A stretch of DNA of 64,000 bases, taken from contig NZ_CP064873.1 of the NCBI RefSeq assembly GCF_019056515.1, positions 2,604,001-2,668,000 of the forward strand, in the 5' to 3' direction. Positions 1-64,000 of this stretch are shown piece after piece. The position numbers and the translations under genes are program-made. Positions within the stretch are counted from its first letter, which is position 1; every line of letters starts with the position of its first letter. The notes below the pieces were generated by a model. It was not told the DNA's origin, did no database searches, and saw nothing but the letters and a program-made list of their open reading frames with translations. The stretch comes from Microbacterium paraoxydans. GTDB taxonomy: Bacteria; Actinomycetota; Actinomycetes; Actinomycetales; Microbacteriaceae.

Positions 1-33
1 CTCGAGCAGCTCCTCGGTGGAAAGCTTCGCCAT
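1..33 (-). CDS. rplL: 50S ribosomal protein L7/L12, N-terminal fragment
   Basis: Only the first 11 codons are inside the window (MAKLSTEELLE on the minus strand), which match the usual start of L7/L12, the stalk protein that recruits translation GTPases to the ribosome. An AGGAG ribosome-binding site lies about 8 bases upstream of the ATG. It follows rplJ by about 48 bases in the standard rplJ-rplL operon, so the call rests on both the short sequence and the gene order. The rest of the gene is beyond the left edge. Confidence 0.93.
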   Translation of the reverse strand, partial: MAKLSTEELLE

Positions 34-81
34 GATGTATCTCCTAGATAGATGGGGTTTGTAGACGAGATCGCCGGTCGC

Positions 82-570
82 TTACGCGGCCTCGGCGGTC
101 TCCAGCTTTTCGCGAAGCGCGTCGATGGTGGCCGCAGCCTTGCCCATCGTCGCCTTCATCATGCCCGCGGCCTTCGCCAGCAGAACCTCGCGGCTCTCGA
201 GCGAGGCGTACGTGTTGACCTCGTCGGCGGTGAGGGCCTTGCCCTCGAAGATGCCCGACTTGATCACGAGAAGCGGGTTGGCCTTGGCGAAGTCACGCAG
301 AGCCTTGGCGGTGGCGACGAAGTCACCGTGCACGAACGCGACAGCCGACGGCCCCTTGAGGTCGTCGTCCAGCGCGGAGATGCCTGCCTTGTTGGCGGCG
401 ATCTTGGTCAGCGTGTTCTTCACCACGGCGTACTCAGCGTCCTGACGGATGCTGTTGCGCAGCTGCTTGAGCTGGGCAACCGTCAGACCGCGGTACTCGG
501 TCAGCAGGACGGCGTTCGAGTTCTCGAATGACTTCGTGAGCTCGTTGACCGATGCATCCTTCTGCGCCAT
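82..570 (-). CDS. rplJ: 50S ribosomal protein L10
   Basis: This 162-residue protein is L10, the base of the L7/L12 stalk on the large ribosomal subunit. Its start (MAQKDASVNEL) and the block LLTEYRGLTVAQLKQLR are typical of L10, and the length is normal for actinobacteria. The frame stays open far upstream of the chosen ATG at 570, but that extension is low-complexity and overlaps the leader RNA, so the internal ATG is the real start; a GGAG lies just upstream of it. The C-terminal helix that carries L7/L12 dimers is present (residues about 130-160). It is co-transcribed with rplL and probably controlled by L10 binding to its own leader. Confidence 0.97.
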   Translation of the reverse strand: MAQKDASVNELTKSFENSNAVLLTEYRGLTVAQLKQLRNSIRQDAEYAVVKNTLTKIAANKAGISALDDDLKGPSAVAFVHGDFVATAKALRDFAKANPLLVIKSGIFEGKALTADEVNTYASLESREVLLAKAAGMMKATMGKAAATIDALREKLETAEAA

Positions 571-771
571 GGTCACTCCTTGGTGTGTACGAGGCGCCGC
601 ACGGTGGTGGGGCGCCAGCCTCCGACCCCCCTGCAAAAGAGAAGAGCTCCGGCGCAAGCGCACGGAGCTCGGAAGTTCGTGACACCTGCGCGGGCCCCTG
701 CGATGCAGAGCTTCGATCCTGTGCACTCGCGCGCACACGATGACCAGCGGTCTTCGGTTACGACCACTGTA
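571..771 (-). promoter_or_regulatory. rplJ leader (L10 autoregulatory leader) and promoter candidate
   Basis: The 200 bases before rplJ do not code. Read on the minus strand they contain CCGAAGACCGCTGGTC (about 741-756), which resembles the conserved core of the L10 leader in actinobacteria, and a strong hairpin with arms GAGCTCCG/CGGAGCTC at 644-651 and 663-670. TACAGT at 766-771 could be the -10 box. By analogy, L10 or the L10-L7/L12 complex binds this RNA to repress the operon. The assignment rests on position and partial motif match only; no covariance model was run. Confidence 0.65.
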
Positions 772-815
772 CCCCACCCCCACCTCTCCCCCAAATCCCC
801 CCTCCTCTTCCCGTC

Positions 816-891
816 GACCCACCCCTTTGCGTGCACCCCGGCCCCTTACGCCTGCACGCACGGGGCCGGAGGGCACGGAAGGGGGTGGGTC
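816..891. repeat. Family-1 palindromic intergenic element, copy 1
   Basis: This 76-bp element begins GACCCA and ends TGGGTC. It holds two direct units, CCCTTTGCG (823-831) and CCCCTTACG (842-850), whose starts are 19 bp apart, and two inverted units, CGCACGGGG (857-865) and CGGAAGGGG (876-884), again 19 bp apart. The 10-bp spacers pair at about 8 of 10 positions, so the whole element can fold into one long hairpin. It lies 6 bp beyond the stop codon of the minus-strand gene that ends at 898. There is no T-run that would make it a standard terminator. Confidence 0.85.
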
Positions 892-897
892 AAGGGT

Positions 898-1863
898 TCA
901 CCGGGCGAAGAGGCGGAAGGCACGGAAGTGCGCGTCGGCCGCGGCGAGGGAGGCGACGTGCTCGCTCGACACCCGGATCACCCGCCAGCCGGTGGTCCCG
1001 CGCACCCAGTCCTCGCGGATCTTCTCGTCGAGCACGACGCTCTCCGCCGTGCGGCCCCCGCGGTACTCGTCATCCAGGTACTTGTCCCGGCCGTCGCACT
1101 CCACGAAGGTGCGGGACTGGTCGACGGCGATGTCCATCCAGAACCGACCGCCGCGCGGTCCGTCCACCGGCACCTGCAGCCGCGGTCTGCCGAAGCCGAG
1201 CTGATGGAGCCGGTACCGCGTCACGCTCTCCAGAGGCAGTTTCGCGCGACCGTCGGCCAGGCCCACGATCCGGCGAGCCTGCACGATGCCGCGGAGCCGT
1301 GGACGGCGGACCCGATCCGCGAGGTCCGCCAGGAGAGCCTGCTCCGCGGTGTCGTCGAACTCCCACGGGTCACCGCCGACGAGGGCGAGCGCGGCATCGG
1401 CGGCCGCGAGGGCCGCCTCCGGAGCGACGGTCCGCGCGAGGTCCACCACGGTCCGGCCGAGAGAGGTGCAGCGGATGCCGTCGCGCTCCACGATGTCACC
1501 GGCGGGAACCGCGCCTTCGTGCCGGAGGATGCCCGGCGTGCTGTGCCGCTGGTCCGGCGAGGCCGTCACGTGGACCCTCGTCGGCCGCAGCCGATATAGC
1601 GGCAGTCCCCACAGCACCGCAGCCGAGGCATGCGAGAACACGGGCCGCGTCCCCGAGGCCGCGAGATCGGCGGCCACCACCTCCGCACGATGCCGGGACT
1701 CCGGGGCGAGCTCGCTCCAGGTCCGCAGCGCGAGGTACCACCCACGGCGCACATGATGCAGCTGCCGCCCTTCCACCGCGGCGTGGAGCGTCCGAGATCC
1801 CCAGCCCTCCTCCTCCAGCCGTCGACGACCGAGGAGCATCCCCCTGATCTCGTCCACGCTCAC
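898..1863 (-). CDS. AbiEi-like / DUF559-type endonuclease-domain protein
   Basis: This 321-residue protein looks like the widespread actinobacterial group with an N-terminal AbiEi-like winged-helix region (about 1-100: VDEIRGMLL, RGWYLA, SHASAAVLWGLPL) and a C-terminal nuclease fold related to DUF559/Vsr (about 230-320). In the C-terminal part, MDIAVDQ followed by FVECDGRDKY fits a PD-(D/E)XK active site. The GTG at 1863 was chosen because GGAGGGG lies 8-14 bases upstream and the frame further out is repeat-derived and low complexity. Its substrate is unknown. Related genes are often single and not part of a proven toxin-antitoxin pair. It is bracketed by two copies of the family-1 element. 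Confidence 0.7.
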   Translation of the reverse strand: MSVDEIRGMLLGRRRLEEEGWGSRTLHAAVEGRQLHHVRRGWYLALRTWSELAPESRHRAEVVAADLAASGTRPVFSHASAAVLWGLPLYRLRPTRVHVTASPDQRHSTPGILRHEGAVPAGDIVERDGIRCTSLGRTVVDLARTVAPEAALAAADAALALVGGDPWEFDDTAEQALLADLADRVRRPRLRGIVQARRIVGLADGRAKLPLESVTRYRLHQLGFGRPRLQVPVDGPRGGRFWMDIAVDQSRTFVECDGRDKYLDDEYRGGRTAESVVLDEKIREDWVRGTTGWRVIRVSSEHVASLAAADAHFRAFRLFAR

Positions 1864-1977
1864 CTGTCTCACCCCTCCGACTCTCCCCTCTCCTCTCGCC
1901 ACTCCCCCGCCCTCCCCGGTTTCTCCACACCCCTCTCTCCCCTCCCGCCCCCTGTGCAGGAACCGTCCTCCCCCGCC

Positions 1978-2053
1978 GACCCACCCCCTTGCGTTCGAGC
2001 CACCCCCTTGCGCGCGTGCGTAGGGGGCCGGGACGCACGCAAGGGGGTGGGTC
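1978..2053. repeat. Family-1 palindromic intergenic element, copy 2
   Basis: This copy has the same 76-bp GACCCA...TGGGTC frame. Its units are CCCCTTGCG at 1985-1993 and 2004-2012 and the inverted CGTAGGGGG at 2019-2027 and CGCAAGGGG at 2038-2046, giving spacings of 19, 15 and 19 bp. The outer arms extend further (CCGCCGACCCA with TGGGTCGGCGG). It is the only copy lying between divergently transcribed genes (1863 minus, 2113 plus). The rest of the 1864-2112 gap is C/G-skewed spacer in which I see nothing else. Confidence 0.85.
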
Positions 2054-2112
2054 GGCGGGAGGGGGCGGCGTGTACGACGGGAACGGGGGTGGGGGAGAGT
2101 TAGAGTCTTCTG

Positions 2113-2793
2113 GTGACCCCGGAACTCCAAGCTCGCATCGTCGCGGACTCACGCGACCGCGTGGCATGGATGAGGGCACGATCGCGCGGCATCACGGCCA
2201 CCGACGTCGCCGGGCTCACCAGCGAGCGCTCGATCGCCCGTGCTGCCGACGCCAAGCTCGGCGGCGGGCCGCGGTTCGGCGGCAACGCCTACACCGACCA
2301 CGGCCGGCGCCGCGAGCCGGAGATCGCCGCCTGGGTCGCGGCCACGCACGGCATCTTCCCCTCCTCAGCGCTGTTCCGCGCCGAGGTCGAGCACCGCCAC
2401 TTGGCTACGCCCGATGGCATCTCGGTGGACGCGGACGGCCGTGTCAGCCTCGCGGAGATCAAGACCACCAATAAGGCCTTCCGGGGGATCCCCCGCACCT
2501 ACCTGCGCCAGGTGTGGTGGCAGCAGCACGTGCTGGGCGCCGAGCGCACCCTGTTCGTCTGGGAGGAGCACGTCGACTTCTCCCCCGTCCACGACGAGCC
2601 CCGCTGCGTGTGGATCGACCGCGACGACCGCGAGATCGCCAAGCTCGTGGGGCTCGCCACCGACCTCATCGACGAGCTGTACCGCCGCACGACCGGACGC
2701 ACGGTCCCGGCCCGCTCCGCATCCCCGGCGGACAGCCGTCGGGAGCAGCTCCGCGAGCGCGACGCCTTCCGCGCCCTCGCCCTCGCCGACTGA
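2113..2793 (+). CDS. YqaJ-type viral recombinase/exonuclease family protein
   Basis: This 226-residue protein resembles the YqaJ/lambda-exonuclease group of PD-(D/E)XK nucleases. The visible motifs are GITATDVAGL near residue 27, a GRRREPEIAAW helix near 64-74 with the conserved Glu, and GISVDADGRVSLAEIKTT near 101-118, which supplies the Asp and Glu-x-Lys of the active site. Family members digest or process DNA ends and are frequent in phages, but stand-alone chromosomal copies are common in actinobacteria. The start is GTG at 2113; GGGGAGAG lies somewhat far upstream, so the ATG at 2170 is possible but would remove part of the first helix. No phage genes surround it. Confidence 0.75.
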   Translation: MTPELQARIVADSRDRVAWMRARSRGITATDVAGLTSERSIARAADAKLGGGPRFGGNAYTDHGRRREPEIAAWVAATHGIFPSSALFRAEVEHRHLATPDGISVDADGRVSLAEIKTTNKAFRGIPRTYLRQVWWQQHVLGAERTLFVWEEHVDFSPVHDEPRCVWIDRDDREIAKLVGLATDLIDELYRRTTGRTVPARSASPADSRREQLRERDAFRALALAD

Positions 2794-2823
2794 CCGCGCG
2801 GCGGCGATGCCGTCCCGGCCGCG

Positions 2824-3717
2824 TCAGGGTTCGCGAGCGAGCACCCGACGCGCCTCCCCCGCGACCTCGGACGCGATCGTGTCGAGGAGCGCCGAGCGCA
2901 GGTTCCACTGCTGCCAGTACAGCGCCACGCGCAGGATAGGACCGCCGAGCGCCACGAGTCCCGGCACCTCCTGCAGCCGCGGCACCATCCCCCAGCCGAG
3001 GCCGAGGCCGACGGCCAGCGCATAGTCGTGCGACGCCGGGACGTAGTGCCGGGGAACGCCGGCCGCCGGCACGCCCCGCGCGGCCAGCCACTCGTGCTGG
3101 AGGGTGTCGCGGCGGTCGAAGTCGACGAACGGCGCGTACGCCAGAGCATCGGGGGTCACGCCGTCCGGGAACCATCGGCGGGCGTAGGCGGGTTCGGCCA
3201 TGGCGCGGTACTCGAGCACGCCGAGGGGCGCGACCGTGCACCCCGCGACCGCCGTGGCTTCGCTCGTGACCGCCGCCATGACGGTCCCCGATTCGAGCAG
3301 GCGGGCGGTGAAGTTCTGATCGTCGCGGTGCAGGTCGACATCGATGTCGTGCGCGGCGGAGAGCCGGGCCATCGGTGCCAGGAACCAGGTCGCCATCGAA
3401 TCCGCGTTGACGGCGAGCGGCACGCTGATCCGCCGCCCCTCGGCGCTCCCCTCGATCCCGACTCCCGCGAGAGCATCCTCTTCGAGGAGGGCGATCTGCC
3501 GCGCGAGCCGCACGACGGACTCCCCCGCCTCGGTGAGGCGGACCGGCTTGCTACGCACGAGGAGGATCCGCCCGAGCTGCTGCTCCAGCGCCTTGAGACG
3601 CTGACTGACCGCGGACGGGGTAACCTGCAGCCGACGCGACGCGGCATCGAGAGTGCCCTCGTCGGCGACGGCGGCGAGCGTGGCGGCGAGCTCCGGGTCG
3701 ATCCTCACATCAGTCAT
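2824..3717 (-). CDS. lysG: LysR-family regulator of amino-acid export (LysG/ArgP type)
   Basis: This 297-residue LysR-type activator has an N-terminal winged helix (about 5-65: TLDAASRRLQVTPSAVSQRLKALE) and a C-terminal effector domain. It is divergent from a LysE/ArgO exporter with a 60-bp gap, the classic lysG-lysE layout in which the regulator activates the exporter when intracellular lysine, arginine or histidine is high. The pairing makes the function likely, but the effector specificity is not visible. Its ATG at 3717 is preceded closely by CATTAG and lacks a clear Shine-Dalgarno sequence, so the transcript may be leaderless. It converges on the YqaJ-like gene with only 30 bp between stops. 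Confidence 0.88.
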   Translation of the reverse strand: MTDVRIDPELAATLAAVADEGTLDAASRRLQVTPSAVSQRLKALEQQLGRILLVRSKPVRLTEAGESVVRLARQIALLEEDALAGVGIEGSAEGRRISVPLAVNADSMATWFLAPMARLSAAHDIDVDLHRDDQNFTARLLESGTVMAAVTSEATAVAGCTVAPLGVLEYRAMAEPAYARRWFPDGVTPDALAYAPFVDFDRRDTLQHEWLAARGVPAAGVPRHYVPASHDYALAVGLGLGWGMVPRLQEVPGLVALGGPILRVALYWQQWNLRSALLDTIASEVAGEARRVLAREP

Positions 3718-3777
3718 GCTAATGGTGCGGTAGGAATCTTCGCTGCGCCTGATGCTCCGCCCTCATAGGCTCGACAC
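3718..3777. promoter_or_regulatory. lysG-lysE divergent promoter region
   Basis: The 60-bp gap must hold both promoters and the LysG site. For lysE, TAGGCT at 3765-3770 lies 8 bases before the ATG, which fits a -10 box of a leaderless mRNA. For lysG, CATTAG lies just upstream of its ATG on the other strand. Neither gene shows a good ribosome-binding site. I see no clean dyad that can be assigned to LysG. Confidence 0.5.
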
Positions 3778-4431
3778 ATGCTCACCGTCCTCGCCGGTCT
3801 CGGCCTCGGTCTCTCCCTCATCGTCGCGATCGGCGCACAGAACGTGTTCGTGCTGCGTCAGGGCATCCGGCGCGAGCACGTCCTCGCCGTCGTGATCGTC
3901 TGCGCCCTCTCCGACGCCGTGCTGATCATCGCCGGTGTCGCGGGGCTCGGGTTCGTGCTGTCCGCCGCACCCTGGCTCGTCGTCGTGGCTCGCTGGGCAG
4001 GGGCGCTGTTCCTGCTCGGATACGGACTGCTTGCGGCGCGGCGGGCCTGGCGGGGCGGCGAGGAGCTGGTGGTCGACGGGGGCGACGCCCCGGTCTTCGA
4101 GGCGTCCGGGGGCACCGGCACGCTCACCCGCACCCGCCTCGCCCCGGTGATCCTCACGACGCTGGCGTTGACGTGGCTGAACCCGCATGTGTACCTCGAC
4201 ACGGTGCTGATGCTCGGGTCGATCGCGGCGACGCACGGGGACGAGCGGTGGCTGTTCGCGGCCGGGGCGGTCGCGGCGAGCATCCTCTGGTTCACCGCCC
4301 TCGGCTTCGGCGCCCGCTACCTCGGACGGTGGCTGCGCACCCCGCGCTCCTGGCGCATCCTCGACGCGGTGATCGCGGTCGTGATGATCACGCTGGCGGT
4401 GAGCCTCGTGCTCCCGGTGCTGGGCGGCTAG
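3778..4431 (+). CDS. lysE: LysE/ArgO-family amino-acid exporter
   Basis: This 217-residue membrane protein has the LysE signature near the start (GLSLIVAIGAQNVFVLRQGI) and six hydrophobic segments, and its length is normal for the family. It should export basic amino acids such as lysine or arginine across the cytoplasmic membrane by exchange for protons or ions. The loop around residues 85-115 is hydrophilic, and TWLNPHVYLDT (about 139-149) is the second conserved block. The divergent LysG-type gene supports the call. The end lies 4 bp from the stop of the opposing DUF1801 gene, with no visible terminator between. Confidence 0.9.
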   Translation: MLTVLAGLGLGLSLIVAIGAQNVFVLRQGIRREHVLAVVIVCALSDAVLIIAGVAGLGFVLSAAPWLVVVARWAGALFLLGYGLLAARRAWRGGEELVVDGGDAPVFEASGGTGTLTRTRLAPVILTTLALTWLNPHVYLDTVLMLGSIAATHGDERWLFAAGAVAASILWFTALGFGARYLGRWLRTPRSWRILDAVIAVVMITLAVSLVLPVLGG

Positions 4432-4435
4432 GCGT

Positions 4436-4801
4436 TCACCCGGCGTCGATCTGCGACACCCGCGCCCGGATGAGCGCGCGGACCGCCTCCGCCGGCAGGG
4501 GGTGCTCCGGCTGGAACCGGATCGTCCCCTTGTCGAGGCTGACCCCGGGGTGACCGGCGAGGAGGTCCGCCACGGCGGCGACCGCCTCGGGGCTGAACGG
4601 GTAGACGCCGATGTGCTTCTTCGCGCGCATCACCGAGAGCAGCGGCTTGCCGGCGTACACGAGCGCCGGCATGCCATAGCCGGTGCCCTGTGCCGCCTCC
4701 GGAACCTCCTCCGTGGCGATCGCATACACCCCATCGATCACCGCACGATCCGCGGCGTCGAGGTCGGTCAGGTAGTCGTCGATGGTGCCCACGCACCGCA
4801 T
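4436..4801 (-). CDS. DUF1801-family protein
   Basis: This small 121-residue soluble protein resembles the DUF1801/YdhG group: an N-terminal helix (IDDYLTDLDAADRAVIDGVY), the GYGMPALVY segment about residues 41-49, KKHIGVYPFS about 60-70 and a closing helix. The structural fold is known, but the biochemical role of most members is not; some are annotated as iron chaperones. The ATG at 4801 was chosen; a GTG at 4792 is also possible and only changes three residues. It is a single gene, convergent with lysE and separated from the ABC operon behind it. Confidence 0.72.
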   Translation of the reverse strand: MRCVGTIDDYLTDLDAADRAVIDGVYAIATEEVPEAAQGTGYGMPALVYAGKPLLSVMRAKKHIGVYPFSPEAVAAVADLLAGHPGVSLDKGTIRFQPEHPLPAEAVRALIRARVSQIDAG

Positions 4802-4832
4802 CCTGCCATCGAATCCCCTCGGGGTCGAGGGC

Positions 4833-5636
4833 TCACGCGCCGTCGAGGGGCCGGAGGATGCGGGTGAGGAACCGCTGCGTGCGCTCGTGCTGCGGAGCGC
4901 TGAACAGCTGGGCAGGTGGTCCCTGCTCCACGACGACGCCGCCGTCCAGGAAGAGCACATGATCGGCCGCCTCCCGTGCGAAGCTCAGCTCATGCGTGAC
5001 GACGGCCATCGTCCAGCCCTCGTCGGCGAGCTCCTTGATGACGAGCAGCACCTCTCCCACGAGCTCGGGGTCGAGCGCGCTCGTCGGCTCATCGAACAGC
5101 AGCAGGTCCGGCTGCAGAGCCAGGGCGCGCACGATGCCGACGCGCTGCTGCTGCCCGCCGGAGAGCTGATGCGGCCTCGCGTCGGCCTTGTCGGCGAGGC
5201 CCACCCGGGCGAGCAGGGCCTGCGCTTCGGCGACGACCTCCGCCTTCGGACGCCCCTGCACCCGCCACGGCCCCTCGATCACGTTCTCCAGCACCGTGAG
5301 ATGCGGGAAGAGGTTGTGGTGCTGGAACACCATCGCCGACCGATCGCGGAGCGCGAGCCGCTGCTGCTTCGCGACGCGGGGCTTCGGGCGGACCTCCGGT
5401 GCGAAGTCGATCTCCGGGCCCCCGGCCATCGCGATGGTGCCGGCGTCCGGCGTCTCCAGGCCGTTCAGAGCTCGCAGGACGGTCGTCTTCCCGGAGCCGC
5501 TCGGCCCGATGAGCACCACGACCTCGCCGCGGTGCAGGGTGAGGTCGAAGCCGCGGAGCACCTCGGTGGCGCCGAAGCTCTTGTGCAGGCCCCGTGCGGT
5601 GAGCAGCGGTCCGGTCGTGGGGTCAGTGCGCGACAC
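4833..5636 (-). CDS. Polar amino-acid ABC transporter, ATP-binding subunit
   Basis: This 267-residue ATPase powers an amino-acid importer of the GlnQ/TcyC type. The Walker A motif is GPSGSGKTT (about 43-51), the signature is LSGGQQQR (about 158-165) and Walker B with the catalytic Glu is [14 protein letters not shown]. The short insert about residues 80-95 ([13 protein letters not shown]) is longer than in GlnQ. It overlaps the permease by 14 bases and is the last gene of a minus-strand operon (binding protein, permease, ATPase). Confidence 0.92.
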
Positions 5637-6288
5637 GACTGTCGAGCCTCCTCTCCAGGGCGCTCTGCCCGAAGGAGAGCACCAGGCAGATCACCCAGTA
5701 GACCAGCGCCGCAGCCAGATACAGCACCATGAACTCGAGCGTGGTGGAGGCGATCTGCTGCGCCACCTTGAACAGCTCCGTCACGAGGATCAGCGACGTG
5801 AGGGAGGTGTCCTTCACGAGCGAGATGAACGTGTTGGACAGCGGCGGCACCGACACCCGGGCGGCCTGCGGCAGGATGATGCGGGTCAGCGTGCGGGTGC
5901 GGTTCATGCCGACCGTGTACGCGGCCTCCCACTGCCCCTTCGGCACCGAGAGGATCGCCGCCCGCACGACCTCGGCGCCGTAGCCGCCGACGTTGAGCGA
6001 GAGCGCGATGATGGCGCTCGGCCACGGATCGAGGGTCACCCCGACGGACGGCAGGCCGTAGAAGATCACGAAGAGCTGCACGAGCATCGGCGTGCCGCGG
6101 ATCACCGAGATGTAGAACCGCGCGATGCCGGACACCACCGGATGCACCGAGATCCGCATCAGCGCCATGCCGATCGCGATCACGAGCCCCAGCGCGAACG
6201 ACACCAGGGCGAGCGGGATCGTCGCCGTCAGCCCCGCCCAGGCGATCGGCCCGAGCGAGGAGAAGAAGAGCTCCCAGGGATTCTGCAT
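5623..6288 (-). CDS. Polar amino-acid ABC transporter, permease
   Basis: This 221-residue protein is a HisM/GlnP-family permease with about five membrane segments. The EAA loop, which contacts the ATPase, is present as GMNRTRTLTRIILPQAARVSVPPL (about 126-149). FYISVIRGTPMLVQLFVIFYGLP about 57-79 is another family hallmark. It follows the binding-protein gene by 3 bases and overlaps the ATPase gene, so the three are co-translated. Substrate specificity lies mainly with the binding protein. Confidence 0.92.
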   Translation of the reverse strand: MQNPWELFFSSLGPIAWAGLTATIPLALVSFALGLVIAIGMALMRISVHPVVSGIARFYISVIRGTPMLVQLFVIFYGLPSVGVTLDPWPSAIIALSLNVGGYGAEVVRAAILSVPKGQWEAAYTVGMNRTRTLTRIILPQAARVSVPPLSNTFISLVKDTSLTSLILVTELFKVAQQIASTTLEFMVLYLAAALVYWVICLVLSFGQSALERRLDSRVAH

Positions 6289-6291
6289 CGC

Positions 6292-7107
6292 CTACTGCGA
6301 GACGTCTTCGCCGAAGTACTTCTCGCTGATCTCGGCCAGGGTGCCGTCGGCACGGAGCGTGTCGAGGGCTTCGTCGACCGCATCGACGAGCGCCTCCTTG
6401 TCCTTCGTGAACACGAAGGCCTGCTCACCGGCATCATCGGTCTCCGCCGCGATCTTCAGACCCGTCGGGCTGTTGGTCGTCTCGTAGTCGAGGAACGTCA
6501 GCTTGTCGTTGACGGTCGCGTCCACCCGGCCCTGGCGGAGGAGCTCCACGGCCTGCGCCCACCCCTCGACGCCCTCGACCTTGGCGCCGGACTCGGTGGC
6601 CAGCTCGTACCAGTTGCTCGTGAGGGACTGCGCCGTCGTCTTGCCCTCGAGGTCGTCGAAGGACGAGATGGAGTCGTCGTCCTCCTTCACCACGATCACT
6701 CCGGGCGACACCGTGTACGGGGTGCTGAAGAGGTACTTCGCCTCGCGCTCCTCGTTGATCGACACCTGGTTCGCGATCACGTCGAAGCGGCCCGCGTCGA
6801 GACCCGCGAAGATCGCGTCCCACTGCGTCTCCTGGAAGTCGACCTTCAGGCCGAGCTCGTCGGCGACGGCCTGGATGATCTCGACGTCGTAGCCGGTGAG
6901 GTCGCCGGAGCCGCCGTCGTCGTGGAAGCTGAACGGGCGGTAGGTGCCCTCGGTCGCGACCGTCAGCGTGCCGTCCTTCACCAGGCCGAAGTCGGAGCCC
7001 GCGGCGCCCTCGCCGTCCGTGCTCGCGGGCGTGCTGGACCCGCTGCAGGCGGTCAGCGCCGCGGCGGCGACGACGAGTGCGGTGACGGCGATGAGACGAC
7101 GGGACAT
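6292..7107 (-). CDS. Amino-acid ABC transporter substrate-binding lipoprotein (cystine-like)
   Basis: This 271-residue family-3 solute-binding protein has a lipoprotein signal peptide with lipobox LTAC (Cys about 21). The ligand-binding block GTYRPFSFHDDGG...LTGYDVEII and the second lobe motif GRVDATVNDKLTFLDY are typical of polar amino-acid binders. The phrase DVIANQVSINEEREAKYLFSTPY resembles cystine-binding TcyA/FliY proteins, so cystine is a reasonable but unproven substrate. It is the first gene of its operon. An upstream region of about 60 bases before the rplA terminator carries its promoter, which I could not locate with confidence. Confidence 0.87.
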   Translation of the reverse strand: MSRRLIAVTALVVAAAALTACSGSSTPASTDGEGAAGSDFGLVKDGTLTVATEGTYRPFSFHDDGGSGDLTGYDVEIIQAVADELGLKVDFQETQWDAIFAGLDAGRFDVIANQVSINEEREAKYLFSTPYTVSPGVIVVKEDDDSISSFDDLEGKTTAQSLTSNWYELATESGAKVEGVEGWAQAVELLRQGRVDATVNDKLTFLDYETTNSPTGLKIAAETDDAGEQAFVFTKDKEALVDAVDEALDTLRADGTLAEISEKYFGEDVSQ

Positions 7108-7244
7108 GGACCCTCCTGGGGTGAGAAAGCGCGGGTGCGAGTTTACGCGACGACCGCGGGAACTCCCCTACAGTACGCGGCGCCTCCGACGTCCGCGCAT
7201 CGGATGACGCCGGATGTCGCGCGCCGAACCGCCCCGGGAACGCA

Positions 7245-7274
7245 GAACGCCCCCGGGCGGACCCGGGGGCGTTC
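7245..7274 (-). terminator. Terminator-like hairpin after rplA
   Basis: A perfect hairpin with arms GAACGCCCCCGGG and CCCGGGGGCGTTC and a 4-base loop lies about 30 bases downstream of the rplA stop. No long T-run follows on the minus strand, as is usual in high-GC actinobacteria. It should end the rplK-rplA transcript. Confidence 0.8.
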
Positions 7275-7304
7275 GGTGCGACAGGTGCGAGACCCGTCGA
7301 CGCG

Positions 7305-7994
7305 TCAGATGGCGTTGACGTCCAGCGGGATGCCGGGGCCGAACGTGGTCGACACCGCACCCTTCTGGATGTAACGACCCTTGGCGCTGGACGGCTTGAG
7401 GCGGACGATCTCCTCGAGCGCGGCGTCGATGTTCTCGTTCAGCTGCTCGGCCGAGAAGGAGGCCTTGCCGATGACGAAGTGCACGTTGGCGTGCTTGTCG
7501 ACGCGGAACTCGATCTTTCCGCCCTTGATCTCCTCGACGGCCTTGGCCGGGTTCGGAGTCACGGTGCCGGTCTTCGGGTTCGGCATCAGGCCACGGGGAC
7601 CGAGCACCTTGCCGAGACGGCCGACCTGGCCCATGAGCTCCGGGGTCGAGACCGCGGAGTCGAAGTTGGTCCAGCCGTCGGCGACCTTCTGGATGAGCTC
7701 GGCGCCGCCGACCTCATCGGCGCCGGCCGCGATCGCCGCCTCGGCCGCGGGGCCGGTGGCGAACACGATGACGCGGGCGGTCTTACCGGTGCCGTGGGGC
7801 AGGATGACGGTGCCGCGCACCATCTGGTCCGCCTTGCGGGGGTCGACAGCGAGCTTCAGCGCGACCTCGACGGTCGAGTCGAACTTCGCCGAACCGGTCT
7901 CCTTCGCGAGCGCGACGGCCTCGGACGGCGTGTAGAAACGGTCTGCCTCGATCTTCTCGGCGGCAGCCTTGTAAGCCTTGGACTTGGTAGCCAT
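7305..7994 (-). CDS. rplA: 50S ribosomal protein L1
   Basis: This 229-residue protein is L1, which forms the mobile L1 stalk and helps release the E-site tRNA. The conserved segments [17 protein letters not shown] (about 62-78) and [20 protein letters not shown] (about 124-143) are intact. The ATG at 7994 is preceded by GAGGAG at good spacing. It follows rplK by 11 bases in the standard operon. In many bacteria L1 also represses its own operon by binding the mRNA; no site is obvious here. Confidence 0.98.
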
Positions 7995-8005
7995 GATTAT
8001 TCTCC

Positions 8006-8437
8006 TCAGCCCTCGACCGTGATGCCCATGGAACGGGCGGTGCCGGCGATGATCTTCGAGGCGGCCTCGATGTCGTTCGCGTTCAGGTCGGCCTGCTTCT
8101 GCTCGGCGATCTGACGGACCTGGTCCTTGGTGATCTTGCCGACCTTGACGGTGTGCGGGGTGGCCGAAGCCTTCTGCACGCCGGCGGCCTTCTTGATGAG
8201 CTCCGCCGCGGGCGGGGTCTTCAGGACGAAGGTGAAGCTGCGGTCCTCGTAGACGGTGATCTCGACGGGGATGACGTTGCCGCGCTGCGACTCGGTCGCG
8301 GCGTTGTACGCCTTGCAGAACTCCATGATGTTGACGCCATGCTGACCGAGCGCGGGGCCGATCGGCGGCGCCGGGTTGGCGGCACCGGCGTTGATCTGAA
8401 GCTTGATCAGGCCGGTCACCTTCTTCTTCGGTGCCAT
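8006..8437 (-). CDS. rplK: 50S ribosomal protein L11
   Basis: This 143-residue protein is L11, which binds the GTPase-associated centre of 23S rRNA. The N-terminal proline-rich segment [20 protein letters not shown] (about 22-41) and the RNA-binding C-terminal domain are complete. The ATG at 8437 has GGAAAGGA upstream. It heads the rplK-rplA operon. A nusG terminator and a family-1 repeat separate it from nusG, so it is probably expressed from its own promoter. Confidence 0.98.
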
Positions 8438-8560
8438 TCTCTTTCCTTTCCTCGAGGCGGATGCGAGCATCCGCTTCTCCCACGGCTCCGGCCTCTCCGG
8501 CCCGTGGTCGTCTCTGTGCACGCCGAAGCGGCACACAAACCACGTAAGTCTACCTGATCA
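8438..8560 (-). promoter_or_regulatory. rplK promoter and structured leader
   Basis: The sequence between the family-1 element and rplK is non-coding. Read on the minus strand, TAGACT at 8547-8552 is a plausible -10 box. The leader then holds two hairpins, CCACGG...CCGTGG and GCGGATG...CATCCGC (about 8457-8475), before the ribosome-binding site. They could be the L1 target or a processing site; this is inference from position. Confidence 0.45.
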
Positions 8561-8573
8561 CTCCCCCACTCGC

Positions 8574-8649
8574 GAGCCGGCCCCTTGTGTGCGAGCCGGC
8601 CCTCTGCGCGCATCCTCAAAGGGCCGGGAGACACGAAAGGGGGTGGGTC
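8574..8649. repeat. Family-1 palindromic intergenic element, copy 3 (degenerate)
   Basis: This copy keeps the geometry exactly although the sequence has drifted. Its units are CCCCTTGTG (8581-8589), CCCTCTGCG (8600-8608), CTCAAAGGG (8615-8623) and CGAAAGGGG (8634-8642), spaced 19, 15 and 19 bp. The left end is GAGCCG instead of GACCCA, and the right end is the standard TGGGTC. It lies between the nusG terminator and the rplK promoter. Confidence 0.78.
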
Positions 8650-8660
8650 GGGGGAAAGAA

Positions 8661-8689
8661 AACGGCCGCCCCGGAAGAGGGCGGCCGTT
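8661..8689 (-). terminator. nusG intrinsic terminator
   Basis: Arms AACGGCCGCC and GGCGGCCGTT form a strong hairpin 12 bases after the nusG stop. On the minus strand it is followed by TTTTCTTTCC, making it a convincing Rho-independent terminator. It separates secE-nusG from rplK-rplA. Confidence 0.88.
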
Positions 8690-8701
8690 CTCGTGACAGT
8701 G

Positions 8702-9736
8702 TCAGATCATCTTGGTGACCTGGTCGAACGACAGCTCGACCGGGGTCTCGCGCTCGAAGAGCGAGACGAGGACCGTGAGCTTGCCGCTCTCCGGCTTGAT
8801 CTCGCTGATCGAACCGGGAAGACCCGCGAACGAGCCCTCCTTGATCGTGATGGTCTCGCCGACCTCGAAGTCGACCTCGGCGGGAAGCGGACGGGCGACG
8901 GCGACGCCGCCCTTGGCCGCGATGTTCTTGGCGGTCGGGACGTCCTTGACCTCGACGAGGGACTTCAGCATGTTGAAGGCCTCTTCGAAGCGCAGCGGCG
9001 TCGGGTTGTGGGCGTTGCCCACGAAGCCGGTGACGCCGGGGGTGTGCCGCACGACCGACCAGGTGTCTTCCGTCAGCTCCATGCGCACCAGCACGTAGCC
9101 GGGGATGCGCACGCGGGTGACCATCTTGCGCTGGCCGTTCTTGATCTCGACGACGTCCTCCATCGGGACCTCGACCTGGTAGATCTCGTCCTCGACCTCG
9201 AGCGTCGACTTGCGCTGCTCGATGTTCGCCTTGACCTTGCGCTCGAAGCCGGCGTACGAGTGGATGACGTACCACTTGCCGGGGAGCATGCGCAGGTCCA
9301 TGCGGAAGGCCTCGTACGGGTCTTCCTCGGACGCCGACTCGTCCTCGTCGGACTCGGCGGCGGGACGGTCGTCTTCGCCGTTCACGTCGGGCCCCTCGTA
9401 CGGGGTGACCTCGTCGGCCGCCTCGGCCTCCTGCTCCGCGACCTCTTCGGCCACGGAATCGTTGAGGACCTCGGCGGCGGCTTCGGACTCCGCGGCCTCG
9501 TCCAGGTTCAGAGCGTCGTTCACGATGGCGTCCGCCTCCGGGTCGTCGATGTCGATGTCGATGTCTTCCGTCTCCTGCTCGCCGTCCTCGTCCTCGACGT
9601 GGACCGCGACGTGCTCGGCAGAGGTGACCGAGAGCTCCTCCGCGGCGAGCACGTTGCCCTCCTGGGCCTCGTCCTCCTCGCTGGACTGCTCTGCGGCGGT
9701 CGCCCAGTCGGCGTCGTCGGAATATCGTTCAGACAC
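8702..9736 (-). CDS. nusG: Transcription termination/antitermination factor NusG
   Basis: This 344-residue protein couples RNA polymerase to Rho or the ribosome. The NGN domain starts at about residue 152 ([22 protein letters not shown]) and contains [11 protein letters not shown] and [14 protein letters not shown]-terminal KOW domain follows ([21 protein letters not shown]). The first 150 residues are an acidic, probably disordered extension rich in Glu, Asp and Ala with a DIDIDIDD run; such extensions are usual in actinobacterial NusG but this one is long. The GTG start at 9736 is the standard position after secE. Confidence 0.97.
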
Positions 9737-9778
9737 GTTGCTTCTTCTCCATAGCTGCGGCGGTCGCCGCGGGGGTCA

Positions 9779-10051
9779 TCAGCCAGGGATTCCGAACACG
9801 TAGTGCGTCAGGAGCCCGAAGACGTAGTCGAGACCGTAGACGATGCCCATGACGATCAGGACGAAGACGAGCACCACACCCGTGAACTTGAAAAGCTCCT
9901 TGCGGGTCGGGGTGACGACCTTGCGCAGTTCGGCGATGACCTGGCGGATGAACAGGGCGATGCCCCCGAAGAACCGGGAGAAGGGGTTGCCCTTCTTCTG
10001 GCGCGTGGCGCCGGCCGCGACGACGTCGCCGCGCGGTTCGTCCTGATCCAT
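9779..10051 (-). CDS. secE: Preprotein translocase subunit SecE
   Basis: This 90-residue protein is the single-span SecE of gram-positive bacteria. It clamps SecY in the membrane translocase. The amphipathic helix VIAELRKVVTPTRKELFKFT (about 38-57) and the following membrane helix (about 58-80) are the family signature. It lies between tRNA-Trp and nusG, the standard arrangement. Confidence 0.97.
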   Translation of the reverse strand: MDQDEPRGDVVAAGATRQKKGNPFSRFFGGIALFIRQVIAELRKVVTPTRKELFKFTGVVLVFVLIVMGIVYGLDYVFGLLTHYVFGIPG

Positions 10052-10090
10052 CCTGAATGTACCTTTCGTGTGTCAGCGTGCGCTGACGCG

Positions 10091-10163
<73 letters not shown>

Positions 10164-10355
10164 AGAGACCCGGAGGTCTCGGGGATGCCCTCCCCACCCT
10201 GTCACCGGCCGACGTCGTAGACGCCAGGCACGGCGAAAGAATGCAGAGAACAACTGCTCACCAAGCATACGGCATCGATCCGGTGGTGCCGAACAGGAAG
10301 CGGAACCGGCGTTGTTGCTAGGCTCGGCGGGCGGACGAAGCAGGAAGGGACGCAT

Positions 10356-12176
10356 GTGAGTGGGGATGTGCAGCAGTTCCAGGTGGACCTGCGCGGAGTC
10401 GTCGATCTGCTCAGCCGGCACATCTACTCCAGTCCCCGGGTCTATCTGCGGGAACTGCTCCAGAACGCGAGGGACGCGATCGCCGCGCGCCGTGAGGTCG
10501 ACGGCGGCGGCAGCCGCATCCGGATCACGCCGCTGACCGCGCAGTCGGGCGAGCTCGTGCTCCGCGACGACGGCGTGGGATTGACCGCCGCCGAGGTCGC
10601 CGATCTGCTCGCGACCGTCGGGCGCAGCTCCAAGCGGGACATCTTCGACCTCCCCCGGAGCGACTTCCTCGGCCAGTTCGGCATCGGGCTGCTGAGCTGC
10701 TTCATGGTCGCCGACACCATCGTCATCCGCTCCCGCAGCGCCAGAGGCGGCTCCGCGGTGGAGTGGACGGGCAGCGCGGACGGCACCTTCCGCGTCACGG
10801 AGATCGATGACGACCTCCCGATCGGCACCAGCGTGCACCTCGTGCCGCGCTTCGACGCCGACGAGCTGCTGCGGCCGGCGGCCGTGCACGACCTCGCGAC
10901 CACCTTCGGGGAGTTCCTGCCGGTGCGGGTGACCATCGACGCGCCCGGCGGGGACATCGATGTGACGCGCGAGCCTCCCTTCCTCGACCCCGCCGCCGAT
11001 GTCGAGGCGGCCGTGCAGTACGGTCGTGACCTGCTCGGGGCCGCCCCGCTGGACGTGATCCCGCTGAGCGAGCCGGCGACCGGGACGCAGGGCCTGGCGT
11101 ACGTCCTGCCCTTCGCTCCTCCGCCCGGCGCCCGGCAGGCGACCCGCATGTACCTGGGGCGTATGCTGCTGTCTGAGCGCGTCGACGACGTGCTGCCCGA
11201 CTGGGCCTTCTTCGTGCGCGCCGTCGTCGACTCCACCGGCCTCGCGCCGACCGCGAGCCGCGAGTCCCTCGTCGAGGACACGGCCCTGGAGCACGTCCGG
11301 GAGCAGCTCGGCGCCGGGATCCGCCGCTGGGTGCTCGAGCTCGGGCTGCGCGAACCGCATCGCCTCGCCCAGTTCGTCGCCGTGCACGAGGTCGGACTCA
11401 AGTCGCTGGTGCGTCATGACGAGGAGCTCGCGCGCTTCATCACGCGCTGGCTCACCGTGGAGACCACGCATGGCACGCTGCGGATCGGCGAGCTCGTGGA
11501 ACGGTACCCGCACGTGCGCTACGCCCAGACGGTCGACGAGTTCCGCCAGGTGGCGGGCATCTCGCCCTCGGACGAGGTGCTCGTCAACGGCGGCTACCTC
11601 TACGACGCGGACCTGATCCGCCTGCTCCCCGACCTCTACCCGCACGTCACGGTGGAGAAGGTCGACGTGACCGGGGAGCTCGATCGCCTCGACCCGCCGC
11701 CGCTCGACGACCGGGACATCGCGATGGCGCTGGAGTCCCGCGCCGGCGCCGTGCTCGCCGCCTCCGACTGCGCCGTCGTCGTCAGGGCGATCGATCGCCC
11801 CGAGCTGACCGGACTCTACGTCGCGGATCCCGAGGTCCTGCGCACGATCGACCGCGGGCGCACCAAGGGCATCGCGAGCACGCTCTGGGGCGGGGTGCTC
11901 GACCGGATCGATCAGACGCTCTCCTCCGCACGGGACGACGACCTCACGGCGCGACTGTGCCTGAACTGGTCGAACCGCGTCGTCCGCGCCCTCGTCCGCG
12001 TCGACGACGACGCCGTGTTCGCGCGCACGGTCCAGCTGCTCTACATCCAGGCGCTCCTCGCGGGACACCACCCGCTCTCGGACGCCGACCGGGCCCTCAT
12101 GACCAGCGCCCTGTCCGACCTCGTCTCGCTCTCCGCCGGCATCGAGGGGGACACGCTCCCCTTCGACGCGCGCTGA
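10356..12176 (+). CDS. Hsp90-family (HtpG-like) ATPase
   Basis: This 606-residue protein is a divergent HtpG relative. The GHKL ATP site is intact: YLRELLQNARDAI (about 30-42, with Glu33, Asn37 and Asp40), DDGVGL (71-76) and GQFGIG (106-111), followed by LSCFMVAD. The middle-domain TASRESLVED corresponds to the catalytic-loop region of HtpG. The C-terminal third is less similar to HtpG. The GTG start at 10356 has AGGAAGGGA upstream; the overlapping ATG is followed at once by a stop. A TPR-like gene follows after 28 bp, so the pair is probably co-transcribed. It may be a specialised chaperone and not the housekeeping HtpG. Confidence 0.85.
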   Translation: MSGDVQQFQVDLRGVVDLLSRHIYSSPRVYLRELLQNARDAIAARREVDGGGSRIRITPLTAQSGELVLRDDGVGLTAAEVADLLATVGRSSKRDIFDLPRSDFLGQFGIGLLSCFMVADTIVIRSRSARGGSAVEWTGSADGTFRVTEIDDDLPIGTSVHLVPRFDADELLRPAAVHDLATTFGEFLPVRVTIDAPGGDIDVTREPPFLDPAADVEAAVQYGRDLLGAAPLDVIPLSEPATGTQGLAYVLPFAPPPGARQATRMYLGRMLLSERVDDVLPDWAFFVRAVVDSTGLAPTASRESLVEDTALEHVREQLGAGIRRWVLELGLREPHRLAQFVAVHEVGLKSLVRHDEELARFITRWLTVETTHGTLRIGELVERYPHVRYAQTVDEFRQVAGISPSDEVLVNGGYLYDADLIRLLPDLYPHVTVEKVDVTGELDRLDPPPLDDRDIAMALESRAGAVLAASDCAVVVRAIDRPELTGLYVADPEVLRTIDRGRTKGIASTLWGGVLDRIDQTLSSARDDDLTARLCLNWSNRVVRALVRVDDDAVFARTVQLLYIQALLAGHHPLSDADRALMTSALSDLVSLSAGIEGDTLPFDAR

Positions 12177-12204
12177 CACCCCCGACTACCCGAAAGGGCC
12201 TTCC

Positions 12205-14997
12205 ATGGCACGTCCGAAGAAGCGCTTCCAGCAGCTCATCGAGGAGATCGACCGCACCCCGTGGGGTCCGGCGGAGCAGGCCCTCGTGGCGGAGGCCGTC
12301 GCGCTGGCCATCGAGATCGGCGACGAACGGCTGGAGTACGAGGCCCGCATGCGCCAGACCGCCTCGGCGAACATGGTCGGGGCCACCGACGTCATGCTCA
12401 ACTCGTTCGCCTGGTGCCTCGCGCATCACGACGCCGACCCGCAGCGGTTCCCCGCCGACCTCGACAACGGCGGGGCCGACCTCATGTGGCAGTTCAAGTG
12501 GATGGCGTCATCCCTGCGCTCCTCCCCCGCCTTCTCGCAGGAGCAGATCGCCGCGGTGCTCGATGACATGGAGGCGCACTACCGCGCCGCAGGTCTCGGC
12601 CTCAGCGGCGTGCTGACCGCACGTTTCGAGGACGCCTGGGACGCGGGCCGGTTCGACGCCGCCGAAGCCCTGCGCGTGCAGCTCGAGGCCACGCCGCGCG
12701 ACGAGCACAGCCACTGCGACGCGTGCAGCCGCAGCCAGTTCGCAGGATTCTTCGCGGAGACCGATCGCGACGCCGAGGCCATCCGCCTCGTCGAGGAGAT
12801 GATCGAAGGCGGCTTCTCCTGCGGCGAGGAGCCGGAGCATGCGCTCTCCCGCGTCCTCCTCCCGTACCTCCGCGCCGGCCGCACGGAGGAGGCGAAGACC
12901 GCGCACCTGCGCAGCTACCGCCTGGCGAAGGACAACCCGGACAACCTGCGCATCGTGGCCAACAACATCGTGTTCGCCGCGATCACCGGCAACGAGGCGC
13001 GGGCGCTGGCCCTGATCGAGAAGCACATCGCGTGGCTGGCCCACGATGGCCTCAACGTCGACGCGCACTTCGCCGCCCTCACCGCCTTCGCGGTCGCTCT
13101 CGACCGCGTCACCGCTGCCGGACACGGCGACACCCCGGTCCGCGGCGCCGACGCCCCGGCGCTCGTGCCGCTGCTGGGCACGCACGACGGCCCGTGGAGC
13201 GCCGCCGAGCTCGCCGCGACCGCCTGGTCGACGGCCGAGCGCATCGGCGCACAGTTCGACGAGCGGGACGGCACCGACGGCCACGCCCGCAGCCTCGCCC
13301 GGATGCGCGCTCTCGCCGACGAGAGCTACGACGTCCCGATCCGCTCCGACGCGTTCGTCGCCCCCGCGCCGGCCACGACCCCGACCGACCCGGACGGCTG
13401 GTTCGAGCGGGCGATGCAGCTCGCGCAGTTCGGCGCCGAGCAGGAGACCCTCGCCGCGCTCCCGCACGCCCTGGAAGTCGACGACGCCGCCAAGCGCGCG
13501 CAGCTCCTGTCGATGCACCTCGGCATCCTCGTCGCACTCGATCGCGTGGACGAGGCCGAGCGGCTCCTCCCCGAGCGGATCGCCGCGCTGCGGGCCGCCG
13601 GGAACGACGCGCAGGCCGACCTCGAGGAGCGGCTCGGACTGGCGACCTTCGGCCTGCACACCGACGAGACCATGGCGGCGCTCGAAGAGGAGCTGGCCCA
13701 AGCCGACCGTCTTCCCGCGTGGTCGCGCGGTGACCTGGCGATCAGCCGCGCGTCGCTGCACCTCCGGGCGGAGGAGCCGGACGCGGCGCTGGACCTCGCC
13801 GAGCTCGCCGCGCGCTCGTTCGCGGAGGCCGAGGACACCCGGCTGTCCAACACCACGACCCTCGTGGCGATCGGCGCCGTGCTGAGCAAGGGCGACCTCG
13901 AAGCCGGTCGCACGCTCCTCGACCGCTTCCTCTCCCAGGAGGACGTGTCCGCCGGACACCGGGCCCATGCGCTGCAGACCCGGGCCCGCGTGCGCGGCGG
14001 CACGGGTGCGTACCAGGACGGGGCCGTCGACGCCGACGAGGTGTGCCGGCTGCTCGCCGAACTCGGCGCCACCCGCGCTCTCGCCGAGGCCCATGTACTC
14101 GCGGGCGCGCTCTGGGAGGACGCCGAGGAGCCCGAGAAGGCCGTCGCCCGCTACCGTCTGGCCGCTCGGCTGCAGGATGACAGCGATCGCACCGGCGTCG
14201 ACTTCCGGCTGGCCAGGGCGATGCTCCGCGCGGGAGACGCCGAGGAGGCAGCCGAGCTCTTCGGCGACGTGCTCCAGCGCGAGGAGAACGCCGAGACCCC
14301 TGCGGGTTCGCGCGCCATGACCGCCTCCCTCCTGGCGAGGTCGCTCGCCGAGTCCGGAGAGTACGGACAGGCGGTCGGCGCGCACGGCTACGCGGCCGAG
14401 CTGTTCGGACAGGCGGAGGCCCACGCCGACCAGGCCATGGCCATGACGGAGCAGGCGAAGATCCTCGCCCGCTTCGAGGAGCACGACGACGCGGTGCGGC
14501 TGCTGGAGGGCGCTGCAGACATCGTGCGGCGTGCCCCCGAGGCCGTCGGCGCGCTGTCCGAGGTGCTGCACAGCCTCGGCCAGGCCTATGCAGGCCGGGG
14601 TGACGAGCGCGCCTTCCCCCTCTTCGACGAGGTCGCGGCACTCGCCCAGGAGCACGAAGCCGGCTGGCTGCTCGCCGACGTGACCGACTCCCGCGGCCGC
14701 GCGCTGGCCCAGCTGGGCCGGATCGACGAGGCCGTCGCCGCTGCTCTCACCGCCGCCGACGGCTTCGCCGCGCTGGGCGATCAGGGCGCCGCCGGAAGCT
14801 CGGAACTGTTCGCGGGCCGGGTGCTCGCGGGGAACGACCGCCCGGCCGATGCCGTGCCGGTGTACCGGAGCGCCCTGGAGCATGCCGAGGGCTTCCCGCC
14901 GCTGCGTCAGGTCGCGGCGCTGGAGCTCGGCGACGTGCTGGAGGCGCTGGGGCGGCACGCCGAGGCCGCAGAGGTCAGGGCTCTCGTCGAGAGCTGA
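12205..14997 (+). CDS. Large TPR-like solenoid protein paired with Hsp90
   Basis: This 930-residue soluble protein has no signal peptide or membrane segment. It is almost entirely Ala/Glu/Leu-rich helical hairpins of TPR type, clearest from about residue 390 to the end (for example EEPEKAVARYRLAARLQ, LAQLGRIDEAVAAALTAADGFAALG, GRHAEAAEVRALVES). The N-terminal 250 residues are a distinct region with a CDAC pair near 173-176 (HSHCDACSRSQFAGFF) that could bind metal. I do not recognise a catalytic domain. Its position directly behind an Hsp90-type gene suggests a partner or client-recognition role, by analogy with eukaryotic TPR co-chaperones. That is inference. Confidence 0.75.
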   Translation: MARPKKRFQQLIEEIDRTPWGPAEQALVAEAVALAIEIGDERLEYEARMRQTASANMVGATDVMLNSFAWCLAHHDADPQRFPADLDNGGADLMWQFKWMASSLRSSPAFSQEQIAAVLDDMEAHYRAAGLGLSGVLTARFEDAWDAGRFDAAEALRVQLEATPRDEHSHCDACSRSQFAGFFAETDRDAEAIRLVEEMIEGGFSCGEEPEHALSRVLLPYLRAGRTEEAKTAHLRSYRLAKDNPDNLRIVANNIVFAAITGNEARALALIEKHIAWLAHDGLNVDAHFAALTAFAVALDRVTAAGHGDTPVRGADAPALVPLLGTHDGPWSAAELAATAWSTAERIGAQFDERDGTDGHARSLARMRALADESYDVPIRSDAFVAPAPATTPTDPDGWFERAMQLAQFGAEQETLAALPHALEVDDAAKRAQLLSMHLGILVALDRVDEAERLLPERIAALRAAGNDAQADLEERLGLATFGLHTDETMAALEEELAQADRLPAWSRGDLAISRASLHLRAEEPDAALDLAELAARSFAEAEDTRLSNTTTLVAIGAVLSKGDLEAGRTLLDRFLSQEDVSAGHRAHALQTRARVRGGTGAYQDGAVDADEVCRLLAELGATRALAEAHVLAGALWEDAEEPEKAVARYRLAARLQDDSDRTGVDFRLARAMLRAGDAEEAAELFGDVLQREENAETPAGSRAMTASLLARSLAESGEYGQAVGAHGYAAELFGQAEAHADQAMAMTEQAKILARFEEHDDAVRLLEGAADIVRRAPEAVGALSEVLHSLGQAYAGRGDERAFPLFDEVAALAQEHEAGWLLADVTDSRGRALAQLGRIDEAVAAALTAADGFAALGDQGAAGSSELFAGRVLAGNDRPADAVPVYRSALEHAEGFPPLRQVAALELGDVLEALGRHAEAAEVRALVES

Positions 14998-15006
14998 CGC
15001 GACACC

Positions 15007-15035
15007 GGCGCGGGATCCGGAGGGGATCCCGCGCC
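15007..15035. terminator. Shared hairpin between the TPR gene and poxB
   Basis: Arms GGCGCGGGATCC and GGATCCCGCGCC with a 5-base loop lie between the convergent stops at 14997 and 15061. The stem is perfect and symmetric, so it could terminate transcription from both sides. There is no clear T-run. Confidence 0.75.
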
Positions 15036-15060
15036 GATGCGGATGCGGCGGAGGGCCGTG

Positions 15061-16785
15061 TTAGAAGAGCTGACGCCAGTTCGCCCGCGCGAGGTCGAGC
15101 AGTTCGTCTCCGCGACCCGACATGACCGTGCGGATCGCGTAGAGCGCGAAGCCCTTGACCTGCGCGGCCTCGATCGCGGGCGGCATGGACAGCTCCTGCC
15201 GCTCGGTCACGACGTCGAGCAGCGCGGGACCGTCGTGCGCGAGGACCTCGCGGACCGCCTCCGGCAGATCTTCGCTGCGCTCCACACGACGGGCGAAGAT
15301 CCCCATGGCCTCGGCGATCGCGGCGAAGCTGGGGTTGTCCAGCCCGGTGCCGTAGGTGACGAAGCCGGCGGCCTTCATCTCCAGCTCCACGAAGTTCAGC
15401 GACGAGTTGTTCACCACGATCGTCTTGACCGGGAGCCCATTCTGGGTGAGCGTGAGCAGCTCGCCGAGCATCATCGCGAGACCGCCGTCGCCGGCGAGCG
15501 CCACGACCTGACGGTCCGGATGCGCGACCTGCGCGCCGATCCCGTGCATCAGGGCGTTCGCCATCGAGCCGTGCGTGAACGATCCGATCAGCCGGCGCCC
15601 CTCGGTCATGGACAGGTAGCGCGCGGCCCAGACGGTCGGCGACCCCACGTCGGCGGTGAAGATCGCATCGTCGGCGGCGTACTCGTCGAGCAGTCGGGCG
15701 AGGTACTGCGGGTGGATGGGGCGCGTGCCCTTGGCCGGCACCGCGAGCTCGTCGAGCTTCTTCCGCGTCTTCCGGTAGTGGGCGACGGCGTCGTCGAGGT
15801 GGCCGCGGTCGTCCTTCCGCGCGAGGCGAGGCAGCAGCGCTTCGGCGGTGGCCTTCACGTCACCGACGAGACCGAGGTCGAGCGGGTGGCGCTTGCCGAG
15901 CTGGGACCCGCGGATGTCGACCTGGATGGTGGTCGCGTGATCCGGGTAGAACTGCTCGTACGGGAAGTCGCTGCCGAGGACGAGGAGCGTGTCGGCCGCC
16001 TCCATGGCGCGGTAGCCGGACGCGAAGCCGAGCAGTCCCGTCATGCCGACGTCGAAGGGGTTGTCGTACTCGATGAACTCCTTGCCGCGCAGCGCGTGGA
16101 CGATGGGGGCACCGAGCGCGTCGGCGAGCGCGATCACCTCGTCGTGCGCCCCCTCGACGCCGGCCCCGGCGAGGATGGTGACCTTCTTGGCCGCGTTCAG
16201 CATGGTCGCTGCCTTCTCCAGCTCCGGGCCGCTGGGCTGGATCAGCGGGCGGGTGCGCTCGATCACCACGGCGCGGTCGTCCGCGATCTCGGACAGCGCC
16301 ACGTCGCCGGGGATCACGAGGACGGCGACGCCGCGCTGCTCGATGGCCGCGCGCATCGCGATCTCCATCAGCCGCGGCATCTGCGACGGGTCAGCGACGT
16401 ATTCGACGTACACGCTGCACTCGCGGAACAGCTCCTGCGGGTGCGTCTCCTGGAAGTACCCGGTACCGATCTCGACGGTCGGGATGTGCGCGGCGATGGC
16501 GAGCACCGGCACGCGAGAGCGCTGCGCGTCGTACAGGCCGTTGATGAGGTGCAGGTTGCCGGGGCCGCACGAGCCCGCCACGACGGCGAGGTCTCCGGTG
16601 GTGCCGGCGTCGGCCGCGGCGGCGAAGGCGGCGGACTCCTCGTGGCGCACGTGCACCCAGCGGATCCGGCCGTCCTTGCGGAGGGCGTCCGTGAGACCGT
16701 TCAGGGAGTCGCCCGGGATGCCGTAGACCCGGTCGACTCCGTTGGCGTTCAGAGTCTTGACGATGTTCTCAGCGACGTTGGCCAT
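15061..16785 (-). CDS. poxB: Pyruvate dehydrogenase (quinone)/pyruvate oxidase, PoxB type
   Basis: This 574-residue thiamine-diphosphate enzyme matches PoxB in length and order: PYR domain with the catalytic Glu50 (VRHEES), a central FAD-binding domain, and a PP domain with GDGGLAMMLGELLTLTQ...VVNN for thiamine diphosphate and Mg. PoxB oxidises pyruvate to acetate and CO2 and passes electrons to menaquinone at the membrane. The C-terminal helix ending ANWRQLF could be the membrane-binding tail. Acetolactate synthase is the main alternative, but the sequence pattern and the single-gene context favour PoxB. Acetate formed here would feed the aceA/aceB genes further right. Confidence 0.88.
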   Translation of the reverse strand: MANVAENIVKTLNANGVDRVYGIPGDSLNGLTDALRKDGRIRWVHVRHEESAAFAAAADAGTTGDLAVVAGSCGPGNLHLINGLYDAQRSRVPVLAIAAHIPTVEIGTGYFQETHPQELFRECSVYVEYVADPSQMPRLMEIAMRAAIEQRGVAVLVIPGDVALSEIADDRAVVIERTRPLIQPSGPELEKAATMLNAAKKVTILAGAGVEGAHDEVIALADALGAPIVHALRGKEFIEYDNPFDVGMTGLLGFASGYRAMEAADTLLVLGSDFPYEQFYPDHATTIQVDIRGSQLGKRHPLDLGLVGDVKATAEALLPRLARKDDRGHLDDAVAHYRKTRKKLDELAVPAKGTRPIHPQYLARLLDEYAADDAIFTADVGSPTVWAARYLSMTEGRRLIGSFTHGSMANALMHGIGAQVAHPDRQVVALAGDGGLAMMLGELLTLTQNGLPVKTIVVNNSSLNFVELEMKAAGFVTYGTGLDNPSFAAIAEAMGIFARRVERSEDLPEAVREVLAHDGPALLDVVTERQELSMPPAIEAAQVKGFALYAIRTVMSGRGDELLDLARANWRQLF

Positions 16786-16825
16786 ACCCCGACCCTACGC
16801 CCGCCGAGGCCTCCCCGGGCCGGGC

Positions 16826-17263
16826 TCAGTACTCCTGCGGACCGTCCCGGTCGGGCTCGGGATCGCGCTGGAACGCGCGGCCGGACACCGATGCCGGGGC
16901 GATGCGCACGTACACCCGCTTGTCGGTCGGGATCCACGGGCGCAGACCCGCCGCCTCCGCCCGCTCGATGTCGGCGTCGGTCTCCAGTGCCTCGGCACGC
17001 CCGCGCACGATGACGCTCCACGCCGCAGTGTCGGTGTGGTCGTCGACCTCGAAGAGCACGTCGGCGTTGACCGTCAGCTCGAACAGCTTGCTCCCGGGGG
17101 CCGTGCGGAACAGGAGTCCTTCGCCGTCGACGGCGTAGTTCACGGGGAAGATGTCGATGGTCTCGCCGACCCTGGTGACGAGCCGCCCGAGCTCCTGGCT
17201 GCGCAGGTGCTCCCAGCTCTGCTCCGCGGTGAGGGACTGGACCGGATCCGTGTGCGCGCTCAT
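16826..17263 (-). CDS. Pyridoxamine 5'-phosphate oxidase-like (FMN split-barrel) protein
   Basis: This 145-residue protein resembles the split-barrel flavin/F420-binding family: LGRLVTRVGETIDIFPVNYAVDGEGLLFRTAPGSKL is the usual first half, with the strand-and-loop that holds the cofactor phosphate. Members reduce varied substrates using FMN or F420, and the true substrate cannot be read from sequence. The ATG at 17263 is used. It stands alone between poxB and a family-1 repeat. Confidence 0.75.
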   Translation of the reverse strand: MSAHTDPVQSLTAEQSWEHLRSQELGRLVTRVGETIDIFPVNYAVDGEGLLFRTAPGSKLFELTVNADVLFEVDDHTDTAAWSVIVRGRAEALETDADIERAEAAGLRPWIPTDKRVYVRIAPASVSGRAFQRDPEPDRDGPQEY

Positions 17264-17304
17264 GCCGCCATTGTGCCTCGTCCGTCTTCGACGCGCACCC
17301 CGTC

Positions 17305-17380
17305 GACCCGGCCCCTCTCGTGCGAGCGGCCCCCTTGCGTGCGCACGCAAGGGGGCCGCTCGGCCGCAAGGGGGTGGGTC
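17305..17380. repeat. Family-1 palindromic intergenic element, copy 4 (near-perfect)
   Basis: This is the cleanest family-1 copy. Units are CCCCTCTCG (17312-17320), CCCCTTGCG (17331-17339), and CGCAAGGGG at 17346-17354 and 17365-17373, spaced 19, 15 and 19 bp. The centre, 17323-17362, is a perfect 40-bp palindrome. The ends read GTCGACCCG and TGGGTCGAC. The element begins 5 bp beyond the stop of the aldehyde dehydrogenase gene at 17386, reading leftward. Confidence 0.92.
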
Positions 17381-17385
17381 GACGG

Positions 17386-18750
17386 TCAGCCGATGCGGAT
17401 CAGCTTCTTGTTGACGAACTCGTCGGCGGCCAGGTGGCCGAGCTCGCGGGCCGTGCCGCTGCGCTTGATGCCGCCGAACGGGAGCTCGGGGCTGTCGGCG
17501 AGCACGAGGTTCACGTAGACCATGCCCGCCTCGATCCGGTCGGCCACCCGCTCCGCCTGCGCCTCGTCCGTCGTGAAGACGTAGGAGCCGAGACCGAACG
17601 TGGTGTCGTTGGCCAGCGCGACCGCCGCGTCCTCGTCCGCGACGCGGTACACGACGGCTGCGGGGCCGAACAGCTCCTCGCGGTAGACGTCCATCTCCGG
17701 GGTCACGTCGGCGAGCACGGTCGGTGCGAAGAACGCCCCGTCGCGCGTGCCGCCCGTGAGGAGGGTCGCGCCCTGGGCCACGGCGGTGTCGATCTGCTTC
17801 TGCAGGTTCTCCGCCGCCGCCTCCGACGAGACCGGACCGAGGACCGTGTCGTCCAGCGTGGGATCGGTCGCCTCGACGGCCGCCATCGCCGCAGTGAACT
17901 TCTCCACGAACGCGTCGTAGAGCTCGTCGACGATGATGAAGCGCTTGGCGCCGTTGCAGGCCTGGCCGTTGTTGTCGAGGCGCGCATCCACACCCGCCTG
18001 CACGGTGGCGTCGAGGTCGTCGGTGGAGAGCACGATGAACGGGTCGGACCCGCCGAGCTCCAGCGCGACCTTCTTGAGGTTGCGCCCGGCGACCTCGGCG
18101 ACCGCGGCGCCGGCGCGCTCGGAGCCGGTCAGCGACACGCCCTGCACCCGCCAGTCCGCGATCATCGCCGCGATCTGGTCGTTCGTGGCGAGCACGTTCT
18201 GGTACGCGCCCTTCGGGAAGCCCGCGTCGTGGTAGATCGCCTCGATCGCGCTCGACGACTCCGGGCACTGCGGCGCGGGCTTGAGGAGGATCGTGTTGCC
18301 GACGATCAGGTTCGGCGCGGCGAAGCGCACGATCTGGTACGCCGGGAAGTTCCACGGCATGATGCCCACGAGCGGTCCCAGCGAGGAGCGGCGGATGATC
18401 GCCGAACCCTCCCCGAGGATCTTGATGGGCTGGTCGGCCATGATGTCCTCGGCCTGGTCCGCGTAGTACTCCGCGATGTCGGCGGCGAAGTCGACCTCGC
18501 CGAGTGCGGCCTCCCGCGGCTTGCCCATCTCGCGCACGAAGATGTCGGCCAGCTCCTCGCGGCGCTCCCGGTGGAGCTCGGCCGCGCGACGCAGCAGCGC
18601 GGCACGGTCGGCGACCGTGGTGGAGCGTGACCACTCGCGGTGCGCCTCGTCGGCGGCCGCGACGGCCTCCTCGATCTGGGCGTCGGTGAACGTGTCGTAC
18701 GACGCCAGGGTCTCGCCGGTGGCGGGGTTGACGACGGCGTAGTCGGTCAT
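17386..18750 (-). CDS. NAD(P)-dependent aldehyde dehydrogenase, succinate-semialdehyde type
   Basis: This 454-residue enzyme belongs to the aldehyde dehydrogenase superfamily. It has the PWNFP motif (about 129-133), the general base in ELGGSDPF (about 225-232) and the catalytic Cys in NNGQACNGAKR. The length and pattern match the short GabD1-type succinate-semialdehyde dehydrogenases. It follows a second aldehyde dehydrogenase by 25 bp as last gene of the putrescine/GABA operon. In that pathway two oxidations are needed, 4-aminobutanal to GABA and succinate semialdehyde to succinate; I cannot tell from sequence which enzyme does which step. Confidence 0.87.
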   Translation of the reverse strand: MTDYAVVNPATGETLASYDTFTDAQIEEAVAAADEAHREWSRSTTVADRAALLRRAAELHRERREELADIFVREMGKPREAALGEVDFAADIAEYYADQAEDIMADQPIKILGEGSAIIRRSSLGPLVGIMPWNFPAYQIVRFAAPNLIVGNTILLKPAPQCPESSSAIEAIYHDAGFPKGAYQNVLATNDQIAAMIADWRVQGVSLTGSERAGAAVAEVAGRNLKKVALELGGSDPFIVLSTDDLDATVQAGVDARLDNNGQACNGAKRFIIVDELYDAFVEKFTAAMAAVEATDPTLDDTVLGPVSSEAAAENLQKQIDTAVAQGATLLTGGTRDGAFFAPTVLADVTPEMDVYREELFGPAAVVYRVADEDAAVALANDTTFGLGSYVFTTDEAQAERVADRIEAGMVYVNLVLADSPELPFGGIKRSGTARELGHLAADEFVNKKLIRIG

Positions 18751-18775
18751 GTGTCTCCTCCTCTTGCCGTGCCGG

Positions 18776-20242
18776 TCAGGAGACCGGGATCAGCGTGTAC
18801 TTGGTGGACAGGTACTCGTGGATGCCCTCGAAGCCGCCCTCGCGACCGACGCCGGACTGCTTGACGCCGCCGAAAGGAGCCGCCGCGTTGGAGACGACAC
18901 CCACGTTCAGACCCATCATGCCGGTCTCCAGCGCGTCGATCATCCGCTGACCGCGCTGCAGGTTCTCGGTGAAGACGTAGGAGACCAGGCCGTACTCGGT
19001 GTCGTTGGCGAGGCGCACGGCCTCGTCCTCGGTCTCGAAGGTCGCGATCGCGAGCACCGGGCCGAAGATCTCCTCGCGGAGGATCGCGGATCCGGGGACG
19101 ACGTCGGTGAGGACCGTGGGCTCGTAGAACGTGCCGGTGCCCTCGAGCGCCTTGCCGCCCGCGAGCAGGGTCGCGCCGCGCTCGACGGCGTCGTCCACGA
19201 GCTCGCCGGCCTTGGCCACCGCGTCCTCGTCGATGAGCGGGCCGATCGCCACGCCCTCCTCCGTGCCGCGGCCGATCTTCATGCCGTTGACACGCTCGGT
19301 GACGCGCTTGGCGAACTCGCCCGCGACGTCCTTGTGCACGATGAAGCGGTTCGCCGCCGTGCAGGCCTGACCGATGTTGCGGAACTTCGCGGCGAGTGCG
19401 CCGTCCACGGCCTTGTCGAGGTCCGCGTCGTCGAACACGACGAACGGCGCGTTGCCGCCGAGCTCCATCGAGACCCGCAGCACGCCCTCCGCCGCCTGCG
19501 CGATGAGCTTGCGGCCGACCTCGGTCGACCCGGTGAAGGACAGCTTGCGCAGGCGCGGGTCGGCGATGATCGGCGCGGACAGGGCGCTCGACTTCGAGGT
19601 CTGCACGACGTTGACGACGCCCTTCGGCAGACCGGCCTCCTCGAGCAGTGTCGTGAAGAAGATGGTCGTGAGCGGCGTGAGTGCCGGGGGCTTGATCACG
19701 ACGGTGCAGCCGGCGGCGAGGGCCGGCGCGATCTTGCGCGTGGCCATCGCGAACGGGAAGTTCCACGGCGTCACGAAGAACGACGGGCCGACCGGGCGCT
19801 GCGACACGATCATGTGACCGGTGCCCTCGGGGTTGAGGCCGTAGCGGCCGCTGATGCGCACGGCCTCCTCGCTGAACCAGCGGAGGAACTCGCCGCCGTA
19901 CGCGACCTCGCCGCGGGCCTCGGCGAGGGGCTTGCCCATCTCGAGCGTCATCAGCAGCGCGAGGTCCTCCTTGCGCTCCTGCACGAGGTCGAACGCCCGG
20001 CGCAGGATCTCGCCGCGCACGCGCGGCGCCGTCGCGGCCCACTCGTCCTGCGCGGCGACGGCCGCGTCGAGCGCCCGGATGCCGTCCGCGGGGGTGGCGT
20101 CGGCGATCGTGCGGATCACCTGGTTGGTCGAGGGGTCCTTGACGTCGAAGGTCGCGCCGGTCTCCCCCTCGATCCACTCCCCGCCGATGAAGAGGCCGGT
20201 GGGGATGCTGTCGAGCAGCGCCTGCTCGTTCTGAGTGCTCAT
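18776..20242 (-). CDS. gabD: NAD(P)-dependent aldehyde dehydrogenase, GabD type
   Basis: This 488-residue enzyme is close in length to GabD. It shows TPWNFPFAMATRKIAPALAAG (about 153-173), MELGGNAPFVVFDDAD (about 257-272) and the catalytic Cys in NIGQACTAANRF. Its likely role is oxidation of succinate semialdehyde to succinate, the last step of GABA breakdown. It is separated from the permease upstream by 14 bases. The sister gene just downstream has a clearly different sequence, so this is not a recent duplication. Confidence 0.87.
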   Translation of the reverse strand: MSTQNEQALLDSIPTGLFIGGEWIEGETGATFDVKDPSTNQVIRTIADATPADGIRALDAAVAAQDEWAATAPRVRGEILRRAFDLVQERKEDLALLMTLEMGKPLAEARGEVAYGGEFLRWFSEEAVRISGRYGLNPEGTGHMIVSQRPVGPSFFVTPWNFPFAMATRKIAPALAAGCTVVIKPPALTPLTTIFFTTLLEEAGLPKGVVNVVQTSKSSALSAPIIADPRLRKLSFTGSTEVGRKLIAQAAEGVLRVSMELGGNAPFVVFDDADLDKAVDGALAAKFRNIGQACTAANRFIVHKDVAGEFAKRVTERVNGMKIGRGTEEGVAIGPLIDEDAVAKAGELVDDAVERGATLLAGGKALEGTGTFYEPTVLTDVVPGSAILREEIFGPVLAIATFETEDEAVRLANDTEYGLVSYVFTENLQRGQRMIDALETGMMGLNVGVVSNAAAPFGGVKQSGVGREGGFEGIHEYLSTKYTLIPVS

Positions 20243-20256
20243 GGATTCTCTCTCTT

Positions 20257-21813
20257 TCAGACGGACGTGGGACGACGGCGGCGGCTGGGCGGAGCGTCCA
20301 TACCCAGCGTCTCACCGCGGAAGAAGGCGGGGCGGCGGATGGCGTTCCAGATCATCACGGCGATGCCGACGACGATGATGAGGATGCCGAGGATGAAGAC
20401 GATCCCGATGCCGCCGATCTCCGACCCGGAGCCGTAAGCAGGGTCCATGGAGTCGATCAGCGTGGTGAAGAACAGGATCGCCAGGATGATGCCGCCCACC
20501 AGCGGGAACAGGAAGGTGAAGAAGACGTTCCGCGCCGAGTCGAACCACTGCTTGCGGAAGTACCAGACGCAGGCGAACGCGGTGATCCCGTAGTAGAAGC
20601 AGATCATCATGCCGAGCGTGAGGATCGTGTCCCACAGCGTGTCCTCGCTGACCACGCGCATCACGGCGTAGAACGCGGAGGCCACGATGGCCGACACGAT
20701 CGTAGCGTAGCCCGGGGTGAAGAACCGCGGGCTCACCTTCGCGAACGACTTCGGGAGCGCACCGTAGTGGCCCATCGCGAGCAGGGTACGGGCCGGACCG
20801 ACGAACGTCGACTGCAGCGACGACGCCGAGCTCGTGAGCACCGCGAGGGAGACGAGGAACGCGAGCGGACCGAGGATCGGTCCGGAGAGGTGGAAGAACA
20901 CGTTCTCCTGGATGTCGCCGTTGCCGAGGCCGAGCTCTCCGGTGCCGACGCCCGCGAACATGATCATCGCGACGGCGAGGAGCAGGTACAGCGAGACGAT
21001 CGTGAGCACCGTGACGGTCGCCGCGCGACCCGGGGTCTTCTCCGGGTCCTTCGTCTCCTCGTTCATGGTGAGGGTGACGTCCCAGCCCCAGAAGATGAAG
21101 ATCGACAGCGACAGACCCGCGGCGACGGCGCTGAACGACGAGATCGCGAACGGGTTGAACCAGTTGAGGTCGAACGGCTGGTAGTCGAAGCCATTGCCGC
21201 CCACGGCCTGCACGATCGCGGCGACCGCGAAGAACACGAGCACGAGGATCTGGAATCCGACCAGCCAGTACTGCAGCTTCTGCGTGGTCTGCATGTCGCG
21301 GTACGACACCCACGTCGCGCCGAGCATGAAGAGCAGGCAGACGCCGATGTTGATCCAGGTCACGCCGGCGAGATCAGCGATCTCCGGATTGCCCGTGATC
21401 TGCGACAGCAGCAGGAACAAGAAGTCGACCGCGACGCCGGCGAGGTTGGAGAGCACGAGGATCGTGGCGACCACGAGGCCCCAGCCGGCCATCCAGCCCA
21501 CCCACGGTCCGAACGCCCTGGCGGCCCAGGTGAAGGACGTACCGGAGTCGGGCATGCGGTTGTTGAGCTCGCGGTAGCCGAAGGCCACGAGGAGCATCGG
21601 GATGAAGCCGACGAGGATGATTGCCGGGATCTGCGCGCCGACCTCGGATGCGGTGGGGCCGACGGCGGCCGTGAAGGTGTAGGCGGGGGCGATGCACGAG
21701 ATGCCGATCACGACGGCGCCGATCAGGCCGACGGTGCCGGCGCTCAGGCCCTTCGTCGAGATTCCGGTCGTGACGCCGGATGCGGGCTCCGTCGCCCGGT
21801 TGGTGCTGCTCAT
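20257..21813 (-). CDS. APC-superfamily amine/amino-acid permease
   Basis: This 518-residue protein has about 12 membrane segments and the APC-family pattern near the start (GLIGAVVIGISCIAPAYTFTAAVG). The sequence DSGTSFTWAARAFGPWVGWMAGW about 90-112 is the conserved helix 3 region. Placed between Usp and GabD in a putrescine/GABA operon, it should import putrescine, GABA or a related amine. Its ATG overlaps the stop of the upstream Usp gene (ATGA), showing translational coupling. Confidence 0.85.
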   Translation of the reverse strand: MSSTNRATEPASGVTTGISTKGLSAGTVGLIGAVVIGISCIAPAYTFTAAVGPTASEVGAQIPAIILVGFIPMLLVAFGYRELNNRMPDSGTSFTWAARAFGPWVGWMAGWGLVVATILVLSNLAGVAVDFLFLLLSQITGNPEIADLAGVTWINIGVCLLFMLGATWVSYRDMQTTQKLQYWLVGFQILVLVFFAVAAIVQAVGGNGFDYQPFDLNWFNPFAISSFSAVAAGLSLSIFIFWGWDVTLTMNEETKDPEKTPGRAATVTVLTIVSLYLLLAVAMIMFAGVGTGELGLGNGDIQENVFFHLSGPILGPLAFLVSLAVLTSSASSLQSTFVGPARTLLAMGHYGALPKSFAKVSPRFFTPGYATIVSAIVASAFYAVMRVVSEDTLWDTILTLGMMICFYYGITAFACVWYFRKQWFDSARNVFFTFLFPLVGGIILAILFFTTLIDSMDPAYGSGSEIGGIGIVFILGILIIVVGIAVMIWNAIRRPAFFRGETLGMDAPPSRRRRPTSV

Positions 21814-22697
21814 CAGCGGTCTCCTGCTTCATCGCGGGTACGCGGGACGACGATCATGGGGACGGGCAGCTCGTGCAGCATCTTCGCCGCCGTGGAGCCC
21901 AGGAAGAGTCGGCGCGGCTGCGCCAGCCGGCTGGAGCCGACGAGCACGACCTCACCGGGGAGCCAGGAGAGCCCGGCGACGGCGTCCTCCACCGTCTCGC
22001 CGGGGGCCTCCTCGACGACGGCACCGAGACCGTCCGGCAGCCGCTCGGCGGCCACGGCCAGCACCTTGTGCGCGTGCTCGCTGCCGGCGAGGCGGATGGC
22101 GCCCGTGTCGAGCCCCGGCGGCACGTCGAACGGCACGAGGGACACCAGGCGCAGGCTCACCTCGGCGGCGCCGGCGAGGGCCACGGCCTGGTCGAGCACG
22201 CCCTCCGCGCCGGGACGGGTGCCGACGGCGACGGTGACGCGCGGGAGCACGTGGTCGTCCTGCTGCGCGAGACCGGACGGCGCGAGAGCCACCGGGATCG
22301 GCGAGGAGTGCAGCAGCTCCGATGCCACGCTGCCCAGGCGGTGCCGACCGAAGAGGCCCCCGCCGGCCGTGCCGATCACGATGACGCTGGCGTCGAACTC
22401 CTCACCGGCGGCGATGAGGCCCTCGGCGAACGACTCCGAAAAGCGCACGTGGCCGCTGCGCACGAGCTCCTGCGGCAGGCGCACGACCGCGTCCTGCAGC
22501 CAGCTCCGGGCCTGCTTCCGGATGACGTCCTCGTAGGCGCGCTCCGGCGGTACGGCGGCGCTCCGGGTGCCCTCGGTCGGCAGCACGATCACGAGGTGCA
22601 GGGTCGCCCCGATGCTGCGCGCCAGTCGCGCGCCCAGCGCCGCCGCGTCGGCCCCCGCATCCGTCGCCGTGTAGCCGACGACGACCGAGCCGGTCAT
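21813..22697 (-). CDS. Universal stress protein with two UspA domains
   Basis: This 294-residue protein has two tandem UspA folds (about 1-140 and 150-290). The first ends with VIVIGTAGGGLFGRHRLGSVASELLHSSPIPVAL, containing the G-x2-G-x9-G-S/T nucleotide-binding pattern; the second ends VLVGSSRLAQPRRLFLGSTAAKMLHELPVPMIVV. Usp proteins bind ATP or other ligands and modulate stress responses. It overlaps both neighbours by ATGA junctions, so it is an integral part of the operon. Putrescine oxidase makes H2O2, which could explain a stress protein here; this is inference. Confidence 0.87.
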   Translation of the reverse strand: MTGSVVVGYTATDAGADAAALGARLARSIGATLHLVIVLPTEGTRSAAVPPERAYEDVIRKQARSWLQDAVVRLPQELVRSGHVRFSESFAEGLIAAGEEFDASVIVIGTAGGGLFGRHRLGSVASELLHSSPIPVALAPSGLAQQDDHVLPRVTVAVGTRPGAEGVLDQAVALAGAAEVSLRLVSLVPFDVPPGLDTGAIRLAGSEHAHKVLAVAAERLPDGLGAVVEEAPGETVEDAVAGLSWLPGEVVLVGSSRLAQPRRLFLGSTAAKMLHELPVPMIVVPRTRDEAGDR

Positions 22698-24079
22698 CAG
22701 CCGATGCTCTCGGGAGCGCCGGTCTCGCGACGGGCGTCGACGATGTTCGCCGCGACGAGGTGGCCCATGCGGATCGCCCCGTCGACGTGCTGGTACCCCG
22801 CTCCGGCCATGTCGCTGCAGGCGAAGTGGATCGGTCCGACCGGCGTGCGCAGGTCGGCGCCGTAGCGGTGCAGTCCGCCGAGGTCGAAGCTCGCGGCGTA
22901 CGCGCCGCGGGTCCACTCCTCGCTGCCCCAGTCGCTCTCGTAGTAGACGATGGGGTTCTTGGCCTCGGGACCGTAGTAGTGCGAGAGCGACTCGAGGATG
23001 CGCTCCTTGCGCTCCTCGGCCGACAGCTCGAACACGCCGTCGGCGTTCGCGTCGGACACGAAGCCGACCAGGGTGCCGCGCTCGTCGCCGTGGTTGGTGT
23101 TGTCGTACGCCTCGTGCGAGAGCTCGTACGGGCTGAACGCCGTACCGCTCAGGCCCTGCTCGCGCCAGAACGGGCGGTCGTAGACCGCGTGCACCTTGAT
23201 GACGAAGCCCATCGACAGGTGCTGGTGCAGCTGGTGCTGGCGACGCGGCAGCGGCGGGACGAAGGAGATGCGGTTGTAGAGGATGGGGGCGTGCGCGAGG
23301 ATCGCGTACCGCGCCCGGACCGTGAGGTCGTCGGTGGTCGCCACGACCCCGTCATCCGACCACTCCAGGCTGCGGACGGGCTGGTTCAGCAGCACGTCGT
23401 CGCCCAGGCGCTCGGCGAGGCGCAGCGGCACCTGCTGCAGACCGCCGACGACGCGCTTGTCGAGGATGAAGTCGGCGTCGACGAGGTTCGAGTAGGAGCC
23501 GGCCGAGGCGGCCATGAGCAGCGACTGCAGCAGCGAGAAGGCGTGGGTCGGCTTGGTCAGCATCGCCGAGCCGGTCGCGAAGGCGAGGTTGCGCACCGCC
23601 TCGTCGTCGTCGGTCTGCGAGCGCAGCCAGGCGTCCCAGGAGATGGAGTCCCACTCGGCCGCGTTCGGGTGCTCCCACGGGCGGTCCGGGTCGATCTCGG
23701 CGACGAGGGCGTCGAGGATGCCGGTGATACGGGCGATCACGGCCTCGGTCTCCGCCGACACCGGGAACATCTCGCCCGTGAAGCGATGGGCCTTCCCGTC
23801 CGGGCCGACGTAGACGCTGTCACCCTCGCGGTACCGGCTGTAGGTCTCGAGCCCCAGCTCCTCGATCGTGTCCTTGAGGGCGTCCTGGTCGGGCGAGACC
23901 CACTGGCCGCCGATCTCCAGCATGGCGCCGTCGATCACGTCGGTCCACAGCCGGCCGCCCACGCGGTCGCGGGCCTCCAGCACGGCGACCGACAGTCCGG
24001 CCTTCCGCAGGTCGTTGGCCGCCGTGAGCCCTGCGGCTCCGGCGCCCACGATCAGCACGTCGCGGGTGATCTCAGCCAT
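22697..24079 (-). CDS. Flavin monoamine oxidase, putrescine oxidase type
   Basis: This 460-residue FAD enzyme has the dinucleotide-binding motif VGAGAAGLTAANDL near the start, ARDRVGGRLWT (about 37-47) and a C-terminal FAD contact GAGYQHVDGAIRMG. The pattern fits bacterial putrescine oxidase, which converts putrescine and O2 to 4-aminobutanal, ammonia and H2O2. The ATG at 24079 is favoured over the upstream TTG because GGAGTTGCAG sets the correct spacing. The gene order (GabT upstream, permease and two aldehyde dehydrogenases downstream) supports putrescine as substrate; tyramine or another amine remains possible. Confidence 0.85.
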   Translation of the reverse strand: MAEITRDVLIVGAGAAGLTAANDLRKAGLSVAVLEARDRVGGRLWTDVIDGAMLEIGGQWVSPDQDALKDTIEELGLETYSRYREGDSVYVGPDGKAHRFTGEMFPVSAETEAVIARITGILDALVAEIDPDRPWEHPNAAEWDSISWDAWLRSQTDDDEAVRNLAFATGSAMLTKPTHAFSLLQSLLMAASAGSYSNLVDADFILDKRVVGGLQQVPLRLAERLGDDVLLNQPVRSLEWSDDGVVATTDDLTVRARYAILAHAPILYNRISFVPPLPRRQHQLHQHLSMGFVIKVHAVYDRPFWREQGLSGTAFSPYELSHEAYDNTNHGDERGTLVGFVSDANADGVFELSAEERKERILESLSHYYGPEAKNPIVYYESDWGSEEWTRGAYAASFDLGGLHRYGADLRTPVGPIHFACSDMAGAGYQHVDGAIRMGHLVAANIVDARRETGAPESIG

Positions 24080-24120
24080 CTGCAACTCCTTCGTCGTCGG
24101 GGGATGCGGGGGAAGAAGTA

Positions 24121-24162
24121 CCGGTCGCGTCCCGAAATCCCCCGATCCGGGGACGCGACCGG
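24121..24162 (-). terminator. Hairpin between gabT and the amine oxidase gene
   Basis: Arms CCGGTCGCGTCCC and GGGGACGCGACCGG form a strong stem in the 91-bp gap after gabT. It may reduce read-through from gabT into the rest of the operon, so that gabT is expressed more strongly, or it may end the gabT transcript. No T-run follows. Confidence 0.65.
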
Positions 24163-24170
24163 ACAGTGTG

Positions 24171-25532
24171 TCAGGCGCCAGCGAGCGCCTCGGCCACGAC
24201 GTCGAGGCCCTCGTTCAGCAGCTCGTCGCCGATGGACAGCGGCGGGAGGAAGCGGATGACGTTGCCGTACGTGCCGCAGGTGAGGACGATGACGCCCTGA
24301 GCGATGCACGCCTTGGCCACGGCGGCCGTGAGCGCGGCGTCCGGAGCCTTGGTCTCCGGGTCCACGAACTCGGCCGCGACCATCGCGCCGTGACCGCGGA
24401 CGTCGCCGATGCGGGCGTCCTCGGCCTGGAGGGCGGTGAGGCGGCCGATGAGGATCTCGCCGATCTCGCGGGCCCGCTCGATGACGCCGTCGTTCTCGAA
24501 CACGTCGATCGCAGCCAGCGCCGCGGCACAGGCGATCGGGTTGCCGCCGTAGGTGCCGCCGAGGCCGCCGGAGTGCGAGGCGTCCATGATCTCGGCGCGA
24601 CCGGTCACGGCCGCGAGCGGCAGCCCGCCCGCGATGCCCTTGGCGGTGGTGATGAGGTCGGGCTCGATGCCGAAGATCTCGCTGGCGAACATGTGCCCCG
24701 TGCGGGCGAAGCCGGTCTGCACCTCGTCGGCGATGAAGACGACGCCGTTCGCGCGGCACCAGTCGACGATCGCGGGGAGGAAGCCGTCGGCGGGGACGAT
24801 GAAGCCCCCCTCGCCCTGGATGGGCTCGATGATGACGGCCGCGAGGTTGTCGGCGCCGATCTGCTTCTCGAGCTGGAGGATCACGCGGGCCGCGGCCTCG
24901 CCGCCCTCGAGTCCGTCGCGGAACGGGTAGGACATCGGCGCGCGGTAGACCTCGGGGGCGAACGGGCCGAAGCCGCTCTTGTAGGGCATCGACTTCGCGG
25001 TCAGCGCCATGGTGAGGTTCGTCCGGCCGTGGTAGCCGTGGTCGAACGCGACGACGGCCTGGCGTCCGGTGTGCTTGCGGGCGATCTTGATCGCGTTCTC
25101 GACGGCCTCGGCGCCGGAGTTGAACAGGGCGCTCTTCTTGGCGAAGTCTCCGGGGGTGACGCGGTTGAGCGCCTCGGCGACGCCGACGTACGACTCGTAC
25201 GGCGAGATCATGAAGCAGGTGTGCGTGAACTGCGCGGCCTGCGCGGCGACGGCCGCGGCGACCTTGGGGTGCGCGTTGCCCACCGTGGTCACCGCGATGC
25301 CGGAGCCGAGGTCGATGAGCGAGTTGCCGTCGGCGTCGACGACCACCCCTCCCCCGGCCGCGACGGCGGCGACGGGCACGGTGTGTCCGACGCCGGCGGC
25401 GACCGCGTCCGCCTTGCGGGCGAGGACCTCGGCCGACCGCGGGCCGGGGAGTTCCGTGACGAGGCGACGCTCCTGCGGGAGGTCGGGGCCGCCGAGGGGG
25501 ACTGCGGGTGCTGCGGTGTCGAGGAGAGCCAT
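24171..25532 (-). CDS. gabT: 4-aminobutyrate-2-oxoglutarate aminotransferase
   Basis: This 453-residue class-III aminotransferase converts GABA and 2-oxoglutarate to succinate semialdehyde and glutamate. It shows FNSGAEAVENAIKIAR (about 117-132), the PLP-contact FIADEVQTGFARTG and the Schiff-base Lys in LITTAKGIAGGLPLAAV. The ATG at 25532 lacks a clear ribosome-binding site. An ATG at 25568 is possible and would add 12 residues. It lies first in the putrescine/GABA operon, divergent from a PucR-type regulator, with two direct-repeat operator candidates in between. Confidence 0.92.
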   Translation of the reverse strand: MALLDTAAPAVPLGGPDLPQERRLVTELPGPRSAEVLARKADAVAAGVGHTVPVAAVAAGGGVVVDADGNSLIDLGSGIAVTTVGNAHPKVAAAVAAQAAQFTHTCFMISPYESYVGVAEALNRVTPGDFAKKSALFNSGAEAVENAIKIARKHTGRQAVVAFDHGYHGRTNLTMALTAKSMPYKSGFGPFAPEVYRAPMSYPFRDGLEGGEAAARVILQLEKQIGADNLAAVIIEPIQGEGGFIVPADGFLPAIVDWCRANGVVFIADEVQTGFARTGHMFASEIFGIEPDLITTAKGIAGGLPLAAVTGRAEIMDASHSGGLGGTYGGNPIACAAALAAIDVFENDGVIERAREIGEILIGRLTALQAEDARIGDVRGHGAMVAAEFVDPETKAPDAALTAAVAKACIAQGVIVLTCGTYGNVIRFLPPLSIGDELLNEGLDVVAEALAGA

Positions 25533-25576
25533 GTCGCGAGCGTACGGCGGCAGCGGAGACGCACGCATTCGCCGGG

Positions 25577-25621
25577 TCGTACAATCGGAGAATTGATTTC
25601 GCCGTCTCGTACAACCGGAGA
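25577..25621. promoter_or_regulatory. Direct-repeat operator candidate between gabT and the PucR regulator
   Basis: The 15-bp sequence TCGTACAAYCGGAGA occurs twice in the same orientation, at 25577-25591 (Y = T) and 25607-25621 (Y = C), with starts exactly 30 bp apart, about three helical turns. The second copy overlaps the regulator's ribosome-binding site. Such phased direct repeats between divergent genes are typical of a regulator's own binding sites. The PucR-type protein is the natural candidate. Confidence 0.7.
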
Positions 25622-25625
25622 TCGC

Positions 25626-27134
25626 ATGGCCCCCACCGATCCGCCCACGCTGTCCGCCCTGCTGCGGCGCCGTGATCTGGACCTGCGCCTCGTCTCCGCC
25701 GCCACCGACCTGCCGGACGGCGCACTCGACCGGCCGCTGCGCTGGGTGCACAGCTCGGATCTCGCGGACCCGACGCCCTTCCTCGCGGAAGACCTGGTGC
25801 TCCTGACCACGGGTACCCAGTTCGACGACGCGGACGCCATCCCGCCCTACGTCGTGCGCCTCGCCGAGCGCGGGGTGCTGGGGCTCGGGTTCGGCACCGA
25901 CGTGCATCGCTCGGGAACGCCGGAGGAGTTGATCGCGGCGTGCGCCGACCAGGGCATTCCGCTGTTCGAGGTGCCGTACCGCACGCCGTTCATCGCCGTG
26001 GCCCGCGCGCACTCCGAGGCGATCGCGGCGCAGGCCTACGCCCGGCGCACCTGGGCGCTCGACACCCAGCGCGCCCTGGCCCTCGCCGCGCTCCGACCGC
26101 GGGGGCTGGACGCCATCGTCACCGAGCTCGGCCGTCGTCTCGGCGCCTGGGCCGGCATGTTCGACGCGGCGGGCGACCTGCTCGTCGCCCACCCCCGCGA
26201 TGCGTTCTCGACGACTGTCCGGGAAGAGCTCGGGACGCGGGTCCAGGAGATCCTCGACCGCGGACTCGAGGCGGGGCAGTCCCTCACCCTCGAGGCGCAC
26301 ACCTTCATGCTCTTCACGGTGGGCCGGGGCGGGCACCTGCGCGGCGTCCTCGCCGTGGAGGCCGACGCCCTCGACCAGGAGGCCAGGGCCGTCGTCACGT
26401 CGGTCATCGCGATGGCCGGACTCGCGCGGGAGCAGAGCGAGCAGCTCACCCGCGGCCGTCGCCGCCTGCACACGCAGCTGCTGCGCTCGCTCCTGGGCGA
26501 CGACCCCGGTCTCGCGCGCCGGGTGCTCGGGAGCCTCCCGCCCGCCCCCGTGGTGGTCGCCGTGACGGGAGACGCGCCGGCGGAGCCGCTCCTCGACTGG
26601 TGGGAGCGCCGGCGCCTCGACCACGGCACTCCCGCGTTCCTCGCCGATTCCGAGGACGGCGTCGTCATCTGCATCTCCGCGACCGAGGAGCCGCTTCTCG
26701 ACGATGTGGCCGCCCGCTTCACCGCCCGCGTCGGCGTCTCCGCTCCGGAGGGGTACGACGCCTTCTCCCGGGCGCACGCGCAGGCGCTCGTCGCGCTCCG
26801 TCAGCCCGGCACGAGCGGCGCCGTCCGGTACGCCGACACGGTCGGGTCGAGCCTGCTCACCGCTCTGGCCACGGATGAGGCCCGGCTCGTCGCGGAGTCG
26901 CGGCTCGCCCCGCTCCGGGAACACGACGCCGCCCACGGCACCGCGCTCGAACACGCGCTGCGCACCTGGCTCGACCACGATGCGCGAGCCGAGCAGGCCG
27001 CGGCCGCCCTGGGCATCCACAGGCACACCCTCCGCTCCCGGGTTTCCCATGCCGGCGCCCTCCTCGGGGTCGACCTGACGACCTTCCCCGCCCGGGCCGA
27101 GGTGTGGGCCCTCCTGCAGACCGCCCGCGACTGA
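25626..27134 (+). CDS. PucR-family transcriptional regulator of the putrescine/GABA operon
   Basis: This 502-residue protein has an N-terminal PucR-type sensing domain (about 1-130), a central GGDEF-like/GAF-like region and a C-terminal PucR helix-turn-helix (about 430-500: HDARAEQAAAALGIHRHTLRSRVSHAGALLGVDL). Relatives activate purine, GABA or amine catabolism. It is divergent from gabT with a 93-bp gap containing two direct repeats. The ATG at 25626 has GGAG at 25617-25620. Regulation of the operon is strongly suggested by layout, while the inducer (GABA, succinate semialdehyde or putrescine) is not visible. Confidence 0.87.
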   Translation: MAPTDPPTLSALLRRRDLDLRLVSAATDLPDGALDRPLRWVHSSDLADPTPFLAEDLVLLTTGTQFDDADAIPPYVVRLAERGVLGLGFGTDVHRSGTPEELIAACADQGIPLFEVPYRTPFIAVARAHSEAIAAQAYARRTWALDTQRALALAALRPRGLDAIVTELGRRLGAWAGMFDAAGDLLVAHPRDAFSTTVREELGTRVQEILDRGLEAGQSLTLEAHTFMLFTVGRGGHLRGVLAVEADALDQEARAVVTSVIAMAGLAREQSEQLTRGRRRLHTQLLRSLLGDDPGLARRVLGSLPPAPVVVAVTGDAPAEPLLDWWERRRLDHGTPAFLADSEDGVVICISATEEPLLDDVAARFTARVGVSAPEGYDAFSRAHAQALVALRQPGTSGAVRYADTVGSSLLTALATDEARLVAESRLAPLREHDAAHGTALEHALRTWLDHDARAEQAAAALGIHRHTLRSRVSHAGALLGVDLTTFPARAEVWALLQTARD

Positions 27135-27179
27135 CCCGGCCCCTTCCGTCCCGGCCTCTCCCCTCTCCCCCGCGACGCT

Positions 27180-27248
27180 TGCACGACCTCGCCACGTATG
27201 CACGACGGATCGCCCCGATGAGTCGTGCACCCGGACCGGGATCGTGCC
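27180..27248. repeat. Family-2 palindromic element, copy 1
   Basis: Units TGCACGA at 27180-27186 and 27199-27205 are followed by TCGTGCA at 27223-27229 and TCGTGCC at 27242-27248. Starts are spaced 19, 24 and 19 bp, giving a 69-bp core. The 12-bp spacers are not complementary, so unlike family 1 the two stems would be separated by an open internal loop. Confidence 0.82.
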
Positions 27249-27350
27249 GCCGGAACCGGTCGGCCCAAGACGGGGTCCGGGGTCGTGTCGGTCAGCAGAA
27301 TCTGCCGCGACCGACCCGGCCCCATCGGTGCCCACCTCTCCCGCGACACC

Positions 27351-27419
27351 TGCACGACCTCGCCGCGTATGCACGACGGATCGGCCCGATGAGTCGTGCA
27401 CCCGGACCGGGATCGTGCC
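27351..27419. repeat. Family-2 palindromic element, copy 2
   Basis: Units TGCACGA at 27351-27357 and 27370-27376, TCGTGCA at 27394-27400 and TCGTGCC at 27413-27419 repeat the 19, 24, 19 bp spacing. Its sequence is almost the same as copy 1, differing at a few positions, so it arose by local duplication. Confidence 0.82.
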
Positions 27420-27464
27420 GCCGGAACCCGGAACTCGAACCACGAAACCGGAGTCGGATCGGTG

Positions 27465-27854
27465 TCAGCGGGCGAGGAGCCGCCGGGAGGCGGCGACATC
27501 CGCGGCGGTGCGAGCGACGAGCTCCTCGACCCCATCGAAACGGAGGGTCGACCGGAGCAGCGCGACGAGCTCAACCGACAGCCGCTGTCCGTAGAGGTCG
27601 CGGTCGACGTCGTGCAGGTGCACCTCGAGTCGCCGCGCCCGGTCGCCGCAGAACGTCGGGTTGGCCCCGACGCTCGCCGTCGCCTCCCACCGCCGGTCGT
27701 CATCGGGCAGCCGCGCCCAGGCCGCGTAGATGCCGTCGTCGGGCAGCAGCCGCTCGGGCAGGGCGAGGTTCGCGGTCGGGAAGCCGAGCAGTCGCCCGCG
27801 GCCGTCGCCGGGGACGACGAGGCCGGAGAGCACCGGGAGCGCCGGTCCGGTCAC
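27465..27854 (-). CDS. rcaA: Stand-alone riboflavin kinase (RcaA type)
   Basis: This 129-residue protein is only the flavokinase half of RibF. It shows VVPGDGRGRLLGFPTANLAL (about 13-32), the ATP-binding G-x-P-T-A-N motif, and VGANPTFCGDRARRLEVHLHD with the catalytic-Glu region. It phosphorylates riboflavin to FMN with ATP. The FAD synthetase half is missing, as expected for a catabolic rather than housekeeping enzyme. Its GTG start overlaps the stop of the flavin reductase gene (GTGA). In riboflavin catabolism described for Microbacterium maritypicum, RcaA makes the FMN that RcaB reduces and RcaE uses. Confidence 0.85.
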   Translation of the reverse strand: MTGPALPVLSGLVVPGDGRGRLLGFPTANLALPERLLPDDGIYAAWARLPDDDRRWEATASVGANPTFCGDRARRLEVHLHDVDRDLYGQRLSVELVALLRSTLRFDGVEELVARTAADVAASRRLLAR

Positions 27855-28360
27855 ACGTCTGCGGCGGGCGAGATCGCGCGGTAGCGGCTCTGGTGGAACA
27901 CGAGCGGCTCGACGTCGTCGAAGAGCGTCACGTCCTGGATCTCGTAGAGCGCGATCTCGTGGTCGCCGCCGTCGAACGTGCTGTGCAGGCGGCAGGTGAG
28001 CCAGAGCGCGGCGTCGTCGATCAACACGGCCCCGCCCTCCGAGCGATGCCAGGCATGGCCGCCGAACCGGTCCCCTTCGCGCGCGGACAGCGAGCGGCTG
28101 AGCGGCTCGTGGTGCGCCGCGAGGACGCTCATCCCCAGCTCCGGGACGGCTCGGAGCACCGGCCAGGTCTTCGAGGTGCGGGCGGCACTCACCGCGACGA
28201 GGGCGGGTTCCAGTGAGATCGAGGTGAAGGAGTTGACCGCCATGCCGACGGCTCGATCGTCGACGTGCGCGGCGAGCGCGACCACACCGGTCGGATAGAC
28301 GGAGAAGGCGCGACGGAGAGCGCGGTCCCGCGGCAGGGCGTCGGTCACGGCAGTGGTCAT
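27851..28360 (-). CDS. rcaB: Flavin reductase (RcaB type)
   Basis: This 169-residue protein belongs to the HpaC-like flavin reductase family: FSVYPTGVVALAAHVDDRAVGMAVNSFTSISLEPALVAV (about 18-56) is the typical flavin-binding N-terminal half. It should reduce FMN with NAD(P)H and supply FMNH2 to a two-component monooxygenase. The ATG at 28360 fits the AAAGGA site better than the GTG one codon upstream. It is the first gene of a two-gene operon with rcaA and is divergent from a PadR-type regulator. The partner oxygenase is very likely the LLM protein at 29975-31354. Confidence 0.87.
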   Translation of the reverse strand: MTTAVTDALPRDRALRRAFSVYPTGVVALAAHVDDRAVGMAVNSFTSISLEPALVAVSAARTSKTWPVLRAVPELGMSVLAAHHEPLSRSLSAREGDRFGGHAWHRSEGGAVLIDDAALWLTCRLHSTFDGGDHEIALYEIQDVTLFDDVEPLVFHQSRYRAISPAADV

Positions 28361-28376
28361 CACGAAGTCCTTTCGT

Positions 28377-28427
28377 TAGTCAACTTTGACTAGTTTGAAT
28401 CATATGCATTTTTGACCATGCAAACAA
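28377..28427 (-). promoter_or_regulatory. rcaB promoter and TAGTCAA operator
   Basis: On the minus strand TTGTTT (28422-28427) and TATGAT (28399-28404) with a 17-base spacer form a good promoter. Immediately downstream is the palindrome TAGTCAA-CT-TTGACTA at 28377-28392, placed to block transcription start. The same palindrome occurs upstream of the ABC importer operon at 34256-34271. The adjacent PadR gene is the natural binder. Confidence 0.75.
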
Positions 28428-28454
28428 CAGGTTTCGCGACACCGAGCCGTTAGC

Positions 28455-29066
28455 ATGAAGCACATGTCGACCACCCGCCTCGTCGTCCTCGGCGCTGTCA
28501 AGCAGTTCCAGCCCGTTCACGGCTACTTCCTCCGCCGCGAGCTCATGACCTGGCACGTCGACGAATGGGCGCACATCCAGCCCGGTTCGATCTACAACGC
28601 CCTCCGCGCACTCGAGGTCGACGGCTACGTGGCGGAGAGCGGCACCGAGACCGAGGGCAAGCGCCCGGCGCGCACCACCTACCGCATCACCCCGGCCGGC
28701 GAGGTGGAGCTGCAGCGCATGCTGCGCGAGAACCTGTGGAACGTCGCGGCATTCGACACGCAGGCGATCATGACCGTGGCCTCGTTCATGTTCGTGCTCA
28801 GCCGGCAGGAGGTCATCGCCGGCCTCGAGCACCGCCTCATCAAGAGCGATGCCATCATCACGCAGAACGGCTTCGACGTGCAGGACACGCTGCGCTCGGA
28901 GACGACCCCGGAGTACGTCCGCGAGATCTTCGACCTCTCCACCGCCCGGCTCACGGCCGAGAAGCAGTGGCTCCTGGCACTGCTGGAGCGGCTGCGCGCC
29001 GGGGCGTACACGTTCGCCGGCGAGACGGCGGAGACGACGGAGGCGGAACCCGCTCCCCCGCGCTGA
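28455..29066 (+). CDS. PadR-family repressor of riboflavin catabolism
   Basis: This 203-residue protein has the PadR winged helix (about 5-85: FQPVHGYFLRRELMTWHVDEWAHIQPGSIYNALRALEVDGYV, then RTTYRITPAGEVEL) and a C-terminal helical domain (about 100-185) used for dimerisation, typical of longer PadR/Vir-like members. It lies divergent from rcaB and close to rcaD/rcaE. It probably represses both operons through the TAGTCAA palindromes, with a flavin or lumichrome-related compound as inducer; that is inference. ATG at 28455 has no clear ribosome-binding site, and ATG at 28464 is an alternative. Confidence 0.82.
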   Translation: MKHMSTTRLVVLGAVKQFQPVHGYFLRRELMTWHVDEWAHIQPGSIYNALRALEVDGYVAESGTETEGKRPARTTYRITPAGEVELQRMLRENLWNVAAFDTQAIMTVASFMFVLSRQEVIAGLEHRLIKSDAIITQNGFDVQDTLRSETTPEYVREIFDLSTARLTAEKQWLLALLERLRAGAYTFAGETAETTEAEPAPPR

Positions 29067-29097
29067 CCCCGGAAGGCGCACGCAGGGCGCACGCGAC

Positions 29098-29982
29098 TCA
29101 GCGCCCGGCCACCAGAGCCTCCAGGGCCGCCACGGACAGCGCCGGAGTGGTCGCCCCGCGGTGCCGGGCGACGATCGCCCCCGCGGCACAGGCGCGCACG
29201 AGAGCGTGCTCGATGTCCTGGCCCTGGGCGAGGCCGGCGGCGAGGGCACCGCAGAAGGCGTCCCCGGCCCCCGTCGTATCGACGGCGTCGATGCGGAAGG
29301 CCGCTACGTGCGCACCGGGCTGTCCCAGCCGATGCAGCGTCACCCCCGCGGCCCCCTCCGTGAGCACGACAGCTCCGGCACCCGCCCTGAGGAGCCGCTC
29401 GACGCCGCCGAGCTCCGCGCACTCGGTCTCGTTCACGACCAGCACGTCCACCTCCGGCAGCAGCGCGACCGCCGCCTCGTGCGCGGGGGCGGCGTTGAGG
29501 ATCGTGCGCACCCCCGCACCCCGGGCGGCCACGAGGGCGGCGGCGACCGCGGCGAACGGCACCTCGAGTTGAGCGAGCACCACAGCCGCTCCGGCGATCC
29601 CGGCCACGGCGTCCTCCGGAGTGAGCTCGCCGTTCGCCCCCGCCGCCACGAGGATGCTGTTGTCGCCGTCGTCGAAGGCCAGCACATGCGCGACCCCGGT
29701 CGGCGCGGACGCGGAGCGGCGGAGCACGGCGTCCACGCCCGCCTCCGTCAGCGCCGCCTCCAGCACGGCCCCCGCCTCGTCCGCTCCGACGACACCGCAG
29801 AACCGCGTCGAGGCTCCCGTGCGCGCCGCCGCGACGGCCTGATTGAGGCCCTTGCCACCGGGGAAGCGTCCCCCGGCACGACCGAGCAGCGTCTCTCCGA
29901 CGCGGGGTGGGCGCGAGACCTCGACCACGAGATCGAGGTTCGCGCTCCCCACGACGGCGACGCCGGCGAGGGTCTCAGACAC
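29098..29982 (-). CDS. rcaD: Ribokinase (RcaD type)
   Basis: This 294-residue PfkB-family sugar kinase shows GSANLDLVVEV near the start, GGRFPGGKGLNQAVAAAR (about 37-54) and the catalytic DTTGAGDAFCGALAAGL with the general-base Asp. These are ribokinase features. It would phosphorylate the D-ribose released when riboflavin is cleaved. It starts with GTG at 29982, overlapping the LLM monooxygenase gene by 8 bases, so the two are made together. Without this context it would be annotated as a normal ribokinase of a ribose operon, but no ribose transporter genes are nearby. Confidence 0.87.
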   Translation of the reverse strand: MSETLAGVAVVGSANLDLVVEVSRPPRVGETLLGRAGGRFPGGKGLNQAVAAARTGASTRFCGVVGADEAGAVLEAALTEAGVDAVLRRSASAPTGVAHVLAFDDGDNSILVAAGANGELTPEDAVAGIAGAAVVLAQLEVPFAAVAAALVAARGAGVRTILNAAPAHEAAVALLPEVDVLVVNETECAELGGVERLLRAGAGAVVLTEGAAGVTLHRLGQPGAHVAAFRIDAVDTTGAGDAFCGALAAGLAQGQDIEHALVRACAAGAIVARHRGATTPALSVAALEALVAGR

Positions 29983-31354
29983 GGGCCATCGTCCGCCGGA
30001 ACGACGAACCCACGTGGGACTCGGCGAGCGCGGGCGTCGGGGTGCCCATCAGCCGTTCCCGCAGCGACTCCGGCTCGGCGGCGGGGTCGCTGATCGCCCC
30101 GCGCTCTTTGAGGATCGGCAGCACGTGCTCGATGAAGTCGGCGGTCGAGGCCGGCGGGATCACCGGGGCGAAGAGGAAGCCGTCGAGATCGGCGCCGTCG
30201 GCGAGCTCCATCATCCGGTCCGCCACCTGCTCCGGCGTGCCCACGATGGGCCGGGCGCCGACCCCGTGCGCGTGCCAGTCGCCCAGCACGTCGCCCACCG
30301 TCTTGTCGGCGAAGCGGGCGACCTGCGTCTGCGAGAGCTCGGTGCTGAGCTCGGACATCGGGGTGCTCGGGTCGTACGACGACAGGTCGAGCCCGGTGAA
30401 CCAGGCGTAGGACGCCACGGTGACCTGGGGGTTCTGCGCGTCGGCGACCTCCGCGTACGTGCGGCGCGCCTCCTCCTCGGTGCTTCCGACGACCGCGGCG
30501 AACGCCGACATGATCTTCACCTCGTGCGCGCCACGGCCGTTCTTCACCGCCTCCTCACGGATCGCCGAGGAGTGCGCACGGAGCTGCTCGACCGAGCCGC
30601 TCCCCACGAAGATCGCCTCGCCGTGCCTGCCGCCGAACTCGCGGCCGGCGGGCGACGCCCCGGCCTGGAACAGCACCGGCGTGCCCTGCGGCGAGCGCTG
30701 CGTGTTGCCGTAGCCGTGCGAGCGGAAGTAGGGCCCGTCGTGCGCGATGCGGTGCACCTTGGCCGGGTCGGCGAAACGGCCCGCCTTGTCGCGCTCCAGC
30801 GCCCCCTCCTCCCAGGCCTCCTCCCACAGCTTGTAGACGACCTGCATGAAGTCGTCCGCCATCAGGTAGCGCTCGTCGTGCCCGACCATCGGCACACCGA
30901 AGCCCTGCACCGCGGTGTCGGCGGTGCCGGTGGTGACGACGTTCCAGCCGATCCGGCCGCCGGACAGGATGTCGAGGGTGGCCAGGCGCCGGGCGAAGGA
31001 GTAGGGAGGCTCGAGCAGGGTCGACCCGGTGGCGACGAGGCCGAGGCGGGTGGTCTCCGGGATGAGCGCGGCGAGGATGATCGCCGGGTCGAGCCGCGGC
31101 AGGTCCAGGCCCTCGACCGAGCAGATGTCCGGGCGCTCGCCGGCGACGTCGGCCCAGCCCCACGCATCGGCGAGGAAGAGGAAGTCGAAGCCCGCGTCCT
31201 CGACCAGGCGCGCGGTGTCGCGCCAGTAGTCGAGCTTGTCGAACAGGTAGCGCCGGTTGTCGGGGTGGCGCCAGGTCGCGGTGCCGGAGTCGTTGGCCTG
31301 GGCGTTCTCGAAGAGTCCGAGCCGCAGGGTCTTCACGGGGTGCTGAGCGGTCAT
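29975..31354 (-). CDS. rcaE: LLM flavin-dependent riboflavin-cleaving oxygenase (RcaE type)
   Basis: This 459-residue protein belongs to the NtaA/SnaA/DszA subfamily of luciferase-like monooxygenases: VEDAGFDFLFLADAWG (about 50-65), LATLDILSGGRIGWNVVTTG (about 121-140) and SPQGTPVLFQAGASPAGREF (about 222-241). Members use FMNH2 from a separate reductase and O2. Together with a stand-alone riboflavin kinase, flavin reductase and ribokinase, it matches the Rca cluster in which RcaE cleaves riboflavin to lumichrome and ribose. The frame is open upstream, but the ATG at 31354 is the normal start. Desulfurisation or nitrilotriacetate oxidation are alternatives that the neighbours do not support. 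Confidence 0.82.
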   Translation of the reverse strand: MTAQHPVKTLRLGLFENAQANDSGTATWRHPDNRRYLFDKLDYWRDTARLVEDAGFDFLFLADAWGWADVAGERPDICSVEGLDLPRLDPAIILAALIPETTRLGLVATGSTLLEPPYSFARRLATLDILSGGRIGWNVVTTGTADTAVQGFGVPMVGHDERYLMADDFMQVVYKLWEEAWEEGALERDKAGRFADPAKVHRIAHDGPYFRSHGYGNTQRSPQGTPVLFQAGASPAGREFGGRHGEAIFVGSGSVEQLRAHSSAIREEAVKNGRGAHEVKIMSAFAAVVGSTEEEARRTYAEVADAQNPQVTVASYAWFTGLDLSSYDPSTPMSELSTELSQTQVARFADKTVGDVLGDWHAHGVGARPIVGTPEQVADRMMELADGADLDGFLFAPVIPPASTADFIEHVLPILKERGAISDPAAEPESLRERLMGTPTPALAESHVGSSFRRTMARV

Positions 31355-31464
31355 GGCGGATGCCTTCCTGGGAGTGGGGGATGGTGTCGTTCGGAGTTTC
31401 CGGGCACGCCGGGGGAACCCGGGGGCGCAGGGGTCGCGCCCCCGGGACCGGGGGGGTGGTGAGC

Positions 31465-32313
31465 TCAGCCCTTCGCGGTGACCTCGCCGTCGCTCCACCA
31501 CAGGACGCGCCGGCGCACGACCGCGAGAAGCACGATGAGGAGCACCCCGAGCAGACAGAGCAGGGCGATGCTCGCCCAGGTCACGGGCAGGTTCGCCTGC
31601 GCAGCCGAGGTGGTGACGAGGGAGCCGAGACCGGCCTGCTGCCCTGCCGCGACGAACTCGGCCACGGCCGCGCCGACCACGGCGAGGGGCAGAGCGATCC
31701 GCAGACCGGCGAACACGTACGGCATGCTGCCGGGGAACCGCAGCTCGCGGAAGATCTCCCACCGCGAGGCGTGCAGCGTCGTGAACACGTCGAGCGCCTT
31801 CTGGTCCACGTCGCGGAGGCCCGCGAGCGAGTTCACGAGCATCGGGAAGAACACCACGAGGCCGGTGACGATGAACTTCGGCACCATGCCGAACCCGAAG
31901 GCGACGACGAGCGCCGGAGCGATCGCGACGATCGGCGTCACCATCACGATGATGACCAACGGCATGACGGCGCGCTCGATGATCTGGAACTCGGCCATCA
32001 CGACCGCCAGGAGGAAGCCCGCGAGGATGCCGGCGGAGGCTCCGACGACGACCTCGAGCAGCGTCACGAGGAAGTTGGACCAGTACATGCCGGCGTCCTC
32101 GACGAGGCTGGCGCCGATGGCCTCCAGCGTCGGGAGGACGTACGGGTTGGTCCACGCCACGATCTGCCAGAGCAGGGCCGCGATCACGAACGTGATCAGG
32201 GTCGGGACCCAGGAACCCCAGCGGAGCCACCCGGGGATGCCGCGTCGGGGCTGCGCCTTCAGCCGGGCGGTGGCGAGGGTCGCGGTGGTGTCTCTCATCG
32301 TCAGCTCAGACAT
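31465..32313 (-). CDS. ABC transporter permease, SsuC/ThiX-like, flavin uptake candidate
   Basis: This 282-residue membrane protein has six hydrophobic segments and the EAA loop (DVFTTLHASRWEIFRELRFPGSMPYVFAG, about 174-202) of the nitrate/sulfonate/taurine-type permeases. It overlaps the ATPase gene by 8 bases. Two alternatives exist: sulfonate uptake, or uptake of a riboflavin-type ring compound (as in RibXY and ThiXYZ systems). Being in the same transcription unit as rcaE and rcaD favours a flavin substrate. A 110-bp gap separates it from rcaE. Confidence 0.82.
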   Translation of the reverse strand: MSELTMRDTTATLATARLKAQPRRGIPGWLRWGSWVPTLITFVIAALLWQIVAWTNPYVLPTLEAIGASLVEDAGMYWSNFLVTLLEVVVGASAGILAGFLLAVVMAEFQIIERAVMPLVIIVMVTPIVAIAPALVVAFGFGMVPKFIVTGLVVFFPMLVNSLAGLRDVDQKALDVFTTLHASRWEIFRELRFPGSMPYVFAGLRIALPLAVVGAAVAEFVAAGQQAGLGSLVTTSAAQANLPVTWASIALLCLLGVLLIVLLAVVRRRVLWWSDGEVTAKG

Positions 32314-33103
32314 GGGCCTTCTCCGTCTGCGCGCGCAGCGCACCGCGCACGACTGCCTCCAGGTCGCGGAACTCGTCCGTCGCGTACGCCTCCTCGGTCC
32401 GCGGCCGCGGGAGGTTCACATCGATCACCTCGGCGATGCGTCCGGGGTGGGCGGCCATGACCACGATGCGGTCGGACAGCATGATCGCCTCCGGCACCGA
32501 GTGCGTCACGAACATCACGGCCTTGCGGTTCGACTGCCAGAAGTCCAGCAGGGCGATGCGCTGCAGGTCGCGGTTCATCTCGTCGAGGGCCGAGAACGGC
32601 TCGTCCATCAGCATGATGGCCGGATCGAACACGAAGGCCCTGGCGATCGCGGCGCGCTGCTGCATGCCGCCGGAGAGCTGCCCGGGGTACTTCTTCAACG
32701 CATGGCCGAGACCGAACGTCGACAGCAGCTCGGCCGGGTCACGGAGGGCGCGGTCGCCGTTGGCCCCGCGGTTGATCCGCACGGGGAGCTCGACGTTCTC
32801 GCGGACCGTCTTCCACGGCAGCAGCGCCGGGGACTGCGGGACGAGACCGATCTTCTTGTCGCGGGAGGCCGCCGTGACGCTCTCGCCGTCGATCGTGACG
32901 GTGCCGGAGTCGGCGTCGAGGAGTCCGGCGACCACCTTGAGCAGCGTGGACTTGCCGCATCCGCTGGGGCCGATCACCGACACGAACTCGCCCATGCCGA
33001 TCGTGAGGCTCACGTCGTCGAGCACGGTCACCTGGGCTCCGTCGACGCCGAAGGCCTTCGAGACGTTCCTGACCTCGACGCCCGCCCCCTGTGCCGCGGT
33101 CAT
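32306..33103 (-). CDS. ABC transporter ATP-binding subunit, flavin uptake candidate
   Basis: This 265-residue ATPase has Walker A GPSGCGKST (about 44-52), signature LSGGMQQR and Walker B LMDEPFSALDE, as in SsuB/TauB/ThiZ. It energises the permease next to it. ATGA and 8-base overlaps with its neighbours show tight co-translation. The ATPase gives no information on substrate. Confidence 0.9.
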   Translation of the reverse strand: MTAAQGAGVEVRNVSKAFGVDGAQVTVLDDVSLTIGMGEFVSVIGPSGCGKSTLLKVVAGLLDADSGTVTIDGESVTAASRDKKIGLVPQSPALLPWKTVRENVELPVRINRGANGDRALRDPAELLSTFGLGHALKKYPGQLSGGMQQRAAIARAFVFDPAIMLMDEPFSALDEMNRDLQRIALLDFWQSNRKAVMFVTHSVPEAIMLSDRIVVMAAHPGRIAEVIDVNLPRPRTEEAYATDEFRDLEAVVRGALRAQTEKAHV

Positions 33104-34206
33104 CACTTCTCCGCCCAGATGAGGGTGTCGCCGTCGTACAGGTCGGCCACGAGATCCGGGTCCATCATGTCGGCGATGGCGGGGAGGTCCTTGACATCGC
33201 CGTACTCCTGCACGATCTCGTACTCCGGCTGCCACATGTCTGCCGTCTGCACGCCGGGGTTGCCGCCCGCGCTCTCGCGCACCCAGGCCGACTCGACCTC
33301 CCACGTGCGGGCGAGCTGATCGCGCGGGAACGCCGCGCCCTGACCGTTCTCCTCCGCGAGGGCCGCCAGCATGTCGATGCACTCGTCCGCCTCGTCGAGG
33401 CAGAACTGCAGGGCCTTGAGGCTCGCGCGCATGAAGTCGGCCGCGACCTCGCGGTGCTCGTCGAGGAAGCGCGAGTTCACCTCCATGACGTTGTACGTGC
33501 CCTCGACGCCGAGGTCGGCGGGCAGGAACTCGCTGAACGGGAGGTCCTGCGCCTTGAGGGTCTGCGGCTGGTTGGAGGCGTAGCCGACGATCGCGTCGAC
33601 CTGCTCGCGCACGACGACGGTCGGGTCGTAGTTGGTCATCTTCACCATCTCGACCTTCGAGACGTCGACGCCGGCCTCGTCGAGCATGGCCGAGGCGATG
33701 GGCGTGAGGTTGATGAAGTACCCCAGCGAGCCGCCTTCGAGGTCGGTGAGGTCGGTGAGCTTCTCATTGCCGAAGATCGAGAACGGCGGGGTCGTGCCGT
33801 ACGTCGCGACCGCGGTGAGGTTCTTGCTGTTCGCCGCGGCGAGCATCACGTCGGAGGCGGAGCCGAGCGCGGTGAACTGCGCCTGCCCCGAGGCGACGAG
33901 CTGCTGCCCGTTCGCGCCGGAGGCGTTGATCTCCACGTCGAGGCAGAGGTCGTCGAAGTAGCCCAGCTCCTTCGCCAGGAACACGTCGAGCTGCCCGGCG
34001 CTGGCGGAGTAGCCGTAGCCGGAGATGTAGGTGATGGTGCCGGCATCCTGGTTGCGCTGGCAGGCGTCGCTGCCGCCCGCGCTCGTGGCAGCGGTATCGC
34101 CGCCGGGCGCCGGCGAGGAGCATGCTCCGAGCGTCAGCGTGGCGGCGAGAACGCACGTCAGGGTGGCAGTGGTGCGGAATCGGGTTTCCGCAGAGGAAGT
34201 AGCCAT
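33103..34206 (-). CDS. NMT1/THI5-like substrate-binding lipoprotein, flavin uptake candidate
   Basis: This 367-residue lipoprotein has a signal peptide ending in lipobox LGAC. The mature part follows the NMT1/THI5-like pattern: DVFLAKELGYFDDLCLDVEI, LVASGQAQFTALGSASDVMLA, LEGGSLGYF and DFMRASLKALQFCLD. Such proteins bind pyrimidine precursors of thiamine, riboflavin (RibY), or sulfonates. Two extra Cys pairs (CLDEADEC region) are unusual. The ATG at 34206 was chosen because AGAAGGGA lies just upstream. It heads the operon binding protein-ATPase-permease-rcaE-rcaD and carries the TAGTCAA palindrome at its promoter, which ties it to riboflavin use. Confidence 0.8.
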   Translation of the reverse strand: MATSSAETRFRTTATLTCVLAATLTLGACSSPAPGGDTAATSAGGSDACQRNQDAGTITYISGYGYSASAGQLDVFLAKELGYFDDLCLDVEINASGANGQQLVASGQAQFTALGSASDVMLAAANSKNLTAVATYGTTPPFSIFGNEKLTDLTDLEGGSLGYFINLTPIASAMLDEAGVDVSKVEMVKMTNYDPTVVVREQVDAIVGYASNQPQTLKAQDLPFSEFLPADLGVEGTYNVMEVNSRFLDEHREVAADFMRASLKALQFCLDEADECIDMLAALAEENGQGAAFPRDQLARTWEVESAWVRESAGGNPGVQTADMWQPEYEIVQEYGDVKDLPAIADMMDPDLVADLYDGDTLIWAEK

Positions 34207-34255
34207 GAGGGTCCCTTCTCGGCCGTTCGTCATTGATGGCTCGATGAAAGTAACA

Positions 34256-34271
34256 TAGTCAATCTTGACTA
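34256..34271. promoter_or_regulatory. TAGTCAA operator upstream of the flavin importer operon
   Basis: TAGTCAA-TC-TTGACTA is a perfect palindrome apart from its two central bases and is identical in both arms to the one at 28377-28392. It lies 50 bases before the start codon of the binding-protein gene. The pair defines a two-promoter regulon for the PadR-type protein. Confidence 0.75.
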
Positions 34272-34294
34272 AGCAAGATCAAACTAACTTCTCC

Positions 34295-34363
34295 TGCACG
34301 ATCCGGCGACGGATGCACGATTCACCCGCCCCTCGGGTCGTGCACGCGGAACACCGTCGTGCA
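34295..34363. repeat. Family-2 palindromic element, copy 3
   Basis: Units TGCACGA at 34295-34301 and 34314-34320 and TCGTGCA at 34338-34344 and 34357-34363 are all perfect and show the same 19, 24, 19 bp spacing as the copies at 27 kb. The spacer sequences are different from those copies, so only the units and geometry are conserved. It lies 33 bp beyond the stop of the minus-strand gene ending at 34397. Confidence 0.85.
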
Positions 34364-34396
34364 GGCGGGGCGGAGGTGGGCCGGGGTGGCGCGGGG

Positions 34397-35521
34397 TCAG
34401 GCGGGGGTCGAGCGGAGGGGCCAGGCGGGCCACCAGCCGTCGTCGAGCCCGCGCAGCAGGACGGCCGCGCGCTCTCGCGCCTCCGCGGGCGCCTCCGGGG
34501 CGGGGCCTGAGCTGCTCTCCCGCCGCTCGCCGTCCGGTGACCGGACCTCCGTATACAGCCACGCACGGTGACCGACGGGGTACTTCTCCCGGAAGCCGCC
34601 AGCGGCGATCGACAGCACGATCCGCTCCAGCTCGTCCGCCGCGGTCTCGGCGGTCTCATCGCACGCATCGCAGATGCACGACGGCACGATCGCGTGGAAG
34701 AGGGCGCCGGCCTCGACGCAGACGGAGGGAACGGCCGGCGTGATCGCGATCTGCGCACCGCGCGCCGGTTCGAGCACGATGCGCTCCGTCCCGTCCTCCC
34801 CCGACTCTCGCCGCACATCGACCTCGTACTCGCGGGAAAGGTGCTCGACGAGCGCGTCGACCACGAGGGAGAGCGGTGCGAAGCGCTCCGGGTGGGACTC
34901 CCGGGAGTACGACTCCTCCGGCGCGATGCCGTCGGGCCAGCGGTGTCCGTAGCGGATGACCTCGCCGTTCTCGTCATGGAAGTCCAGCAGCGGGAGAGCA
35001 GGCCGGACGTACGCGCGCGCCGGGACGACGACCGCGGGAGCGGAATCCTCCGCGGACAGCGCCCTCATCTCCTCGTCGTCGATGTCGTCCTGGTCCCACG
35101 ACGCGAGCATCTGCAGGAACGCATCCCGCTGGTCGGGCTGCTGCACCATCCCCTGCACGAGACCCGTGACCGGGATCGAGAGGGTGTGGGTCCCGATCTC
35201 CGGCTCGCTCGTCATCCGCCATGTCGCGGCGGGGTGCACGACCGCGATGACGTTCCCCACGAACCGCGCCGCCGCCGTGGCCAGCGTCTCGCTCTCGAGC
35301 ACCTCAGGATGACCGGCGACGAAGTCCCACGTCGCCCCGAGATCGACGGCGAGCACTGCGGAGTCGGCCCCCTGGCCCCGCGCGAACTCGGCGAAGGGCT
35401 CGAAGCCGTCGACGAAGCGGACCGGCCCCGGAGCGTCCGGCTGCGGGGGCATCCACAGGATCGCGGCAGCACCCGCCTCGGGCATCGGGCCGAAGGGACC
35501 GGGGAAGACAGCACTGCTCAT
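34397..35521 (-). CDS. Conserved actinobacterial protein of unknown function
   Basis: I do not recognise this 374-residue protein with certainty. It is soluble and acidic, without signal peptide. The C-terminal half has a CICDACDETAETAADELERIVLSIAAGGFREKYPVG block (about 286-322), with a C-x-C-x2-C cluster that could bind metal and resembles actinobacterial DUF6226-type proteins. The N-terminal half (about 1-150) looks like a separate domain. It is a single gene, in the same direction as ramB and 22 bases downstream of it, so it could be co-transcribed with ramB. Confidence 0.6.
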   Translation of the reverse strand: MSSAVFPGPFGPMPEAGAAAILWMPPQPDAPGPVRFVDGFEPFAEFARGQGADSAVLAVDLGATWDFVAGHPEVLESETLATAAARFVGNVIAVVHPAATWRMTSEPEIGTHTLSIPVTGLVQGMVQQPDQRDAFLQMLASWDQDDIDDEEMRALSAEDSAPAVVVPARAYVRPALPLLDFHDENGEVIRYGHRWPDGIAPEESYSRESHPERFAPLSLVVDALVEHLSREYEVDVRRESGEDGTERIVLEPARGAQIAITPAVPSVCVEAGALFHAIVPSCICDACDETAETAADELERIVLSIAAGGFREKYPVGHRAWLYTEVRSPDGERRESSSGPAPEAPAEARERAAVLLRGLDDGWWPAWPLRSTPA

Positions 35522-35543
35522 CGACCGAGCGTACCGAGTGGGA

Positions 35544-36989
35544 TCACCGGGGCGCGTGGGACTCCAGGAACTCGTACACGTCGGTGGTGTCCACGCCCGG
35601 GAAGGCTCCCGTGGGCAGAGTCGCCAGCAGCGTGCGCGGGGTCTTCACGTTGGGCCAGGAGTTCTCGCGCCACCGCTCCTCCAGGTCGGCGGGAGCCCGA
35701 CGGCAGCACACCTCGACCGAGTGCTTCGAGACGCCGCGGTGCGGGGTGTCCCTGCCCACGAACCACCTCGTGTCGTCGAACCGTACCCCCACGCTCACCG
35801 AGTGCAGGCCCTCGCTCGACGCCTCCACGCGGGCGGTGCACCAGTAGGTGCCGTTGCCGGTGTCGGTGTACTGATAGTACGGGTTGAAGCGGTCATCCTC
35901 GTCGAAGACCACCCGGGAGGTCCACCGGCGACAGCACATCTGCCCCTCGATGGCGCCGAGGCGGTCGGTCGGGAAGTTCACGTCGTCGTTCTCGTACGCC
36001 TTGGTGATCGTGCCCGACTCGTGCACCTTGAGGAAGTGGACGGGGATGTCGAGGTGCCGCGTGGCGAGGTTCGTGAACCGGTGCGCCGCCGTCTCGTACG
36101 ACACCGAGTACGCATCCCGGAGGTCTTCGATGGAGATCGCGCGCCGCTGCTTCGCGTCCTTCAGGGCGGGGACGACGTCGGCCTCCGGCATCAGCAGCGC
36201 GCCGGTGAGGTAGTTCGTCTCCACCCGCTGACGGAGGAATTCGGCGTAGCTGCGCGGCTCGGCGTGCCCCAGGATGCGGCTCGACAGCGCCTGCAGCACC
36301 GCGGTGCGCGCATCGCCCTTCGCCGGCACGCTGCTCGACAGGTACAGCCGGCCGTTGGCGAGGTCGGCGACGCTGCGGGTGGTCTGCGGCAGATCGGGCG
36401 CGTAGTGGAGGGTGAAGCCGAGGTGCGCCGCGATCTCGGACGCGGTGCGCTGGGTCAGCGGTCCGCCGGGATGGCCGACGGCCGCGAGGATCTCGGCCGC
36501 CTTCGCCTCGAGGTCGGCGAAGTGGTTGTCCTGGCGGCGCATCAAATGTCGGAGCTCCACGTTGGCACGCCGGGCCTCCTCGGGCGTCGCGGCGCGCTCG
36601 TCCTTCAGCCGGTCGATCTCACCCTGCAGGGCGAGCAGCGCCTTCAGGGCCTCCGTGGGCACGCTCTTGGCGATGCGGAACGGCGCGATGCCCAGCGCCT
36701 GGAACGTCTGCCCCTTCATCGCGCGCTCCAGGGCGATCTCGATCGCGCTGCGCTCGTCGAGCGGCTCCCCGGAAAGCAGCGCGTCGATGGTCACCCCGAG
36801 CGCGCGGGCGATGGCCTGCAACTGCGTGAGCTTCGGCTCGCGCTTGCCCGTCTCGATCATCGACAGCTGGCTCGGCGCCCGATCGACCGCGGCGGCGAGC
36901 TCCTCGAGCGTCAGGCCCCGTGCTGTGCGCAGCTGGCGGATGCGTCGGCCGACGGTGAGGGCGTCGGTGTCTTCCGCGGTGTCGTCCAT
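35544..36989 (-). CDS. ramB: RamB-type regulator of acetate/glyoxylate genes
   Basis: This 481-residue protein has an N-terminal Xre-type helix-turn-helix (about 10-70: [38 protein letters not shown]) and a long C-terminal region of the short-chain fatty acyl regulator family (IrrE-like and DUF2083 parts), including a Cys-rich segment [15 protein letters not shown] and VCCRRAP. In Corynebacterium glutamicum RamB represses aceA and aceB. Here it is divergent from aceA across a 241-bp gap, which supports the same role. The ATG at 36989 has GAGAGGAG upstream; the longer open frame is not needed. Confidence 0.85.
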
Positions 36990-37230
36990 GTCGGCTCCTC
37001 TCAGCCCGCCGTCCGCGTCGGTGCGGGATCGGGAACGCTCCGCGCGAGGCCGTGCCGGGATCCTTTTTGATCTCGCCAGGCCGGGCGAGCGGGGCGTGAG
37101 CGCTGAGTCTGTCACGAAAACAGAAAATCGCGCAAACTTCTCCTCGATTCGGCGAGGGAGAGCGGGAAACTTCACACAGAGTGGAGGCACGCCATCGGCA
37201 CCGACGCCGATTCCCATCCGAGGAGACACC
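36990..37230. promoter_or_regulatory. ramB-aceA intergenic region with candidate RamB sites
   Basis: This 241-bp gap is non-coding. Read on the minus strand, GAAGTTTGCG (37131-37140) and GAAGTTTCCC (37164-37173) resemble the AAAGTTTGCAAA-like box bound by RamB, spaced 33 bp. An A-rich stretch (GAAAACAGAAAA, 37116-37127) lies just upstream and may belong to the promoter. The aceA ribosome-binding site is GAGGAG at 37220-37225. Confidence 0.5.
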
Positions 37231-38556
37231 ATGACGAACACCGCAGCGACCCCCACCCCGCGCCCCGCCGGCCTGCGCGCCGGAGACCAGGTCCAGACGG
37301 CCGCGGAGCTTCAGGAGATCTGGGACACCGACCCGCGGTGGGACGGCGTCGAGCGCACCTACTCCGCGGAGGACGTCATCCGCATCCGCGGCTCGGTCCG
37401 CGAGGACGCCACCCTCGCCCACCGCGGGGCGGAGAACCTCTGGAACCTCCTGCACACGGAGGACTACATCCGGGCTCTCGGCGCCTACACCGGAGGCCAG
37501 GCCGTGCAGCAGGTGCGCGCCGGGCTGAAGGCCATCTACCTCTCCGGCTGGCAGGTCGCCGCGGACGGCAACCTCGCCGGACAGACCTACCCCGATCAGT
37601 CGCTCTACCCCGCGAACTCGGTCCCGGCGGTCGTGCGCCGCATCAACAACGCCCTGCTCCGGCAGGACCAGCTCGAGCACGCCGAGGGTGAGATCACGCA
37701 GGACTGGCTCGCGCCCATCGTCGCCGACGCCGAGGCCGGATTCGGCGGACCGCTGAACGCCTACGAGCTCGCGCAGTCCCTCATCCAGGCCGGCGCCGCG
37801 GCCATCCACTGGGAGGACCAGCTGGCGAGCGAGAAGAAGTGCGGCCACCTCGGCGGGAAGGTGCTCGTGCCCACGCAGCAGCACATCCGCACGCTGAACG
37901 CGGCCCGTCTCGCGGCGGACGTCGCCGGCGTGCCGACCGTCATCATCGCCCGCACCGACGCCCTCGCCGCCGATCTGCTCACGAGCGACGTCGACGAGCG
38001 CGACCGGGAGTTCACCACCGGCGAGCGCACGTCCGAGGGCTTCTACCGGATCCGCCCGGGCATCGAGTCGGTCATCAGCCGCGGCCTCGCGTTCGCCCCC
38101 TATGCCGACCTGCTCTGGGTCGAGACCGGGGAGCCGGACATCGCGCTGGCCCGGGAGTTCGCCGCGGCGATCCACGCACAGTTCCCCGGTAAGCTCCTGG
38201 CCTACAACTGCTCGCCGAGCTTCAACTGGAAGCGCCACCTGTCGGACGCCGAGATCGCGACGTTCCAGCAGGAGCTGGCAGACCTGGGCTACAAGTTCCA
38301 GTTCATCACCCTGGCCGGGTTCCACGCCCTGAACCACTCCATGTTCGACCTCGCCCGCGGTTACGCCGAGCGCGCCATGAGCGCCTACGTCGAGCTGCAG
38401 GAAGCCGAGTTCGCCGCCGAGGCCGGCGGCTACACCGCCACCAAGCACCAGCGCGAGGCGGGCACCGGTTACTTCGACGTCATCTCCACCGCGCTCAACC
38501 CCGACAGCGCGACCCTCGCCCTGGCCGGCTCCACCGAGACCGCCCAGTTCCACTGA
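37231..38556 (+). CDS. aceA: Isocitrate lyase
   Basis: This 441-residue enzyme splits isocitrate to glyoxylate and succinate, the first step of the glyoxylate shunt used on acetate or fatty acids. The catalytic loop KKCGHLGGK (about 206-214) with its active-site Cys is intact, as are WEDQ and the C-terminal Mg-site segments ([12 protein letters not shown]). The length matches the short bacterial form. It is followed 108 bp later by aceB, with a family-3 element in between, and is divergent from ramB. Confidence 0.97.
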
Positions 38557-38563
38557 TTCTCCC

Positions 38564-38643
38564 CCGAGACCCCCGGTTCTCGTCGAGACCCCGCCCCGCA
38601 CACGCCGGGAGCCCGGGGTCTCGACGACAACCCGGGGGCTCGG
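38564..38643. repeat. Family-3 palindromic element between aceA and aceB
   Basis: Units CGAGACCCC at 38565-38573 and 38584-38592 are followed by GGGGTCTCG at 38615-38623 and a variant GGGGGCTCG at 38634-38642. Spacings are 19, 31 and 19 bp. The 10-bp spacers are about 80% complementary, so the RNA would form a long hairpin. It starts 7 bp after the aceA stop and could stabilise aceA mRNA or lower read-through into aceB. Confidence 0.85.
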
Positions 38644-38664
38644 CACAAGTCAAAGGACACGATC

Positions 38665-40299
38665 ATGACCACCGCACCGATGCAGACGACCCGACAGGGA
38701 CCCGCGATCGAGATCGCCGGGCCCATGCGCGACCGTTACGACGAGATCCTCACCCCGGAGGCGCTCGCCTTCCTCACCGAGCTCCACCACCGATTCGCCT
38801 CCCGCCGCCATGACCGGCTGGCCGACCGGATGCGTCGCCGCTTCGAGATCGGCAACGGGCACGACCCCCAGTTCCGCGAGGACACCGCGCACATCCGTCA
38901 GGACTCCACGTGGCGGGTCGCCGGCGCCGGCCCCGGGCTCGAGGACCGCCGCGTCGAGATCACCGGACCCACCGACCCGAAGATGACGATCAACGCCCTC
39001 AACTCCGGGGCTCGCGTCTGGCTCGCCGACCAGGAGGACGCCACGAGCCCCACCTGGAAGAACGTCATCGAGGGGCAGCTGTCCCTGCGCGACGCGATCC
39101 GCGGCGAGCTCGCCTTCACCTCTCCCGAGGGCAAGGAGTACCGCGTCACCGCCGAGCGCACCCCCACCATCGTGATGCGCCCGCGCGGGTGGCACCTGCC
39201 GGAGAAGCACCTCTCCTTCATCGACCGCGCCGGCCGCCGCACCTCGGCTTCCGGATCGCTGGTCGACTTCGGCCTCTACTTCCTGCACAACGCGCAGGCG
39301 CTGATCGAGGGCGGACGCGGACCGTACTTCTACATCGCGAAGCTCGAGTCCAGCGAAGAGGCCAAGCTGTGGGACGACGTGTTCTCCTTCAGCGAGGAGT
39401 ACATCGGCATCCCGCACGGCACCATCCGCGCGACCGTGCTCATCGAGACGCTGCCCGCCGCGTTCGAGATGGACGAGATCCTGTACGAGCTGCGCGACCA
39501 CTGCGCGGGCCTGAACGCCGGGCGCTGGGACTACATCTTCTCCATCATCAAGAACTACCGCGGCCGCGGCGCCCGCTTCGTGCTCCCCGACCGCAGCGAG
39601 GTCACGATGACGGTGCCGTTCATGCGGGCCTACACCGAGCTGCTCGTGCAGACGTGCCACAAGCGCGGAGCCTTCGCCATCGGCGGCATGAGCGCGTTCA
39701 TCCCGAACCGCCGCGACCCCGAGGTGACGGCACGCGCGGTCGAGAAGGTGTCGGCCGACAAGAAGCGCGAGGCCGGCGACGGCTTCGACGGCACCTGGGT
39801 CGCCCATCCGGACCTGATCCCGACGGCGCAGGCCGAGTTCGACGCCGTGCTCGGAGACCGCCCGAACCAGATCGACCGTCAGCGTGACGACGTGCACGTG
39901 GAGGCGCGCGACCTGCTCGACCTGCACATCGGTCGGCCGATCACGGCGCAGGGCGTGCGGGACAACGTCTCGGTGGCCATCCGCTACCTGGAGGCCTGGC
40001 TGCGCGGGCTCGGCGCCGTGGCGATCGACAACCTCATGGAGGATGCCGCGACCGCGGAGATCAGCCGCTCGCAGGTGTGGCAGTGGATCCACCAGGACCG
40101 CACCACGCAGGACGGCACGCCCATCACGGTCGAGTACGTCGAGGGGCTGATCGGCGAGGTGCTGGACGAGGTCGAGCGACGCGAAGGCGACCGCTTCGAC
40201 GACGCCGCCGAGATCTTCCGCGAGGTCGCCCTCCGCGAGGAGTTCCCGACGTTCCTCACCCTGGGCGCCTACAGCCGGTTCCTGGTCGACGAGGACTGA
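38665..40299 (+). CDS. aceB: Malate synthase A
   Basis: This 544-residue enzyme condenses glyoxylate and acetyl-CoA to malate, the second step of the glyoxylate shunt. The length fits the A isoform. It has ARVWLADQEDATSPTWKNV (about 113-131), RPRGWHLPEKH (about 172-182), the Mg and general-base segments LIETLPAAFEMDEILYELRDH (about 261-281), and AIGGMSAFIPNRRDPEV. The catalytic Asp lies in the C-terminal part with ATAEISRSQVWQW. It follows aceA. Its own promoter or read-through from aceA are both possible. Confidence 0.97.
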   Translation: MTTAPMQTTRQGPAIEIAGPMRDRYDEILTPEALAFLTELHHRFASRRHDRLADRMRRRFEIGNGHDPQFREDTAHIRQDSTWRVAGAGPGLEDRRVEITGPTDPKMTINALNSGARVWLADQEDATSPTWKNVIEGQLSLRDAIRGELAFTSPEGKEYRVTAERTPTIVMRPRGWHLPEKHLSFIDRAGRRTSASGSLVDFGLYFLHNAQALIEGGRGPYFYIAKLESSEEAKLWDDVFSFSEEYIGIPHGTIRATVLIETLPAAFEMDEILYELRDHCAGLNAGRWDYIFSIIKNYRGRGARFVLPDRSEVTMTVPFMRAYTELLVQTCHKRGAFAIGGMSAFIPNRRDPEVTARAVEKVSADKKREAGDGFDGTWVAHPDLIPTAQAEFDAVLGDRPNQIDRQRDDVHVEARDLLDLHIGRPITAQGVRDNVSVAIRYLEAWLRGLGAVAIDNLMEDAATAEISRSQVWQWIHQDRTTQDGTPITVEYVEGLIGEVLDEVERREGDRFDDAAEIFREVALREEFPTFLTLGAYSRFLVDED

Positions 40300-40307
40300 C
40301 GATGCCG

Positions 40308-40339
40308 GGATGCCGCGGGCCGCGAGGTCCGCGGCATCC
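40308..40339 (+). terminator. Hairpin after aceB
   Basis: Perfect arms GGATGCCGCGG and CCGCGGCATCC with a 10-base loop lie 9 bases after the aceB stop and are followed by TCTCGTCCC. It should end the aceAB transcript. Confidence 0.8.
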
Positions 40340-40388
40340 TCTCGTCCCACCCGGCCCGCACGCTCCCTGCCGGGCGTAGCCTGGAGCC

Positions 40389-40820
40389 ATGAGCGCCGTA
40401 TGGAGCAGCATCGCCGAGGAGTTCCTGCACCTCTATCCGCGGGGGCGACGGCTGGTCGCGGTCGCCGGGGCCGACGCCGAGCGTTCTCGCGCGGCCGCGG
40501 ATGGCCTGGCCGCCGCTCTCACCGCCGCCGGCCAGACCGTCGAGCGCGCGCACACCGCCGACGGGGAGGAGGCCGCCCTCCGCGCCGACGTCGTGGGGCC
40601 GTTCCGCGCCACCGACAGCGACGCCGTGCTCCTCGTGTCCGGACCGGGCGCGATCGTGTCGCCGAGCGTACGCGGGATGTGGAACTACGTCCTCTGGCAA
40701 CTCGCGGGAGACGAGCCCCCGCACACCGCGGCGAACGCCCTGGTCGACGTGACCGATCCGGCCCATCCCGCCCGGCGTTTCGCCGACTACTGCGCCGTCC
40801 CCTCCTCGTTCGAGACCTGA
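40389..40820 (+). CDS. Uridine-kinase-like protein with degenerate P-loop
   Basis: This 143-residue protein resembles a class of actinobacterial uridine-kinase-like proteins: RRLVAVAGADAERSRAAADGLAAAL (about 20-44) aligns by eye with the region that normally holds GxxGxGK(S/T), and DAVLLVSGP...RGMWNYVLW (about 78-103) with their LLVDG...LRGLWD segment. The Walker A Gly-Lys-Ser/Thr is absent, so it probably cannot bind ATP in the usual way. It may be a pseudo-enzyme. The start ATG follows TAGCCT by about 8 bases and may be leaderless. It is a single gene between aceB and the Lrp regulator. Confidence 0.6.
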   Translation: MSAVWSSIAEEFLHLYPRGRRLVAVAGADAERSRAAADGLAAALTAAGQTVERAHTADGEEAALRADVVGPFRATDSDAVLLVSGPGAIVSPSVRGMWNYVLWQLAGDEPPHTAANALVDVTDPAHPARRFADYCAVPSSFET

Positions 40821-40836
40821 GTCGCCGCGCGCCGAC

Positions 40837-41346
40837 TCAGTGGAACGACGCGGCGACCGAGTTGCGGTGGTAGTCGAACACGATGCTCGTGCGGGTCGAT
40901 GCCACGCTGCTCTGCGCGGACAGGTGCTCGAGCACGAACTCGCGCATCTCCGATGAGTCGGCGACCGCGATGTGCAGGAGGAAATCGTCGTCCCCGCCGA
41001 GGAAGAACACCTGGATCACCTGCGGCAGGGCACGCACGCGGTCCGCGAACTCCACGATGCTCTCCCGCCGGGCGGCCGGGCGCAGGCTGACGCCGATGAT
41101 CGCCTGGAGTCCGGCGCCGAGCTCGCGTTCGTCGACGCTCGCGTGGAACCCGGTGATGACCCCGCGCTCGATCAGCCCGCGCAGGCGTGCGTGCGCCGTC
41201 GACGGGGCGACTCCCAGTCGTCCGGCCAGCTCGGCGTTCGTCATCCTCCCGTCGGCGGTGAGGAGCTGTACGATCCGCGCGTCGGTGGGGTCGAGCGCGG
41301 GGGCCCGAACGCTGTTCGGCTCGGATGACGCGGCGGCGGTGGTCAT
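40837..41346 (-). CDS. Lrp/AsnC-family regulator, probable AldR
   Basis: This 169-residue protein has an AsnC-type helix-turn-helix (about 20-75: LDPTDARIVQLLTADGRMTNAELAGRLGVAPSTAHARLRGLIERGVI) and the RAM ligand-binding domain (about 85-160: VIQVFFLGGDDDFLLHIAV). It is divergent from alanine dehydrogenase. In mycobacteria the Lrp-type AldR controls ald with alanine as effector, and the same pairing here supports that role. The ATG at 41346 follows an AATAAT-like -10 box closely and lacks a ribosome-binding site, so it is probably leaderless. The ATG at 41355 is less likely. Confidence 0.85.
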   Translation of the reverse strand: MTTAAASSEPNSVRAPALDPTDARIVQLLTADGRMTNAELAGRLGVAPSTAHARLRGLIERGVITGFHASVDERELGAGLQAIIGVSLRPAARRESIVEFADRVRALPQVIQVFFLGGDDDFLLHIAVADSSEMREFVLEHLSAQSSVASTRTSIVFDYHRNSVAASFH

Positions 41347-41362
41347 ACGAAGCATTATTCAG

Positions 41363-41397
41363 GATTCGAGCCTTCACCGAAGAGTCTTCATCGAATC
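41363..41397. promoter_or_regulatory. Inverted repeats in the aldR-ald intergenic region
   Basis: GATTCGA (41363-41369) and TCGAATC (41391-41397) form an inverted repeat around a smaller perfect dyad GAAGA-G-TCTTC (41379-41389). Both lie next to the start of the Lrp-type gene and upstream of ald, where an autoregulating Lrp protein would bind. The relation to the regulator is inferred from position. Confidence 0.5.
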
Positions 41398-41461
41398 TGT
41401 CGATGTCTCGACGTTTCTGCGATCCTTGTCTGCACCCTGCGCCCCGACACCTGGAGGATCG

Positions 41462-42556
41462 ATGAAGATCGGCGTCCCGACCGAAGTCAAGAACAACGAG
41501 AACCGCGTCGCCCTCACCCCGGCCGGCGCCGATCGGCTCGTGCGGGAAGGGCACCGCGTGCTCGTGCAGTCGGGAGCCGGCGTCGGGTCGAGCATCGATG
41601 ACGACGCGTACCGCGCGGCCGGTGCCGAGATCGTCGCGACCGCCGCCGACGCGTGGGGCGAGGCCGACCTCCTCATCAAGGTCAAGGAGCCCGTGGCCGA
41701 GGAGTACGGCTTCCTCCGTCCCGACCTCACGCTCTTCACCTACCTCCACCTCGCGGCCGATCGCCCGCTGACCGAGGCGCTCGTCGCGGCCGGCACGACC
41801 GCCGTCGCCTACGAGACCGTGCAGCTGCCGGATCGCACCCTGCCGCTGCTCGTGCCGATGAGCGAGATCGCCGGCCGCCTCTCCGTCATCATGGGGTCCC
41901 ACTCGCTGCTGCGCTCGCAGGGCGGCCGCGGCATGCTGCTGGGTGGCATCGCCGGCACCCCGCGGGCGAAGACCGTGGTGATCGGCGGCGGCGTCGCGGG
42001 CGAGCACGCCGCCGCGAACGCGCTCGGACTCGGCTCCAAGGTCACCGTCGTCGACGTGGCGCTCCCCCGCCTGCGCGAGCTCGAACACCGCTACGGCGGT
42101 GCTCTGGAGACGCGCGCCTCCAGCCGGTACGACATCGCCGAGGAGCTGACGACGGCGGATCTCGTCATCGGATCCGTCCTGATCCCCGGCGCCGCGGCCC
42201 CCAAGCTCGTGACCGACGACATGGTCGCGGCCATGAAGCCGGGGTCCGTGCTCGTCGACATCGCGATCGATCAGGGCGGCTGCTTCGAGGGCTCCCGTCC
42301 GACCACGCACGATGACCCGACCTTCGCGGTGCACGACTCGATCTACTACTGCGTCGCGAACATGCCGGGCGCCGTTCCGACGACCGCGACCCGGGCGCTG
42401 ACGAACGCCACCCTCCCCTACGTCTCGGCGATCGCGGCCAAGGGCTGGGAGCGGGCGGCCTCCGACGAGGCTGCCCTCGCGAAGGGGCTCAACGTGCAGG
42501 GGGGACGCATCACCCTGGACGCCGTCGCCCAGGCGCACGGCCTCACGACCGACTGA
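41462..42556 (+). CDS. ald: Alanine dehydrogenase
   Basis: This 364-residue NAD enzyme interconverts L-alanine and pyruvate plus ammonia. It shows [20 protein letters not shown] at the start, the active-site Lys in LIKVKEPV (about 72-79), His in YLHLAADR (about 94-101), and the NAD fold [20 protein letters not shown]. The ATG at 41462 is preceded by GGAGGATC. The divergent Lrp-type gene probably controls it. The enzyme helps use alanine as carbon source and may keep redox balance when respiration is low. Confidence 0.95.
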
Positions 42557-42637
42557 CCTGCCGAACCCTAAAGAACCTCGGATCTTGGCGTCATCCCACA
42601 CCTCCCCCGCCGTATCGACCCGAGTACGCTCGTAACC

Positions 42638-43840
42638 GTGACCGAACGCGCTCCTCTCTCCCGCAAGCTGTCCGCCATCGCCGAGTCCGCGACCCTCAAG
42701 GTCGACGCCAAGGCCAAGGCCCTCAAGGCCGAGGGCAAGCCCGTCATCTCGTATGCCGCGGGCGAGCCCGACTTCGCCACGCCGCAGTTCATCGTGGATG
42801 CGGCGGCCGAGGCACTGGCCGACCCCGCGAGCTACCGGTACACCCCCGCTCCCGGGCTGCCGGCGCTGCGCGAGGCGATCGCCGCCAAGACGCTCCGCGA
42901 CTCCGGGCTCGAGGTCTCCCCCGGCCAGATCATCGTCACCAACGGCGGCAAGCAGTCGGTGTACCAGGCGTTCCAGGCCGTCGTGAACCCCGGCGACGAG
43001 GTGCTGCTGCCGGCCCCGTACTGGACGACCTACCCGGAGGCGATCCGTCTCGCGGACGGCACGCCCGTCGAGGTCTTCGCCGGCGCCGACCAGGAGTACA
43101 AGGTGACCGTCGAGCAGCTCGAGGCCGCCCGGACCGACCGCACGACGGTCCTCGTGTTCGTGTCGCCGTCGAACCCCACCGGCTCGGTGTACACGGCCGA
43201 GGAGACGAAGGCCATGGGCGAGTGGGCGGTGGAGCACGGCATCTGGATCATCAGCGACGAGATCTACCAGAACCTCACCTACGAGGGCGTCAAGGCGACC
43301 TCGATCGTGGAGGCCGTGCCGGAGGCCGCGAACCAGACGATCCTCGTCAACGGGGTCGCCAAGACCTACGCGATGACCGGCTGGCGCGTGGGCTGGATGG
43401 TGGGTCCGGCCGACGCCATCAAGATCGCCGGCAACCTGCAGTCGCACCTCACGAGCAACGTGAACAACGTCGCGCAGAAGGCGGCGATCGCGGCGCTCAA
43501 CGGTCCGCAGGACGAGGCCGAGAAGATGCGCGAGGCCTTCGACCGCCGCCGCCAGCTCATCGTGTCGGAGCTGTCGAAGATCGACGGACTCGTGGTCCCG
43601 AACCCGCTCGGCGCGTTCTACGTCTACCCCGACGTGCAGGGCCTGCTCGGTCGCACCTGGGGTGGCGTGACCCCGACCACCTCGCTGGAGCTCGCCGACC
43701 TCATCCTCGACCAGGCCGAGGTCGCGGTCGTCCCCGGCGAGGCGTTCGGTCCGTCGGGCTACATCCGCATGTCGTACGCGCTCGGTGACGACCAGCTCCT
43801 CGAGGGCGTGCAGCGCCTCCAGCGTCTGTTCTCCTCCTGA
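42638..43840 (+). CDS. aspB: Aspartate-type aminotransferase (class I)
   Basis: This 400-residue PLP enzyme is of the class Ib aspartate aminotransferase type: [13 protein letters not shown] (about 36-48), [13 protein letters not shown] (about 97-109), [10 protein letters not shown] (about 169-178) and the Schiff-base Lys in [16 protein letters not shown] (about 236-251). It would interconvert aspartate/glutamate and oxaloacetate/2-oxoglutarate. The start is GTG at 42638, with no clear ribosome-binding site and TACGCT nearby, so a leaderless mRNA is likely. In relatives this gene often lies next to tRNA-Trp/secE; here it is about 32 kb away. Confidence 0.88.
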
Positions 43841-43841
43841 C

Positions 43842-43921
43842 CCGAGACCCCGCTTTACCGCCGAGACCCCCTCGTACCTGCGCAGGTTCGAGGGGGTCTC
43901 GGCGTGAACGCGGGGTTTCGG
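43842..43921. repeat. Family-3 palindromic element after aspB
   Basis: Units CGAGACCCC at 43843-43851 and 43862-43870 and the inverted GGGGTCTCG (43893-43901) and GGGGTTTCG (43912-43920) are spaced 19, 31 and 19 bp, exactly as in the aceA-aceB copy. It begins 2 bp after the aspB stop and fills most of the gap to the convergent VOC gene, so it could also act as a two-way terminator. Confidence 0.87.
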
Positions 43922-43933
43922 CGAGGGAGGCGG

Positions 43934-44335
43934 TCAGTCCTCGGGGTGGAAGCCGATCAGCCAGCGGATGCCGTAGCGGTCCACCAGCGTGCCGTCGAAA
44001 TCTCCCCACGGGCGCTGTTGCAGCGGGTCGATGACGCGGCCGCCGGCGGAAAGCTCGTCGTACCAGCGGGTCAGCGTTCCGGGGGCGGCGGTGCCGAGGA
44101 GCGAGAGGAACATCCCGCTCATCTGGACCGCGTCGTCATCGGCTCCCGCGTCGGCCCCGGCGAGTTCGACCAGCCCGCTGAGCTGTCCGTGCGCGACGGC
44201 ATCGCCCGGACCGTCGTGACGACCCGCGCTCGCGTAGTCCATCAGCTGGAGGTCGCCGCCGAAGACGTCGCGGTAGTGGCCGAGCGCTTCTGCGGCATTG
44301 CCGGGGAACAGCAGGTACGGGATCAGTCCGCTCAT
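43934..44335 (-). CDS. VOC-family (glyoxalase/PhnB-like) protein
   Basis: This 133-residue protein resembles the PhnB/3-demethylubiquinone-like branch of the VOC superfamily: PYLLFPGNAAEALGHYRDVFGGDLQLMDY (about 6-34) and a C-terminal WGDFDGTLVDRYGIRWLIGF, which is the usual last strand. Such proteins have varied functions and often unknown substrates. The usual metal ligands are not clear from eye inspection. It stands alone and converges with aspB. Confidence 0.77.
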   Translation of the reverse strand: MSGLIPYLLFPGNAAEALGHYRDVFGGDLQLMDYASAGRHDGPGDAVAHGQLSGLVELAGADAGADDDAVQMSGMFLSLLGTAAPGTLTRWYDELSAGGRVIDPLQQRPWGDFDGTLVDRYGIRWLIGFHPED

Positions 44336-44383
44336 CCCGCGAGCGTAGTCCGCCGTGGCCCCGGTCACCACCCGCCGGAGACG

Positions 44384-44419
44384 ACGAACGGCCGCCACCC
44401 GGAGGCGACGGCCGTTCGT
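44384..44419 (-). terminator. Hairpin after the GntP gene
   Basis: Arms ACGAACGGCCG and CGGCCGTTCGT lie 10 bases downstream of the GntP stop. The stem should end the threonate-type operon transcript. No T-run is present. Confidence 0.75.
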
Positions 44420-44428
44420 GCGGACGGG

Positions 44429-45850
44429 TCAGGAGACGGGGATCACCGCGTAGAGGATCCAGGTCAACGCGAAGCCGGTCACGCCGAGCACCGTCGTGAG
44501 CGGCGTCCAGGTGCGCAGGCCGTCCTTCACCGAGAGGCCGAGGTACCGCGTGACCACCCAGAATCCGGAGTCGTTCACGTGGCTGAGACCGAGGCCGCCG
44601 TAGCCGATGGCGACCGCGAGCAGCGCGGTGTGCACGGTGTCGAGTCCCATCGCGGAGACCGACGGCAGCAGGAGCCCCGCGGTGGTGGCGATCGCGACGG
44701 TGGCGGACCCCTGGGCGGCACGCATGATGAGGGAGATGAGGAAGGCCGCGAGCAGCAGGGGCATCCCGCTGGACGCGAGCACCTCGGCGACCGCTCCACC
44801 GATCCCGGTCTCGGTCAGGACGCGGCCGAAGGCGCCACCGGCACCGGTCACGAGGATGATGACCGCGGCGGCCGGCAGCGCCGACTCCATGACCTCGCCC
44901 AGGTGGGCGGCGGACCAGCCGCGGCGCACGCCGAGCAGGTACATCGCGGCGGCGATCGCGACCATGAGCGCGAAGATCGGCTGGCCGACCATGCTGAGGA
45001 ACCCATTCCAGAACGTGCCCGCCTCGAACAGCGGCGCGACCGCGGTGCCGAGCATGATGAGCACGAGCGGCAGGAGGATGAGGCCGAGGACGGTGCCGGC
45101 GCCCGGCGCCTTCTCGCCCTCGCCGAGTCCGCCGGTGAGCGTCGACTTCTCCGTCCCGAAGTTGTCGTACATCTCCTTCGTGGCCGCGAGCATCGCGAAC
45201 TCGCGGGTGTTGATCCACTTCGCCACTAGGTAGGACAGCACGCCGAGCGGCACGGAGATCGCGAGGGAGAAGATCGTGACCCAGCCGATGTCGGCACCGA
45301 GGATCGCCGAACCGCCGACGATGCCCGGGTGCGGAGGCACCGCGACGTGCACGGCGAGCATGATGCCCGCGACCGGCAGGCCGAACTTGATCGGGTTGAG
45401 ACCGGCCACCTTCGAGAAGGCGAACACGATGGGGATGAGGATGATGAAGCCGGCGTCGAAGAACACCGGGATCGCCAGGATGCCGGCGGCGATGACGAGC
45501 GCGATGCCGACGCGCTTCGGGCCCAGCCAGCTGGTGAAGCGTCCGGCGAGCGACTCGGCGCCGCCGGACAGCTCGATGATCTTGCCGAGCATCGAGCCGA
45601 GGGCGACGAGCACGGCCACCGAGCCCAGCGTGCCGCCGACACCGGCGATGATCGCCTGGATGACGCCGAGCTGCTCGGGGGTGTCACCGTCGGCGGGGAT
45701 CGTGGTCAGCGGCAGGCCTGCCGCGATGCCGACGATGATCGACACGAGGATGAGGGCGTAGAACGCCTGCATCTTGAACCGGATGATGAGCAGGAGCAGC
45801 AGGCCGAGGCCTGCCAGGCCGATCAGGATGAGGATCGGAAGAGGAAGCAT
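44429..45850 (-). CDS. GntP-family sugar-acid permease
   Basis: This 473-residue protein has about 12 membrane segments and the GntP pattern, such as VAVPPHPGIVGGSAILGADIG (about 170-190) and SATVAIATTAGLLLPS. The family imports gluconate or other aldonic acids with protons. As third gene behind a four-carbon acid-sugar kinase and a threonate-type dehydrogenase, it most likely imports threonate, erythronate or a similar acid. A 39-base gap separates it from the dehydrogenase. Confidence 0.88.
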   Translation of the reverse strand: MLPLPILILIGLAGLGLLLLLIIRFKMQAFYALILVSIIVGIAAGLPLTTIPADGDTPEQLGVIQAIIAGVGGTLGSVAVLVALGSMLGKIIELSGGAESLAGRFTSWLGPKRVGIALVIAAGILAIPVFFDAGFIILIPIVFAFSKVAGLNPIKFGLPVAGIMLAVHVAVPPHPGIVGGSAILGADIGWVTIFSLAISVPLGVLSYLVAKWINTREFAMLAATKEMYDNFGTEKSTLTGGLGEGEKAPGAGTVLGLILLPLVLIMLGTAVAPLFEAGTFWNGFLSMVGQPIFALMVAIAAAMYLLGVRRGWSAAHLGEVMESALPAAAVIILVTGAGGAFGRVLTETGIGGAVAEVLASSGMPLLLAAFLISLIMRAAQGSATVAIATTAGLLLPSVSAMGLDTVHTALLAVAIGYGGLGLSHVNDSGFWVVTRYLGLSVKDGLRTWTPLTTVLGVTGFALTWILYAVIPVS

Positions 45851-45889
45851 CTCTGGATCTCTTCTTTCAGTGAGGGCGCGACGTCGCGC

Positions 45890-46780
45890 TCAGGACAGCC
45901 GTTCGGGTGCGACGACGCGGATGACGGCGGAGTCGTCCAGGGCGCCGAGGCCCTGCGCTTCGCCGAGGAGGAACAGCTGCTCGGCCGCGGCGGCGACCGG
46001 CGTGGACAGGTGCGCCCGGCGGGCGGCGTCGCCGACGATGCCGAGGTCCTTGACGAAGATGTCGAGGCGGCTGAGCACCTCGGCGCCGTCCTCGTCGTAG
46101 GCCCGCAGGGCGCGCGGACCGCGGTTGCCGAGCATGAAGGAATTCGCGGCACCGGCCGTCAGCGCGTCCAGCGTGCGGGCGCGGTCCAGTCCGAGGGCGT
46201 CGGCGAGCGCGAGCGCCTCCGCGGCCGCGGCGATGTGCACGCCGCAGAGGAGCTGGTTGACGGTCTTCAGCGCCTGGCCGTCCCCGGGCTTGTCGCCGAC
46301 GATGGACAGCGTCGAGGCGAGCTGGTCGAGCACGGGCCGCGCGGTCTCCAGAGCGGTCGGGGTGGCGCCGACGACGATGAGGAGGTCGCCCTCCCCGGCA
46401 CGGACCGGCCCTCCGGACAGGGGAGCGTCGACGAGCTGCGCACCGTGCGCGGCGAGCTGGGCGGCGATCGCATCGATGCCGTCCGTGCCCACCGTGCTGG
46501 TGAGGATCACGACCGCCCCGTCGGCGAGGTGCGGGGCGAGCCCGTCCTCACCGAAGAGCAGCGCCTCGAGCTGCGCGCCGGTGCGGACGGCGACGAGCAC
46601 CGCGTCGGCACCGTCCACGGCGTCGGCCGCGGACGCCGCCGGCGTGACACCCGCCTCTGCGGCGAGGGCGACGCGCTCGGCGGCGATGTCGAAGCCGCGC
46701 ACCGCGAAGCGCTCGGCGAGGCGGGTGGCCATCGGCAGCCCCATGGCGCCGAGTCCGATGACAGCGACGGTGGATGTCAT
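45890..46780 (-). CDS. NAD-dependent 3-hydroxyacid dehydrogenase, L-threonate type
   Basis: This 296-residue protein belongs to the beta-hydroxyacid dehydrogenase family: VIGLGAMGLPMATRLAERF (about 6-24) binds NAD, DAPLSGGPVRAGEGDLLIVVGA (about 117-138) binds substrate and KTVNQLLCGVHIAAAAEALALA contains the catalytic Lys. Beside a DUF1537 kinase and GntP it resembles LtnD, which oxidises L-threonate at C2. Its ATG overlaps the kinase stop (ATGA). Confidence 0.85.
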   Translation of the reverse strand: MTSTVAVIGLGAMGLPMATRLAERFAVRGFDIAAERVALAAEAGVTPAASAADAVDGADAVLVAVRTGAQLEALLFGEDGLAPHLADGAVVILTSTVGTDGIDAIAAQLAAHGAQLVDAPLSGGPVRAGEGDLLIVVGATPTALETARPVLDQLASTLSIVGDKPGDGQALKTVNQLLCGVHIAAAAEALALADALGLDRARTLDALTAGAANSFMLGNRGPRALRAYDEDGAEVLSRLDIFVKDLGIVGDAARRAHLSTPVAAAAEQLFLLGEAQGLGALDDSAVIRVVAPERLS

Positions 46781-48204
46781 GAGTGTCCTTCCGTGTTGTT
46801 TCCATCGTCGCCTGCGAGCGTGGCGACGACCGTGACGAGGGAGTCCGCGTCGCCGACGTTGCCGGCGAACACGACGTACGGGATGCCGACCGCGGGGCCG
46901 GTCTCCGGCTGCCACAGCGAGACGAGGCCGGGCAGCATCGGACCGAGCACGGTGGCCCGGCGGATCTCGAGGGCCTCGCTCGCGACATCGCTGGAGGTGA
47001 TTCCGCCCTTCGCGATGACGAAGCGGGGCGGAGCGATGGCGAGCACCCGACGCACGAGCTCGACCACACCGCTGGAGATGCGGCGGGCGATCGCGAGGCT
47101 CTCGTCGCCGTCGGCGCCCGTGATGAGTTCGCGGGTGGTGTGCACGATCACGGTCCCCGTGGCGAGCGCTTCGGCGACGGCGTGCGCCTGCGTCTCGAGA
47201 TGGGACTCGCGGGCGGGGCCGACGAGGGCGCGCACGTCGAGTTCGACCGTGCGGGTGCGGGGCCGCGCCGCCGTGAGGGCTTCGAGCTGGGCGGTGGTGA
47301 GCGGCACGTGGCTGCCGACGACCACGAGACCGCCGCGATCGTGCGCGAAGGGGATGTCCTCCGCCCGCACCGGCTCGGCGATCTCCTGTCCGATGTGCGC
47401 GCGCACGTAGGGCGGACCGACTCGGAGGAGCACGTCGCGGTCCCGCAGGCGGTGCAGCGCGAGCGCGACGACGCGCATGTCCGATTCCTCGACCACGTCG
47501 ACCACGACGACCGTGCCGTCGGCCAGCGCCTCAAGGAAGCCGGCCACGGCGTCCACCCCGGCGCGGATGGTGCGGATGTCGAGACCCGCGACCGCAGACG
47601 CCGGAATGCGTCCGCCGGTCTTCTCGGCGACCCACTCGCGCAGGTCGGAAGAGGCGTAGCCGAAGGTCGCGTCCGCCGCGAAAGGCGTCTCGCCGACCGG
47701 GGTGGCCTCGCCGTCGGTCACCCAGTAGTGCACAGAGTCGACCGTGATGCGCCCGGCGTCCGGGAATGCGGGGACGAGCAGGGTCAGCGCGGGGGCGTGG
47801 CCGGTGCGGGATCCGATCTCCGCGGAGAGGACGTCGGTCTCGAGCGGGAAGTGGCCGCGCAGCGTCGAGTCGCCCCGGGAGACGAACGTCACGCGCCGCC
47901 CCTGGGCCTCGGCGGCGGCGAGGGCCACGTCGACGATCTCGCGATTGCGGGCGGCCGCGGCCTCCTCGTCGAGGGACCGGGTGTTCGTGAGCACATAGAC
48001 GGCGGCGGCACCGGTCGCGAGCGCCTCGTCCAGGTCGGCGCGCTCCCATCGGGTGAGGACCGGGAGGTTCGCGACCGACTGCGTGCCGGTGGGGTCGTCG
48101 TCGAGGACGAGGAGCACGTCGGCGGGGTCGACCTCGGTGCGGACGTCGGCCGCGGTGACGGCGACGGGTGCAGGCAGGGGGGCCAGCAGGTCGTCGATGT
48201 GCAC
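46777..48204 (-). CDS. Four-carbon acid-sugar kinase (DUF1537 family)
   Basis: This 475-residue protein has the N-terminal DUF1537 substrate domain (VLLVLDDDPTGTQSVANLPVLTRW, about 29-52; VSRGDSTLRGHFPLE, about 109-123) and the C-terminal nucleotide domain with FVIAKGGITSSDVA. Family members (OtnK, DtnK, LtnK) phosphorylate 3-dehydro-tetronates or threonate. The start is GTG at 48204 with AAGGAG upstream; the longer frame would run through the operator. It heads the operon. The aldolase/decarboxylase that should act next is not in the window. Confidence 0.87.
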   Translation of the reverse strand: MHIDDLLAPLPAPVAVTAADVRTEVDPADVLLVLDDDPTGTQSVANLPVLTRWERADLDEALATGAAAVYVLTNTRSLDEEAAAARNREIVDVALAAAEAQGRRVTFVSRGDSTLRGHFPLETDVLSAEIGSRTGHAPALTLLVPAFPDAGRITVDSVHYWVTDGEATPVGETPFAADATFGYASSDLREWVAEKTGGRIPASAVAGLDIRTIRAGVDAVAGFLEALADGTVVVVDVVEESDMRVVALALHRLRDRDVLLRVGPPYVRAHIGQEIAEPVRAEDIPFAHDRGGLVVVGSHVPLTTAQLEALTAARPRTRTVELDVRALVGPARESHLETQAHAVAEALATGTVIVHTTRELITGADGDESLAIARRISSGVVELVRRVLAIAPPRFVIAKGGITSSDVASEALEIRRATVLGPMLPGLVSLWQPETGPAVGIPYVVFAGNVGDADSLVTVVATLAGDDGNNTEGHS

Positions 48205-48265
48205 ACGAACTCCTTCGTTCCGGAAGATGGCCCGTGGTGGGGGCCACGGGCCTGGGGAATCTGCA

Positions 48266-48289
48266 TCGTTATCCGATATCAGATAACGA
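48266..48289. promoter_or_regulatory. Palindromic operator upstream of the acid-sugar kinase
   Basis: TCGTTATC-CGATATCA-GATAACGA is a 24-bp palindrome with one mismatched pair, 62 bases upstream of the kinase start. It stands out as A/T-rich in a GC-rich background and overlaps a GATAAC -10-like hexamer on the minus strand. The FadR-type gene just upstream is the likely binder. Confidence 0.75.
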
Positions 48290-48340
48290 CGAGCGTACCC
48301 CAGGATCACCGTCCCTCCAAACCGACGGAGAGCGTGCTGC

Positions 48341-49051
48341 TCAGCGACCGTGGACGTAGTGCAGCAGGTCGTCGCGGGTCTGGCGCATGTGGCTGCGCAT
48401 GGCCTGGCGGGCAGCCGCACCGGACCCTGTCCGCATCGCGTCCAGCACCGCCGCGTGCTCGGCCAGCGCGTGCTCCCGGATGTCCGGGATGGCACTCGTC
48501 TCGCTGCGGGTCGCCTGCAGCATCGTCGTCAGCGGGCGCATCGAGGCCACGAGGATGCGGTTCTCCGCCGCGCGGATGATCACATCGTGGAAGGCGAGGT
48601 CCGCGGCCACGAAGGCGTCCACGTCGGCCCGCTCGTGCGCCGCCTGCATCTCCTCGAGGAGCGCGGCCATCTCGGCGAGGTGCTCCTCGGTGCGCCGCCC
48701 CGCCGCGAACTCGGCCGCCCCGGTCTCGAACATCATGCGCATCTCGAGCATCTCCAGCGAGGAGCGCTCTCGGGCGCCCGCGCTCTGGGCGTGCCGGACG
48801 ACCGCGTCGAGGCCCGTCCACTCGTCGGTCGGCGCGATGCGGTGTCGGGTGCCGGGCACCGCGATGATCACGCCCTGCGCCTGCAGGAGGCGGACGCCCT
48901 CGCGCATCGTGAGGCGGGAGACCCCGAACTGCTCGGCGAGCTCCCCCTCGGGCGGCAGCGGCTGTCCGGCCTCGAGCCGACCCGCGATGATGGCGTCGAG
49001 CAGTCCGTCCACGACGGCCTGCGTCCGCGACACCCGCTCGAGCTTCGTCAC
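48341..49051 (-). CDS. GntR-family regulator, FadR subfamily
   Basis: This 236-residue protein has a GntR winged helix (about 8-75: AVVDGLLDAIIAGRLEAGQPLPPEGELAEQFGVSRLTMREGVRLLQAQGVI) and a helical FCD domain (about 95-225: EMLEMRMMFETGAAEF, DLAFHDVIIRAAEN, AEHAAVLDAM) with the Asp/His metal-binding residues typical of sugar-acid regulators. It precedes the acid-sugar operon and is followed by a strong palindrome. Its GTG start overlaps the murB stop, so it is co-translated with a cell-wall gene. Confidence 0.87.
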   Translation of the reverse strand: MTKLERVSRTQAVVDGLLDAIIAGRLEAGQPLPPEGELAEQFGVSRLTMREGVRLLQAQGVIIAVPGTRHRIAPTDEWTGLDAVVRHAQSAGARERSSLEMLEMRMMFETGAAEFAAGRRTEEHLAEMAALLEEMQAAHERADVDAFVAADLAFHDVIIRAAENRILVASMRPLTTMLQATRSETSAIPDIREHALAEHAAVLDAMRTGSGAAARQAMRSHMRQTRDDLLHYVHGR

Positions 49052-50178
49052 AGGTCGACGCCCACCAGAACGGGTTCCGGCTGCAGCACCAGACCGAACT
49101 CGGCGTGCACACGGTGCTGGATGAAACGGGCGAGCTCGGCGACCTCGGCCGCCGTGGCGCCGCCCCGGTTGGTCAGGGCCAGGGCGTGCTTGGTCGAGAC
49201 GGACGCCCGCGAGCGGGGCAGCTTGAACCCCTTGCGGATGCCCGCCTGCTCGATCAGCCAGGCGGCGCTCACCTTCACGTCCGGGGCCTCGGTCTTCGTC
49301 GGCGGCACGTGTCCGTCGTAGGAGGCGAGGGGGATGACGGTCACGGCGTCGAGGTCGGGGGCGACCGGCCAGCGCGGGCACTCCGGCGGGAGGGACCGGG
49401 CCTGCGCGGCCGTGACGATCGCGTTCTGGAAGAAGGAGCCGACCCCGTGCGTGTCCGGGTCGTCGGCGTCGAGCAGCATGCCCTTCGATGCGCGCGTGGC
49501 GAGGATGCGCTCTCGGACCCATGTCAGCGGCACCGGGGTGTCGTCGGTCAGACCGAGAGCGCGTCGCAGCTGCTCCCCGCGGACCACGCGTTCGCGGGCG
49601 ACGAGGAGATCGACCGTGAGGGACAGGATCACGGCCCGGCGCTGCGGCTCGCTCCCGTGATGGTGCTTGAGCACCGAAGTGCGGAATCCGAGCCCGAGCT
49701 CGGTCGCCGGAACAGTGGAGATCTCGCCGGAGTCCTCGTCGATCAGCTCGACCTCGACCAGGGTCTCCTGGATCTCCTGCCCGTAGGCGCCGATGTTCTG
49801 CACAGGCGCGGCGCCGACCGTGCCGGGGATGCCGCTCATGGCTTCGAGCCCGGCGTAGCCCCGCTCGACCGCGTACGACACCAGGTCGTCCCAGCCGTGT
49901 CCGGCCTGCGCGCGCAGGCGGATGCGGCCGGCGTGCGGCGACGGGAGCTCTTCGATGCCGCTCGTGCGGATGCGGATGACGGTGCCCTCGAACGGCTCGT
50001 CGCCGACGAAGAGGTTCGAGCCCCCGCCGAGCACCAGCCAGGGGTCGCCCTCCGCCCAGGTCTCCCGGAGAACCTCGACGAGCTCCGCCGTCGTCGTCGC
50101 CTCGCGCATGCGCGCGGGAGCGGCGCCGGTGCGGAGCGTGGTGAGCTCGGCCAGCCGGATCGGCTCGACGTCGCTCAT
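49048..50178 (-). CDS. murB: UDP-N-acetylenolpyruvoylglucosamine reductase
   Basis: This 376-residue FAD enzyme makes UDP-MurNAc for peptidoglycan. It has LTTLRTGAAPARM (about 9-21), the FAD-binding VLGGGSNLFVGDE (about 45-57), GAPVQNIGAYGQE type segment (AAPVQNIGAYGQEI, about 122-135) and GVGSFFQNAIV with the catalytic Ser. It is a type-I MurB. It is coupled by ATGA to hadB upstream and by GTGA to the FadR-type gene downstream. Confidence 0.95.
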   Translation of the reverse strand: MSDVEPIRLAELTTLRTGAAPARMREATTTAELVEVLRETWAEGDPWLVLGGGSNLFVGDEPFEGTVIRIRTSGIEELPSPHAGRIRLRAQAGHGWDDLVSYAVERGYAGLEAMSGIPGTVGAAPVQNIGAYGQEIQETLVEVELIDEDSGEISTVPATELGLGFRTSVLKHHHGSEPQRRAVILSLTVDLLVARERVVRGEQLRRALGLTDDTPVPLTWVRERILATRASKGMLLDADDPDTHGVGSFFQNAIVTAAQARSLPPECPRWPVAPDLDAVTVIPLASYDGHVPPTKTEAPDVKVSAAWLIEQAGIRKGFKLPRSRASVSTKHALALTNRGGATAAEVAELARFIQHRVHAEFGLVLQPEPVLVGVDL

Positions 50179-50579
50179 CGGACGGCGACGCGCAGCTGCG
50201 CCTTGACGAGCACGGTGGTCTCGCCCGTCGTGACCTTGAGGTCGATGCGCGCGGACTCGTCGTCCACCGCGCCGACCGTCGCGACGACGTGCACGTCGGC
50301 GCCGGTCTCGGGATCGACCACCACGGGCTTCGTGAAGCGCACGCCGTAGTCGAGGATCCGGGTCTGCGGGTCGAGCGCGGCGACGACCACGGACGAGGCG
50401 ATCCCCATGGTCAGCATGCCGTGCGCGAGCACGCCGGGAAGGCCCACCGCGGCGGCAACGTCGTCACGGTAGTGGATCGGGTTGAAGTCCCCGGAGGCGC
50501 CGGCGTAGCGGACGAGAGACTCCCTCGTCAGGTGCACGGTGCGCTCGGCCAGCACGTCTCCCACGGTGAACGCGCTCAT
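50175..50579 (-). CDS. MaoC-family hydratase (HadB-like)
   Basis: This 134-residue hot-dog-fold protein has the R-hydratase motif YAGASGDFNPIHYRDDVAAAVGLPGVLAHGMLTMG (about 25-59), with the catalytic Asp and His. It works as the active subunit of a (3R)-hydroxyacyl dehydratase. The preceding gene encodes the inactive-type partner; HadA-HadB-MurB order is well known in actinobacteria. It overlaps both neighbours by ATGA junctions. Confidence 0.87.
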   Translation of the reverse strand: MSAFTVGDVLAERTVHLTRESLVRYAGASGDFNPIHYRDDVAAAVGLPGVLAHGMLTMGIASSVVVAALDPQTRILDYGVRFTKPVVVDPETGADVHVVATVGAVDDESARIDLKVTTGETTVLVKAQLRVAVR

Positions 50580-51031
50580 GCGGCCTCCTCCTCGGCGCCC
50601 ACGAGCAGCACGCTCGTGGCGGTGACGACATGCGCGCCCCCGTCGTCGGTGATCTCGGCCTCGCTCGTGATCATGGCGTTGCCGCCCATCATGCGGATGC
50701 CGGTGACGCGCAGCTGCGCCGTCAGCTCGTCTCCCGCGACGATCGGCCTGGTGTAGCGGAACCGCTGCTCGGCGTGGATGGTCCGGGCCAGGACGATGCC
50801 GGAATCCGGTTCGGCCAGCAGCTGCTGCAGCGTGAGGTCCTGCAGGACCATCGCGAAGGTCGGCGGCGCGACGACGTCGGCGAAGCCCGCCGCACGGGCC
50901 GCCTCGACGTCGGTGTGCTGGGGGGCGTCGGCGAAGACGGCGCGCGCGAACTCGCGCACCTTCTCCCGTCCGACGAGGTAGGGGGCGGTCGGCGGGAACT
51001 CCCGGCCGACGAGTTCTTGGTTCACTGCCAC
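50576..51031 (-). CDS. FAS1-like/MaoC N-terminal dehydratase subunit (HadA-like)
   Basis: This 151-residue hot-dog protein matches HadA-type subunits: LVGREFPPTAPYLVGREKVREFARAVFAD (about 7-35) and VAPPTFAMVLQDLTLQQLL (about 54-72), without the catalytic Asp-His pair, which the partner supplies. Together they would dehydrate 3-hydroxyacyl thioesters. The GTG at 51031 is used, with AGGATCGACGG upstream. Next to murB this is core gene content. Confidence 0.85.
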   Translation of the reverse strand: MAVNQELVGREFPPTAPYLVGREKVREFARAVFADAPQHTDVEAARAAGFADVVAPPTFAMVLQDLTLQQLLAEPDSGIVLARTIHAEQRFRYTRPIVAGDELTAQLRVTGIRMMGGNAMITSEAEITDDGGAHVVTATSVLLVGAEEEAA

Positions 51032-51124
51032 CCGTCGATCCTACCGAGGCACGCCGACAGTCCGGTCCGGGCGGGGCCGGCGGAAACCCGGACGATATGC
51101 GGCATCGCGAGACCCGGGCTGCCC

Positions 51125-51862
51125 TCACCCCTGGGAGCGAACCACCATGTTCAGCGTCATCCGACTCGGAACGACCTTCACCCGTGACGTGTGAACGACC
51201 TCACCAGCCCGGTCGAGTGCGCGCTTCCGGACGACGATGAGCGGATCGTGCTCCGGGCGGGCCAGCCACTCCGCGGTCTGCGCGGTCGTGAAGCCGACGT
51301 CGATCTCGCGGTACATCTCCGAGAACTCGACGCCGTACACGTCGCGGAGCACCTGATACGTGGAGGTGTCGTGGTCGATGTGCCGATCGAAATCCGGGAA
51401 GCGCGTCAGAGAATACCGGCTGTCGTCGATGGAGAGCGGGACGCCGTCGAGAGCGAAGACGCGTACCAGCCGGAACACCGGGTCGCCGACGGGGACGCCG
51501 AGGCGGCGCGCGCGCTTCTCGTCGGCGGGGGTCGTCTCAGCGCGCATGATCCGTCGGGACTTGACCCCGTCTGCCACCACGGTGTCCGCGAAGCCACCGA
51601 GGGTCATGGCGCCGATCACCTCGCGTCGCGGAGCGACGAAGGTCCCACGGCCCTGCTGTCGACGCACGATGCCGAGACCCTCGAGGTCGGCCACCGCCCG
51701 CCGCACGGTGATCCGGCTGACACCGAAGCGCTCGCACAGCTCGGGTTCGGACGGAAGCCGCTCGCCTTCGGCATAGGTCCCGGCGTCGATCTCCCGCATC
51801 AGCAGGCTTCGCACCTGTTCGTGCAGCGGGGTCGAACCGACGGCTGACGACAGCTGAGTCAC
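51125..51862 (-). CDS. frlR: GntR-family regulator, HutC/UTRA type (FrlR-like)
   Basis: This 245-residue protein has a GntR winged helix (about 12-75: LHEQVRSLLMREIDAGTYAEGERLPSEPELCERFGVSRITVRRAV) and a UTRA ligand domain (about 95-240). It directly follows frlD at the end of the fructoselysine operon by 14 bases. The FrlR protein of other bacteria senses a sugar-phosphate and represses frl genes, so the same role is likely here. The start is GTG at 51862. Confidence 0.8.
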   Translation of the reverse strand: MTQLSSAVGSTPLHEQVRSLLMREIDAGTYAEGERLPSEPELCERFGVSRITVRRAVADLEGLGIVRRQQGRGTFVAPRREVIGAMTLGGFADTVVADGVKSRRIMRAETTPADEKRARRLGVPVGDPVFRLVRVFALDGVPLSIDDSRYSLTRFPDFDRHIDHDTSTYQVLRDVYGVEFSEMYREIDVGFTTAQTAEWLARPEHDPLIVVRKRALDRAGEVVHTSRVKVVPSRMTLNMVVRSQG

Positions 51863-51876
51863 GTCGGAGTCCTCCT

Positions 51877-52791
51877 CTACGGCGCCGGGTATCGTCGCAG
51901 CATCTGCGCGCGTGCGTCGTCCCCCGCATGCACAGGGTATCCGAACGCCCCGCGCAACGTGCAGGCGAGCGCTCCGCTGACAGCGGCGATATCGAGGCTT
52001 TCGGCAAGATCGGCCCCGCCCGCCCGCGCCGCGAGGAAGCCGGTGAGGAAGGCGTCCCCGGCGCCGAGCGCATCGACGGCGTCGACCTCGCGGATACCGG
52101 TACGCCGCACGGAAGTGGCGTCGAAGCCGACAGAGCCGCGGGCACCCCGCGTCACCACGGCCGACCCCATACCGCAGGCTACGGCGAAGCGGCCGAGGGC
52201 GTCGATCTCGGAATCACTGCGGTGGCCGCCGGAGAAGAACCCCACGTCGACGTGCGGAGCTGTCGCCCGGATCACATCCGGCGACGCGTCGTCGGAATAG
52301 TCGTACGACACGCGGCTCCCCCGTTCCGCGATGGCCGGAAGCTCCGGCTCCAACGACGAGTAGACCGAGGTGTGCACGCGGTCGAAGCCGGAGAGGTACT
52401 CGTGATCGGCCTCACTCAGACGCAGCCGCAGCTCGGCCTGGACTCCCCCGCGGTTCGAGGCGACGAAGCGCCGGTCGCCGTCCTCGTCCAACGCGACGAA
52501 AGCCATGCCGTTCGCGCCGCGCACGCGTCTGATGCGGGCGCCGTCCACTCCGACCTCGTCGAGGACGCCCCGCACGTGGTCCGCGAAACGGTCGTCTCCC
52601 ATGATCCCGACGAATCCGGCGGTGCCGCCGAAGAAGAGCCGGCTGTACGCGGCGACGTTCAGGGCGTTGCCCCCGGGGTAGGCCAGGTCCTCATGCAGAT
52701 AGCAGTCGAGCACGTTGTCCCCGACGCCGACCAGCGAGGGCGGTGGGACCGCGGCGAGCGCATCCCGGAGCTGATCCGTATCCATCGTCAT
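51877..52791 (-). CDS. frlD: Fructoselysine-6-kinase-like PfkB sugar kinase
   Basis: This 304-residue PfkB kinase shows VGVGDNVLDCYLHEDLAYPGGNALNVAAY (about 20-48) and the catalytic DALGAGDAFLTGFLAAR with the general-base Asp. The short N-terminal pattern GDNVLDCY and PGGNALNVA matches FrlD, which phosphorylates fructoselysine at C6. The gene order and the SIS-domain partner frlB support it. ATG at 52791 forms an ATGA overlap with frlM; ATG at 52785 is an alternative. Confidence 0.85.
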   Translation of the reverse strand: MTMDTDQLRDALAAVPPPSLVGVGDNVLDCYLHEDLAYPGGNALNVAAYSRLFFGGTAGFVGIMGDDRFADHVRGVLDEVGVDGARIRRVRGANGMAFVALDEDGDRRFVASNRGGVQAELRLRLSEADHEYLSGFDRVHTSVYSSLEPELPAIAERGSRVSYDYSDDASPDVIRATAPHVDVGFFSGGHRSDSEIDALGRFAVACGMGSAVVTRGARGSVGFDATSVRRTGIREVDAVDALGAGDAFLTGFLAARAGGADLAESLDIAAVSGALACTLRGAFGYPVHAGDDARAQMLRRYPAP

Positions 52792-53630
52792 CCCTTCACA
52801 CTCCCCGCCGCGACGCCGGCGACGAAGTACCGCTGCAGCGCGAGGAACACCACCACGATGGGCAGGGCCGCGATGGTCAATCCTGCCAGGAGCACACCCC
52901 ACTCCGTGGAGAGGGAGTCGCGGAACGACATGAGTCCCGCGGGGATGGTGCGGAGCGCATCAGCGTCGATGTAGACGATCGCGAAGAGGAACTCATTCCA
53001 GGCGAAGTAACCGGTGAGGACGGCGGCGGTCGTCAGCACGGACGCGCTCAGCGGCAGGTAGACGTGCCGGAAGACGCCGAACGAGCGGCAGCCATCGATG
53101 GTCGCGGCGTCCTCGAGCTCGCGGGGGATGCCGAGGAAGACCGAACGGATGAGCAGGATCGCCATCGGCAGACGGAACGCCACATAAGGGAGGATCATCG
53201 CCCAGTACGTGTTCAGCAGTCCCATCGTGTCGAGAAGGCGGTAGAGCGGGATGAGGCTCACCTGCGGTGCCACCACCAGCCCGCCCATCGCCACGATCAG
53301 CACGACGTTCGCCACGCGGCTCGACAGCCTCACCATGCCGTAGGCGCACAGTGCCGCGAGTGCGACGGTCGCGGCGGTGGAGATGACCGTGACGATGACG
53401 GAGTTGAGGAAGTAGTCGGAGATCCCGCGATCCCAGGCGGCGGCATAGTTCTGGACGAGCCAGACCGACGGCAGCCCCCACGGATCGGCGAAGATCTCGG
53501 ACGAGGACTTGAACGAAGAGATCACCATCCAGAGCAGGGGGTAGGCGATCACGACGGCGTAGACGGCCAGGATCACCTGGACCGGAGCACGGCGGATACG
53601 CTCCGCCGGACGAAGCCGGGTACTGCTCAT
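52788..53630 (-). CDS. frlM: Sugar ABC transporter permease (MalG/FrlM-like)
   Basis: This 280-residue protein has six membrane segments and the EAA loop RELEDAATIDGCRSFGVFRHVYLPLSASV (about 174-202), as in MalG-type permeases. It pairs with the MalF-type permease gene starting 2 bases away upstream. No ATPase gene lies in the operon, as in Bacillus subtilis where a shared MsmX-type ATPase serves the Frl system. Confidence 0.85.
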   Translation of the reverse strand: MSSTRLRPAERIRRAPVQVILAVYAVVIAYPLLWMVISSFKSSSEIFADPWGLPSVWLVQNYAAAWDRGISDYFLNSVIVTVISTAATVALAALCAYGMVRLSSRVANVVLIVAMGGLVVAPQVSLIPLYRLLDTMGLLNTYWAMILPYVAFRLPMAILLIRSVFLGIPRELEDAATIDGCRSFGVFRHVYLPLSASVLTTAAVLTGYFAWNEFLFAIVYIDADALRTIPAGLMSFRDSLSTEWGVLLAGLTIAALPIVVVFLALQRYFVAGVAAGSVKG

Positions 53631-53631
53631 G

Positions 53632-54513
53632 TCATTGCCTCCCGCTTCGGAACGAGACCATCTGCACGACGGACAGCACGAGCGTGATCACGAAGACCAG
53701 GCTCGCGATGGCCGAGGCGTAGCCCATCTCGTTCTGGAAGAAACCCTGGTTGTACATATAGGTCGCGAGGACCTGGGTGGTGTTTCCCGGACCGCCTTTG
53801 GTCAGGATGTAAGGCTCGTTGAACACCGTGAAAGCGCCGGAGACGGTGAGGATCATCGCGACGAAGATCATCTCCTTGGCCTGCGGGACGGTGATGCTGA
53901 AGAACTGGCGAACCCGTCCGGCGCCGTCCAGCGACGCGGCTTCGTAGTACTCCTCCGGGATCTGCTGCAGTGCGACGACGTAGAGCATGCAGACGTAGCC
54001 GATGCTCTGCCACTGGGAGACGCCGATGACCGCTCCCATCGCCGTGTCGACATCGGCGAGCCACGCCGTCTGCAGGCTGCCGAGTCCGATCGCCTCCAGC
54101 AGAGCGTTGAGGAGTCCGCCGCGGGCGTTGTACACGAACGTGAACAGCAGCGCGATCACGGTCATCGAGATCACGGCGGGCAGGAAGTACACGCTGCGCA
54201 GGAATGCGCCCATGCGCGGACCCAGCAGCCGGGTCAGCCAGGCGGCGATCACGAGGGCACCACCCACCTGGCACACGATCGAGACGATGGCGTACAGGAT
54301 GTTGTTGCCCAGGGCCGTCGCGATGATCGGATCACCGAAGAGCCGCGCGAAGTTGTCGAGGCCGACGAAGCGCATCTCGCCGCTGCCGGCGCTGAAGGAG
54401 AAGAAGCCGAAGGCCGCATTGGCGACCAGCGGGTAGTACACGAACACCCCGATCAGGATGATCGCGGGAAGCACGTAGAGCAGGTTCGACCAGGCTCGAG
54501 AGCGTGTTCTCAT
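53632..54513 (-). CDS. frlN: Sugar ABC transporter permease (MalF/FrlN-like)
   Basis: This 293-residue protein has six membrane segments and the EAA loop EEYYEAASLDGAGRVRQFFSITVPQAKEM (about 187-215). The N-terminal LLYVLPAIILIGVFVYYPLV is the usual first helix of MalF-type permeases. It lies between the binding-protein gene and frlM. The hairpin at 54540-54570 separates it from frlO and may lower its expression relative to the binding protein, a common pattern. Confidence 0.85.
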   Translation of the reverse strand: MRTRSRAWSNLLYVLPAIILIGVFVYYPLVANAAFGFFSFSAGSGEMRFVGLDNFARLFGDPIIATALGNNILYAIVSIVCQVGGALVIAAWLTRLLGPRMGAFLRSVYFLPAVISMTVIALLFTFVYNARGGLLNALLEAIGLGSLQTAWLADVDTAMGAVIGVSQWQSIGYVCMLYVVALQQIPEEYYEAASLDGAGRVRQFFSITVPQAKEMIFVAMILTVSGAFTVFNEPYILTKGGPGNTTQVLATYMYNQGFFQNEMGYASAIASLVFVITLVLSVVQMVSFRSGRQ

Positions 54514-54539
54514 CACGGTGTCTCTTCCGAAAGGTGGGA

Positions 54540-54570
54540 GGGGCCGCCGGCCGAGGATGCCGGCGGCCCC
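54540..54570 (-). terminator. Hairpin between frlO and frlN
   Basis: Arms GGGGCCGCCGGC and GCCGGCGGCCCC with a 7-base loop form a very stable stem 9 bases after the frlO stop. In ABC operons such hairpins protect binding-protein mRNA from decay and give partial termination before the permease genes. Confidence 0.75.
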
Positions 54571-54578
54571 GGTGCGGA

Positions 54579-55861
54579 TCAGGAGGCGTCGCGCACGCGC
54601 TTCGCGGCTTCCTGCACGGCGGCCATGACCCCCTCGGGGGTCTGCTGGCCGCTGAGCATCAGCTGAGTCTCGGACAGGTACGCCTGCACGATCTGCGGAT
54701 CGTAGGCATTGTCGAGCCAGGTCGTCATCGCCGACGCGTCGACGATCCCCTTCGCGAGCTCCCGTGAGATCTCGGGCACGTCGGCCTCCTCCACGGCCCC
54801 CTTGACCGGGCTCAGCTCGCCCGCGCGTTCCGCATAGGCGATACCGCTCTGCTTGCTGAGCAGGAACTCGAGGAACCGCTGCGCCTCCTCGGGGTGCTCC
54901 GTAGTCTTCGAGATCGCGAAGCCCTCCGGCGCTCCGGTCAGCTCCGCCGGATCGCCCTTGCCCCCTCGACCGCAGGGAAATTGAACGTGCCGTACTCGAA
55001 CTGCGCGTCGCCGAAGTACCCCACCTCGGCGCTCTGCATGTACATGATCGGCGCCTCCCCCGCGATCCAGGCGTTACGCGCGATCTCATGCCCGACGGCC
55101 GTGAGGTCGTCGTTCATGTACTCGGCGAGTTCCTGGAAGCGCTCCAGCGCCCGGACATACCCCTCGTCCGTGAACGCGCCGGTCGCCGGATCCTGATCCG
55201 CTGCGAACACCTCCGGATCGACGACACGCTGATTCAGCGTGCCGACGTAGTGCGCGATCGTCCACTGCTCCTGCGCACCGTACTCGATCGGGGTCATGCC
55301 GGCGTCCTGGATCGTCTCCAGGACGTCGATGAGCTCGTCCCACGTCGCCGGCGGCTCGAGGCCCAGCTCCTCGAACACGTCTTTGTTGTAGAAGAACAGC
55401 TTCGACTGCATCCCCACCGGCAGACCGTAGGAGGTGCCGTCGACCTCGAAGGCTTCCAACTGGCTCGGGTAGAAGCTGTCCCGGAAGTCCGTGTCCTCCT
55501 CGAGCCACGGCCCGAGATCGAGCAGGGCGTCGTTGGAGACGAGCTCGTCCACGAACGAGCCACTCCAGGTGAACAGGACGTCCGGAGCGTTGGCGGAGCC
55601 CGCGACGACCTTCACCTTGTCCTTGTAGGCGTCGTTGAGCACGCTCTCGACGGAGACCTTGATGTCGGGGTTCTCCTTCTCGAACTCCGCCACCATGTCG
55701 GTGTAGTACGAGTTCTTCGGCTCGTTGGGCCAGCGGTGGAAGAAGCTGATCTCCACCTGGCCGTCCGAGGCCTCGCTCTCGCCGCCGGCGCACGAGGCCA
55801 GGGGCAGGACGAGGGCGGCGGCGGCCGCAGCCGCCACGCCGATCCGGGCTGATGTTCGCAT
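54579..55861 (-). pseudogene. frlO: Sugar-binding lipoprotein of the Frl system, frameshifted
   Basis: A family-1 solute-binding protein starts at ATG 55861 with lipobox LASC and runs FFHRWPNEPKNSYYTDMVAEFEKE, FTWSGSFVDEL, TYGLPVGMQSKLFFYNK-type segments to residue about 298 (NFPAVEGARAIRRS, then stop at 54938). The natural continuation (GGKGDPAELTGAPEGFAISK to KRVRDAS) is in another frame down to 54579. One extra G in the GGGGG run at 54961-54965 would restore a 427-residue protein. It is either a true inactivating frameshift, a phase-variable run, or a sequencing error. The gene would bind fructoselysine or a related Amadori compound. Confidence 0.82.
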
Positions 55862-55880
55862 CGTTGCGATCCTTTCGTTC

Positions 55881-56885
55881 CTAGTACTCCATGCGCCACA
55901 TGTAGCGGCGCACGCTGAGGGGGTGTCCTCGGTGGTCGGCGAGTGCATCCGCGTACGCGCGGAGCACGACGTTGAAGAGGAGGTGGGCGACGATGCCGCG
56001 CACCTCCGGAGCGACGACATCGAGGCCGAACTCCTGGGCGTCGAGGACGAGCACCCGATCCGAGTGCTTCGTGACGAAGTCCACCGCGCGCTGCTCGACG
56101 GACCGAGTCTCATCGAGTCCGAGCAGCGCGATGAACGGCACATCCTCCTCGGTGATCTCGAAGGGGCCGTGGAAGTACTCGCCGGCGTGGATGGCGGCGG
56201 AGTGCACCCACTGCATCTCCTGCAGCAGGCAGATGGCGAACGAGTACGCGGAGCCGTAGTTGGAGCCTGCCGCCATCGTGTAGATGAGGGGCTCGCGACG
56301 GTGGCGGTATCCCCAGGCATCGGCGGCTGCGGAGTGCGCTTCGCGCGCTGCCGGCACGAGGGTCGGCAGCTGGGCGACGGCCTCGTCGACCGCACCGGCG
56401 ATGCCGGCCTGTTCACGGTCGTCCAGGATGCCGGCCGCCAAGCGCAGCAGCAGCGCGGGGCCGACGTGGGCCTCGCTCTTCCCCTCGCCGTGCTGATACG
56501 CCACCACGTGCTCCGATGCCTCGGCGAGCGGCGACGTCGGGTCGAACGTGAAGGCGACCGTGAGCGCACCGCGCTCACGTGCGTGCTTCGCCGCGGCGAC
56601 CGTCTCCGGCGTGGTGCCGGAGTGCGAGCAGAGCACGACGAGGGTGTCGGCGTCGACGCGCGACGAGGCGCGGCTGGTGAACTCGGCAGCATTGAGTGCG
56701 GTCGCCTCGAGCGACACCGCCTTGGTGCCGAACAGGTACTCGATGGGCTGCATGACGGCAAAGGAGCCGCCGCAGGCGGTGAGCACGACGCGCGAGATGG
56801 TGTCTCGGGTCGCGATCGCCTGGCGGGCCGCAGCGAGCTGGTTCTCGATAGGGGCGGAGTCGACGAACAGAGCGGTGGCAGACAA
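55881..56885 (-). CDS. frlB: Fructoselysine-6-phosphate deglycase-like SIS protein
   Basis: This 334-residue protein has two SIS domains: VVLTACGGSFAVMQPIEYLF (about 33-52), VVLCSHSGTTPETVAAAKHA (about 82-101), and IYTMAAGSNYGSAYSFAICLLQEMQWVHSAAIHAGEYFHGPFEI, which contains the active-site Glu and His seen in FrlB and GlmS-like deglycases. FrlB converts fructoselysine-6-phosphate to lysine and glucose-6-phosphate. TTG at 56885 is chosen because AGAAGGGA lies 6 bases before it; ATG at 56921 would have no ribosome-binding site. It is the first gene of the operon. Confidence 0.85.
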   Translation of the reverse strand: MSATALFVDSAPIENQLAAARQAIATRDTISRVVLTACGGSFAVMQPIEYLFGTKAVSLEATALNAAEFTSRASSRVDADTLVVLCSHSGTTPETVAAAKHARERGALTVAFTFDPTSPLAEASEHVVAYQHGEGKSEAHVGPALLLRLAAGILDDREQAGIAGAVDEAVAQLPTLVPAAREAHSAAADAWGYRHRREPLIYTMAAGSNYGSAYSFAICLLQEMQWVHSAAIHAGEYFHGPFEITEEDVPFIALLGLDETRSVEQRAVDFVTKHSDRVLVLDAQEFGLDVVAPEVRGIVAHLLFNVVLRAYADALADHRGHPLSVRRYMWRMEY

Positions 56886-56921
56886 GATGGTCCCTTCTGA
56901 TGACCTTCGATCAAACATCAT

Positions 56922-56950
56922 GACTCGTTATATGACGTCATGTGATGACT
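56922..56950 (-). promoter_or_regulatory. frlB promoter and ATGACGTCAT operator
   Basis: On the minus strand TATAAC at 56927-56932 fits a -10 box. Overlapping it is the perfect palindrome ATGACGTCAT (56932-56941), and further GTCAT copies lie on either side. This low-GC patch contrasts with its surroundings and is the likely target of the FrlR-type regulator. The remaining sequence up to 57076 shows no gene. Confidence 0.6.
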
Positions 56951-57076
56951 GACGATAGCGAGCGCAGCACCGCCTGTAAAGAGGCGCGGCGAAAATCGTT
57001 CGCGGGAGTCAGGGAAAGGGACGGGTCCGGCGCGCTTCAGCGGTCGGCTCGCGCCGCAGGAACGGCGGCCGCGGCG

Positions 57077-57874
57077 TCAGCCGCGCCGGCGCCCGCGGAC
57101 GGCCTTGAGGGCCATCTGCACCGCGATCACGACGAGATACGCGGCGAAGAGGAGGTTGCCGACGGTCGGGTCGACGATGGTCGCCAGCCAGGCGCCGAGG
57201 GCCGTCGTGGTGCACGCCGAGACGCCGATGAGCAGCGCCGCGAGGAGATCGACGTTGCGGTTGCGGAGGTTGCCGACCGTGCCGGAGAGCGCGGTCGGGA
57301 TCATCATGAGCAGCGAGGTGCCCTTGGCGACGAGGTCGCTCGTGCCGAACGCGAGCATGAGCACCGGGACGACGATCACACCGCCGCCCACGCCGATGAG
57401 CCCGGCCAGGATGCCCGTTCCGATTCCCACGACCACCAGGGCGATCCCGGTGAGCCAGGTGAGCTCGAAGACGGCGTCGCGCGAGGGGATCACGAGGAAG
57501 AGGCTCACGATCACGACGACGAGGAAGCCGACGAAGCCCCAGCGGAGGGCGGTCTGCGAGATCCGCGGGAGCAGGCGGGTGCCGATCTGCGCTCCGACCA
57601 CGGCCCCGGCGGCGAGGATCAGCGCCGGGATCCAGGCGACGGAGCCCGACGCGGCGTAGGAGATGACGCCGACGGTCGCCGTCGGGACGATCGCCGCCAG
57701 CGAGGTCCCAGCCGCGAGGCGCTGGTCGAACGCGAGAAGGAGCACCAGCAGCGGGACGATCACCGTGCCGCCGCCGACGCCGAAGAGACCGGAGAGGAGG
57801 CCGGCGAGGAGGCCGATGCCGATGAACGTGGCGTAGGCGCGGGGTCCGCGCTTCAGGACCGTCGCATCGCTCAC
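57077..57874 (-). CDS. TauE/SafE-family sulfite/sulfur-compound exporter
   Basis: This 265-residue protein has about eight membrane segments and the two family repeats, FIGIGLLAGLLSGLFGVGGGTVIVPLLVLL (about 17-46) and ILAGLIGVGGGVIVVPVLMLAF (about 153-174), each with the G-V-G-G-G motif. TauE/SafE members move sulfite, sulfoacetate or other organic anions. It is a single gene between the frl and tct operons, with no sulfur genes nearby. Confidence 0.85.
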   Translation of the reverse strand: MSDATVLKRGPRAYATFIGIGLLAGLLSGLFGVGGGTVIVPLLVLLLAFDQRLAAGTSLAAIVPTATVGVISYAASGSVAWIPALILAAGAVVGAQIGTRLLPRISQTALRWGFVGFLVVVIVSLFLVIPSRDAVFELTWLTGIALVVVGIGTGILAGLIGVGGGVIVVPVLMLAFGTSDLVAKGTSLLMMIPTALSGTVGNLRNRNVDLLAALLIGVSACTTTALGAWLATIVDPTVGNLLFAAYLVVIAVQMALKAVRGRRRG

Positions 57875-57920
57875 CGGATCAGCCTACTCCCGGCCTCTCC
57901 CCTCCTCGAATCGTGCGGGC

Positions 57921-59468
57921 TCAGACCTCCGAGTCCGCTTTGACGGGCACCGCGATGGACTCCGTGAGCGCCTGCTCGTACCGGCGCTGCCGACGCCGCA
58001 GCCACAGACCGCCGGCGATGAGCAGCGCGAGGATGACGTAGGCGACCGCGGAGAACGGCTGCGCGATGAGCGTCGTCAGGTCGCCCTGGCTGAGCTGCAG
58101 CGCGCGCCGCAGCTGCTCCTCCCCCATCGGCCCGAGGATCATGCCCACCACCAGCGGCGCGACGGGGAAGCCGTACCGCCGCAGGAAGTAGCCGAGGACG
58201 CCGATGATGAGCAGGATCAGGATGTCGACGACCGCGAAGTTCAGCGCGTACGCCCCGAAGGCGGCGAACAGGAGGATGCCCGCGTACAGATACGGCCGCG
58301 GGATCTGCAGGAGCTTCGCCCACATGCCCACCAGCGGCAGGTTCAGCACGAGCAGGATCACGTTGCCGATGTAGAGGCTCGCCACCAGTGCCCACACGAG
58401 GTCTGCCTGTCCGGTGAACAGCTGCGGCCCGGGCTGCAGCCCGTACGTCTGGAACGCCGTGAGGATGATCGCGGCGGTCGCCGTCGTCGGAAGTCCCAGC
58501 GTCAGCAGCGGCACGAGCACGCCCGCGGCCGCGGCGTTGTTCGCCGACTCCGGGCCCGCGACGCCTTCGATGGCCCCGCGGCCGAACTCGTCCTTGCGCC
58601 GCGAGAGCTTGCGCTCGGTGGCGTAGGACAGGAAGGTCGCCACGTCGGCGCCACCGGCCGGGATCGTGCCGATCGGGAAGCCGATGGCGGTGCCGCGGAG
58701 CCAGGGCTTCCACGAGCGGCGCCAGTCGTCCTTCGTCATCCAGCTGCGCCACCCGCGCGACACGGGGATCACGTCGATCGCGCCGTGCCGCAGCCGGGCC
58801 GCGACGTACAGCGTCTCGCCGACGGCGAAGAGCCCGACCGCCACGAGCACCACGTCGATGCCGTCCGCCAGCGGCAGCAGGCCGAGCGTGTACCGCTGCT
58901 GCCCCGAGAGCCAGTCGGTGCCGACCAGGCCGAGGAACAGGCCGACGCCGAGCGACAGCAGTCCTCGCGGCACGGAGGACCCCATCAGCGCACCGACCGT
59001 GACGAAGGCCACGACGATGAGGGCCACGTAGTCGGCGGGCCCGAGGTTCACGGCGAACTGCGCGAGCACCGGGGCGAGCAGCGTCAGGCCCACAGTGGCG
59101 AGGGTTCCGGCGACGAACGACCCGAGCGCCGCGGTGGCCAGCGCCGCCGCACCCCGCCCGAGCTTGGCCATCTTGTTGCCCTCGATCGCCGTCACGATCG
59201 ACGACGACTCCCCCGGGGTGTTCAGCAGGATGCTCGTCGTCGACCCGCCGTACATGCCGCCGTAGTAGATGCCCGCGAACGTGATGAGCGCCGCGGCCGG
59301 CTCGAGCGTGTAGGTGAGCGGAAGGAGCAGGGCGACGGTCATCGCCGGCCCGATCCCGGGGAGCACGCCCACGGCGGTGCCGATCAGCACGCCGAAGAAG
59401 GCGAACACGAGGTACTGGGGTTGCAGCGCGGTCGCGAACCCCTCGAGGAGCAGACTCCAGCTGTCCAT
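57921..59468 (-). CDS. tctA: Tripartite tricarboxylate transporter, large permease
   Basis: This 515-residue protein has 12 or more membrane segments and TctA motifs: [28 protein letters not shown] (about 25-52), [20 protein letters not shown] (about 67-86) and [33 protein letters not shown] block. TctA carries out uptake with the binding protein TctC and small subunit TctB. Its ATG shares one base with the tctB stop. Confidence 0.93.
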
Positions 59469-60028
59469 CAGAACATCCTTCCCAGCCAGCCGAGCGCCGG
59501 TCCCCACGGGAGCGACAGCCCGAGCAGACCGCCGAACACGACCTGCACGACCAGCGCGATGATCGCGCCGATGAGGAGCGCCATCCACCACCGCCGCGCG
59601 CCGAGCGCCCACGCGACGCCGCCGAACAGCAGGGCGGCGGCGGGTGCCCAGCCGAGCGGCTCGATGAGGAGCAGATGAGCGACCACGAGCGCCACGATCT
59701 TCACGAGGGTCAGCCAGTCGGTCGGCAGGCTCTGATCGACGTCCTCCCCCTCCTCCGGCACACCGCGGTGCCCGCGGAGGATGCTCACCACGACGGCGAG
59801 GGAGGAGCCCAGCAGCAGCACCGAGACGAACAGCGGGAAGACCGTCGGCCCGACCTGGCCACCCGCGGGCACATGGATGGTGAACACACCGGCGAACGCG
59901 AACACGCCGAGCGCCACCATGAGCAGGGCGAAGACGAGCTCCCCCCGCGGCAGGGACGCGACGAGGCGTGCGGACCGACGGGCGTCGGTCCGCACCTCCT
60001 CGCCGGGTCCGGAAGACCCGGTCGTCAT
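59468..60028 (-). CDS. tctB: Tripartite tricarboxylate transporter, small permease
   Basis: This 186-residue protein has four hydrophobic segments (about 30-50, 62-85, 105-125 and 150-175), as expected for TctB. It lies between tctC and tctA with gaps of only 1 base or overlap. The sequence is poorly conserved in this family, so gene order is the main support. Confidence 0.87.
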
Positions 60029-60029
60029 G

Positions 60030-61049
60030 TCAGCCGACCAGCCCGATGTTCTGCAGCGTCGTGGTGACCTCGGTGATGTTGCCGTCGAGGAACTCGTCGA
60101 ACTCGGCGCCCGTGAGGAAGGCATCCGCCCAGCCCCGCGTCTCCAGCTCGTCCTTCCAGGCTTCGGACGCCTCCAACTCGGTGACGATGCGCTCGAGCTC
60201 CGAGCGCTCGGCGTCGCTGATGCCGCCCGGCGCGATCACGCCGCGCCAGTTGGTGAGCACGACGTCGTATCCGGAGTCGGTGATCGTGTCGACGTCCGGC
60301 AGCTGCGTGACCGGCTCCTCCGACGAGACGGCGAGAGCCTTCATGGTGCCGGCCTCGATGTGCTGCAGGAACTCGCCGACACCGGAGATGCCTGCCGACA
60401 CCTTGCCGCCCAGGATCAGCGACGTGGCCTCGCCGCCGCCCGAGTTGGGCGTGTAGTTCAGCTTCTCGGCGATCTCCGCGCCGTCGAGCCCCGCCTCCTC
60501 GAGCAGCAGCCCGGCGAGGATGTGGTCGGCTCCTCCGGCTGAGCCGCCCGTGATCGTGACCTCCTGGCCCTTGTCCACGACGTCCTCGACGAGGTCCTCC
60601 AAGGTGTCGTACTCGGAGTCCGCGGGGACCACCACGACGAGGGGCTCGTCGGTGAGGCGGGCGATCGGGGTCATGTCCTCGATGCGCACGGCCGAGGCGT
60701 TGGTCTCGACCGCGCCCACCATCACGAGCCCCATGACCATGAGGGTCGCCGGGTCCTTCTCGTTGGCGAGCTGCGCGAGGCCGACCGTTCCCCCGGCCCC
60801 GCCGACGTTGGTGACCGGCGCCGAGCCGACGATGTCCCCCTGGGTGAGCAGCTGGGAGAGGGCACGACCGGTCTGGTCCCAGCCGCCGCCAGGGTCGGCG
60901 GGGACGACGATGTTCACGTCGGTGATGGCGACCGCCTCGTCGCCGCCGTCGGAGCCGGCGGTTCCGCCGTCCGCGGTCGAGCACGAGGTGAGGACCAGGG
61001 CGGTCGCGGCGACGGCCGCGGCGAGGGTCCCGATGCGGGCGTGATTCAT
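60030..61049 (-). CDS. tctC: Tripartite tricarboxylate transporter, binding lipoprotein
   Basis: This 339-residue Bug/TctC protein has a lipoprotein signal with lipobox LTSC. The motif IVVPADPGGGWDQTGRALSQLL (about 48-69), NVGGAGGTVGLAQLAN (about 82-97) and GGSAGGADHILAGLLLEEAG are the ligand-binding loops. It delivers a di- or tricarboxylate such as citrate to TctAB. It is the first gene of the operon and is divergent from the fused CitA/CitB-like regulator. Confidence 0.92.
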   Translation of the reverse strand: MNHARIGTLAAAVAATALVLTSCSTADGGTAGSDGGDEAVAITDVNIVVPADPGGGWDQTGRALSQLLTQGDIVGSAPVTNVGGAGGTVGLAQLANEKDPATLMVMGLVMVGAVETNASAVRIEDMTPIARLTDEPLVVVVPADSEYDTLEDLVEDVVDKGQEVTITGGSAGGADHILAGLLLEEAGLDGAEIAEKLNYTPNSGGGEATSLILGGKVSAGISGVGEFLQHIEAGTMKALAVSSEEPVTQLPDVDTITDSGYDVVLTNWRGVIAPGGISDAERSELERIVTELEASEAWKDELETRGWADAFLTGAEFDEFLDGNITEVTTTLQNIGLVG

Positions 61050-61126
61050 GGCGCTCCTCCTTGAGCGTTCGGGTGCAATCCGTCCACTGTCGAGGCGCGG
61101 ATGCGCCCGCTCAAGCTTCGGAAACC

Positions 61127-61154
61127 ATTGGTCGCGTTCCGTAACTATTGGTCG
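61127..61154. promoter_or_regulatory. Direct-repeat operator candidate of the tct operon
   Basis: ATTGGTCG occurs at 61127-61134 and again at 61147-61154, starts exactly 20 bp (two helical turns) apart in the same orientation; the flanks are also similar (C-Y-ATTGGTCG-Y-G). It lies between tctC and the regulator gene, where a CitB-like winged helix would bind as a tandem dimer. The match to the regulator is by position. Confidence 0.65.
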
Positions 61155-61209
61155 TGAACACCTCCGCCGGCGGCTCGCGGCCCGTCCGCCCACCCGGGAG
61201 AATGGACCC

Positions 61210-62430
61210 GTGGCCTCGAAGATGACGCTCCGTGTGCAGCTGCTCGCGCTGCAGGCGCTGATCGTGTTCCTGGTGACCCTCGCCACCGGCATCGCCGCCG
61301 GGGCGTTCCAGGAGAACGCGCTCCGCGAGGCCTACAAGGACCGCATGCAGGCGGTCGCCCAGTCCGTCGCCGCTCTTCCCGTCGTCCTCGACGCGTTCGA
61401 CGACGAGGACCCGGCCGCCGCCATCCAGCCGGTCGCCGAGGTCATCCGCGAGGCCTCCGATCTCGCCTACGTGGTGGTCGCCAACGACGAGGGCATCCGG
61501 TACTCGCATCCGAACACCGACCGCATCGGCGAGCGGGTGTCCACCGACCCGTCGATCCCGCTGGGCGGCGACATCTTCGTGGGCACCCAGACCGGGACGC
61601 TCGGGACCTCGTGGCGCGTGAAGGTGCCCATCCGCGACGAGGACGGCACGGTCATCGGCACCGCCTCCGTCGGCATCCTGGAGTCCGAGCTGAACGAGGA
61701 GTTCACCAGCAACCTCGTCGGACTCATCTCCGCCATGCTCGCCGCGGCGGTTCTCGGGGTCTTCGGCGCCGCGTGGGTGACGTCGTTCATCCGGCGCCGC
61801 ATCTACCGGCTCGAGCCGCACCAGATCGCGGCGCTGGTCAAGAACCAGGAGACGACCCTGCATGGGTTGAGCGAAGGGGTCGTCACGGTGGACGGCACAG
61901 GGCGGATCACCCTGGTCAACGACGCGGCGGCGCGGTTCCTCGGTCGCGATGCCGCCGATCTCGACGGCGCTCCCGCGGATGACGTCCTCGGCGACGAGCT
62001 CGCCACCGTGCTCCGTGAGGGGGAGGCCGCGGGACGCCCCGTCATCGTCGGCTCGCATGTGCTGGTCGCGCGGAGCACGGCCTCGGGGAGCGGGCCCGCC
62101 GACGTGGGGGCGACGCTGCTGCTGCGCGACCACACCGAGCTGCACGACGTCGTGCGCCGGGTCGAGGCCGCCGATGCGATCATCGCCTTCCGGGAGCGGT
62201 ACGGGCTGCCGAAGGGGCTGAGCGCCGAGACGCTGGAGCGGGTCTCCGCCGCCCTCGCCGCCCGACCGGATGCCTCCGCGACCGAGATCGGAGAGGATCT
62301 CGCGATCTCCCGCGTCAGTGCGCGCCGCTATCTCGAGCACCTCGCCGCCACGGGCCAGGCGGTGCGGTCTCTGGATTACTCCACGAAGGGTCGTCCCGGG
62401 GCACGCTACCGGATCACCGACCCCCGCTGA
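61210..62430 (+). CDS. CitA-like sensor fused to a CitB-like DNA-binding domain
   Basis: This 406-residue protein begins like a CitA/DcuS sensor kinase: membrane helix (about 10-32), extracytoplasmic Cache/PDC domain (about 35-165), second membrane helix (about 169-194) and PAS domain (about 210-310, GLSEGVVTVDGTGRITLVNDAA). At about residue 317 it passes directly to LPKGLSAETLERVSAALA and ATEIGEDLAISRVSARRYLEHLAATGQ (about 333-382), the C-terminal HTH of CitB/DcuR response regulators. The histidine-phosphotransfer, ATPase and receiver domains are all absent. It is divergent from tctC, whose operon it should control. Start GTG 61210 has GGGAG upstream. It may be a natural one-component regulator or the result of a citA-citB deletion. 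Confidence 0.85.
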   Translation: MASKMTLRVQLLALQALIVFLVTLATGIAAGAFQENALREAYKDRMQAVAQSVAALPVVLDAFDDEDPAAAIQPVAEVIREASDLAYVVVANDEGIRYSHPNTDRIGERVSTDPSIPLGGDIFVGTQTGTLGTSWRVKVPIRDEDGTVIGTASVGILESELNEEFTSNLVGLISAMLAAAVLGVFGAAWVTSFIRRRIYRLEPHQIAALVKNQETTLHGLSEGVVTVDGTGRITLVNDAAARFLGRDAADLDGAPADDVLGDELATVLREGEAAGRPVIVGSHVLVARSTASGSGPADVGATLLLRDHTELHDVVRRVEAADAIIAFRERYGLPKGLSAETLERVSAALAARPDASATEIGEDLAISRVSARRYLEHLAATGQAVRSLDYSTKGRPGARYRITDPR

Positions 62431-62438
62431 ACGACGAA

Positions 62439-62465
62439 GCCCGCCACCCCGGAGGGGCGGCGGGC
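62439..62465. terminator. Shared hairpin between the fused regulator and rplQ
   Basis: GCCCGCCACCCC and GGGGCGGCGGGC form a hairpin between the convergent stops at 62430 and 62484. It is well placed to end both transcripts, including the ribosomal operon that finishes with rplQ. Confidence 0.75.
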
Positions 62466-62483
62466 TCCGTAGGAGATCTGTCC

Positions 62484-63056
62484 TTACTCGGACTTCTTCT
62501 CGACAGCGTCCTCGGCGGCGGCCTCAGCGGCCTCGCCCTCGGCCTGCGACTCGGCGCCGGCCTCGGCAGCCGTGTCCTCGGCAGGGGTCTCGTCCGCGGG
62601 GGCCTCGACGGTCTCCTCGGCGGGAGCCTCCTCGACAGCCGGCTTCTCGTCCTTCGTGGCCGCAGCGGCCTTCTTGGTCGACTTCGCCTTCGGGGTGACG
62701 GGCTCGAGAACGAGCTCGATCACGGCCATGGGGGCGTTGTCGCCCTTGCGGTTGCCGACCTTGGTGATACGCGTGTAGCCACCCTCGCGGTCCGCGACGA
62801 GCGGAGCGATCTCGTTGAACAGGACGTGCACGACTTCCTTGTCACCGATGACCGACAGCACGCGACGGCGGGCGTGGAGGTCTCCGCGCTTGGCGAAGGT
62901 GATGAGGCGCTCGGCGAGCGGACGCAGGCGCTTGGCCTTCGTCTCGGTCGTCTTGATCGACTTGTGGGTGTACAGCGCAGCGGCGAGGTTGGCAAGCAGC
63001 AGGCGCTCGTGGGCGGGGCCGCCTCCGAGGCGGGGACCCTTGGTGGGCTTGGGCAT
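62484..63056 (-). CDS. rplQ: 50S ribosomal protein L17
   Basis: This 190-residue protein has the complete L17 core (about 1-118: [56 protein letters not shown]) followed by a 70-residue Ala/Glu-rich tail, a common actinobacterial extension. L17 lies near the exit tunnel of the large subunit. It follows rpoA by 34 bases in the standard order. Confidence 0.97.
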
Positions 63057-63090
63057 AATCGTCTAACTCCTGGTCAGAAAGGGTCGGGTA

Positions 63091-64000
63091 TCAGAAGGAC
63101 TCGTCTTCGCTGCCGCCGTAGAAGTGGGCGCCGTCGAAACCGGGCACCGAATCCTTGAGCGACAGACCGAGCGAGATGAGCTTGTCACGCACCTCGTCGA
63201 CCGACTTCTGGCCGAAATTGCGGATGTTCATGAGCTGCGTCTCCGACAGGGCGACGAGCTCAGAAACGGTGTTGATGCCCTCACGCTTCAGGCAGTTGTA
63301 CGAGCGGACCGACAGGTCGAGGTCCTCGATCGGCATCGACAGCTCGCTGGAGTTCACAGCCTCCACCGGCGCCGGGCCGATCTCGATGCCCTCGGCCTCG
63401 ACGTTCAGCTCGCGGGCGAGACCGAACAGCTCGGTGAGCGTCTTGGCAGCCGAGGCGACGGCGTCGCGAGGGCTGATCGCCGACTTGGTCTCGACGTCGA
63501 GGATGAGCTTGTCGAAGTCGGTGCGCTCACCGGCACGGGTGGCGTCGACGCGGTAGCTGACCTTCAGCACGGGCGAGTAGATCGAGTCGATCGGGATCTG
63601 ACCGGCCTCGGCGTACTCGTTGCGGTTCTGCGTCGCGGAGACGTAGCCACGGCCGCGCTCGATGGTGAGCTCGAGCTCGAACTTGGCGGTGTCGTTGAGC
63701 GTCGCGATGACGAGCTCGGGGTTGTGCACCTCGACACCGGCCGGAGCCGAGATGTCGGCGGCGGTCACTTCACCGGCACCGGTCTTGCGGAGGTACGCGG
63801 TGATGGGCTCGTCGCGCTCGCTGGAGACGACCAGCTGCTTGATGTTGAGGATGATCTCGGTGACATCCTCCTTCACGCCGGGGATCGTGCTGAACTCGTG
63901 CAGCACACCGTCGATGCGGACGCTGGTGACAGCGGCGCCGGGGATCGACGACAGCAGGCTGCGACGCAGCGCGTTGCCGATCGTGTAGCCGAAGCCGGGC
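63091..64000 (-). CDS. rpoA: RNA polymerase alpha subunit, 3' part
   Basis: The gene is cut by the right edge; about 302 codons are visible. The alpha N-terminal domain segment [22 protein letters not shown] is next to the edge, continuing [19 protein letters not shown], and the C-terminal domain ([13 protein letters not shown] near the end; [16 protein letters not shown]) is complete. The internal ATG at 63906 is not the start. Alpha dimers start RNA polymerase assembly and contact promoters and activators. Confidence 0.97.

Follow-up and report, generated by a model that had tools for sequence, protein, structure and literature searches.

Repeat Elements and a Predicted Nuclease Gene in the Window

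The window analysed here is a 64,000-nucleotide stretch of the Microbacterium paraoxydans genome (contig NZ_CP064873.1, positions 2,604,001 to 2,668,000). It contains nine tetrads in which two direct copies of a short unit are followed by two inverted copies (A-A-A'-A'), and a gene for a predicted nuclease. These features, together with two partner genes located by their own stretch coordinates, are as follows.

816..891 (76 bp), no strand: family 1 element, 6 bp 3' of the nuclease gene stop
898..1881, minus strand: family 1 partner gene, AbiEi-like half plus Vsr-type nuclease half, flanked by the elements at 816 and 1978; start codon uncertain, the open reading frame extending to 2130
1978..2053 (76 bp), no strand: family 1 element, upstream of the nuclease gene 898..1881
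8574..8649 (76 bp), no strand: family 1 element in the nusG/rplK gap, 3' of a retained terminator
17305..17380 (76 bp), no strand: family 1 element, 5 bp past the stop of gene 17386-18750
27180..27248 (69 bp), no strand: family 2 element with TGCACGA units, its partner gene being remote
27351..27419 (69 bp), no strand: family 2 element, near-identical to 27180
34295..34363 (69 bp), no strand: family 2 element
38565..38642 (78 bp), no strand: family 3 element, 8 bp past the stop of gene 37231-38556
43843..43920 (78 bp), no strand: family 3 element occupying most of the gap between the convergent genes 42638-43840 and 43934-44371
L022:7288-8124: family 2 partner gene
L028:8553-9533: family 3 partner gene

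The first-pass annotation had described these elements as three families of four, three and two copies, and all nine were found where it placed them. The centre, given as 15, 24 and 31 bp, is indeed constant inside each family. The annotation had also assigned a 19-bp unit spacing to both halves of all nine. A rescan recovered it in both halves of eight; in element 8574, whose left-half units are more degenerate than its right-half units, the right half alone passed. An Rfam search of the window at the gathering threshold returned a tRNA only, with no RNA family on the elements. At the site of element 8574, part of the related species have different palindromes or none, and the site of element 17305 is taken in four related species by a plain terminator-like hairpin. 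Elements 27180 and 27351 are 171 bp apart, and the DNA between them matches poorly.

Recurrence in the Genome and Spacing

The first-pass annotation had proposed a genome-wide scan for the 19-bp spacing against shuffled sequence. In the window (9-mers, up to two mismatches), nine tetrads have a spacing of 19 bp and at most three have any other spacing, while two shuffles at the same setting gave none at 19. With one mismatch, all five tetrads in 444 kb have a spacing of 19 vs. none in one shuffle, seven of the 19 stretches from elsewhere in the genome having been picked for carrying family 1 matches. The 12 unselected stretches (240 kb) yielded one tetrad with one mismatch, again at 19, but no excess of 19 at looser settings (two tetrads vs. 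2.5 in shuffles for 9-mers with two mismatches). The genome-wide case is therefore carried by the unit patterns, which place further copies of each of the three families throughout the 3.59-Mb genome. The patterns of families 3 and 1 have 32+33 and 9+9 matches, respectively, vs. 0 for each reversed pattern, and that of family 2 has 54+58 vs. 21+13. These patterns, together with the association with nuclease genes, disfavour chance hairpins. A universal spacing of 19 bp is rejected, since family 4 of the same genome and several clades elsewhere have 18 bp.

Partner Genes and Protein Architecture

The genome contains exactly five AbiEi-Vsr-type fusion genes. By reading, all five have their own repeats on both sides; the automatic scan (score of at least 38) detects an 18/19 tetrad at only three of them. 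Every repeat family studied here thus has copies on either side of one such gene. Family 5 is sparse, with three exact unit pairs in 775 kb, two of them beside its gene. The interval described in the first-pass annotation already contained a partner gene (898-1881).

The window protein is predicted to consist of an AbiEi-like half (residues ~13-210) and a Vsr-type (EDxHD) nuclease half (~213-327). Among the PADLOC models, those for AbiEi hit the N-terminal half at an E-value of 4.3e-18. Fold matches include AbiEi (6y8q), Vsr (1cw0), a homing endonuclease (3r3p) and a DUF559-like protein (3hrl), the whole-half alignments to AbiEi being loose, with an rmsd of 4.6 for 170 residues and 7.3 for 171. 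Residues E218, D250, E261, D263 and K267 are invariant in 24 of 24 proteins. The PF04480 cut-off is passed by families 2, 4 and 5 only; families 1 and 3 fall below it, as do all 24 proteins of the family 1/3 clade. Judging from these models, the C-terminal half has a Vsr/DUF559-type fold with a conserved acidic active site and is a predicted nuclease.

The suggestion that a single machine, for example a dimeric nuclease, reads the geometry of all the elements stands in part. A spacing common to unrelated sequences does indicate one kind of protein machine, and the protein adjoining the elements combines a DNA-binding half with a predicted nuclease half. However, it belongs to a homologous family with one protein per repeat family, so sequence must be read besides geometry, and the spacing is 18 bp in some clades.

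Flanks of Homologous Genes in Other Genomes

Homologs of the partner genes occur in 58 of 59 genomes, at 1 to 13 per genome. The flank scan covered 94 gene loci, 89 of them blind (from other Microbacterium genomes). Tetrads scoring at least 40 were found in 73 of 188 near flanks, compared with 7 of 186 flanks farther out and none of 188 shuffles. The spacing of these 73 is 18 bp in 33, 19 bp in 32 and another value in eight. Among the blind loci, 48 of 89 have a tetrad on at least one side (15 on both), and 41 have no 18/19 tetrad reaching the threshold. In 20 further loci of the family 1/3 clade, strong tetrads stand at 27 of 38 near flanks vs. 0 of 37 farther ones, all 27 with a spacing of 19; in two or three of these genomes, gene-side elements had shown up beforehand. 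The unit is identical on the two sides of a gene in 14 of 15 loci, compared with 6% between loci. Placed on the protein tree, the spacing requires five changes, vs. a mean of 19.5 and a minimum of 13 in 300 shuffles. The choice between 18 and 19 bp follows protein phylogeny, and geometry and unit sequence together go with protein lineage.

Homologs in other Microbacteriaceae genera have a small excess (9 of 56 near flanks, six of them at 18/19, vs. 3 of 56 far). Those across the phylum have no clear excess (4 of 56 near vs. 1 of 55 far), and a phylum-wide reach of the pairing is not supported. Searches by tblastn with the family 2 protein against plasmids and with the window protein against phages gave no match.

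Element Abundance and Partner Gene

Repeat abundance follows gene presence, and the highest copy numbers fall in genomes with a close relative of the gene. The eight genomes with a partner of at least 52% identity, a cut set after the data were seen, have 51, 35, 48, 9, 5, 0, 3 and 10 family 3 matches. The other 51 genomes have at most eight each, and 39 have none (p=7e-6). Elements of the type CGAGTGCA, predicted before the search, number 40 in G029, 26 in G033 and 12 in G047. There are three exceptions. G004 and G042 carry 16 and 17 CGAGTGCA elements, respectively, as orphans, with no gene of the family 1/3 type at E 1e-30; in G002, the gene is present at 53% identity without any family 3 match.

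Sequence Variation and Pairing within Elements

Unit letters are almost perfect across elements, while linkers and centres vary. At variable positions, 21 family 3 elements share a mean of 14.0 of 30 letters, vs. 14.4 after column shuffling; the best pair shares 24 of 30, against shuffled maxima of 20.9 on average and up to 25. Being no more alike than shuffled ones, these elements do not derive from each other by recent copying and do not show plain copy-and-paste from a single master. The one case of a recent nearby copy is element 27351.

As to whether a paired stem is a selected feature in family 3, the results are mixed. Pairing at linker positions 10-16, counted as identities, is 96 of 210 in G000 (109.5 expected, p 0.009 for so few), 21 of 63 among the matches listed for G014 (26.8 expected, p 0.03) and 27 of 49 in G029 (26.8 expected). 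Pooled, with G014 again from the matches listed, it is 144 of 322 vs. 152.7 (p 0.14). The G000 set comprises 30 pairs and one single half, omitting pair 389547 and the lone matches 389616 and 1235942. The G029 set comprises only the seven pairs with both halves perfect, those with a mismatched half being dropped, and the G014 set the nine pairs among the matches listed, halves with no listed partner being dropped. In the 21 elements with context, which include pair 389547, whole linkers pair at 125 of 210 vs. 129 (p 0.24). The inner unit co-varies in the 30 G000 elements (262 of 270 vs. 251, 0 of 5000 shuffles as high) and not in the 21 with context (180 of 189 vs. 179), and the outer unit has no clear excess in either set. 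Compensatory pairing is found in the centre arms (139 of 231 vs. 103.6, 0 of 5000 shuffles as high), and the outside flanks show no pairing (43 of 105 vs. 45.2).

Position at Gene Ends

Most family 1 and 3 elements stand directly after stop codons: an element edge lies within 25 bp of one in 19 of the 21 cases in family 3 and in 11 of the 15 in family 1. Family 2 elements lie farther away (4 of 16 within 25 bp), at distances that are rough because their start coordinates are partly approximate. With genes called by a simple custom script, 53 of 56 coordinates were placed (21 of family 3, 16 each of families 1 and 2). Left out were elements 816 and 2920313, which lay too close to the end of a stretch, and 2971721, which no stretch covered; family 1 element 3304070 falls within a doubtful gene call. 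By eye, none of the 21 family 3 elements is followed by a T-run. A possible role in termination is compatible with many elements standing after stop codons.

Comparison with Known Systems

In REP/RAYT systems, the RAYT gene is described as lying between inverted copies of the palindrome that belongs to it, with one family per gene; gene and repeat co-vary, repeat abundance tracks the gene, and the repeats often lie downstream of genes (PMC2817692, PMC3733652). The Microbacterium partner genes too are flanked on both sides by their own palindrome, one family per gene, and here too gene and repeat co-vary, abundance tracks the gene and elements are often downstream of genes. The enzyme, however, combines AbiEi-like and Vsr-like folds and is not a Y1 transposase. 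The Y1 (HUH) transposase PF01797 is absent from this genome, whereas a control found it in 5 of 14 genomes, which rules out RAYT identity. The units also differ, being 18/19-bp tandem tetrads with no consistent GTAG or CGTC tag. Inspected by eye, the 21 family 3 elements have no consistent tag at their ends, and CGTC immediately precedes two of the four family 1 elements in the window. According to PMC3733652, GTAG-type REP palindromes are linked to a single class of enzyme, and a dedicated transposase is said to be lacking for CGTC REPs.

PMC7319586 reports that AbiEi binds two 23-bp inverted repeats, that Rv2827c has two such pairs in tandem, and that AbiEi proteins control their own expression via promoter inverted repeats. 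The N-terminal half studied here resembles this type IV antitoxin in both sequence models and fold, but differs in the added nuclease half, the genome-wide dispersed sites and the spacing of 18/19. From the Vsr/DUF559 nucleases and the homing endonuclease I-Bth0305I it differs in the fusion to an AbiEi-like half and in the pairing with dispersed tetrads. No description of the gene-palindrome pairing was found in a search of open-access literature; MTES_1575 is treated in PMC3710099.

Interpretation

We consider it probable that the elements are dispersed cognate sites of an AbiEi-Vsr fusion protein family, in which an AbiEi-antitoxin-like DNA-binding half is joined to a Vsr/EDxHD-type nuclease half. 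The data point to a hitherto undescribed partnership of repeat and nuclease, similar in its workings to REP/RAYT but distinct from it. Each 18/19-bp unit would be the site of one DNA-binding half, so that an A-A-A'-A' tetrad would hold four protein copies with two-fold symmetry, and the nuclease half may act at the element hairpins. Gene and elements would spread and be replaced over time in REP/RAYT fashion. The elements would settle at gene ends, where the hairpin could assume the job of the terminator, and could outlive the gene as orphans.

A bolder version can be offered only tentatively: an undescribed class of selfish or domesticated repeats in Microbacteriaceae, whose AbiEi-Vsr proteins would use sites of modular design (in much of the family 1/3 clade, CGAG together with four exchangeable bases, the spacing being fixed at 18 or 19 according to clade) and may rewrite gene ends, the hairpin replacing host terminators and the sites being converted or seeded rather than pasted from one master. 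If true, another enzyme, unrelated to the first and paired with dispersed palindromes of its own, would mean that such a partnership arose more than once. It would also give AbiEi-like and DUF559 genes of unknown role a function to check, supply natural protein-site pairs by the dozen from which DNA recognition could be decoded, and bear on terminator turnover.

It is rather unlikely that the sites are instead kept by the host, the proteins acting in regulation or chromosome organisation through deliberately dispersed operators, each maintained by selection, with a secondary nuclease half. The near-perfect unit letters amid varying linkers and centres look as if each site were selected, but searching by unit biases the set towards intact units. 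AbiEi autoregulation through promoter inverted repeats, as described in PMC7319586, would fit, but family 1 and 3 elements follow stop codons and are not at promoters. For at least three pairs of neighbouring elements the distance agrees between G000 and G029, so stable inheritance of elements is possible; however, element sites differ among related species, the gene is at its place in only some relatives, and the nuclease residues are invariant.

Still less probable is a type IV AbiE-like toxin-antitoxin or anti-phage defence system, with the nuclease half as toxin and dispersed sites that hold or buffer the protein. The PADLOC match of the N-terminal half and the nuclease fold speak for it, but six neighbour proteins at three of the five loci include no AbiEii-like match (one of the six matched no Pfam family), and the number of homologs per genome is high for a defence gene.

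Ordinary transcription terminators with a chance sequence likeness and no tie to nuclease genes are very improbable: the elements are GC-rich hairpins, many of them directly after stop codons, and one (17305) stands where relatives have a terminator-like hairpin, but linker pairing is at or below chance, the T-run is missing by eye from the family 3 set, the fixed 18/19 spacing tracks protein phylogeny, and identical units flank nuclease genes on both sides in other genomes.

Elements and Partner Genes in the M. paraoxydans Genome

The first-pass annotation placed nine A-A-A'-A' elements (tetrads: two direct units followed by two inverted ones) in the window, and all nine positions were confirmed: family 1 at 816, 1978, 8574 and 17305, family 2 at 27180, 27351 and 34295, and family 3 at 38565 and 43843. 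The unit-to-unit distance of 19 bp claimed for them is real but not universal: spacing 19 is outstanding in the window scan and in most family-wise unit counts; however, of two families found elsewhere in the 3.59 Mb genome (G000; the window is C1:2604001-2668000), family 4 peaks at 18 bp and family 5 shows no clear peak. In a unit-by-unit count over 775 kb of own-genome stretches, partly selected for holding elements, second copies lay at 19 bp in 29/30 cases for family 3, in 34/58 for family 2, and for family 1 in 4/4 with CCCCTTGCG and 9/15 with CCCCCTT. Family 4 (TCAGGC) gave 12/14 at 18 bp in the same stretches, and family 5 (TCGCAG) only 4/35 at 19 bp. In a generic scan with loose settings, spacing 19 was not in excess in 12 unselected stretches.

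DUF559 was chosen as a search target by guess before the search. Three DUF559 genes were found in G000, and reading their flanks revealed repeats on both sides of each.

Partner genes of the five repeat families, each predicted to encode a fusion of an AbiEi-like protein with a Vsr/DUF559-type nuclease
Family 1: window 898-1881, between family 1 elements 816 and 1978
Family 2: TGCACGA units on both sides (flanks read)
Family 3: DNA stretch L028, 8553-9533, between two family 3 elements
Family 4: TCAGGC units at 18 bp on both sides (flanks read)
Family 5: TCGCAG units on both sides (flanks read)

The family 1 and family 3 partner genes are homologs with 45% and 43% identity in two comparisons, and a profile built from the five genes detects exactly 5 in G000. 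By an arithmetic estimate, with about 30 elements per 3.59 Mb, the chance of finding one within about 300 bp on each side of any particular gene is of the order of 1e-5.

Tetrads in Other Microbacterium Genomes

Partner-gene homologs occur in 58 of 59 Microbacterium genomes, with 1 to 13 in each. One locus was taken from each of 29 other genomes. Close to the gene, same-strand repeats are most frequent at distances of 18 and 19 bp, with 63 and 30 pairs over 29 kb; farther out there are 56 and 7 pairs in 58 kb, the count at 18 bp there being probably due to codon rhythm. Across 94 loci, 5 of them own, strong tetrads are present in 73/188 near flanks (65 at 18 or 19 bp) vs. 7/186 far flanks and 0/188 shuffles. 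The family 1/3 clade was sampled at another 20 loci, where the figures are 27/38 near flanks, all at 19 bp, and 0/37 far flanks. At 48 of the 89 blind loci at least one flank carries an 18/19 tetrad, and at 15 both flanks do. Units from the two flanks agree in 7 or more of 8 letters at 14 of the 15; for flanks taken from different loci, such agreement occurs in 6%.

Pattern matches indicate that element abundance follows the presence of the partner gene. Eight genomes with a family 3 partner of at least 52% identity, a cut set after seeing the data, hold 51, 35, 48, 9, 5, 0, 3 and 10 family 3 matches; the remaining 51 hold at most 8 each, with none in 39, and the reversed pattern has no match in any of the 59. 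The CGAGTGCA pattern, derived from the partner-gene flanks of the 20 further loci, was predicted for genomes G029, G033 and G047, where 40, 26 and 12 matches were observed. It also occurs in 12 of the 56 other genomes (17 in G042, 16 in G004, at most 4 in the rest), and the reversed control gives 9 matches in 6 genomes. No family 1/3 clade gene was detected at E 1e-30 in G042 or G004; their CGAGTGCA elements may be either orphans or sites of an unrecognised gene.

Protein Lineage and Site

Site and protein lineage vary together. On a tree of 94 proteins the spacing label changes 5 times, as compared to a mean of 19.5 and a minimum of 13 in 300 shuffles; 57 loci were labelled (29 at 18, 28 at 19 bp), leaving out 8 with another best spacing and 29 without a tetrad. 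Unit likeness (of 8) is 7.54 at protein identity of at least 70% (13 pairs), 5.47 at 60-70% (76), 5.27 at 50-60% (425), 5.6 at 45-50% (45), 5.04 at 40-45% (102) and 4.65 below 40% (935). Part of the likeness at high identity is due to inheritance, since the DNA around these genes in related species is of common origin. Many units of the family 1/3 clade consist of CGAG plus four variable bases (ACCC, TGCA, GACG, ATGA, TCCA, CCGC); others differ.

Anatomy of Family 3 Elements

Each half comprises two CGAGACCCC units, the linker mostly keeping G..TT..CG, and both halves have the same offset in 31 elements of G000, including 389547; in element 1539540 one half is more degenerate. The arms of the 22-bp centre pair through compensating changes; the linkers pair at chance level or below it. 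Long perfect palindromes are unstable, and imperfect pairing may simply reflect that. No pairing was found in the outer flanks, which suggests that the outer units are the ends of the element.

Possible Mechanism and Reach

AbiEi proteins are described in PMC7319586 as binding inverted repeats in their own promoters. The likely history is that AbiEi-type operators became dispersed sites as the protein was fused to a Vsr-type nuclease. At such sites the nuclease might serve in copying, in converting or only in binding. One recent nearby copy is present: 27351/27180 is a recent local copy, not a plain tandem duplication. These two elements (window 27160-27430), 171 bp apart, are near-identical, with 2 differences over 69 bp; some bases just outside also match, and the DNA between matches poorly. 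Among 21 family 3 elements compared, no recent common copy was seen.

In other Microbacteriaceae genera tetrads are weak (9/56 near flanks, six at 18/19 bp, vs. 3/56 far), and distant homologs show no clear excess (4/56 vs. 1/55); within the sampled genomes the repeat-nuclease pairing is therefore mainly a Microbacterium trait.

Genomic Placement and Relatives

The nearest stop codon is no more than 25 bp from the element edge in 19/21 family 3, 11/15 family 1 and 4/16 family 2 elements. Of the 52 elements outside called genes, 23 lie between convergent genes, compared with 38 convergent gaps among 200 gaps of at least 80 bp (p 0.0004).

Of the named relatives found, Microbacterium sp. LCT-H2 (L070) is the closest, with NusG 100% identical and DNA 95.8% over 19.75 kb. 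Against window 1-19737, its partner protein is 94% identical, NusG, RplK, RplA and RplJ are 100% identical, and the elements seem to have diverged further than the DNA on either side of them. This suggests fast evolution; the same is reported for RAYTs in PMC2817692.

In a comparison of 15 hand-picked relatives, the gap between gene 2170-2793 and rplJ holds the partner gene in L070, homologs with 46-48% identity in L078, L086, L095 and L133, and no partner gene in L091, L100, L109, L111, L115, L121, L134, L136, L144 and L148. Nuclease homologs with 33-49% identity occupy these gaps or lie close to them in several species, in the manner of a hotspot: between gene 2 and rplJ (L078, L086, L095, L133), between nusG and rplK (L118) and beside gene 2 (L100, L138).

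Between nusG and rplK the window retains its terminator, and the element comes after it. Other palindrome families occupy this gap in relatives: one type in L075, L092 and L093, another in L076 and L078, and another in L090. The 17305 site carries the element in the window and L070; downstream of the same stop codon, a plain terminator-like hairpin is found in L072, L076, L078 and L101 (4 of 23 listed relatives). In L130, L142 and L145 the gap matching window 17264-17385 bears a different, GGTCGTTGAGCGAGCGAAGCGAGACGAAACGC-like repeat at the same gene end.
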